DNA of 23,642 bases from a virus. The notes under the pieces are model-generated. The model was not told where the DNA came from. It saw only the letters and a list, made by a program, of their open reading frames with translations, and did no database searches. The DNA is taken from the IMG/VR virus record IMGVR_UViG_3300046698_000534, positions 1-23,642 of that record; one strand, 5' to 3'. How positions within the stretch are numbered: position 1 is the stretch's first letter; the number at the start of each line of letters is the position of its first letter. The translations under genes and the position numbers were made by a program. This document shows, one piece after another, positions 1 to 23,642 of the stretch.

Positions 1-62
1 TTCTACAAGGCAATATATTCAAGAATTCAAACATTTCCTGGCCCTAAGATTAATAGAAATAT

Positions 63-779
63 TTAAAATGAAGATGAAGTTGTCTTATGATTATGATGAT
101 CATATTGGGTAATTTTTTTAGTGTTCATTATTTTCATCATATCATAAAATTCAACAGGACCACCAAAGTTTTCTATTCCAACATCTAGGCGTTTACATTC
201 TGTATGACCAGGATTACTCTCTTTATGGTTAGAGTGGGAATGACCCACCAAATTTAGAGATCCGTGTTGCATTCTATCCCAAATAGCCATGGCATAATGT
301 GTTGAAACAAACTCAACATGATCAATCTTTCCATGCATGTAATTACTTGCAAAAGTTAATTTAGGTAATCCATCAAGCATATATGTTAATGGGTAGATTT
401 CAACATCAACTTGATCTTTTGTCAAAAGATAACCAGGATAGACCTCTCCTTTATGTAAAAACTCCCAAACTAGTCGATGATATAATTGCTTAACGCCACT
501 ATTATGATTTCCCCACAATGTAATAATATGACCGTTTAGTTTTTGTAAATACTGCTCAGCAAGACTATCAGTGGCTTGAAAGATGAAATCACCCAAATGA
601 ATAACTGTATCATCTTTACCAACTCGTTCATTCCAGATTCTAATTATTTCCGCATCATGCTCTTCAACAGAATTATATCCACGAGGCTTGAATAAAAATT
701 CCTTGTTATGATTGAAGTGACAGTCACTTGTAAAGAACAATTTGTGCTCTTTAGTTGAAAATTTCCATGGACGTAACAT
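63..779 (-). CDS. Calcineurin-like metallophosphoesterase (first of two)
   Basis: A 238-residue protein with the metal-binding signatures of the calcineurin-like phosphoesterase superfamily in order: D-x-H at residues 19-21 (DCHFNH), GD at 63-64, GNH at 90-92, a later His in the THYAMAIWD stretch, and GHSHSNH near residue 180. These residues normally hold two metal ions that hydrolyse phosphomonoesters or phosphodiesters. The substrate cannot be read from sequence; RNA or DNA ends, or nucleotide second messengers, are all possible. It is the last complete gene of the leftward block and follows the 67-residue gene by 3 bases, so it is probably co-transcribed with it. The start is the first ATG, with an AT-rich leader and no clear Shine-Dalgarno. 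A second, different phosphoesterase lies at 3423-4175 on the other side of ligA. Family call is firm; biological role unknown. Confidence 0.88.
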   Translation of the reverse strand: MLRPWKFSTKEHKLFFTSDCHFNHNKEFLFKPRGYNSVEEHDAEIIRIWNERVGKDDTVIHLGDFIFQATDSLAEQYLQKLNGHIITLWGNHNSGVKQLYHRLVWEFLHKGEVYPGYLLTKDQVDVEIYPLTYMLDGLPKLTFASNYMHGKIDHVEFVSTHYAMAIWDRMQHGSLNLVGHSHSNHKESNPGHTECKRLDVGIENFGGPVEFYDMMKIMNTKKITQYDHHNHKTTSSSF

Positions 780-782
780 AAA

Positions 783-986
783 TTAATTGATTAAATGATC
801 TTGTTCATAAAAATATAGATCACTTCGGTGTGAAATAGTTATTATTAATGTAAGATTAGAATCGGGAGTAAACCGCCACCTATCACCTTCAAAACATGCA
901 AGGCCTGTGTGGCCAAAATACACTCCTTCTCTATCAAAATTTTCATTAGCTATTGAACATCTAAAAATACCATTCATATCTATCAT
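783..986 (-). CDS. Small hypothetical protein (67 aa)
   Basis: A 67-residue protein that I do not recognise. It is mixed alpha/beta in appearance, with several aromatic residues (VYFGHTG, DRWRF, LYFYEQ) and no signal peptide or membrane segment. Its reality is supported by tight packing (3 bases before the phosphoesterase, 31 bases after ligA) and by a good sigma70-like promoter placed directly before the ATG. That promoter is TTGAAA, 17 bases, TATACT, then exactly 6 bases to the start codon, so the mRNA would begin at or next to the ATG. No Shine-Dalgarno is seen. An internal ATG three codons later is an alternative start but lacks this promoter spacing. Confidence 0.6.
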   Translation of the reverse strand: MIDMNGIFRCSIANENFDREGVYFGHTGLACFEGDRWRFTPDSNLTLIITISHRSDLYFYEQDHLIN

Positions 987-992
987 ACAAAG

Positions 993-1021
993 AGTATATG
1001 TTAGGTTGAATTAATTTTCAA
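993..1021 (-). promoter_or_regulatory. Sigma70-like promoter for the 67-aa gene and phosphoesterase
   Basis: On the minus strand, TTGAAA (1016-1021) is followed by 17 bases and TATACT (993-998). The ATG starts 6 bases further on. The -35 box overlaps the stop codon of ligA. The expected transcription start is at the start codon itself, giving a leaderless message. Confidence 0.55.
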
Positions 1022-2976
1022 GCAATTAATTTCAATAGCTCTGCTTCTGATATAACTTTAATCCCCTTTTCAGAGGCCTTGCGAAGTTTTCCGCTGCCTG
1101 AGTTCGGATCGGCTGCAACTACATGAGTTACAGCAGAACAAAATGTAGCAGAATATCCATGCCCAGCTTTAGTAATCAATTCTTCAAAATGGGCTTTAGG
1201 TTGTGAGAGTGATCCAGTTATACAGAACATATATGCACCCTCTTTGAGAGCTTTCTTAGGTGCTTTATATGTGATTTGCACACCATTCTTGATAAAGCGC
1301 TTGATATAATCCTTCTGTGAGTGAATATCAGCTTGGATACGTGCTGCAAGATTTGGAATTCCCGCTTGTACAGCAAACTTAGTAAGATTATTACTGTTAA
1401 TCCAATCATCAAGAGTGTCAAATTCACCTGGCACTGCTTCTTGAATCAGAACCACTCGACGCTTACCTAATCCAGATATCCCTAATGAACCAAGGAAGTC
1501 ACCTAATGTGAGTTCTTTCTTTTTATCAATCTCTTTCAAAATTTTATGTGCGCGAGAACCACCTAATCTTACACCACTACAAAATTGAAGATCAACCAAT
1601 CTTTCAATATCATTCCCCAATGTATAAAGATCAGCTGCGTCTTTTACATTTAAATACTTGATTAGTGCCTCAATTACACTCGTACTAACTCCTTTAATAT
1701 CAAGTGAAGATACATATTTGTCAATTCTACCTGAAACCACAGCAGGACAGTTATTATTCAAACAATAGATAGCTGAACTATCAACACCTGATGCATTTTC
1801 CTTATGCCCAACTTTTCCGTTACAAACAGGACACTTCTTTGGTTCTTCAATTTTCTGCCGGTTCTTCCCCTCTTTCAAAACTTCCATAATTCGAGGAATA
1901 ATATCACCTGCCTTGATAACATAAATTTCATCACCAATAGCTACTCCTAACGTTTCAATATTATTATAATTACAAAGATTAGCATTTTCTACATTTGCAA
2001 TACCTAATCGAATAGTATCAAAATTAGCAACGGGAGTAATAGTACCTGTATGACCAACTTGTAAATTTACACTTCGAAGTATAGTTTTTGCACCCTCAGC
2101 AGGAAACTTAATTGCAACTTGACCTTTTGGACATTCAGATGATTCACCTAGTTCAAGCTGGCGTTCAATATCATTTATTTTAATGACAATTCCATCAATC
2201 CAGAAAGGTAATTTAGGTCGCTCTTTTTGCTGTAGCAGATACCAATCCCATACTTCGGCGGCATCTCCGGTTTTGTAGGGAGCAACATCAAATCCCATAT
2301 TTTCCATGTTTTGCGATATTTCAAGCTCGGTATCACCAAATGGAGTTCCATCTTCATCAAAACACCTGAAAGCATACACCTTCAAATACTCTGATTCGGT
2401 ACCATCTTTCCTCCGAGCAATACCTACAGCGAGATTTCGTGGATTAGAAGTTAATTCAGGATCTACAGCCTTCCAATCATCCATTTCGAGAACAACTTCA
2501 CCTCGCACAAAACCCGAGAAAGTTTTATTATTACCCAACTGTACAGTTTTCGGTAGGTTCTTAAACTTGAGTGCATTTGCGGTCACATCTTCACCCACGA
2601 AACCATCACCACCAGAAATAACACAAACAAGTTTTCCATTTTTATATTCAAATGAGTAAGTACCGCCATCCATTTTGAAACTAGCATGAAGCAATTCTCC
2701 TCCGCAAATTCGAGGGGCTCCTTTCAACCACTTCAACCATTCGGCTTCATTTAACGCCTTTGAGAGTGAGTCCATAGGAATAGTATGCTTCCGCTTCTCA
2801 AGAATACTATCTCTGATTGCTACTCGGGTTTGAGTTAATCGTGAATTATTTGGATCAAGAGCCTTAAGTTGTTCCTTTAACTTATCATAATACGCGTCTT
2901 CAAAAATCGCATTTCCATCTGTATAATAAGTGTGGTTTGCCTGGTCAATTTTTTCTTCAAGTTCTTTTATGTTCAT
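1018..2976 (-). CDS. ligA: NAD+-dependent DNA ligase (LigA)
   Basis: A full-length NAD-dependent DNA ligase (652 residues; bacterial LigA is usually about 670). It seals 3'-OH/5'-phosphate nicks using NAD+. Domains in order: Ia NAD-binding start (HTYYTDG, DAYYDKL, residues 15-33); adenylation domain with nucleotidyl lysine K101 in KMDGG, RGEVVLE at 158-164, NPRNLAVGIARR at 178-189 and DGIVIK at 261-266; OB fold with QVGHTG-ITPVA near 306-317; a four-Cys zinc finger (C382, C385, C405, C410); helix-hairpin-helix region about 420-560; and a C-terminal BRCT domain (about 575-652). The usual TRGDG motif reads SGGDG at 121-125, and QVGRTG reads QVGHTG. Most T4-like phages use an ATP-dependent ligase instead, so this is a distinctive choice. 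It follows the 130-residue gene by 4 bases, suggesting co-transcription. Confidence 0.97.
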   Translation of the reverse strand: MNIKELEEKIDQANHTYYTDGNAIFEDAYYDKLKEQLKALDPNNSRLTQTRVAIRDSILEKRKHTIPMDSLSKALNEAEWLKWLKGAPRICGGELLHASFKMDGGTYSFEYKNGKLVCVISGGDGFVGEDVTANALKFKNLPKTVQLGNNKTFSGFVRGEVVLEMDDWKAVDPELTSNPRNLAVGIARRKDGTESEYLKVYAFRCFDEDGTPFGDTELEISQNMENMGFDVAPYKTGDAAEVWDWYLLQQKERPKLPFWIDGIVIKINDIERQLELGESSECPKGQVAIKFPAEGAKTILRSVNLQVGHTGTITPVANFDTIRLGIANVENANLCNYNNIETLGVAIGDEIYVIKAGDIIPRIMEVLKEGKNRQKIEEPKKCPVCNGKVGHKENASGVDSSAIYCLNNNCPAVVSGRIDKYVSSLDIKGVSTSVIEALIKYLNVKDAADLYTLGNDIERLVDLQFCSGVRLGGSRAHKILKEIDKKKELTLGDFLGSLGISGLGKRRVVLIQEAVPGEFDTLDDWINSNNLTKFAVQAGIPNLAARIQADIHSQKDYIKRFIKNGVQITYKAPKKALKEGAYMFCITGSLSQPKAHFEELITKAGHGYSATFCSAVTHVVAADPNSGSGKLRKASEKGIKVISEAELLKLIA

Positions 2977-2980
2977 AAAA

Positions 2981-3373
2981 CTATTTTGTTGCTAGTGCTT
3001 TTTTAATAATCTTCTCTGCTTCCCATATATGTATTTGATTTCCTGTTTGTTCGCCACCTTGTGGACAATGACCAAGTTTACCAATTATTAATAATGGCTC
3101 TTGAACATATATTAAAGCATCTCTCAAAACTTTCTCTCGTTTATTACTATGATACATCTCACTTTTTAACCGTTGTATCTCACTTTGTAAAGGAGCTGTT
3201 TTTGAATCTGCATATTCATCAAGAAGATAGTGTGCTACCTTTTCATCATCCTCATAATCCTCAATTGCTAAACTGGATTGAAGTCTACCTGTGTGAATTG
3301 GTGGTGATGCATCCCAACCACCAACTATTGCCGCAAAATATGATAATAATTTTTCTCTTGATGTTGTTTTCAT
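2981..3373 (-). CDS. Hypothetical protein with a central coiled-coil segment
   Basis: A 130-residue protein that I cannot assign. The middle (about residues 55-90, rich in Glu, Lys, Leu and Ser with heptad-like spacing, e.g. LQSEIQRLKSEM) looks like a short coiled coil. The N-terminus has a Gly/Pro-rich stretch (GGWDASPP) and the C-terminus a helix ending in Lys. No catalytic motif, signal peptide or membrane segment is visible. It lies 4 bases before ligA and appears to be the first gene of a ligA transcript, since a sigma70-like promoter (TTGACT, 16 bases, TATATT, 6 bases, ATG) sits directly before its start codon. The context suggests expression with ligA but says nothing more about function. 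Confidence 0.7.
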   Translation of the reverse strand: MKTTSREKLLSYFAAIVGGWDASPPIHTGRLQSSLAIEDYEDDEKVAHYLLDEYADSKTAPLQSEIQRLKSEMYHSNKREKVLRDALIYVQEPLLIIGKLGHCPQGGEQTGNQIHIWEAEKIIKKALATK

Positions 3374-3379
3374 ATTCTA

Positions 3380-3407
3380 AATATATAGGTTTATTTGAAT
3401 TAGTCAA
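3380..3407 (-). promoter_or_regulatory. Sigma70-like promoter for the 130-aa gene and ligA
   Basis: On the minus strand, TTGACT (3402-3407), 16 bases, TATATT (3380-3385), then 6 bases to the ATG at 3373. It is in the 49-base gap between two leftward genes. The -10 to ATG distance is identical to that at four other genes in the window. Confidence 0.6.
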
Positions 3408-3422
3408 TATTAAAATGTGGTA

Positions 3423-4175
3423 TTAATCATGTCTTACTGTTCCTCTATATAAGTCGAGAATATCATTGTAAGGTGATTTCCATTCTTTAATGGTTAATTT
3501 TCCTTCTTCAATAATGACATAGTGATGTAAATGCTTATCAAAATTTGAATCAATACAAATATTTTCTTTATTAATAATATAAGGCTCCCGTGCAGGTGTA
3601 TGACCAAAAAGTTGTTTTATATTATCTATAGGTTCGAAGTCCTCATTTACGTCGGCCCACGTTAAACCTCCATACTCAGCTCTCCCACCGCGGGATCTAC
3701 CCGCAGCAAAAACCCATGAAGCTCGAGGATCAGCTAATGCAGATTTTACCTCTATCTCTAACCATGCAACAATATCATTCATGTTATGTTTGATATTTTC
3801 TGGTACTTTATAAGCTGTTAAACCAGCATGAGTTAACAACCATCCTTCAACCACATGAAATAATTTGAATTTCTTCCAATCACGCTTAGTTAAAATTTTA
3901 TTAACAGCTTCATCTTTTGCTAAGGTCCAACCACTACATGATAGAGCAGGCCAACCATTGAATAGATGACTTTGATCATGATTCCCAAGAATGAAGATAT
4001 AATCTTTCAAATGAGATTTTAACCATTTTGCAGTTTCAACATTTTGCTCGACTGTGTCAGAAAATTGATGAAATAGGTCTCCGAGACAGACAACTTTATC
4101 AGCTTTTACCACATCGATAATAGCTTGTGCTTCCTTGTGAGCTGTGTGTATGTCTCCAATTACAAGTGTTTTCAT
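3423..4175 (-). CDS. Calcineurin-like Ser/Thr-phosphatase-type metallophosphoesterase (second of two)
   Basis: A 250-residue metallophosphoesterase with a canonical motif set: GDIH at residues 7-10, GDLF at about 32-35, GNHDQ at about 64-68, a conserved His in LLTHAGLT, and FGHTPARE near the C-terminus. This GDIH/GNHD/GHTP pattern is closest to the PrpE/ApaH/lambda-phosphatase-like branch of the family, and unlike the first phosphoesterase at 63-779. Substrates could be phosphoproteins, dinucleoside polyphosphates or nucleic-acid ends. The gene starts 2 bases after the 60-residue repeat gene ends. A GGGGA Shine-Dalgarno-like run sits about 9 bases before the ATG, inside the end of that gene, so translation is probably coupled. 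Family is firm; substrate unknown. Confidence 0.9.
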   Translation of the reverse strand: MKTLVIGDIHTAHKEAQAIIDVVKADKVVCLGDLFHQFSDTVEQNVETAKWLKSHLKDYIFILGNHDQSHLFNGWPALSCSGWTLAKDEAVNKILTKRDWKKFKLFHVVEGWLLTHAGLTAYKVPENIKHNMNDIVAWLEIEVKSALADPRASWVFAAGRSRGGRAEYGGLTWADVNEDFEPIDNIKQLFGHTPAREPYIINKENICIDSNFDKHLHHYVIIEEGKLTIKEWKSPYNDILDLYRGTVRHD

Positions 4176-4177
4176 TT

Positions 4178-4360
4178 TTATCTATCCCCTTTTGGAATGT
4201 GACGTTCATCACAGTATTTTTCATAATCTCTTTTATCACCTAATGGATTGTTCCATGGCGCAAAAGGATCATTACGATGCATCACGTCGTTCCACGGTTT
4301 GAATGGGCCATCACGTTCCATTACGTCATTCCATTTTTGAAATGGATCAGAATTTCTCAT
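4178..4360 (-). CDS. Small protein built of three 13-residue PF-W-N repeats
   Basis: A 60-residue protein whose first two thirds are three tandem copies of a 13-residue unit with consensus (N/D)xPFxxWNDVMxR: PFQKWNDVM at 6-14, PFKPWNDVM at 19-27 and PFAPWNNPL at 32-40. It ends in a charged tail (RDYEKYCDERHIPKGDR). I have seen isolated short DPFxPWN motifs in small phage proteins but know no function; the repeats could form a linear binding array. The start is well fixed: a strong GGAGG lies 7 bases before the ATG, and the ATGA overlaps the stop of the upstream 67-residue gene. The codons show the same repeat at 39-base period, so it arose by DNA duplication. Confidence 0.75.
   Translation of the reverse strand: MRNSDPFQKWNDVMERDGPFKPWNDVMHRNDPFAPWNNPLGDKRDYEKYCDERHIPKGDR
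4238..4348 (-). repeat. Coding tandem repeat, period 39 bases, about 2.8 units
   Basis: The repeat lies in the 60-residue gene and encodes the three PFxxWN units. The third copy has diverged most (WNNPLG in place of WNDVM). Seen directly by aligning the three units in translation; the DNA copies are recognisable but imperfect. Confidence 0.7.
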
Positions 4361-4560
4361 GGTGTTACCTCCTTTGTAATTATTTCAACAGCTTTTTCAC
4401 GCGTATCTGCTTCAAATGGTCTCACAACTTGTTGTACAAAATTATTACCTTCACAATCATCAGTATAATCTTTGTGATCACCAAACCATCGTTTTACTTG
4501 AATACTTCCGTTTTGATGTAAGTATCCCCACCACATTATTTTGTTCATTATTTCATTCAT
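4357..4560 (-). CDS. Conserved-looking small phage protein (67 aa)
   Basis: A 67-residue protein with an aromatic N-terminal half (MWWGYLHQNGSIQVKRWFGD) and an acidic C-terminal half. The YLHQNG-SIQVKRWFGD stretch resembles short conserved proteins I recall from large phage genomes, where no function is known; this is from memory only. The layout suggests a small beta-hairpin fold (polar turn HQNG between two strands). It starts 1 base after the RNA ligase gene ends, and its TGA stop overlaps the ATG of the next gene, so it belongs to one leftward unit with its neighbours. No Shine-Dalgarno is seen before its ATG (AAAAAAATAAT leader), which suggests coupling to the ligase gene. Confidence 0.7.
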   Translation of the reverse strand: MNEIMNKIMWWGYLHQNGSIQVKRWFGDHKDYTDDCEGNNFVQQVVRPFEADTREKAVEIITKEVTP

Positions 4561-4561
4561 A

Positions 4562-5656
4562 TTATTTTTTTAGTATTTGGAATATGAGCTTTTTATAATC
4601 ATCATCTACTAATGGTTTTAAATCAAGCTTTTTAAAGAGAAAATTGCTACGGTTGGTATTACCATATGCTGATATAATTTTTAATGCTTGTTCTTTTCGA
4701 GTAGGTAGAGTTTTAATTTTTTGTACAAACACATCCATTCCTGCTTCTACCTTAACAACTTCTTTCCATGCATCACAAATCCGGCTAATATCTCCTTGAA
4801 TCTGGTTTGCTAATTCAAAGTCAAATTGAGCTGCGATCTTGTTATAGAAATCAGTATAGGTTGGTTTACCTAAAGCAATCCACACATCAATTACCTTTTC
4901 AAAATTTGATAGCTCTGATTTCATGTGGTGGAGCTGGAGATACCAAAAACCTTTAATTTTATGAATAGTTTGTCCATTATTAGAATACAAACAAACTCCT
5001 TCTTTACCTTTCCATTGCTCAACATCTTTTAACAACTCTTCAAGAGTAGGAAAAGTATAAGTAGGTGGTCGAGGGCAACCTATCCGTTCTGCCCACATAC
5101 TAACCATCTTCTGATCTAAAAGAGAGTAAGTGTCGTGGATTATATATCCGACAAGATACCATTCAGGCTGTTCACCATAGTTAAGAATTATTTTATTTAG
5201 AGGTGATGTCCATTCAAACAGAAAAGTATAATCCCATGTATCTTCTGGGCATAAGTCTGATAATTTTGGAAGATATTTATTTCGAAAAATTTGTATTTCA
5301 TGTCCATTATCAAGTTTTGATGCATCAACTGTTCCGCGGGTACGGATGATAAAATTACCTTTGTACTTTGTTACTGGTAAAAGCGACCCATCTATTTTTT
5401 CAACAATGGTAGTATTCTTGAGAGATTTAGGTAAAGGAAATTGTTCAGGATTTTCTCCATAATTACAAAACTTTGGCAGACCCCCACTAATCAAATTTCC
5501 ATCTGCTCCCCATAAGCTTGACCGAAAGATTTTATTCTGCTGGGTCCACTTTATGCCGATGTGTTTGGGGGTAACTAGATAAACAGTTTCATCTCCAATG
5601 ATATTTGCATTAACATTGAACTGCTCTAAATCAATATCTTTTAGGTTTATCTGCAT
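4562..5656 (-). CDS. RNA ligase, T4 Rnl1-like
   Basis: A 364-residue ATP-dependent RNA ligase that would join RNA 5'-phosphate and 3'-OH ends, typically in tRNA repair. Nucleotidyltransferase motifs are in order: an N-terminal FRSSLWGADG...KFCNYGE region, motif I with lysine K87 in EKIDGS (86-91), motif Ia RTRGT (105-109), motif IIIa FLFEWTSPLNKIIL (145-158), motif IV EGVCLY (219-224) and motif V HKIKGFWY (232-239). I chose the ATG at 5656, not an upstream in-frame ATG at 5776, for three reasons. The extension would overlap the Thg1-like gene. It looks like non-coding translation. And a sigma70-like promoter lies exactly 6 bases before 5656. It is next to the Thg1-like gene, fitting an RNA-repair role. 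Confidence 0.9.
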   Translation of the reverse strand: MQINLKDIDLEQFNVNANIIGDETVYLVTPKHIGIKWTQQNKIFRSSLWGADGNLISGGLPKFCNYGENPEQFPLPKSLKNTTIVEKIDGSLLPVTKYKGNFIIRTRGTVDASKLDNGHEIQIFRNKYLPKLSDLCPEDTWDYTFLFEWTSPLNKIILNYGEQPEWYLVGYIIHDTYSLLDQKMVSMWAERIGCPRPPTYTFPTLEELLKDVEQWKGKEGVCLYSNNGQTIHKIKGFWYLQLHHMKSELSNFEKVIDVWIALGKPTYTDFYNKIAAQFDFELANQIQGDISRICDAWKEVVKVEAGMDVFVQKIKTLPTRKEQALKIISAYGNTNRSNFLFKKLDLKPLVDDDYKKLIFQILKK

Positions 5657-5662
5657 AGTTTC

Positions 5663-5692
5663 ATTGTATGAACAAGGAAGGATTAAACACAA
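5663..5692 (-). promoter_or_regulatory. Sigma70-like promoter for the RNA ligase gene
   Basis: On the minus strand, TTGTGT (5687-5692), 18 bases, TACAAT (5663-5668), then 6 bases to the ATG at 5656. It lies in the 77-base gap after the Thg1-like gene. It supports the internal start codon and predicts a leaderless message. The -35 box is weak. Confidence 0.45.
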
Positions 5693-5733
5693 GATAAAAC
5701 TTACAAGATGAGTGTTATTGTACTTAAGAAACA

Positions 5734-6750
5734 CTAAGGATTCTTTGTATAAGGAGATACATACTCCGGATAACAATCTTTAGCTATCTCTTTAAATAAT
5801 TCTGAAGACATCTTATTAGATCGTGAGCAAACCCCTTTAGGAGTAAATTCAAGTTCTGGTCCTCCAACTGTTTCAACTTTAGGAACTGACAACTGTGGAA
5901 GAGATGGAATTAGCTTTTGTAACCGATCAGCCGACTCTTGAAATTTCCATGCTGATTCAATTTTCCATCTTGTAAAAGTAAAATCTTCTTTAAATGTTTC
6001 AGGATCCTCTTCAATAGCATCTCTCATTTTCTGATTAGGAAATGCTGGAGGCATAAACTCAGTTTTTTTAGAAATAATTCTTCCAAACTTATGTCTTGGA
6101 TCAAATTCTTCCCAATCAATATTTTTTAATAAAATCATTCGGTGTTGCTCTCTACCATTTTTGCCTTGAAGTTCTTTTATACTATATAAAGATTGAGCCA
6201 TACTACTTAGACTATTCCTTGCTGTATCTTTATTTCTCCAAACGAAGTAGTTATAAACTTCAACTGGTTCTGAAATTGTAAACACACGAGCATCAAAATA
6301 TGCACATTTTTCTAATCTTAAACAACCATCAACATATGTTTGACTAAGTCCACAAGGATTTGATTGTTTATTTTCATATATTTTACGTCGCATCCTAAGT
6401 TTATTAAATTCAGCTGTCATCAAACTTGCTGCAACAGAAGTAATTTTCTGAATATTTCCATCAAACCATGCACAAGTATTAATCTCAGCAAAATCTGTTA
6501 ACAAAATTGAAATTTCATCTGATTGGATATATGCAAATTGAGCTCCTTGAATTTCAGGTAGAATAGCTCTAACAGCATTATCTAAATCCTGTTCAAATTT
6601 ATCATCAAAAGGTTTCTCTAAATTACGAGTATAAGTATGAAACGCTTTACCATCCAAACGAAGAATAGTATATGTGCGACGAGGAAGACAGTAACGAGTA
6701 CGATCTTCATATTGTAATTTCATCCTACTGCCTAATTCATCCTTATTCAT
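5734..6750 (-). CDS. tRNA(His) guanylyltransferase / Thg1-like 3'-5' polymerase
   Basis: A 338-residue member of the Thg1 family, enzymes that add nucleotides in the 3'-5' direction to tRNA 5' ends. Motifs seen: RLDGKAFHTYTRNLEKPFDD at 31-50, with the metal-binding Asp (D33); IQSDEISILL at 75-84, with the second acidic pair (D78, E79); the KITSVAASLMTAEFN helix; and the ARVF...YFVWRNKDTARNSL stretch typical of the second half of the domain. Bacterial and phage members (TLPs) usually repair 5'-truncated tRNAs rather than adding G-1. The protein is longer than a minimal domain (about 250), with an uncharacterised C-terminal 80 residues. It precedes the RNA ligase gene by 77 bases; together they suggest tRNA repair. 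The AT-rich leader lacks a Shine-Dalgarno. Confidence 0.92.
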   Translation of the reverse strand: MNKDELGSRMKLQYEDRTRYCLPRRTYTILRLDGKAFHTYTRNLEKPFDDKFEQDLDNAVRAILPEIQGAQFAYIQSDEISILLTDFAEINTCAWFDGNIQKITSVAASLMTAEFNKLRMRRKIYENKQSNPCGLSQTYVDGCLRLEKCAYFDARVFTISEPVEVYNYFVWRNKDTARNSLSSMAQSLYSIKELQGKNGREQHRMILLKNIDWEEFDPRHKFGRIISKKTEFMPPAFPNQKMRDAIEEDPETFKEDFTFTRWKIESAWKFQESADRLQKLIPSLPQLSVPKVETVGGPELEFTPKGVCSRSNKMSSELFKEIAKDCYPEYVSPYTKNP

Positions 6751-6753
6751 ATA

Positions 6754-7362
6754 TTAAAAAGTTTGTTGAACACCAAACAAGAAATTTACACCTTTTGTTG
6801 AACTAACATTCTGCACTTCTATAAAAAATCGAGGATGCACGGGAACTATCCATAATTCTGTTTTTAAGCTCATCTGATATGTCATCCCTGCTCCAGTTTG
6901 TGCTACTAAACTACCAGTATCGAGATTATATCCTGTTCCTATTTCAATATAATAAGAAAACTGACCTACAACTGTTCGTCCATTTAACGTAGCACTTGTA
7001 TAAGTTAGCTGTTTACTATTATTGTCATAACTCAAATCAATACCTGCTCCTATTGCAGTGGTAGTCCAATATTGTAAACGGATACCTTCACTTGTACTAC
7101 CTTTTAAGGATGGAGCTGTTTGATATACTCCATAAACTCCTAAAACTACTTCTGAAGCACTATAGTAACTATTAGTAGGAATAGGAGTTAGTGCTGTACC
7201 TACTTTGTGCCAAAATCCTGGTGTAGGTTGATAAGCATTAGTTGTATCAGTACTTATATCTGTTTGTGAAGCTGTAACTTCAAATTGTTCTGCATTTGTG
7301 TTTATAGTAGCAATAGCTAACAACAATATAGCTAGAGTACATATTGATTTTATTTTTTTCAT
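6754..7362 (-). CDS. Exported outer-membrane-like beta-barrel protein
   Basis: A 202-residue protein with a classic Sec signal peptide: MKKIK, a hydrophobic core to about residue 20, and probable cleavage after NTNA (residue 24). The mature part alternates polar and hydrophobic residues in strand-like segments (SYYSASEVVLGVYGVYQT, GQFSYYIEIGTGYNL, TELWIVPVHPRFFIEVQNV). It ends in phenylalanine (VQQTF), the usual C-terminal signature for outer-membrane barrel assembly. The length fits an 8-strand barrel. A phage gene of this type could alter the host surface, for example in superinfection exclusion; that is inference. It lies 6 bases after the radical SAM gene and 3 bases before the Thg1-like gene. 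The absence of Cys and the composition fit an exported protein. Confidence 0.72.
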   Translation of the reverse strand: MKKIKSICTLAILLLAIATINTNAEQFEVTASQTDISTDTTNAYQPTPGFWHKVGTALTPIPTNSYYSASEVVLGVYGVYQTAPSLKGSTSEGIRLQYWTTTAIGAGIDLSYDNNSKQLTYTSATLNGRTVVGQFSYYIEIGTGYNLDTGSLVAQTGAGMTYQMSLKTELWIVPVHPRFFIEVQNVSSTKGVNFLFGVQQTF

Positions 7363-7368
7363 AAATTA

Positions 7369-8556
7369 TCATATTGCTGTACCAAATCTATCTCCAGTTA
7401 CACTATACATCATTGTTTCACCACCAAACACTCCATACATTATAATTTTTGGTGATTTATCTTTTGGCCACTTATTAGGTTTTAAACCGTTTGGATTTGA
7501 AACCCCATACATATAAGTATTCAAATCCTCTTTATACTGATCTTCATCTATAATTTTCGTTGATGAAAATTTATCAAAAATTGTTGTAGGTATAAGTTTA
7601 TCACAATCAGGATATTTAAAACAATCCCTACAAGTTTTTTTACCTGTTCCAAAACGAATATCTCTAAATTCTGTCTCCCAAATATCTATTAAAGATTTTT
7701 GTGTAACATTACCATAAGTAGTCATTTTCTTACAGTAGGATCTTTCAGATAAACATGCAACTACATCTCCATTATAAAGCACACCACAACTTCTCCAACC
7801 TGCACTACATACATGTTCATATTGAAGATTATCTGCAAACACAATAGTTTTGGAAGGTTTAATCTTTTCCCATAACATTTTAATACCTTCTTCAGGCAAT
7901 GCATTAGGACCAGTAGTAAGTTGTATTTGCCATAAAAGTTTTCTCTGGCCAATAAAATCTTTAATATCTTGAAGCTCCCAAATATTGTGCTGACCAAAAT
8001 TTGTTACAACAGTTATATTTTTTCCTTCACATTTAGAGTATAAAGAAAGGAGTTCACTGTAAAAACCTAATTCAGATTTACTATTTATAGATAAACCTAT
8101 TCTATCAAAAGATTTTGCAATTTTAGGATATTTTTGAATTAATGTACCATTAGTAACTGCTTTAACTTGGCACTTATAATCTTTCAAAGTTTTAATAATT
8201 TTCTTTAGAAGAGATTCAGAAAGAGTTCCTGGTTCACCGCCAGAAAGAGTAACTTCTTTTACTCCTGTTTGTCCTATTCTATATGCAATAATACAAAGAT
8301 CTTCATCTGATAATTGTCCTTGATTAATGATATCTTTTGATCCGCAGAAAGAACAATTCTTATTACAGTTTGAAGTTATCTCCCATAATACTTCTTCGAG
8401 GGTTAGTGGTGATTTTTGCATAGATTTTTTAATAGTATTATCTTCATCAGCATTAAATAGTATATTTAACAATTTATTATTATCAATAACATTTTTAGGA
8501 TATGGCAAACGTTCAGGTTTATCATTGACGGTTGCAACTCCATATAGTATAGTCAT
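7369..8556 (-). CDS. Radical SAM / SPASM-type protein with terminal YGV motifs
   Basis: A 395-residue radical SAM enzyme. The [4Fe-4S]-AdoMet motif is CNKNCSFC (C64, C68, C71), followed by SGGEP at 105-109. A C-terminal SPASM/twitch-like region carries C250, C257, G263 x4 C268, C275, the GNV-QKSLIDIW signature at 282-293, and CRDC-x5-C (C309, C312, C318); the last Cys of a full SPASM set is missing. SPASM enzymes mostly mature ribosomal peptides or modify proteins. The extra N-terminal 55 residues and the C-terminal tail (330-395) are unusual because they repeat a short motif: LYGV at 4-7, MYGV at 349-352, MYGV at 373-376 and MYSV at 383-386. The gene follows queE by 3 bases, so it may share regulation with the deazaguanine genes, but its substrate is unknown. 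Confidence 0.88.
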   Translation of the reverse strand: MTILYGVATVNDKPERLPYPKNVIDNNKLLNILFNADEDNTIKKSMQKSPLTLEEVLWEITSNCNKNCSFCGSKDIINQGQLSDEDLCIIAYRIGQTGVKEVTLSGGEPGTLSESLLKKIIKTLKDYKCQVKAVTNGTLIQKYPKIAKSFDRIGLSINSKSELGFYSELLSLYSKCEGKNITVVTNFGQHNIWELQDIKDFIGQRKLLWQIQLTTGPNALPEEGIKMLWEKIKPSKTIVFADNLQYEHVCSAGWRSCGVLYNGDVVACLSERSYCKKMTTYGNVTQKSLIDIWETEFRDIRFGTGKKTCRDCFKYPDCDKLIPTTIFDKFSSTKIIDEDQYKEDLNTYMYGVSNPNGLKPNKWPKDKSPKIIMYGVFGGETMMYSVTGDRFGTAI

Positions 8557-8559
8557 AAA

Positions 8560-9330
8560 TTATTTTCCTAAAGCCTGCTCATAAATTAGAATCTGTAAGC
8601 GAGGACTAAAATTAAATCCATGTTTTTTACACAACTCAGCAACCCATGGAGCTTTTTCTTTAAATTGTTTTGTTGTTGCACACTCAGGCATGAGCCATAT
8701 TTGCCTTCTATCAATTTTAAATTTATCAACATATTTTGTAAATAGTTCGTCTAAATCCTTCTCATTACAAATAACAAATTTAAAGGTGCTTGATTTATTT
8801 TGAGTATGCCATTCAAGTGCTTCTACAACATATCGCTTTTTCTCAGGATCACCATTATTGGAAAGCTTTGGGGAACAAATAAATGATGGTCGTAATGTAT
8901 CTACTTCATAAGGTGAATGATAATCATTTAGCCATTTACATTTTGGAATTAATGTAGCATTTGTTTCAAATTCAATATTTAAAGAAGTTTTCCATCTCTC
9001 TTGTGCACATTGACACCATTCAAAGAGATTTTTCTCCTGAATAAGAGCTTCGCCTCCGGTTAACTTAAAAATATCTCCTCTCTGTAGAAATGGAACAAAT
9101 TCTTTATCTTCAAATAACTTAAATAACTCTTCAAAGGTAAATTTATTCTTTACCTTCCATGCAACTGTACTATCACAACCATTCGGATTTTCAGGTGAAG
9201 CCCATCCAGAACAAGTAAGATTACAGAGAGATAAGCGCATGAATATAGCAGGCTTACCAATATTTTTACCTTCTCCTTCTATGGTACTAAAGATTTTGTC
9301 TGAAGAAAGATATATAATTTGTTCACTCAT
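8560..9330 (-). CDS. queE: 7-carboxy-7-deazaguanine synthase (QueE)
   Basis: A 256-residue radical SAM enzyme of the QueE type, which converts 6-carboxytetrahydropterin to 7-carboxy-7-deazaguanine. Evidence: an N-terminal FSTIEGEG substrate motif at 14-21, the FMRLSLCNLTC cluster start, TGGEAL near residue 95 (normally TGGEPL), and a late proline/aromatic C-terminus. The cluster cysteines appear as C36-x3-C40-x11-C52, with C52 in the GCDS context that normally follows the third Cys. Standard radical SAM enzymes have Cx3Cx2C, so an insertion of about nine residues is implied. QueE proteins with expanded motifs are known, which keeps the call firm. Neighbouring queD and folE in the same leftward block strongly support it. 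The start overlaps the stop of the 61-residue gene (ATGA). Confidence 0.9.
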   Translation of the reverse strand: MSEQIIYLSSDKIFSTIEGEGKNIGKPAIFMRLSLCNLTCSGWASPENPNGCDSTVAWKVKNKFTFEELFKLFEDKEFVPFLQRGDIFKLTGGEALIQEKNLFEWCQCAQERWKTSLNIEFETNATLIPKCKWLNDYHSPYEVDTLRPSFICSPKLSNNGDPEKKRYVVEALEWHTQNKSSTFKFVICNEKDLDELFTKYVDKFKIDRRQIWLMPECATTKQFKEKAPWVAELCKKHGFNFSPRLQILIYEQALGK

Positions 9331-9512
9331 AAATCTTCAATTCCATCACGAACTTCATCAGCATCCTTCGCAAGTCTTCTAAGTCGTTTACTAATATATG
9401 TCTCATCCTCACCAGTACAAAGACCACCGAGAGTTGCTGCATCTTTAACAACTTCAATCGGTGATGTAACAACATCAATAGCTGTTCCTAATAATTTTCC
9501 AAATAATCCCAT
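9327..9512 (-). CDS. Small conserved phage protein, MGLF...VTSPIEVVKD type
   Basis: A 61-residue protein. The N-terminal half is amphipathic and hydrophobic (LFGKLLGTAIDVVTSPIEVV), followed by ATLGGLCTGEDETYI and a charged helix (SKRLRRLAKDADEVRDGIEDL). I recall very similar short proteins with a TSPIEVVKD core in many tailed phages, always without known function. The single Cys and the Gly-Gly turn suggest a helix-turn-helix-like packing or membrane contact, which cannot be decided. It sits between queD and queE, 4 bases after the former, and overlaps the latter's ATG with its TGA, so it is co-translated with the deazaguanine genes even if unrelated in function. Confidence 0.75.
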   Translation of the reverse strand: MGLFGKLLGTAIDVVTSPIEVVKDAATLGGLCTGEDETYISKRLRRLAKDADEVRDGIEDL

Positions 9513-9516
9513 ATGT

Positions 9517-10104
9517 TTAATTAGTTATACTAAATTCTGCAGATGTTTTAGGTGTTTCTTTAAATGTAACACTTGAGACAGTCACTTTGAACTTCTCTAA
9601 TTCAGTTTTACATATACTAAAGACCCATTGTGCTAATCTCTCAGATGTTGGAACAAATGGAACTAATATAATTCCTTTTAAAACATCAGCTTCATAATCC
9701 TTTACACCTTCTAATATTCTCGGTGTCCAATAATTATGTTTATGGTTTTCAAAAGCGGGTTCTGTTAATGATGTTATGTGTTTCTTTGCTAAATTTGCCT
9801 TATAAATAAACGGTAGAGGTAAAAATATATTTTCAAGATAAGGATCCTCTACATCTAAAATCCATTTATGGTCCAGTTCTTCATCAATAAACCTTTTAAT
9901 GAAATTAAGGTTTTTGTAGTCGAAAACCATACTCTGTTCATTTAGAATAGTTCCTTCTAGTTGAACTATAAGTTGTCCGAAATGTCCGTGAATTGACTTA
10001 CATTTTGTAAGGTTGTCTAATGAAAGGCAAGTATTTAATACTTGATTATGTACTCGATGAGCATAATCAAAATCAAATGATTTAGAAATTTTCCATTTAT
10101 TCAT
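9517..10104 (-). CDS. queD: 6-carboxytetrahydropterin synthase (QueD), long form
   Basis: A 195-residue member of the 6-pyruvoyl-tetrahydropterin synthase family, converting dihydroneopterin triphosphate (the FolE product) to 6-carboxytetrahydropterin. Visible features: FDYAHR with zinc ligand H16, catalytic Cys C35 followed by IHGH with ligands H39 and H41, MVFDY at 59-63, LDH at 77-79 with the catalytic His, and PTSERLAQWV near the C-terminus. Typical QueD is about 120 residues. Here about 60 extra residues separate LDH from PTSE (roughly 90-150, with NHKHNYWTP and IILVPFVP), so it belongs to a longer-loop variant. The start overlaps the end of the upstream nucleotidyltransferase gene by 8 bases. 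It works between FolE and QueE in the preQ0 pathway. Confidence 0.92.
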   Translation of the reverse strand: MNKWKISKSFDFDYAHRVHNQVLNTCLSLDNLTKCKSIHGHFGQLIVQLEGTILNEQSMVFDYKNLNFIKRFIDEELDHKWILDVEDPYLENIFLPLPFIYKANLAKKHITSLTEPAFENHKHNYWTPRILEGVKDYEADVLKGIILVPFVPTSERLAQWVFSICKTELEKFKVTVSSVTFKETPKTSAEFSITN

Positions 10105-11149
10105 TATGTAATATTATAGATGCACAATGTATTGATTGCAATAATTTTCTCGCTGAGTCTTTAACAATTAGTGTTCTACGCTCATCAGCAGGAATATCCT
10201 TAAAATATTCAGCAAGCAGCTTTTGATATTTACCAATCAAAGGACTAGGCTTAACACCTAGAAAATCCATTATCTCATTTCCGTTCAAAATGATTTCGGT
10301 ATTAGTAGTAACTTCTTCTATCTTCTTTATTATTCTCCTTACTGCTTGCTTTGTTAAAAATCTCTCCTCATAATAAAGTAATGAAACTAACCCTCCAACC
10401 TTCTCTACTAAATTCAACAATTCATATGCATCAGAAGTATCTTCATTTTTCTTAATAGCTTCACGAGCATTTTTATTAATAGGTATACCTACAGCAATCT
10501 TATCCGGATTACCATACTTCCACATATTTGAATCAAACCGTGGTGAATTTGATATCCATGTTGCAACTCCTTCAGGAGTAAAAATAGCATCATTATTTAT
10601 AAATGCAGGATCTAATCCTAGAATATAGAGAGCAGTTTTAGGCTCAGTTGTGAGTTGAATGTTACACCAACCATTCTTTCTCTTCACTCTTTTATATAAT
10701 GCATAATCTGTAAATTTATATCCTATGGAACGAGCAAATGAACCTAAAAGGGCTGAAAAAGTTGTTCCATATCCGTAGAAGAGTTTTTTAAATTCCAATC
10801 CACCTTCCTTTACTACCAGAAAATCAATCATGTATCGCTGATCATCACCCAACAAATTATTCATAACAACCATCATCTGTGCTTTGTTTCCACTAGTCTC
10901 ACAAGCATAATCACTAAGTAGAATTTTCTCTCTCCAACATCCTATCTTTGGTACAAACAAAACATCTAAATCACCTGTAGTTTCCTTCTTACACTTCTTA
11001 AGAGTATTAGGAAAATGAAGATCTCCCAAATAACTAAATTCTTCAACTAACTTCTTTTCTAAGAGGGGTATTTTAGCAACAGGAATTCTTACCGGTTGTA
11101 ATTCAGGCGGAAGATATTTAAAAGCTCCTTTTGATTCTTGATTACTCAT
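10097..11149 (-). CDS. Pol-beta-like nucleotidyltransferase with a CCA-enzyme-like tail motif
   Basis: A 350-residue protein with polymerase-beta-type nucleotidyltransferase features: TGDLDVLF at 58-65 gives the paired metal-binding aspartates D60 and D62, and MIDFLVV at 107-113 supplies the likely third Asp (D109). The usual upstream Gly-Ser is less clear. Near the C-terminus LNGNEIMDFLGVKPSPLIGK (288-307) closely resembles the body/tail motif of class II CCA-adding enzymes and poly(A) polymerases. The region 175-215 is phage-specific and not recognised. Possible roles: tRNA 3'-end repair, or a template-independent polymerase. It lies in one transcript with the kinase and the separate CCA-type head protein, overlapping both neighbours by 8 bases. 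Fold is reasonably certain; substrate is inferred. Confidence 0.7.
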   Translation of the reverse strand: MSNQESKGAFKYLPPELQPVRIPVAKIPLLEKKLVEEFSYLGDLHFPNTLKKCKKETTGDLDVLFVPKIGCWREKILLSDYACETSGNKAQMMVVMNNLLGDDQRYMIDFLVVKEGGLEFKKLFYGYGTTFSALLGSFARSIGYKFTDYALYKRVKRKNGWCNIQLTTEPKTALYILGLDPAFINNDAIFTPEGVATWISNSPRFDSNMWKYGNPDKIAVGIPINKNAREAIKKNEDTSDAYELLNLVEKVGGLVSLLYYEERFLTKQAVRRIIKKIEEVTTNTEIILNGNEIMDFLGVKPSPLIGKYQKLLAEYFKDIPADERRTLIVKDSARKLLQSIHCASIILHNE

Positions 11150-11351
11150 TTTTCTTACTAATAACTTTTTTTGGTATAATAATCTTTATAGAGGATATAT
11201 CTGATTCACGATAGCAATGAGTATAATCAAGTTCCAATGTAATAAATTTATAATTTTTTGGTTTTATCTTATATTTTTCTAATCTTCTTAAAAGGTCTGC
11301 CACACTCAAATAAGCTAGCCCATGTATTTCAATATTATTTTTATTTACCAT
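11142..11351 (-). CDS. Small hypothetical protein (69 aa)
   Basis: A 69-residue basic protein that I do not recognise. It begins with a strand-like EIHGLAYLSV, then a helix (ADLLRRLEKYKIK), a further strand pair (YKFITLELDYTH, SSIKIIIPKKV) and a Lys-rich end. No motif points to a function. Overlaps of 7 bases with the upstream kinase gene and 8 bases with the downstream nucleotidyltransferase gene support it as a real, translationally coupled gene. Confidence 0.65.
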   Translation of the reverse strand: MVNKNNIEIHGLAYLSVADLLRRLEKYKIKPKNYKFITLELDYTHCYRESDISSIKIIIPKKVISKKNE

Positions 11352-11788
11352 AATTTTAAAGAATTTTTAATATTCTCTTCTTGTTTAGCAATAGTAGCTA
11401 GAGGAACATTATGAATATTATTACCTCCATGACGATTTTCAATCACTAAGCTAAAAATAGTATATTTATATTGTTTTGCTTTTTCAAGGTAAAAATTAAA
11501 ATCTGATTCTTTTGTATTAGTATTTGCAACAATAACTAACCCTATCTCTTTCTTAAGAGCTTCCTCAAATTTTGATTTACAGTATGAATGAGCAGCACCT
11601 AGTTTAGTTGCATCAAACTTATATTCTCCTGACTTTGAAAAATAATCATCAGTACAGCAGATTTCATAATTTTCAGCAGCGCCACAACTTACAGATCTTT
11701 CTAGAAGACTACTAATATAATTCGCAAATGTACTCTTACCAGAACCGCTCACAGCACGAGTTATAATAACAACTTTTGAAAGGTTCAT
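11345..11788 (-). CDS. P-loop polynucleotide-kinase-like protein
   Basis: A 147-residue P-loop kinase of the small AAA_33 / polynucleotide kinase type. The Walker A is AVSGSGKST (12-20). CTDDYF at 45-50 resembles the substrate-side DxxF of this group. VANTNT at 87-92 corresponds to the (V)DNTN motif of N4BP2- and PNK-like kinases. NIHNVPLATI near the C-terminus matches the conserved NIHNVP lid segment. Such proteins phosphorylate 5'-OH ends of nucleic acids, although the substrate here is unproven. Together with the RNA ligase, Thg1-like protein and CCA-type enzymes it would complete an end-healing set. A GGAGA Shine-Dalgarno-like run lies about 10 bases before the ATG, inside the end of the upstream gene. 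Confidence 0.82.
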   Translation of the reverse strand: MNLSKVVIITRAVSGSGKSTFANYISSLLERSVSCGAAENYEICCTDDYFSKSGEYKFDATKLGAAHSYCKSKFEEALKKEIGLVIVANTNTKESDFNFYLEKAKQYKYTIFSLVIENRHGGNNIHNVPLATIAKQEENIKNSLKLW

Positions 11789-11791
11789 AAT

Positions 11792-12130
11792 TTATTGTTC
11801 TCCATAATTTTCTTCAATTCCTACAGATACCCAACTATCTCCTAAATCTAATCTTAATACATGATTATTTTTAATCTGATATTCGAATGCATAGCTATCC
11901 TCTGATTTACCAGTTAAATTTTGATATGGTTCAGTTCTTATTTTAAACCTCTTACTAGCTCCAATTTCTTTTAATTTATCTTCTGGAAAATTAGTCCAGT
12001 GTTCTCCGTCCCAAATTGCGCCAAACCCTTTTATTTTTTCTTTATAACTAAAAGTATTTTTTGTTGGCAAATCAAACTTAATATCAATTAAAACATATTT
12101 ACCATTTGGTTGTCTAATTGCACCAATCAT
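11792..12130 (-). CDS. Hypothetical protein (112 aa)
   Basis: A 112-residue protein that I cannot name. The stretch YKEKIKGFGAIWDGEHWTNFPEDKLKEIGA (28-57) resembles the 'GA-x-W-(D/N)...W' pattern of small DUF5710-like domains that occur next to nucleic-acid enzymes; this is a similarity from memory, not a firm assignment. The rest is strand-rich, ending in DSWVSVGIEENYGEQ. It sits between the kinase (3 bases apart) and a Cys-rich protein whose TGA overlaps its ATG. No Shine-Dalgarno is seen, fitting translational coupling. Confidence 0.65.
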   Translation of the reverse strand: MIGAIRQPNGKYVLIDIKFDLPTKNTFSYKEKIKGFGAIWDGEHWTNFPEDKLKEIGASKRFKIRTEPYQNLTGKSEDSYAFEYQIKNNHVLRLDLGDSWVSVGIEENYGEQ

Positions 12131-12459
12131 AAATTTGAAAATCCTTCACTTATACCACGTGCTAGTTTGGCACGATTTTTCTTACTTACTAGTTTAAATA
12201 CATTTTGATAAATTTTTGATGGAATAGATGTCATTTCATGATAATTAGCTCCTTCAAGTTCATTCTCAGTTAACTGTAAAATCTCTTCTGGATCATTACA
12301 TTTTTCTTTTAGAAGAATTAAATTCCTTTTACCACATTTTTCACATTTTTGTTGTTCTTCATCTACCTTACCATCTTCAGCGGTAGTAAAATAAGAATCA
12401 TGCCCATGATTTTTATCTTTTGTAGGACATTGTATAAATACATCTGTGAATTCACTCAT
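12127..12459 (-). CDS. Hypothetical protein with a CxxC pair
   Basis: A 110-residue protein of unknown function. Cysteines at 11, 39 and 42 (CEKCGKRN) plus His residues at 18 and 20 (NHGHD) could bind one zinc ion in the N-terminal half. The C-terminal part is helical and basic (KIYQNVFKLVSKKNRAKLARGI), as in small nucleic-acid-binding proteins. It starts 2 bases after the CCA-type nucleotidyltransferase gene and overlaps the next start by 4 bases (ATGA). The zinc-site proposal is inference from residue spacing. Confidence 0.65.
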   Translation of the reverse strand: MSEFTDVFIQCPTKDKNHGHDSYFTTAEDGKVDEEQQKCEKCGKRNLILLKEKCNDPEEILQLTENELEGANYHEMTSIPSKIYQNVFKLVSKKNRAKLARGISEGFSNL

Positions 12460-12461
12460 AA

Positions 12462-13160
12462 TTATTTCTCTTCTGTTGTAGGTTTAAACCAAATTCCACG
12501 AGTTATTACAAGCCTTCCTAACTCAGGAAATTGATCAAAAATGTAATAAAAAGATTCTTTTGAATTAACTTTAAACATCTTCAATAACTCTTCACGAATT
12601 CGTTCTGTTGAAACTGCTTCAAAATCCCTATGATGATCAAGTCGCCAAAGAGCTTGCGTTGCAGAATGATCCATAGTAAAATTTTTAGTTACAGAAAAAC
12701 GAATTATCCTGAAACTCCTGAGTTTATCTTCCCTAAGGCGATCTGAAGCATTTCCTACAAACCTTAATATCCTATCTTTAATATCTTGTTGACCATTAAA
12801 TAGGTCAATAATTGCACCTGTCCCACAGTTGATGGCTAACGAATTTATAGTCAAGTCCCTTCGGCTTAAATCATCAAAAATTGTACCTATACAAACATTC
12901 TCCGGGTGACGACCGTCAAGATATTCCCCATCTTTTCTGCACAAGACATAATCAGCAGTAGTTTTACCTATCTTTGCACGAATAGTAAAGTATTGAGGAG
13001 TCTCAAGAAAGATTTCTCCACCTTTGTCAATTATATATTGACGCATTGCTTCCCAAGAGGGTGCTTCAACAGCATAATCAATATCTTTAGGTGTATCAAT
13101 ACCAAGCAGCTTATCCCTAACCGCACCACCGACCATATAAACTTTTATGTTTTCTTGCAT
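12462..13160 (-). CDS. Class II CCA-adding enzyme / poly(A) polymerase head domain protein
   Basis: A 232-residue protein with all N-terminal motifs of class II tRNA nucleotidyltransferases: GGAVRD (11-16), DID metal-binding pair (D26, D28), RRDLTINSLA (100-109, motif B), the DLFNGQQDIKDRILR segment (motif C), EDKLRSFRIIRF (144-155, nucleotide-selecting motif D) and STERIREELLKM (motif E). These enzymes add CCA to tRNA 3' ends. Bacterial enzymes run to 380-450 residues with body and tail domains; here the protein stops soon after motif E, so it is a minimal head-and-neck form. The next nucleotidyltransferase (10097-11149) carries a CCA-like tail motif. The start is supported by a promoter 6 bases upstream (TTGCAT, 17, TATTGT). 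Confidence 0.9.
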   Translation of the reverse strand: MQENIKVYMVGGAVRDKLLGIDTPKDIDYAVEAPSWEAMRQYIIDKGGEIFLETPQYFTIRAKIGKTTADYVLCRKDGEYLDGRHPENVCIGTIFDDLSRRDLTINSLAINCGTGAIIDLFNGQQDIKDRILRFVGNASDRLREDKLRSFRIIRFSVTKNFTMDHSATQALWRLDHHRDFEAVSTERIREELLKMFKVNSKESFYYIFDQFPELGRLVITRGIWFKPTTEEK

Positions 13161-13166
13161 ACATAT

Positions 13167-13195
13167 ACAATAAGAAATATATGATTTTTATGCAA
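13167..13195 (-). promoter_or_regulatory. Sigma70-like promoter for the CCA-type gene cluster
   Basis: On the minus strand, TTGCAT (13190-13195), 17 bases, TATTGT (13167-13172), then 6 bases to the ATG at 13160. It lies in the 40-base gap before the block of genes leading to queD, queE and the radical SAM gene. The -35 and part of the spacer (TTGCAT, AAAATCATA) match the promoter at 20207-20234. Confidence 0.5.
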
Positions 13196-13200
13196 GCTTT

Positions 13201-13476
13201 TTATCTATCAATTTGAAGAAGATGTTTATCGAGTTTATTTCTAACTATAGAATAATACTGATAATCCATACTTGCTTGTTGTGGATGAGTATTTTGAGGA
13301 TATAATCCTGCTAAGCGTTCAGCAATTCCAGAAATAGCAGTTAAACACTCAACTACATTTTGCCCCGTAGCAGCTCCAGATTCATTTAAGATTGTTTTGA
13401 TTTTACTATCAAATCTATGCATCACAGATTCTTTTTTAGGTTTACCTGTTTTTAATTTTCGGTTTTCTAATGACAT
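13201..13476 (-). CDS. Hypothetical protein (91 aa)
   Basis: A 91-residue mostly helical protein not recognised. The N-terminus is very basic (RKLKTGKPKKES), followed by helices (MHRFDSKIKTILNES, VVECLTAISGIAERLAGLY) and a C-terminal charged helix. It lacks catalytic motifs and membrane segments. It is downstream of a GATAAATA late-type box whose last base is 7 bases before the ATG, so it may be a late (virion or assembly) gene. The box overlaps the final codons of the upstream 250-residue gene. Confidence 0.65.
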   Translation of the reverse strand: MSLENRKLKTGKPKKESVMHRFDSKIKTILNESGAATGQNVVECLTAISGIAERLAGLYPQNTHPQQASMDYQYYSIVRNKLDKHLLQIDR

Positions 13477-13482
13477 ATATAG

Positions 13483-14235
13483 TTATTTATCTCTTACATG
13501 GGTTGATGCTTGACGGACAAAATTCATTAATTTATTACTTCTTAACTGTTTAGCTTTTTTCCATAAATCTAAAACTTCATCTGTTTTAGGAACGTATGGG
13601 AATAATTTAATAATTTCATTTTCATTTTCTGTATCTCTCCAAGTTTTCTTTGGAAGTCTATCTACAACTTCAGGAATATCTTTATCCCAACCTGGTTCTA
13701 AAACATCTTTATCTCCAGTAACATCTTTATCTCCAGAAAATGCTTTTGATTTTTCACTTGTAGTAAAATCTTTAGGTGATACTTTTTTTGGAGGTGATGC
13801 CTTATGTTTCTGATTTTCATCTTTTTCAAGATTTACAAAACAAGGATATTTTTCTGGATTTTCAAACCATTGAACAATAGCATCAAAAAATTCAACAATT
13901 GTAGCTGCATCCTTATCAATATCTAAACTATAATGAAAAGGAAAAGATCCGCTTGAAGATGCTTTATTGCGGCCAGGTTCATAAAAAAAATAACTAATAC
14001 TATTATTTTTAAATTTTAAATTAACAAATGGAAAAGAATGTTGTGGATAATTTAAATACCAAGTTAGTGAATATATATCACTCTCAAAGGATGTACAAGT
14101 CCATAATCCATATGGACTTGTAACTTCACTATCAACGAGAGCATTTCCTAATTGTTTAAAATATTCACCAGGTTCAGCAGAAAGTTTGCCCTCATTTAAC
14201 TTACAAAATTCATGGAATTTAATAATATCAGCCAT
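13483..14235 (-). CDS. Hypothetical protein with possible capsid-targeting N-terminus
   Basis: A 250-residue acidic protein that I cannot assign. The N-terminus (MADIIKFHEFCKLNEGK) resembles the capsid-targeting leaders of T4 internal proteins (pattern F-x-E-F followed by L/I-x-E and A or G). LNE-G at 13-16 matches the cleavage consensus of the T4 prohead protease. The first 130 residues look folded (WTCTSFESDIYSLTWYLNY, TIVEFFDAIVQWFENPEKYP). Residues 140-190 are low complexity with a GDKDV duplication (168-172, 174-178). The last 50 are a basic helix. If the leader is real, the protein would be packaged in the head. A weak late-like box (ATTAAATA) lies 6 bases before the ATG within an inverted repeat. 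Confidence 0.68.
   Translation of the reverse strand: MADIIKFHEFCKLNEGKLSAEPGEYFKQLGNALVDSEVTSPYGLWTCTSFESDIYSLTWYLNYPQHSFPFVNLKFKNNSISYFFYEPGRNKASSSGSFPFHYSLDIDKDAATIVEFFDAIVQWFENPEKYPCFVNLEKDENQKHKASPPKKVSPKDFTTSEKSKAFSGDKDVTGDKDVLEPGWDKDIPEVVDRLPKKTWRDTENENEIIKLFPYVPKTDEVLDLWKKAKQLRSNKLMNFVRQASTHVRDK
13484..13491 (-). promoter_or_regulatory. T4-type late promoter box (GATAAATA)
   Basis: GATAAATA on the minus strand, 7 bases before the ATG at 13476. It reads through the last codons and stop of the upstream gene (GAT AAA TAA). It matches the NATAAATA late-promoter form known from T4-like phages. Confidence 0.5.
13702..13736. repeat. 18-base direct tandem duplication
   Basis: Two adjacent copies of an 18-base unit (the first 17 bases are identical) inside the 250-residue gene. 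It encodes the GDKDV(T) duplication in the low-complexity linker. Probably replication slippage. Confidence 0.75.
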
Positions 14236-14237
14236 AT

Positions 14238-14261
14238 GAAGTATTTAATCAAAAATACTTC
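14238..14261. repeat. Perfect 9-base inverted repeat before the 250-aa gene
   Basis: GAAGTATTT, 6-base spacer, AAATACTTC. It occupies most of the 39-base gap between two leftward genes and ends 2 bases before the ATG at 14235. It is AT-rich and lacks a following T-run, so it is not a standard terminator; an operator or a start-site hairpin are alternatives. Confidence 0.5.
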
Positions 14262-14274
14262 CAAGTAATAAATA

Positions 14275-14469
14275 CTAGTCTTTTGATTTTTCAATAAGTT
14301 GTTTAACAGTATCACTAAGCATAAGAGCTTGTTCTACTGTAATCCAACTTCTATTACCTACATCATCTATAATTATAACATTTTTACCATCAAATTTTAT
14401 TATTGGGCAAGCTTTTCCACCACAACAACACAACTTTATACTAGGCATTTGTTCAAAATTCGTATACAT
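14275..14469 (-). CDS. Small Cys-rich protein (64 aa)
   Basis: A 64-residue protein with a cysteine cluster at residues 14-21 (CCCGGKAC), followed by PIIKFDGKNVIIIDDVGN and a C-terminal helix (VEQALMLSDTVKQLIEKSKD). The arrangement suggests one metal site followed by a beta-hairpin and a helix. I recall similar CCGxxxCP small proteins in phages, with no function. A GATAAATA late-type box lies 6 bases before the ATG, overlapping the end of folE, so this gene can be expressed independently of folE. Confidence 0.7.
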   Translation of the reverse strand: MYTNFEQMPSIKLCCCGGKACPIIKFDGKNVIIIDDVGNRSWITVEQALMLSDTVKQLIEKSKD

Positions 14470-14475
14470 ATAAAT

Positions 14476-14483
14476 TATTTATC
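14476..14483 (-). promoter_or_regulatory. T4-type late promoter box (GATAAATA)
   Basis: GATAAATA on the minus strand, 6 bases before the ATG at 14469. It overlaps the TAA stop of folE. Confidence 0.5.
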
Positions 14484-15162
14484 TCTTTGACATTTCAATA
14501 AATTTATAAAATTCAAAACGTGATTGTTCCTTCGGATCTAAGAAGGCACCTGATAATTTTGATGTCATCATTATAGAGTTTTGTTTTACTCCACGGTTGC
14601 AGGCACATTGGTGTTTACAAGATAAAAATACTGCAACACCTTTATTTTTTTCACATACTTTATTCAAATATGAAAACACCTGATTAGTCAGCGTTTCTTG
14701 CACTTGTGGTCGATGACTAAACCACTCAACGATTCGTCCGAGTTTGGAATAACCAAGAACTTTTCCCCTTTCTGCTGGTATGTAGCAAACATGAGCTTCG
14801 CCAGTGAAAGATAAAAAATGATGGCAACAGAGACTTACAACAGGTATTAAACCAGAATAAACTAATCCAGTATATGATTCATAAAAAGAATCTGAATCCT
14901 CATCTTGGTTATCATTTGTATTATCGAAAGCTGTTATAACAGGAGGTGCTGTATAGCACCCACTTATTAAGTCATTTACCATAGCTTTAGCAACACGCTT
15001 TGGTGTTCCACACATATGTAAATCATTTTTATAATCAAAACCTAAAGCTGTAAGAAATTCACCATACTTCTCTGCAGCATTTTCAATGATTTTTTGCTTT
15101 TCTTCTTCTGTTTTTGAAATACTATGATTTCCACGTTCTAAGAGATTAGATATTTTATTCAT
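14479..15162 (-). CDS. folE: GTP cyclohydrolase I (FolE)
   Basis: A 227-residue GTP cyclohydrolase I, which converts GTP to 7,8-dihydroneopterin triphosphate, the first step toward folate and 7-deazaguanines. Motifs: CGTPKRVAKA at 51-60, SLCCHHFLSFTGEAHVCYIP (110-129) with zinc ligands C112 and H115, VLGYSKLGRIVEWFSHRPQVQE (substrate and tetramer contacts, 135-156), and HQCACNRGVKQNS with zinc ligand C186. The usual CEHH motif reads CCHH, so a glutamate is replaced by C113. Length is normal for the family. With queD and queE in the same block, the likely use is preQ0 synthesis. A perfect TATAAT lies 7 bases before the ATG in the divergent gap with the rightward nucleotidyltransferase gene. 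Confidence 0.95.
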   Translation of the reverse strand: MNKISNLLERGNHSISKTEEEKQKIIENAAEKYGEFLTALGFDYKNDLHMCGTPKRVAKAMVNDLISGCYTAPPVITAFDNTNDNQDEDSDSFYESYTGLVYSGLIPVVSLCCHHFLSFTGEAHVCYIPAERGKVLGYSKLGRIVEWFSHRPQVQETLTNQVFSYLNKVCEKNKGVAVFLSCKHQCACNRGVKQNSIMMTSKLSGAFLDPKEQSRFEFYKFIEMSKR

Positions 15163-15169
15163 TCACATT

Positions 15170-15198
15170 ATTATAAGAATTTAAATATGAATTTCCAG
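15170..15198 (-). promoter_or_regulatory. Probable promoter for folE
   Basis: On the minus strand, TATAAT (15170-15175) lies 7 bases before the ATG at 15162. A poor -35 (CTGGAA, 15193-15198) is 17 bases upstream. It shares a 58-base divergent gap with a late box on the other strand. Confidence 0.4.
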
Positions 15199-15207
15199 CC
15201 TTCCACT

Positions 15208-15215
15208 GATAAATA
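15208..15215 (+). promoter_or_regulatory. T4-type late promoter box (GATAAATA)
   Basis: GATAAATA on the plus strand, exactly 5 bases before the GTG start at 15221. It supports GTG as the start and predicts transcription beginning at that codon. Confidence 0.5.
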
Positions 15216-15220
15216 TCAAT

Positions 15221-15787
15221 GTGAACCAGTACAACATTTTAGTTGAAAAATATCTTAATCAATATAATACTAATGCTGTGAACAGAAAAATTGGTATATT
15301 TGCTGGCTCTTTTAAACCTTGTCATAAGGGACATTTTACTATTGCGGAAATGGCATCTGAAAATAATGATAGTGTTTTTATAATTATTTCTCCAACCGAA
15401 AGAGAAGGAATAACGGCAAAACAATCTTTGGCAATTTGGAAATTATATGCTACTGTAATTCCTAGCTTAAAAATTTTAATCGCAAAAATATCTCCAGTAA
15501 GATCGGCTTACGAGTTAGTCGATAGAATTAATCAAGATCCTGCTGCACCAAATACTATTATCAGTATATATTGTGATAGAGATGACATGTCACGATTTAA
15601 TCGACTTAAAGAATTTACTACAAATCTAAAAAGTCTTAAAAAGGTCGTTACACCTCGAATCTGTTCTGCTTCAAAAATTCGAGCTGATTTAGTAAAAGGT
15701 AATAAAGCTGCTGTATTTAAAAATCTACCTAAACAAGTTAACAAAGAAGAAATTTGGAAAATTTTAACCAAACCGAGGATTGTTTAA
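15221..15787 (+). CDS. HIGH-motif nucleotidyltransferase (cytidylyltransferase / NMN adenylyltransferase-like)
   Basis: A 188-residue protein with the nucleotidyltransferase alpha/beta-phosphodiesterase fold: AGSFKPCHKGHF at 28-39 (the GxFxPxHxGH nucleotide-binding motif) and CSASKIRADL at 148-157, equal to the ISSTxIR motif. Members transfer NMP to NMN, pantetheine phosphate or other phosphates. The start is GTG (15221), followed by a 22-residue leader before the fold begins (MNQYNILVEKYL). It is the only rightward gene between two leftward blocks, and its 3' end overlaps the convergent next gene by 24 bases. A late-type box lies 5 bases upstream, so it is possibly a late gene. NAD synthesis would pair with the NAD-dependent ligase, but the substrate is unproven. 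Confidence 0.82.
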   Translation: MNQYNILVEKYLNQYNTNAVNRKIGIFAGSFKPCHKGHFTIAEMASENNDSVFIIISPTEREGITAKQSLAIWKLYATVIPSLKILIAKISPVRSAYELVDRINQDPAAPNTIISIYCDRDDMSRFNRLKEFTTNLKSLKKVVTPRICSASKIRADLVKGNKAAVFKNLPKQVNKEEIWKILTKPRIV

Positions 15788-17080
15788 TCTGTTTTGCTTA
15801 CTGAATTCTAAGCGGTCAACTATTTTCACATGATTATTTCCAATAAAGAAAACAAAACCTTCCTGATCAGTTGCTTTAAATGAACCATCAGATTGCTGTA
15901 TAAAGGTTTTTCCAAGTTTTGTTTCTATTTGTTTGAAGAGTTTTAATATAAGTAATTTCACATGAACCATATGAAACGTTGCCCGTAAAAGACTATCCAT
16001 TGATTGATTATTATTATCTAACCAAGTAATAACTTCTCCTCTCTTACTATTAACACTCCATTTACCTTTTTTGGTTTTTCGTTTTAATGCTTCAGCACCA
16101 AACATACTTTTTAAATATGTCTTAAATCCTCTAACAAACAAATTAAAGCTAAATTTTTCTCTCCGTACAGCTGCACCAAACATTCCTCCATTTGAAAATT
16201 CAACTTGTTTATTAAGGTATCGTTTTATATATTCAAGAATTGAATTAGAAGTATATTCCTTATCAAAACTTTGTGTTATACCAGCAATGTTAGTTTCTGC
16301 TATAGAAATATGTTCTTCAATACTTTGTAATAGTGAATCTTCAGGTTTAAATTTTAATTTCTTAAAATTACTCCCTTCAATAAAAACATTAGCACGTTTT
16401 CCAGATTCAACAATAGAAGAAACATCACGAGTTTTTGGTAGTAACTGTATTGCTTTTCCATCATTAAAAGAAACTCCTCTTAGTGCTTCATGAATTACTA
16501 CACCTACCCGCGCAGTAACAACTCGCTTAAAAAGTTCTGATTCTGTATCAAAAGGAATTGCATATGTTATAGTATTTGGAGTAAAAATAAGATATTTTTC
16601 TCCATCAATTTCTACAGTCTTTTTATCTTGTGGTAAACAAAAAAGAACATCACATTGATAAATATTACCTGATTGGTCATATGCTTTGCTTAGACTTATC
16701 AAAAGCATCTTCAATTTTTCTGCCATATCATAATCAGGATAATTTTTACCAATTTCACCTAATGAATGATTAATTTTTGGATTTTTACTACCTAATCCAC
16801 TCTTAGTTGCAACAAAAAATTGGCCTTTAAAATTAGGGCGAGGATCAACACCAAAAAGTAACATCATTTGTCCATCAACCTTTAAATTTACTTGTTGTTG
16901 AGTTGTTAGTCCTTTTACTCGTCTAAGAATAGCATCAACATGTTGAATAAATTCTTTAAATCCTTGAATACCCTTTTCAACTGCAAGATCTTCTAAATGT
17001 GAAAGATGTGATTTGATTGCTTGATTATTTTCAAGTAATATTTGATCGTCCATTTGTCTATATTCTTTAAATGTGAACAT
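15764..17080 (-). CDS. Conserved large-myophage protein with ligase-like KxDG motif
   Basis: A 438-residue protein resembling a family that I recall, from memory only, as DUF6267 in T4-like and other large phages. Visible features: HLSHLEDLAVEKG at 25-37; VNLKVDGQMMLLFG at 64-77, whose K67-x-D-G matches motif I of the DNA/RNA ligase and capping nucleotidyltransferases; FFVATKSG at 88-95; PKINHSLGEI; YQCDVLF at 141-147; and FTPNTITYAIP at 166-176, in an order similar to ligase motifs I, Ia, III. A late basic region (RKTKKGKWSVNSKRGE) follows. If it is a nucleotidyltransferase it would be covalent, but that is inference. The N-terminus (FTFKEYRQMDDQILLEN) has an LLE site like some packaged phage proteins. 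Confidence 0.75.
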   Translation of the reverse strand: MFTFKEYRQMDDQILLENNQAIKSHLSHLEDLAVEKGIQGFKEFIQHVDAILRRVKGLTTQQQVNLKVDGQMMLLFGVDPRPNFKGQFFVATKSGLGSKNPKINHSLGEIGKNYPDYDMAEKLKMLLISLSKAYDQSGNIYQCDVLFCLPQDKKTVEIDGEKYLIFTPNTITYAIPFDTESELFKRVVTARVGVVIHEALRGVSFNDGKAIQLLPKTRDVSSIVESGKRANVFIEGSNFKKLKFKPEDSLLQSIEEHISIAETNIAGITQSFDKEYTSNSILEYIKRYLNKQVEFSNGGMFGAAVRREKFSFNLFVRGFKTYLKSMFGAEALKRKTKKGKWSVNSKRGEVITWLDNNNQSMDSLLRATFHMVHVKLLILKLFKQIETKLGKTFIQQSDGSFKATDQEGFVFFIGNNHVKIVDRLEFSKQNRLNNPRFG

Positions 17081-17093
17081 TGTATGTTAATAT

Positions 17094-18164
17094 TTAATGG
17101 AAGTTTATCTCTATACCTTTGCGTGTTCCACTATTATCAATTGCTAAATTTGAACGAAATCTGCCAACATCTACTATTTGTTTATATACAGATAATACAT
17201 TCTTATCAAGCTTATTTGATGGGAAGTAAAAAGCATATGCATCTTTTGTGCTCTTATTTACAGATAGTAAATGTTTAAATTTGTGTTCATTTTGATAACA
17301 ACTTAATTGAATTGCCAAAATGAGATTTACTAAAACTTTACGTTCTTTATTTTTAAGAGGTTTGTTAATATTAAACTTTGAAAATATATTACTAAGACCT
17401 TTCTTTAAAAGACAAATATCAGTTTTTATTAATTCCTGTGGACTAACATGTACTGCAACATTTATCAATTCTTTAATATTAAGACAATCATTATAAAATA
17501 CATTCTGAAGAACTTCGTTCCAGCTATTGGATTCAGAAATTCCAACGTATTTACCAACTATTTTTTTTGCTCGTGATTTAAATAACAAAGCATTATTACC
17601 TGAACCTAATCTACCATATGTACTCTTAACTTCAACATCTCCTATATCAGTAATAACAAGATCTCCTCGTGCTCCTTTCTTTGCATTTGTAAGAGATGTT
17701 AAACAAATTTCACCAGGGCCAATTCCAACCTGATTAACACATGTAGTTACAGTCCAAAGTTCATCCACTAATTTAACTATTTGTTCATGTGGATATAAAC
17801 CTTTTAACCCTTGTTCAAACATATTATAAAGATTGAAAGGCTTATGTAATTCTAAATAGTGTGAGAAAAAACGATAAGAATTTTTATTTTTGGCAAATTG
17901 AGTAAGTTTTTTTAAATTTAAATCAGGAATCTGCATAAAGGTTTCAATAACAGGTGTAAAAATATTTCTTTCATCTCTTTTTACATCCCATCCACCTTTT
18001 TCGAGAAGTGTTGAAATAATAGATTTTAAACCACCTTCTCCATGTCCAATTATTCTATTACGAATGAGTTTATAATCAGGTTCAGAGATTGAGCCAATGA
18101 AAGAAGGCTTTTTTACCTTAGGAAGCTTTGCATAAATATGAACAAGCTCTGATTTTTGATTCAT
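17094..18164 (-). CDS. Hypothetical protein with a possible PD-(D/E)XK signature
   Basis: A protein of 356 residues from the chosen ATG. The central stretch GIGPGEICLTSLTNAKKGARGDLVITDIGDVEVKSTYGRLG (about 145-190) contains GDL followed by EVK, the D...ExK spacing seen in PD-(D/E)XK nucleases, but the fold is not certain. I have the impression of similar proteins in other T4-like phages, without function. The N-terminal third is helical and basic; the C-terminus is a helical repeat-like region. Start choice: the ATG at 18164 gives an unremarkable N-terminus (MNQKSELVHIYAKL). A TTG at 18197, 8 bases after an AGG, would add 11 residues and cannot be excluded. Confidence 0.7.
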   Translation of the reverse strand: MNQKSELVHIYAKLPKVKKPSFIGSISEPDYKLIRNRIIGHGEGGLKSIISTLLEKGGWDVKRDERNIFTPVIETFMQIPDLNLKKLTQFAKNKNSYRFFSHYLELHKPFNLYNMFEQGLKGLYPHEQIVKLVDELWTVTTCVNQVGIGPGEICLTSLTNAKKGARGDLVITDIGDVEVKSTYGRLGSGNNALLFKSRAKKIVGKYVGISESNSWNEVLQNVFYNDCLNIKELINVAVHVSPQELIKTDICLLKKGLSNIFSKFNINKPLKNKERKVLVNLILAIQLSCYQNEHKFKHLLSVNKSTKDAYAFYFPSNKLDKNVLSVYKQIVDVGRFRSNLAIDNSGTRKGIEINFH

Positions 18165-18212
18165 ATACGCGCTTATTTCACATTTTTTATGAATCAAGCT
18201 TACTACCTAATA

Positions 18213-18557
18213 TTACGTATTTTGATCAACAATAGTTTGAATTCTACAAAGAATTTCATCAGCATTGTGAGATGTAACTTCTTCAGCAAAAATAGATCTA
18301 TCTTGTTCAGATATTTGTTCAGGATTAATAGAAAGTGCTTTTAATGCAACTTCAATAAGAAAACGTTTTCCTTCTGAAGTTAATTTTTCAGGTTCGTCTT
18401 GTTCTGGTGGTTGTTCTTCTTGTCCAAAATCTCCTTGTGGATTTTGTTGAACTTCACCAAGACCAGATGGAGCATCTACTGGTGCTCGTAAATCTTCTTC
18501 TGTTAAAAGATATTCTGCTCCTGCTTTTACTAATAGTGTATTAAATTTACTTTTCAT
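18213..18557 (-). CDS. Hypothetical acidic protein (114 aa), Gln/Pro/Glu-rich linker
   Basis: A 114-residue acidic protein. The N-terminus (MKSKFNTLLVKAGAEYLLTEEDL) resembles short leaders of many T4-like phage proteins (KF-(N/D)-TL...). Residues 27-57 are a low-complexity Gly/Gln/Pro/Glu linker (QQNPQGDFGQEEQPPEQDEPE). The C-terminal half is an alpha-helical domain (GKRFLIEVALKALSI, ADEILCRIQTIVDQ). The start ATG shares its first base with the stop of the upstream 93-residue gene (TAATG), so the two are translationally coupled and probably act together. A structural or scaffold role would fit but is unproven. Confidence 0.68.
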   Translation of the reverse strand: MKSKFNTLLVKAGAEYLLTEEDLRAPVDAPSGLGEVQQNPQGDFGQEEQPPEQDEPEKLTSEGKRFLIEVALKALSINPEQISEQDRSIFAEEVTSHNADEILCRIQTIVDQNT

Positions 18558-18838
18558 TAACGTGTAATTGGTTGAGTAACTGCTTGTTGTAATTTCTGAG
18601 TGGCAGGCTGTGCAACTAATTTAAGTTGTTGTTTTCTACGTGCTGCTAAATCAGCTAAACGTTTTTGTTCAGGATCAGCTTTTGTAGGATCTGCTGCAAC
18701 ATTATCAACTGCATCTGTTACTGCTTCTTTTTCAGGTTCAGTTAATTGTGTTGTTTTATTAGCTTGATTTGATGCTAGCATTTCACAATAAATATCTTTT
18801 AAAGTCGATTCGACTAATGTATCAAACTTTTCCATCAT
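18557..18838 (-). CDS. Hypothetical helical protein (93 aa), late-gene context
   Basis: A 93-residue protein with N-terminus MMEKFDTLVESTLKDIYCEML, the same KF-D-TL style as its neighbour, and an LVE-S site at 8-11. It continues as Ala/Asp/Lys/Gln-rich helix (EPEKEAVTDAVDNVAADPTKADPEQKRLADLAARRKQ) and ends in Gln/Pro-rich ITR. Composition suggests a prohead-core or scaffold-like protein; that is inference. There are two consecutive ATG codons. A CATAAATA late-type box ends exactly 5 bases before the first of them, so the transcript would start at the first ATG. It is coupled to the 114-residue gene by a one-base overlap. Confidence 0.68.
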   Translation of the reverse strand: MMEKFDTLVESTLKDIYCEMLASNQANKTTQLTEPEKEAVTDAVDNVAADPTKADPEQKRLADLAARRKQQLKLVAQPATQKLQQAVTQPITR

Positions 18839-18843
18839 GTAAA

Positions 18844-18851
18844 TATTTATG
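18844..18851 (-). promoter_or_regulatory. T4-type late promoter box (CATAAATA)
   Basis: CATAAATA on the minus strand, exactly 5 bases before the first ATG at 18838. It is in the 138-base gap after the 185-residue gene, the largest gap of the window. Confidence 0.55.
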
Positions 18852-18864
18852 CTTTTCAGAAGAA

Positions 18865-18879
18865 ATTCCGTCGGAGAAT
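18865..18879 (-). terminator. Weak terminator-like hairpin after the 185-aa gene
   Basis: On the minus strand, an interrupted ATT-C...GG-AAT stem around GAC is followed by TTTCTTCT. It lies between the end of the 185-residue gene and the late box. The stem is short with a bulge, so it is only a candidate. The rest of the gap 18839-18976 shows no gene. Confidence 0.25.
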
Positions 18880-18976
18880 TTATAATTTAAAATGATAGGA
18901 AAGAAACGAGATTGATAGAATACCATATCTTCCTCCCTTTGTTAATTTCATTTATTCGTAGATTAAAATATATCAA

Positions 18977-19534
18977 CTAGTTGACCAATAAATTATTTCG
19001 ACTATTACTATTTAGTTGATGTTGTAATAGTGTTAGATTATTATTAAGAGTAAATTTTAACACTTTAGCAAATGTATAATAATCATCAAATTCACGGGAT
19101 AGAATGGTTAGTTTATTTGTTAAATCTTTTCCTTCACCTGTTTGTTTTTCAATATGATGAATTAGTTCAGTAAAAGTAAATTTAGAACAGTAAATTTTAA
19201 TAGGTAATACATTTTTAACTTTTTTGATAATTTTAACAATTTCCTGAATGGTTTTAAATTTTGGAAAATAATCAAATAGTTCAATTTGTTTTAGTTCAAA
19301 TGGATTAAAATACAAAATTTTCTTTTCAGTAGATTTCTTTTCCGTAAAAATTACACAAATTTCAGAAACAATATGATGATAAAAGAATTTCTTAACATCA
19401 GGTGAAATATTTTTTGTTCGTAGAAGATGGTAGGTATGTAAATGATTGATTATATCTACACAAACATCACCTTTAATTATTTCTGTGAAATTAATTATCT
19501 CAAAATTATATTGTGAAAAGGTTTTACAAATCAC
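18977..19534 (-). CDS. Hypothetical protein (185 aa), GTG start
   Basis: A 185-residue protein not recognised. It is rich in Phe, Ile, Lys and His (TYHLLRTKN, KFFYHHIVSEICVIF) and predicted to alternate helices and strands; no signal peptide, transmembrane segment or catalytic motif stands out. The start is a GTG that overlaps the TGA of the Pth2-like gene (GTGA); no ATG lies near, so GTG is favoured. It is followed by a 138-base gap with a possible terminator, so it ends its transcript. Base composition is as AT-rich as the neighbourhood. Confidence 0.65.
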   Translation of the reverse strand: MICKTFSQYNFEIINFTEIIKGDVCVDIINHLHTYHLLRTKNISPDVKKFFYHHIVSEICVIFTEKKSTEKKILYFNPFELKQIELFDYFPKFKTIQEIVKIIKKVKNVLPIKIYCSKFTFTELIHHIEKQTGEGKDLTNKLTILSREFDDYYTFAKVLKFTLNNNLTLLQHQLNSNSRNNLLVN

Positions 19535-19983
19535 GGATGAAGTTTTAAGTGTTCAAACCAGCCCTCAATTTCTGTTTTTTCTCCAAAAATATATGAACAT
19601 GTTAATTGTTGAATAGAAATAATAACTGTTTTACCATCTTCAGAAAAAGTGTGTTGATAATTATAATTTGGATGGTCATGTACCATTTGATAAATTTCAA
19701 ATGGTACACTTAGACGATAATCAGGATCAATTATGTGATCTGCAGCTATCTGTGGAAAAGAGTTTTTCAAAAGTTGAAATATAGTATCAATCTGTAGACC
19801 AATAGCACCTAACACAATTACAGTTCCAAACCCTTGCTTTGTTTCCTTTTGCCACTCTTTTACTTCTTTTCGTTTTCCATACTTTTCAATAAAAGCATTT
19901 GCTGCATGTGAAGCTTGAGCCATCGCTCGACCAGGAGACATGCTTTGAATATCAGTCCGCATTAGGATGTAGAGCACTTTCAT
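19531..19983 (-). CDS. Peptidyl-tRNA hydrolase 2 (Pth2)-like protein
   Basis: A 150-residue protein with the Pth2 N-terminal pattern: KVLYILMRTDIQSMSPGRAMAQASHAANAF at 2-31, equal to the family's R-x-D-x-x-M-x-x-G-(K/R)-x-A-x-Q-x-x-H-A signature, then GFGTVIVLGA at 51-60. Pth2 enzymes cleave peptidyl-tRNA, recycling tRNA from stalled ribosomes. The usual C-terminal T-x-x-G-x-x-T segment is not obvious; instead the end is divergent (HPNYNYQHTF, IISIQQLTCSYIFG). I start it at the ATG at 19983 (AAAGG about 8 bases upstream; 1 base after the preceding stop). A longer in-frame start at 20079 would overlap the upstream gene and is not family-like. Confidence 0.7.
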   Translation of the reverse strand: MKVLYILMRTDIQSMSPGRAMAQASHAANAFIEKYGKRKEVKEWQKETKQGFGTVIVLGAIGLQIDTIFQLLKNSFPQIAADHIIDPDYRLSVPFEIYQMVHDHPNYNYQHTFSEDGKTVIISIQQLTCSYIFGEKTEIEGWFEHLKLHP

Positions 19984-19984
19984 G

Positions 19985-20200
19985 TTAAAACCTTTTTCCT
20001 TCCCAAATAGGGGTAATAATTTGTATTGAACCACTTCCCATAGATATAATCCCTTGTCGCGGTTTTCCGTAAGAATCATTACATTCCATCAATAAGCGTT
20101 GAAGTTGTTCTTGTATATGTCTCTTTGTTCCAGTAATTGCAACAATTAATTGACATTCAGTTGGATTAGCATGATCAGGTGTATCAAATTCAATATTCAT
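19985..20200 (-). CDS. Small hypothetical protein (71 aa)
   Basis: A 71-residue protein not recognised. A strand-like start (CQLIVAITGT), an amphipathic helix (RHIQEQLQRLLMECNDSY) and a C-terminal strand pair (SGSIQIITPIWEGKRF) suggest a small alpha/beta fold of beta-alpha-beta type. It lies directly before the Pth2-like gene, one base apart, so the two are coupled. A strong sigma70-like promoter (TTGCAT, 16 bases, TATAAT, 6 bases, ATG) precedes it. Confidence 0.65.
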   Translation of the reverse strand: MNIEFDTPDHANPTECQLIVAITGTKRHIQEQLQRLLMECNDSYGKPRQGIISMGSGSIQIITPIWEGKRF

Positions 20201-20206
20201 ACTATC

Positions 20207-20234
20207 ATTATAGATAGTTTATGATTTTATGCAA
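20207..20234 (-). promoter_or_regulatory. Sigma70-like promoter for the 71-aa and Pth2-like genes
   Basis: On the minus strand, TTGCAT (20229-20234), 16 bases, perfect TATAAT (20207-20212), then exactly 6 bases to the ATG at 20200. A 6-base inverted repeat (ACTATC/GATAGT) overlaps the -10 and might be an operator. The best promoter match in the window. Confidence 0.65.
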
Positions 20235-20754
20235 TAAGTTTTTGAGTGAAGGATTTATTTGCTTCTAACATTATATCTTTGTTTTGCTCAAAGAAGCCTT
20301 CTAGCTTGGTAATAATACAACCTTTATATTTCATATAGTTTTCGTTTGGTTTGTTTAAGGTGTATGGAACAGGTGAATTGATGTCATAAACAACGAAGCT
20401 TCCCATATGGTTGATCTTGTAGCATAGCAGCCAGTTTCTGTTTGGACATTTTGCTTGGGTTATCCATTTGTCTAAAATAGCATTACCAGTCTCTGTAAAT
20501 AAAGAATTAAATGAAAATTCTGAGTAAAATTTACACTCATATGAGTAGGTTGACAAAGATTCTGGGACAACTATATCACCAACTGTAAGAAGTTGTTGTG
20601 CTGGTGTTAGTGAAGCAGTTCTAAATACATTCTTTCCTCCAGTAAATGCCCCACTCGACCAAACCCTCTCATGGTTTAATCCAAATACAGTTGTTAGGTG
20701 GTGGGCAAGTTCCCTTTCAAAATTTTTTCCTTTGTTTTTATTCGTGTTTGGCAT
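20227..20754 (-). CDS. PD-(D/E)XK superfamily nuclease (resolvase-like)
   Basis: A 175-residue nuclease-like protein: GKNFERELAHHL at 9-20 with a conserved Glu, then VWSSGAFTGG, VGDIVVP with D60, and YECKF with E73-x-K75. This E...GD...ExK order is that of Holliday-junction-resolvase-like and other PD-(D/E)XK nucleases, which cut or trim DNA. The region 90-150 (CPNRNWLLCYKINHMGSFVVYD) contributes the central strands. Its position near uvsY and uvsW agrees with a recombination or repair role, though a restriction-like or packaging role is not excluded. AAAGG lies just before the ATG but too close for normal Shine-Dalgarno use; a TATAAG lies 7 bases upstream without a good -35. Confidence 0.78.
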   Translation of the reverse strand: MPNTNKNKGKNFERELAHHLTTVFGLNHERVWSSGAFTGGKNVFRTASLTPAQQLLTVGDIVVPESLSTYSYECKFYSEFSFNSLFTETGNAILDKWITQAKCPNRNWLLCYKINHMGSFVVYDINSPVPYTLNKPNENYMKYKGCIITKLEGFFEQNKDIMLEANKSFTQKLIA

Positions 20755-20793
20755 ACCTTTACTTATACCTATCTAAAATAAAGGCAAGAGTAA

Positions 20794-21036
20794 TTACATT
20801 CCAACTTTTGCTCTTCTTTGAATAGGAAATTTAAGTTTTTTCTTTCCTTTTACTTTCTTTGATCCAAGTATATTAGGTACACGTGAATCACCTGTTGCAT
20901 ATGTATCACCAGAAAATTGAGATGGATTTTCAGTCGAAGTAGCAGCCATACCTGTACTTACAGAAGTCATATCTTCATTTAGAATTTTTATAAAGGCTCG
21001 TTTAAAGATATCTCGTGATTTTTGTGTAACCATCAT
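20794..21036 (-). CDS. Small basic protein (80 aa), late-gene context
   Basis: An 80-residue protein. The N-terminus (KSRDIFKRAFIKILNEDM, with LNE at 19-21) again recalls a capsid-targeting leader with a T4-type cleavage site. It is followed by a Ser/Thr-rich stretch (TSVSTGMAATSTENPSQF) and a very basic tail (GSKKVKGKKKLKFPIQRRAKVGM). A short basic tail after a leader would suit a head-internal DNA-binding protein; that is inference. Two ATG codons stand in tandem; an AATAAATA late box lies 7 bases before the first. It is divergent from uvsY across only 17 bases. Confidence 0.65.
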   Translation of the reverse strand: MMVTQKSRDIFKRAFIKILNEDMTSVSTGMAATSTENPSQFSGDTYATGDSRVPNILGSKKVKGKKKLKFPIQRRAKVGM

Positions 21037-21043
21037 ATATCAT

Positions 21044-21051
21044 TATTTATT
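21044..21051 (-). promoter_or_regulatory. T4-type late promoter box (AATAAATA)
   Basis: AATAAATA on the minus strand, 7 bases before the ATG at 21036. It occupies the 17-base divergent gap with uvsY and is the only promoter-like element visible there for the leftward gene. Confidence 0.45.
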
Positions 21052-21053
21052 AT

Positions 21054-21479
21054 ATGTCAGATGTAAGTACAGAATTAGTAGAAAAAACACTTCTTGAGCG
21101 TTATATAGAAGAAGTTAAAGTTGACACTAAGCTTGATGAATTCACAATTAAAGACGTTCAAATGCGTTTACCAGGATTAAAACATAAATGGGTAGGACAA
21201 TTAATTAGAAGTAAGGTAACACTAAATCGTTTACAAAAAGAAAAAGAGAAACTTAAAAAAGAAATTGTTGAAAAACTTAAAACAGAATCACCGGTGAAGA
21301 TGTCTGATGTTGCTTTTGAAAGAACAGCAGAAGGCCATGAACGAATGAAGGGATTAACTTCTAGCATTGAAGAATTAAAAATTGTAATTGAGTATTTAGA
21401 GAAGGTTGAGAAAATATTTCATTCTTTCACTTTTGATTTGCGCAATGCTATACAAATTATGCAGATGGAGACACTTTAA
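21054..21479 (+). CDS. uvsY: UvsY-like recombination mediator
   Basis: A 141-residue protein similar to T4 UvsY, which loads the UvsX recombinase onto gp32-coated single-stranded DNA. Seen: an early VDTKLDEFTIKDVQMRLPGLKHKWVGQLIRSK (residues 23-54), where the 'P-x-L-K/H-x-K-W' core matches the phage UvsY signature, followed by a long Lys/Glu coiled coil (LQKEKEKLKKEIVEKLK) and a helical C-terminus (ELKIVIEYLEKVEKIFHSFTFDLRNAIQ) like that of UvsY, which ends with a helix carrying an 'IKNAI'-type motif. Length matches T4 UvsY (137). It is followed within 3 bases by a zinc protein and then uvsW, similar to the T4 uvsY / small genes / uvsW neighbourhood. Confidence 0.85.
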   Translation: MSDVSTELVEKTLLERYIEEVKVDTKLDEFTIKDVQMRLPGLKHKWVGQLIRSKVTLNRLQKEKEKLKKEIVEKLKTESPVKMSDVAFERTAEGHERMKGLTSSIEELKIVIEYLEKVEKIFHSFTFDLRNAIQIMQMETL

Positions 21480-21482
21480 TTT

Positions 21483-21812
21483 ATGAAAATAATAAAACCT
21501 GGAGTAAAACCTGGAGTAATACCAAAAGAAATATTGTGGTGGTGTGGACATACAGTTCGTTGTACGTTGTGTAAATGTGAATTTAGGTTAGAACCTCATG
21601 ATACTATTATTAAAAATTCTATCTATGAAAAAGATACTGAAAAAGTAAAATTTAAATGTCCTACATGTCAAACATTGCTATCGTTTGAAAAAGGTATGAT
21701 AAAAACATCATCTGTGGATACGTCTATGTTTGATGAAATTTTTGATGAAATTTTTGGTAAAAAAGGCTATTTTGAAAAACTTTTTGAAGTATTACCATCA
21801 AATGTTAATTAA
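21483..21812 (+). CDS. Small zinc-binding protein between uvsY and uvsW
   Basis: A 109-residue protein with cysteines at 21, 27, 30, 32, 59 and 62 (WWCGH, CTLCKC, CPTC), enough for a zinc-ribbon-like site. The N-terminus repeats KPGV (residues 5-8 and 9-12), and the C-terminus repeats FDEI (FDEIFDEIF), both from short DNA duplications. T4 also has small genes between uvsY and uvsW, but I cannot claim homology. It starts 3 bases after uvsY and overlaps the uvsW start by 11 bases, so the three are one transcript. Function unknown; a nucleic-acid-binding accessory for recombination is plausible. Confidence 0.72.
   Translation: MKIIKPGVKPGVIPKEILWWCGHTVRCTLCKCEFRLEPHDTIIKNSIYEKDTEKVKFKCPTCQTLLSFEKGMIKTSSVDTSMFDEIFDEIFGKKGYFEKLFEVLPSNVN
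21727..21756 (+). repeat. Short tandem DNA duplication encoding FDEIFDEIF
   Basis: A 12-base unit TTTGATGAAATT occurs twice in tandem near the end of the zinc protein gene. A slippage product. Confidence 0.6.
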
Positions 21813-22881
21813 ATTCAGCTGGGACACAAAACAAAAACATGGGCTAATTTCAGGTGATGGAGATGTTTTTAATTCAATCCGAGAAGCTTTTTCAGTAAAA
21901 AATATTGCTGCAACGTTTAATAAACATAATCCCTGGATTCCGCAACGAAAGTATGCTATTACACCTACTGGAAGATTTGAACCGGGCTTACTTTTTGAAA
22001 TCCAAAAATACACTCATACACAATTTCCAGGTATAGAAGTGATAATATCATCAGAACTACAGGAACTTGTTATTTCTCCGTTAAATGTACCTATTTTCAC
22101 TAGTTTATCGCAAGAATTACGTTATTATCAAACTGATATTGTTGAGAAGTGTTTAAAACAAGGACGTGGGACAGTTGTCTTGGCTACTGCCGGTGGAAAA
22201 ACACTTACAATTGCAGCTTTAATAAATAGTATTTATCAGACGAAAAAAGATTTGAAGTGTTTAGTAATTGTTCCTGATTTAGGATTAGTTAGTCAAATCT
22301 ATAATGAATTTTCTACTTTAGGTGTTACTTTTTCAGTGAGTAAATGGACTGGTAAACAAAAGCTAAATTTAGGTACTAATGCTGTAATAGCAAACTTAGG
22401 AATATTACAAAGCGAATGCTCTGATATAGATTGGATTGAAGATATTGATGTATTAGTTGTTGATGAATGTTTACGGCAAAATACTATAATTAATACTAAA
22501 CAAGGAAAAAAGTCTATACAAGACGTTTACATAGGTGATTATGTATTGTCTTATAATATTGAAGCAAGTAGAAAGGAATATAAAAAAGTTGTTAATCTAT
22601 GGAAGAATTTACCTAAAAGTAATAGTGATTATTTTTTAGAAATCAAATTAAAAGATGGTAAAGTAATACATTTAACACCTAATCATAAAATTTTAACACA
22701 ACGAGGATATATACAGGCAAAATATTTAAACCTACAAGATGATATTTTTTGCATTAATTCATCTAAATTAATGCACTTGTGGTATAAATATTTGTATGCA
22801 AAAACAAATTGGAAAATATATATGCAAAATCTGTGGCAAAGAGGAAAAATATATTTTAAGACATCTAAAAAATCATCATAA
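21802..22881 (+). CDS. uvsW: UvsW-like helicase, N-terminal half ending in a split-intein N-half
   Basis: From the ATG at 21802 the frame encodes 360 residues. Residues 1-222 are the N-terminal half of a superfamily 2 helicase of the T4 UvsW type: RYYQ (107-110), Walker A ATAGGKT (128-134), CLVIVPDLGLVSQ, and IDVLVVDE ending at 222. T4 UvsW (about 500 residues) reads DECH here, but instead the frame runs into an intein: C223, a block A, and block B with HLTPNHKIL (290-298). The last 35 or so residues look like the adjacent endonuclease gene read in the wrong frame. The C-terminal helicase domain is not in the window. The start was chosen because it overlaps the zinc gene by 11 bases; residues upstream (from 21730) look like junk. 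Confidence 0.88.
   Translation: MLIKFSWDTKQKHGLISGDGDVFNSIREAFSVKNIAATFNKHNPWIPQRKYAITPTGRFEPGLLFEIQKYTHTQFPGIEVIISSELQELVISPLNVPIFTSLSQELRYYQTDIVEKCLKQGRGTVVLATAGGKTLTIAALINSIYQTKKDLKCLVIVPDLGLVSQIYNEFSTLGVTFSVSKWTGKQKLNLGTNAVIANLGILQSECSDIDWIEDIDVLVVDECLRQNTIINTKQGKKSIQDVYIGDYVLSYNIEASRKEYKKVVNLWKNLPKSNSDYFLEIKLKDGKVIHLTPNHKILTQRGYIQAKYLNLQDDIFCINSSKLMHLWYKYLYAKTNWKIYMQNLWQRGKIYFKTSKKSS
22468..22881 (+). mobile_element. N-terminal half of a (probably split) intein
   Basis: It begins with Cys at 22468-22470, directly after the DE of helicase motif II. Block A is CLRQNTIINT...IQDVYIGDYVLSY. Block B is KDGKVIHLTPNHKIL...QAKYLNLQDDIF, with the conserved T-x-x-H (T292, H295 of the helicase frame). 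The recognisable core ends at about 22750, near 94 residues after the Cys, a normal size for an N-intein. The frame then stops at 22881, with no intein endonuclease or C-terminal blocks in the same frame. Confidence 0.85.
22783..22790 (+). promoter_or_regulatory. T4-type late promoter box (TATAAATA)
   Basis: A perfect TATAAATA, exactly 5 bases before the ATG of the endonuclease gene at 22796, inside the intein-helicase reading frame. It suggests independent late expression of the endonuclease. Confidence 0.6.
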
Positions 22882-23642
22882 AGAGTATAATACTAAAACA
22901 TTAAAAGAATATTATGATCTTTACTATAAGCAAAAAGAAGAAGGTATATGTAAATCTTGTAAACATCCTACAAGGTTTACTGGGCAAATTAAAACAGGAT
23001 ATGCACAATTTTGTACTAAAAAATGTTGTGCTTTAATAAATTCAAAACGAAGAATAGGTGTTCCTTTGTCAGATGAATCTAAAAAAAAGATAAAAATAGC
23101 ACGTATTAAATATTTTAAAACTAAAAAAGGTAAAAGGTTTAGAAAAAAATTAAGTTTATCAAGAAAAGGTAGTAAAAATCCTATACATCGAAGAGATTTA
23201 GAAAAATGGAAAAGGGCGTGTATTGAAAAATCAAAATTATTAAAGGAAAGAATAAAAAATGGAACGTTTACACCACCTATAACTAATACATGGGCAAATT
23301 CAAAAACAAAACTCTATTTAACAAAGGATAGGTGGTTTAGAAGTACATGGGAAGCAGCTTTTTTTATATTAAATTCAAAATTAGAATATGAAAAAATCAG
23401 AATACAATATGTAAGTGAGAATAATATTAATAAAAATTATATAGTTGATTTTGTAGATGTAGAGGGGAAAATATTATATGAAGTAAAGCCTGATTGTTAT
23501 AAAGATTCTATTAATTTTAAATTAAAACAAGCAGCAGCAAATAAATGGTGTATTGAGAATGGTTATACATATGTAGTAATTAATAATGATTATTTTAAAG
23601 CAAATGCAAAAAGAATTAATTATAAAAAATTTCCTCAAATAC
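22796..23642 (+). CDS. Homing endonuclease, Vsr/PD-(D/E)XK-like, incomplete at window edge
   Basis: An open frame (plus strand, shifted +1 relative to uvsW) from the ATG at 22796 to the edge, at least 282 residues, overlapping the end of the intein frame by 86 bases. Domains: a C2H2-like finger YICKICGKEEKYILRHLKNHH (8-28), then NTKTLKEYYD typical of intron endonucleases; a second treble-clef-like CKSC...FCTKKC finger (52-77); a NUMOD3-like LSDESKKKIKIAR (91-103) with a very basic linker; and a nuclease core RSTWEAAFFIL (182-192), YIVDFVD (215-221), YEVKPD (228-233), i.e. E...D...ExK. The best fit is a Vsr-type homing endonuclease as associated with split inteins. Very A-rich, unlike the helicase. 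The C-terminus is missing. Confidence 0.85.
   Translation, partial: MQKQIGKYICKICGKEEKYILRHLKNHHKEYNTKTLKEYYDLYYKQKEEGICKSCKHPTRFTGQIKTGYAQFCTKKCCALINSKRRIGVPLSDESKKKIKIARIKYFKTKKGKRFRKKLSLSRKGSKNPIHRRDLEKWKRACIEKSKLLKERIKNGTFTPPITNTWANSKTKLYLTKDRWFRSTWEAAFFILNSKLEYEKIRIQYVSENNINKNYIVDFVDVEGKILYEVKPDCYKDSINFKLKQAAANKWCIENGYTYVVINNDYFKANAKRINYKKFPQI

Follow-up and report, generated by a model that had tools for sequence, protein, structure and literature searches.

Promoter boxes set against start codons point to leaderless expression in a T4-like phage lineage

Do promoters placed almost against their start codons put the 5′ end of a phage mRNA on the AUG itself? The question is raised by a fragment of an uncultured T4-like phage (the window, the whole 23,642-nucleotide stretch analysed here), which encodes the T4 core proteins UvsY-like, UvsW and a gp63-like RNA ligase. 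The initial annotation had noted five leftward genes with a TTG −35 and a −10 ending exactly 6 bases before the ATG, and had predicted leaderless mRNAs for them. Here, we follow these boxes through the window and its relatives, writing d for the number of bases between the end of a box and the start codon.

Sigma70-type promoters in the window

All five promoters are present in the upstream strings, each on the minus strand at d = 6: TTGAAA-17-TATACT (993–1021; ATG 986 of a 67-aa gene, 783–986), TTGACT-16-TATATT (3380–3407; ATG 3373, 130-aa gene), TTGTGT-18-TACAAT (5663–5692; ATG 5656, gp63-like RNA ligase), TTGCAT-17-TATTGT with a weak −10 (13167–13195; ATG 13160, CCA-adding enzyme) and TTGCAT-16-TATAAT (20207–20234; ATG 20200). 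The last precedes a 71-aa ORF that is the most doubtful gene of the five, because it overlaps ORF 19531–20079 by 95 bases and has no family match. On the same strand, folE (ATG 15162) has the expected TATAAT at d = 7 behind a poor −35 (TGGAAA-16; 15170–15197), and TTGCAA-17-TATAAT (10113–10141) stands at d = 8 before the QueD gene (ATG 10104), within the end of the upstream gene.

We scored 36 hand-set starts for TTG plus a −10, at thresholds of at least 7/12 or at least 8/12, against 2,000 shuffles of the upstream DNA. Under the looser rule, five window genes matched at d = 6 (shuffle mean 0.12), a number reached by none of the 2,000 shuffles; one of 2,000 gave five genes at any one distance from 4 to 30. 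The stricter rule left four genes at d = 6, again with 0 of 2,000 shuffles. The argument that the fixed spacing is non-random is borne out by position, which exceeds the shuffles, though not by the number of promoter-like matches, which is not above chance in the window (97 against a shuffle mean of 97.4). The score thresholds were chosen after the sites were known, and the relatives therefore provide the fair test.

The early-class peak in relatives

A first set comprised the window and seven relatives (8 contigs, 675 genes) and a second 41 later contigs fetched by capsid homology (426 genes; left after the removal of 2 near copies from 43 group loci), giving a pooled set of 49 contigs and 1,101 genes. 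The control set held 37 cyanophage-like contigs of equal GC (361 genes). G005, linked by FolE only and lacking the pattern, was dropped, as was G009, which matches part of G008 at 99.9% identity. Starts were called as the first ATG past the upstream gene. The relatives encode the T4 core proteins gp17, gp18, gp20, gp21, gp23, gp43, gp46, gp47, gp55 and UvsX; a capsid gene is lacking from the window, whose membership of the capsid-defined clade (from a quick tree) therefore rests on G001 and G002. Three single-protein scans gave no relative, and in a capsid scan of genome contigs for a host all 10 loci were distant relatives (37% identity at best, titles across many phyla). The best phage isolate among the matches listed has a capsid 34.5% identical to that of the group.

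The peak at d = 6, whose absence from a wider scan would by the initial annotation's own criterion have refuted its reading, recurs in both sets. Under the at least 8/12 rule, the 675 genes gave 28 matches at d = 6, 6 at d = 5, none at d = 4 and about 2 per distance past 20; in the 426-gene set, the 15 matches at d = 6 were the maximum of all distances. The onset between d = 5 and d = 6 is sharp in the first set (6 versus 28) and softer in the second (9 versus 15), with pooled TTG/−10 counts of 2, 15, 43, 22 and 16 at d = 4 to 8. TATAAT also emerges from a word count made with no motif chosen beforehand (21 against 2.2 expected). Sigma70 promoters have a TTGACA-like −35 placed 16–18 bases from TATAAT, and in agreement TTG stands at spacers 16 and 17 before 25 and 19 of 146 −10 boxes at d = 6–12 (spacer 18, 2); −10 boxes at d = 0–4 and d = 20–31 do not show this preference for spacers 16–17. 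Six is the mode, then, but 'exactly 6' is too strict a rule: early boxes trail to about d = 12, chiefly in G008 and G012, and many early mRNAs would consequently carry leaders of 1–6 nt. Promoters of the Bacteroidota type (TAnnTTTG), tried as the early class, showed no positional peak in 675 genes.

A T4-late-type class with the same geometry

The initial annotation was correct about the early boxes at 6 but too narrow, overlooking a T4-late-type class placed in the same way. The hexamer TAAATA, which forms the core of the late-promoter box in T4, occurs on the minus strand at 13484–13489 (d = 7 before ATG 13476, overlapping the upstream gene's stop codon), 14242–14247 (d = 6, ATG 14235), 14476–14481 (d = 6, ATG 14469, overlapping the folE stop codon), 18844–18849 (d = 5, ATG 18838) and 21044–21049 (d = 7, ATG 21036, in the 17-base gap to a divergent uvsY-like gene), and on the plus strand at 15210–15215 (d = 5 before GTG 15221 of a nucleotidyltransferase-like gene divergent from folE). 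These six window genes with a box at d = 5–7 compare with a shuffle mean of 0.24 and a maximum of 3 in 2,000.

Across the pooled set, TAAATA was found 2, 68, 53, 37 and 10 times at d = 4 to 8. In word counts made without prior choice it ranked first in all six sets tested, with 72 occurrences against 3.0 expected when these sets were pooled. The independent capsid-homology contigs gave 47, 32 and 12 at d = 5, 6 and 7, and the GC-matched cyanophage-like contigs 0, 0 and 2. Twelve of the 49 contigs, many of them short, have no late box at d = 5–7, and such boxes are scarce in two relatives (G011, 1 of 41 genes; G013, 2 of 45). No clear TTG enrichment was seen before 67 TAAATA boxes (5, 0 and 0 at spacers 16, 17 and 18; at most 3 elsewhere). 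Within the 8-bp TATAAATA box the TAAATA core is strongly enriched; unlike in T4, the first two bases of the 8-bp consensus, those before the core, are not conserved above background. We also considered an artefact in which an upstream TAA stop codon yields TAAATA, and rejected it: the peak persists in the 585 genes whose nearest upstream gene is more than 25 bases away (39, 30 and 25 late boxes at d = 5–7), and where no upstream gene is close TAAATA was counted 94 times, against at most 15 for any other TAANNN word.

These distributions bear on whether real promoters have been pushed against genes by compaction alone, with +1 lying 1–6 nt upstream or varying, and much translation coming from long-leader read-through transcripts. 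Gaps are short, sigma70 boxes trail to d = 12, and many boxes fall inside or close to the tail of the preceding gene (for 64 of 158 late-box genes an upstream gene lies within 25 bases), all of which suits such a reading. Yet compaction alone predicts no fall past d = 7, where late boxes drop from 37 to 10 at d = 8; the peak is equally sharp where no upstream gene is near, and the equally compact cyanophage-like contigs keep their box at d = 20–42. We regard compaction alone as very improbable.

Gene classes, gp55 and translation signals

Late boxes sort to virion genes and early boxes to replication genes. The former precede gp13 in 9 of 17 cases, gp20 in 5 of 15 and gp21 in 13 of 31, with none at gp41, gp43 or uvsX; sigma70 boxes precede gp41 in 3 of 5 cases, and gp43 in 1 of 7 at d = 6–8 and 4 of 7 at d = 9–12. 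A tblastn search with HTVC008M gp55 found a homologue in all eight tested relatives that were T4-like (G001, G002, G007, G008, G009, G011, G012 and G013). The window fragment contains neither a gp55 nor a gp33 homologue, and a 69-aa HTVC008M gp33 candidate, a short, fast-changing protein, had no match in the relatives.

Shine–Dalgarno (SD) sequences are nearly absent at both classes (pooled set: 2 of 158 late-box and 2 of 77 sigma70 genes), as the initial annotation had claimed for its promoters; the contrast that it drew with internal operon genes proved to be mostly background. SD cores occur at 7.0% of group genes versus 4.4–7.4% in control windows (4 of 35 in the window), and given this group-wide scarcity their absence at promoter-box genes says little alone. 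Of 36 genes for gp23, the major capsid protein, 16 have an SD.

Could the boxes instead be an A/T-rich translation signal beside the start, as in low-SD hosts, their promoter likeness only apparent? Sequence before starts is A/T-rich throughout the group, and operon-internal genes also lack an SD. Such a signal sits poorly with the presence of a correctly spaced −35 TTG in one class only, with TATAAT-type and TAAATA words sorting by gene class, with the excess of TAAATA over other TAANNN words and with onsets of the two classes one base apart, and we think it very improbable. Start codons are ATG in 156 of 158 late-box and 75 of 77 sigma70 genes, proportions biased by a caller that favours ATG. 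That starts were misassigned, with true starts downstream behind ordinary leaders, is hardly credible despite the simple start rule and the doubtful ORF at 20200, because gp21 N termini align from the box-adjacent Met in nine sequences with d = 5 and annotated HTVC008M starts show TAAATA-5-ATG.

Discussion

We conclude that, very probably, the first genes of many transcription units in this lineage are expressed from leaderless or near-leaderless mRNAs in both infection phases, with 5′ ends predictable from the box distance. In this model, early and replication genes would be transcribed by host sigma70-type RNA polymerase from TTG-16/17-TATAAT, whose −10 would occupy positions −12 to −7, typically ending 6 bases before the ATG. 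Virion genes would be served by a gp55-type late RNA polymerase at TAAATA without a −35, the hexamer corresponding to positions −11 to −6 of the T4 late TATA box and ending 5, less often 6–7, bases before the ATG. Both geometries would set +1 on or beside the A of the AUG, and the early and late peaks begin one base apart, as expected if +1 is the A of the ATG for both. A ribosome could then take the 5′-terminal AUG without SD contact.

The late class resembles T4 late promoters (gp55/gp33/gp45) in its TAAATA core, its lack of a −35, its place before virion genes and the gp55 homologue in relatives. One T4 paper has the late box begin at −13, without a −35 (PMC2988020). The T4 box lies at d of about 27–28 with an SD between, whereas that of the group lies at d = 5–7 without one. 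T4-like cyanophages share the T4-type late box with the group (given for S-PM2 as NATAAATA; PMC2984593), but in the 37 cyanophage-like contigs (361 genes) it is never at d = 5–6 and mostly at d = 20–42, and the S-SKS1 and S-PM2 stretches have none at d = 5–7. In Pelagibacter phage HTVC008M, 10 of the 179 genes called have TAAATA at exactly d = 5, including gp2, gp4, gp48, gp25, gp3 and the tape measure gene; Pelagibacter phage Mosig and Methylophilales phage Melnitz have one such gene each in the stretches read. In these three phages, whose capsid is about 35% identical to that of the group, such genes are a minority and SD leaders are the rule (SD cores at 42% of HTVC008M genes versus 7% in the group). 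Among the HTVC008M genes with SD motifs are gp18, gp20 and gp23.

Leaderless mRNAs are known in bacteria and phages, for example in mycobacteria and for lambda cI; to our knowledge, the phage cases are single genes. The mRNAs predicted here are like them in a promoter that would set +1 at the AUG, in having no SD and in starting with ATG, and unlike them in that the prediction covers both host-sigma and phage-sigma promoters, throughout a T4-like lineage. Outside subscription journals, a search found no paper that by its title concerns leaderless expression in T4-like phages. A paper on phage AR9 describes phage transcripts as 'often leaderless' (PMC5312081), and in the accessible portion of PMC9004378 the word appears solely in a reference title.

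More tentatively, and with a little less than even confidence, we suggest that the whole lineage, of which our searches turned up no isolate, has gone over to leaderless expression for the first gene of most units, early and late in infection alike, re-siting the gp55-type promoter so that +1 coincides with the AUG and keeping SD mainly at gp23. Textbook system though it is, T4 late transcription thus has a leader geometry that appears evolvable: the box that in T4 stands about 27 bases before the AUG stands 5 bases before it here. The one-base offset from host-sigma promoters predicts the transcription start to the base, and the prediction of 5′ ends at the AUG extends to the 10 genes with late geometry in cultured HTVC008M on Pelagibacter. 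For annotation, starts in this group should be set by promoter distance rather than by SD. If the broader suggestion is true, initiation at a 5′-terminal AUG would be the default for virion genes, and might carry on even where the infected host's canonical initiation has become limiting.

Promoter boxes against start codons

The initial annotation had predicted leaderless mRNAs from sigma70-type −10 boxes ending six bases before five leftward genes (986, 3373, 5656, 13160 and 20200) and seven before folE; inspection of the upstream sequences recovered every one of these sites at its position and distance. The bare total of promoter-like matches in the window is uninformative (97 observed versus 97.4 expected), the informative count being that by distance d, the bases between the 3′ end of the box and the start codon. 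With 36 start codons set by hand, TTG/−10 promoters number five at d = 6, none at d = 7 and one at d = 8 (QueD, 10104), against a mean of 0.12 at d = 6 in shuffled controls; five at any single distance from 4 to 30 arose in 1 of 2,000 shuffles. TAAATA, the core hexamer of T4 late TATA boxes, stands at d = 5–7 before six further starts (13476, 14235, 14469, 18838 and 21036 on the − strand; 15221 on the + strand), whereas shuffles gave a mean of 0.24 and a maximum of 3 (n = 2,000). At two of the six (13476 and 14469), but not at the other four, the box overlaps the upstream stop codon. Both early-type and late-type boxes therefore abut the start codon. Divergent genes 21036 (−) and 21054 (+, UvsY-like) are separated by only 17 bases (21037–21053), scarcely any space for leaders if both are transcribed from this gap.

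Gene content and affiliation

The window spans an entire viral-contig record (23,642 bases, 31.5% GC) and has no near-identical DNA match in the phage collection. Its protein families point to a T4-like phage: UvsY-like (phrog_231), UvsW-like helicase and gp63-like RNA ligase, alongside a RusA-like resolvase, NAD-dependent DNA ligase, CCA-adding enzyme, tRNAHis guanylyltransferase, FolE, QueD and QueE. The closest relative found, the 28,205-base contig G001 (78% for folE, 48% for the RusA-like protein), encodes T4-like gp41, gp43, gp46, gp47, UvsX and gp55.

A partial 7-deazaguanine pathway (7369–10104 and 14479–15162, −) comprises FolE, QueD, a QueE-like protein and a radical SAM/SPASM protein, and a QueC-like ORF was recognised by eye in G001 (stretch L004, 6381–7097). 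Thg1 (the tRNAHis guanylyltransferase, PF04446; 5734–6750, −) adjoins the RNA ligase with the CCA-adding enzyme nearby, a set resembling tRNA repair. In the UvsW-like ORF (21730–22881, +), a splicing domain of intein type (Hint) breaks the reading at the DEC(H) motif and a stop follows, the PF14890 and PF01079 matches lying slightly below curated cut-offs; an overlapping frame (22796–23641, +), by appearance a nuclease-like insert, continues past the contig end. Perhaps uvsW is a split-intein 'fractured' gene whose C-half lies beyond that end. The 210-kb relative G008 has a tmRNA gene (stretch L023, 683–1144, −), for which the tag ADEEMLLAA is predicted, as well as some 14 tRNA genes.

Distance distributions in relatives

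Relatives were located through FolE and RusA-like proteins, giving eight contigs including the window (675 genes). Contigs were used whole except G002 (20,000 of 22,330 bases), G007 (80,000 of 84,477), G011 (40,000 of 44,794) and G013 (40,000 of 44,482); G009, 99.9% identical to part of G008, was left out, and G005, linked by FolE only and without the pattern, was dropped from the group. TAAATA occurs once at d = 4, 21, 21 and 25 times at d = 5, 6 and 7, and five times at d = 8; a word count with no prior choice of word ranks it top in six of six sets. TTG/−10 promoters (8 of 12 rule) number 6, 28, 17, 13, 16, 9, 15 and 8 at d = 5–12 and about 2 per distance beyond d = 20. TAAGTA is also enriched at d = 5–7 (13 versus 0.72 expected), preceding gp13 or gp21 where TAAATA is absent (stretches L067, L071 and others), and is perhaps a variant late box.

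Replication came from a gp23 (capsid) profile scan, which returned 80 contigs: 43 group-like (at least 57% capsid identity; 41 kept after removal of near copies) and 37 more distant, cyanophage-like (32–35%; 361 genes). Under the same counting rules, the group-like contigs (426 genes) gave TAAATA 47, 32 and 12 times and TTG/−10 promoters 9, 15 and 5 times at d = 5, 6 and 7, so that the six-base −10 peak implied by the initial annotation recurs in both gene sets. The cyanophage-like contigs gave TAAATA 0, 0 and 2 times at these distances and mostly at d = 20–42, at near-equal GC (0.375 versus 0.370 in the group), and a quick capsid tree splits off the group at a branch supported at 100%. Unlike the group, T4 (50 kb) has its late-box peak at d = 27–28, and S-PM2 (50 kb) has none nearer than d = 24. 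TAAATA also lies chiefly farther out at all nine genome-contig loci, the exceptions being single boxes in L147 (d = 5) and L145 (d = 2).

Start register and gene function

TTG is enriched at spacers of 16–17 for −10 boxes at d = 6–12, with no enrichment at control boxes and none clear at TAAATA boxes. The sigma70 −10 element has its last base at −7. T4 late promoters, as described in PMC2988020, lack a −35 and have an 8-bp box beginning at −13, and so ending at −6. Placing +1 at the A of the ATG thus predicts d = 5 for late and d = 6 for early boxes, and across 49 contigs the onsets match: late boxes rise from 2 at d = 4 to 68 at d = 5, and early boxes from 2 and 15 at d = 4 and 5 to 43 at d = 6.

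Promoter classes track gene function. Late boxes at d = 5–7 precede gp13 (9/17), gp20 (5/15, with one sigma70 match in 15) and gp21 (13/31), and none precedes gp41, gp43 or uvsX; these have sigma70 promoters at d = 6–8 (3/5, 1/7 and 1/6, respectively) or, for gp43 and uvsX, at d = 9–12 (4/7 and 3/6). Both gp4 and gp23 mostly lack either promoter (close late box in 1/25 and 1/36) and are probably operon-internal.

Translation signals

Shine–Dalgarno (SD) cores occur at 2 of 158 late and 2 of 77 early close-promoter genes, and at 72 of the 780 remaining genes. In gp21 orthologs, the N-terminus is the Met immediately 3′ of the box. Among conserved genes checked, gp23 (major capsid) alone often has an SD (16 of 36 related contigs, for example L062, L063 and L066), so SD use in the hosts is still conceivable; the SD may be retained for the capsid gene.

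Cultured phage HTVC008M shares the late geometry, with TAAATA at d = 5 before 10 of 179 called genes. Among these, gp2, gp48, gp25, gp3 and the tape measure gene have no SD, and the bases upstream of gp4 nearly match one; gp18, gp20, gp21, gp23 and gp45 differ in having SD-like leaders. Mosig and Melnitz each show a single d = 5 gene in the stretches examined; in all three phages the close-box mode is thus a minority.

Proposed mechanism

Early in infection, host RNA polymerase would probably initiate at or near the AUG; late, polymerase with a gp55-type factor would probably initiate at the AUG with which a virion gene begins. The ribosome would then probably take the 5′-terminal AUG, needing no SD. 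Of this mechanism, we infer where transcription starts and how the ribosome engages, and read the remainder from sequence. Several observations weaken the case: sigma70 boxes trail out to d = 12, mainly in G008 and G012, implying leaders of 1–6 nt; the late box at d = 5–7 is absent from 12 of 49 contigs, many of them short, and no gp33 homolog was found in the relatives. In the open-access portion of the literature, we found no report of leaderless expression with T4-like phages or late promoters. Neither leaderless mRNAs nor T4-type late promoters are new in themselves; what appears to be new is that the two are combined systematically, host-sigma and phage-sigma promoters being offset by one base relative to the AUG.

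Follow-up and report, generated by a model that had tools for sequence, protein, structure and literature searches.

A phage helicase gene that breaks off inside its own catalytic motif, with a second open reading frame (ORF) starting out of frame behind it, raises the question of whether the gene is dead, misread, or expressed in pieces that are later rejoined. The gene lies at the end of the stretch of DNA analyzed here (the window), which is the complete IMG/VR record IMGVR_UViG_3300046698_000534 of 23,642 bases; any second half of the helicase would lie outside the record. The UvsW-like helicase ORF (21802-22881, plus strand) is broken after D221-E222 of the Walker B/DECH box. Its frame reads ..VVVDE222↓C223LRQNTII.. 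without interruption (the arrow marks the break here and below) and stops at 22881. The next ORF, encoding a putative endonuclease, begins at an ATG at 22796, shifted by +1 from the helicase frame, is overlapped by the intein frame over 86 nt, and is open at the record end; 282 residues are visible, and the record ends about 9 residues short of the expected stop. The original prediction, made from the sequence alone, had given the same interrupted frame, the same stop and the same out-of-frame endonuclease start, and its observation of a broken helicase gene is confirmed: the layout is far beyond chance and is repeated in nine clade members and in more than 60 further loci.

We consider it very probable that this is a fractured gene, in which the helicase sequence is divided over two ORFs that each carry one split-intein half, with a putative homing endonuclease between them; the halves would be rejoined by trans-splicing and the unit spread by homing. 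This was also how the locus had been read at the outset, as a uvsW gene fractured at an active-site position, and the N-half in the window and the C-halves of its relatives support that reading. The features are collected in Table 1.

Table 1. Features at the interrupted helicase locus (window positions)
Feature	Position	Strand	Basis or remark
N-extein, first 222 residues of UvsW-like SF2 helicase	21802..22467	+	ResIII/DEAD; phrog_16259/phrog_16
N-terminal split-intein half, C223 to I315	22468..22746	+	TIGR01445; invariant columns shared with PM2, S16, SEA1 and Lak
Clade-specific N-intein tail, FCINSSKLMHLWYKYLYA	22747..22800	+	Helicase/intein frame conserved as far as the endonuclease ATG
TATAAATA, 13 nt upstream of the endonuclease ATG	22783..22790	+	At -13 in most clade members
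Putative free-standing homing endonuclease, N-terminal CxxC motifs and TnsA-like core	22796..23642	+	PHROG; conserved columns; fold
Intein-frame read-through of variable length into the endonuclease, ending at the 22881 stop	22801..22881	+	Clade difference phases; tail length varies
TnsA-like PD-(D/E)XK catalytic core (W185-E186, D218, E229, K231)	23204..23611	+	Conserved columns; TnsA Z
Record end	23642..23642	+	C-intein and helicase C-half predicted ~25-35 nt further on, from relatives' spacing

The N-extein carries the Walker A motif TAGGKT and the Walker B motif ..LVVDE, and residues 105-225 of the ORF match ResIII/DEAD. The helicase core belongs to SF2, UvsW group, as indicated by phrog_16259, phrog_16 and the Helicase_C match of the C-half in the clade; phrog_16259, a family of the helicase N-half plus N-intein type, matches residues 82-316 (E 3e-40). 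The UvsW_N domain (PF21241), for which the protein of Proteus phage PM2 scores 140 bits, had no match in the window helicase protein, and we therefore use the name UvsW-like. The expected intein blocks A (CLRQNTII) and B (HLTPNHKILT) follow E222, and the window thus holds an N-terminal part ending in an N-intein, with the endonuclease ORF next. TIGR01445 (intein_Nterm) covers residues 223-299 with 35.3 bits against a cut-off of 24.5, and the Pfam Intein_splicing/Hint match is just below cut-off. Invariant N-intein columns are common to the window and the N-halves of PM2, S16, SEA1 and Lak. An AlphaFold model of the N-half was dropped as a guide to the intein fold because its quality was too poor; the intein part has a mean pLDDT of 61, which we counted against a fractured gene.

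Scans of IMG/VR with the single endonuclease or N-intein sequence gave no matches, and the nine-member endonuclease alignment had no conserved stretch long enough for scanning; the loci were found by alignment-led IMG/VR scans. The nine nearest endonucleases (L093, L094, L095, L097, L098, L099, L100, L109 and L128) sit in UvsW-like N-halves that are 43-54% identical to that of the window, and the gene directly upstream of the window helicase (21054-21479) is also found in eight of the clade loci. In all nine the offset is again +1, the endonuclease starts alike (MQ[KR]..) and the intein frame overruns that start. Among the eight N-halves compared the offset is always +1, the overlap is 43-175 nt, and the intein-frame stops fall at different places. 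Upstream of the endonuclease ATG, the differences among clade members number 94, 239 and 182 by phase, with 239 at intein position 3; downstream, 231 fall at the third position of the endonuclease frame vs 189 and 156 at the other phases. Given this phase switch, the coding frame changes hands at the endonuclease ATG in all members, and because the change is common to the clade, a sequencing frameshift in one contig is no explanation.

The missing half of the gene can be read in the relatives. A C-half ORF adjoins or overlaps the endonuclease stop in L093, L094, L097, L098, L100, L109 and L128. It consists of a Met, about 35 C-intein residues ending in VSN, CH and then the remaining helicase; the C-half of L097 reads MKIKQIRTILRNNEDVYNIEVADNNNYYANNMLVSN↓CHRLRKGN.. 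and matches Helicase_C. A separate ORF of this form (Met, 35-40 C-intein residues, CH) had been foreseen downstream of the endonuclease, and a separate C-intein plus C-extein ORF occurs in every close relative with sequence past the endonuclease, and also in S16 and PM2; the record of this phage ends earlier. Judging by the spacing from endonuclease end to C-half start in L093, L094, L097, L100, L109 and L128, the C-half of this phage would start about 25-35 nt beyond the record end.

Cys1, the block B TxxH, the terminal Asn and Cys+1 are present in every readable clade junction and in S16 and PM2. The intein halves would bring the two proteins together for splicing in trans, with Cys1 as nucleophile together with Cys+1 and the terminal Asn, and splicing would rebuild the DECH helicase active site with no scar left. 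With the intein inside a catalytic motif, the helicase stays active only if the element is removed exactly or splicing is efficient. The phage probably rejoins its two helicase halves after translation. The endonuclease, in turn, would cut intein-less uvsW alleles at the junction, and repair of the cut allele would copy the whole N-intein/endonuclease/C-intein unit into it.

Programmed +1 frameshifting, which would yield some N-intein-endonuclease fusion product, agrees with the uniform offset and the overlap in the eight N-halves; we nevertheless regard it as very unlikely, given that the endonuclease's own ATG is conserved at the same place in every member and that in other groups the two ORFs overlap by a few bases or stand apart. 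Split phage enzymes that function without splicing are known: NrdA of Aeh1 is split without an intein and works without splicing (PMC2988022). A comparable non-covalent two-subunit helicase with inert intein halves is extremely unlikely here, as the catalytic intein residues are kept and the break falls inside the catalytic motif. That no C-half is visible in this record would also fit a dead helicase, one whose C-half has disappeared or decayed and whose N-half is a relic, but the N-half and endonuclease are intact, the clade retains its C-halves and the intein-frame constraint reaches the endonuclease ATG, and we rate this as exceedingly improbable. The chance that a single continuous intein with an embedded endonuclease looks split merely because assembly or sequencing introduced a frameshift between 22772 and 22881, an alternative raised with the original prediction, is next to negligible: both frames are open there, so one indel would fuse them, and N-intein/endonuclease fusions do occur in relatives (L191 and the phiS TerL), but clade members on other metagenome contigs share the +1 offset and the endonuclease ATG while their intein stops vary, and wherever a clade contig extends far enough, its C-half has an ORF of its own, the third of the locus.

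We also counted against a fractured gene that there is no Shine-Dalgarno-like sequence upstream of the endonuclease ATG at 22796. The TATAAATA before the endonuclease is possibly a T4-type late promoter, or simply YKY codons, for which it also codes; it is not in excess within the window (6 vs 5.0 expected).

We compared the locus to those of isolated phages. Searches by tblastn with the N-half and endonuclease retrieved Proteus PM2, Salmonella S16, STP4-a, SEA1 and others, as well as Prevotella Lak phages, and the same three-piece layout is found in the S16, SEA1, PM2 and Prevotella Lak genomes (in Lak-B4 once TAG is read as Gln). In S16, the ORF of uvsW-N with its intein half comes first, followed by an endonuclease ORF of 291 residues and then by an ORF joining the C-intein to uvsW-C; the intein ends ...ANGALAHN↓CHLATGKS. 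The loci of S16, STP4-a, SEA1 and PM2 resemble the window in gene (uvsW), site, three-ORF order and related intein and endonuclease, although they are only about 30% identical to it and their N-intein stops right at the endonuclease start, whereas that of the window runs into it. Only helicase pieces and a hypothetical protein are annotated at the uvsW locus of these isolates. The arrangement is of a known kind, and the uvsW fracture is already present in sequenced isolates, unrecognised in annotation.

The Salmonella phage STML-198 belongs to the genus of S16, and its uvsW is a single intact gene of 1,500 bp. Relative to STML-198, S16 carries an exact 1,227-bp insertion between ..GACGAG and TGCCAC.. 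(DE↓CH), and the flanks of the insertion align at 94% and 98%. Identity in the left flank is 93-95% within 500 bp of the site and 100% beyond, a drop that we interpret as a likely trace of co-conversion during homing. S16, with the element, and STML-198, without it, are culturable, and both trans-splicing and homing would be directly testable in this pair. The joined (contiguous) junction site occurs in about 2,277 phage records. In PM2, an HNH-like ORF lies directly after the uvsW C-half and before a uvsW.1 fragment (L002:7688-8398); it may be another homing endonuclease of this locus.

We assessed which family the endonuclease belongs to. Its core matches phrog_22417 (9e-22) and phrog_15427 (5e-21). 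Among 39 aligned members, D218 and E229 are invariant and K231 is kept in at least 90%; W185 is invariant or near-invariant. A sequence search against solved structures gave no meaningful match, and the family assignment therefore rests on Pfam and fold. The window endonuclease scores 21.8 bits with Pfam TnsA-like_N (PF08722) against a cut-off of 26.5, which is passed by the family members CP20 (29.5) and L119 (31.0). In the structure model (mean pLDDT 90.9), the best fold match of the core is TnsA of Tn7 (1t0f and 1f1z, Z 8.8 and 8.4), to which Foldseek assigned a probability of 0.99 but an E of 0.05. Lower matches, in the same superfamily, are Vsr (1cw0, Z 5.8) and I-Bth0305I (3r3p, Z 5.4). 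Although TnsA of Tn7 is a transposase subunit with only 10-11% identity to the endonuclease core, and the match leaves the N-terminal arm uncovered, the endonuclease has a TnsA-type fold and an E..D..(E/Q)xK active site, and the model places it as a TnsA-like PD-(D/E)XK enzyme, closer to TnsA than to Vsr or I-Bth0305I. The N-terminal part holds CxxC pairs, among which C55 and C77 are nearly invariant; these pairs suggest a zinc-binding DNA-recognition arm.

Fractured genes were reportedly described by Dassa et al. in 2009 as phage enzyme genes broken by split-intein halves with a free-standing endonuclease in the gap, the endonuclease being said to be Vsr-like (later EDxHD, I-Bth0305I). The window resembles this type in its conserved phage gene, split-intein halves and endonuclease ORF in the gap, but its endonuclease is TnsA-like, with D..ExK and no conserved His, whereas that of the Dassa type is reportedly Vsr-like. 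No invariant or near-invariant His, and no E-D-x-H-D motif, was found in the 39 aligned endonucleases, and we rejected an EDxHD/Vsr-like family. The Vsr/PD-(D/E)XK-like core proposed at first stands as PD-(D/E)XK, with D218, E229 and K231, and is nearer to TnsA than to the Vsr type. Literature outside the gene list of Dassa 2009 yielded no description of a split uvsW intein, which is no proof of absence.

The uvsW-led scan yielded 80 loci. In addition to the three-ORF form, the DE↓CH site is occupied in some loci by a continuous mini-intein (e.g. L021, L070, L086) or a split intein (e.g. L015, L056), in both cases without endonuclease. About 800 bp of endonuclease is gone from L056 (645-795), leaving short start and end remnants and both intein halves; its N-half is 90% identical to that of L024, which keeps the full endonuclease, i.e. 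the split appears to outlive the nuclease.

The endonuclease-led scan, with no selection for host gene or site, yielded 84 distinct endonucleases. Three of the 84 are cut by the contig end, and two are free-standing beside a clamp-loader gene with an intact site. In these two (L159:1110-2844 and L170:3632-5369), the endonuclease lies directly upstream of the clamp-loader gene, where Walker B is DEF, with no intein. The break falls exactly at Asp-Glu↓Cys of Walker B in 76 of the 79 loci with a readable upstream half, a count that includes L191, added by hand as its N-half is fused to the endonuclease; the other three are TerL cases (L174, L175 and L198), broken five residues further on. The interrupted P-loop NTPase genes encode UvsW-like helicases, TerL, clamp loader, PhoH, XPD/DinG-like helicase and SNF2 helicase, names that were tested with Pfam for some and taken from sequence reading and relatives' annotation for others. 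TerL inteins are split near the N-terminus, and inteins of the other host genes at the usual endonuclease position.

In a tree of 107 endonuclease cores, copies from one host gene tend to group together without being monophyletic. Those from clamp-loader genes appear at five separate points, at least three of which are required by well-supported branches, and some groupings that mix host genes are supported as well: helicase L137 joins TerL L096 and L102, for instance, and XPD-like copies join UvsW copies. With a short alignment of 137 columns and many forks left unresolved, the count of between-gene transfers is uncertain. The window endonuclease falls in a supported clade of eight, all UvsW.

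This TnsA-like family, near-exclusive to Walker B DE↓C across unrelated ATPases, looks like a new variant. We see the evidence as evenly balanced for and against a broader proposal, that one TnsA-like homing endonuclease family has become a specialist for the codons GAY-GAR↓TGY (Asp-Glu↓Cys) in the Walker B motif of phage P-loop NTPases and hops between UvsW, TerL, clamp loader, PhoH, XPD/DinG-like and SNF2 genes, nearly always with split inteins whose break position differs by gene, so that the ATPase active site of many phages would have to be restored by trans-splicing. The loci surveyed suggest that protein trans-splicing within catalytic motifs is a widespread phage strategy, beyond a few marine contigs, and the family is a candidate new class of homing enzymes sharing an active-site target. 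New protein-ligation tools could be drawn from the dozens of natural split-intein pairs whose junction is DE↓CH.

Other natural systems differ in part. The atypical split inteins AceL-TerL, GOS-TerL and Cat-TerL of phage TerL have N-inteins of 25-37 residues (PMC11766414), whereas that of the window has about 100 and the host genes differ; TerL breaks in our survey that carry the window's endonuclease family have a short N-half and a long C-half, as in the AceL-TerL type. PolB of phage MIJ3 has a split intein with a separate endonuclease (PMC6892783), like the window, but the enzyme is HNH and the gene and site are different.

Several surveyed loci depart from the three-piece layout. Two split inteins apparently divide the TerL gene of L174 (1985-5927) into three pieces; the middle extein (CLVIDECAFVE) is just about 11 residues long, and an endonuclease of the same family as in the window occupies the second gap. 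In phage phiS (L009:1139-4250) and L191 (2816-5324), N-half, N-intein and endonuclease are fused and the C-half is separate; these fused ORFs are an intermediate form between fractured and continuous. In Bacillus phage G (L006:4728-7360, gp221-gp223), an intein divides a UvsW-like helicase at DE↓CH, and the gap contains the small ORF gp222 instead of an endonuclease. Elsewhere in the window, on the minus strand, ORFs at 8560-10104 and 14479-15162 resemble by eye QueE, QueD and the GTP cyclohydrolase FolE, a sign that the phage may carry a 7-deazaguanine pathway.
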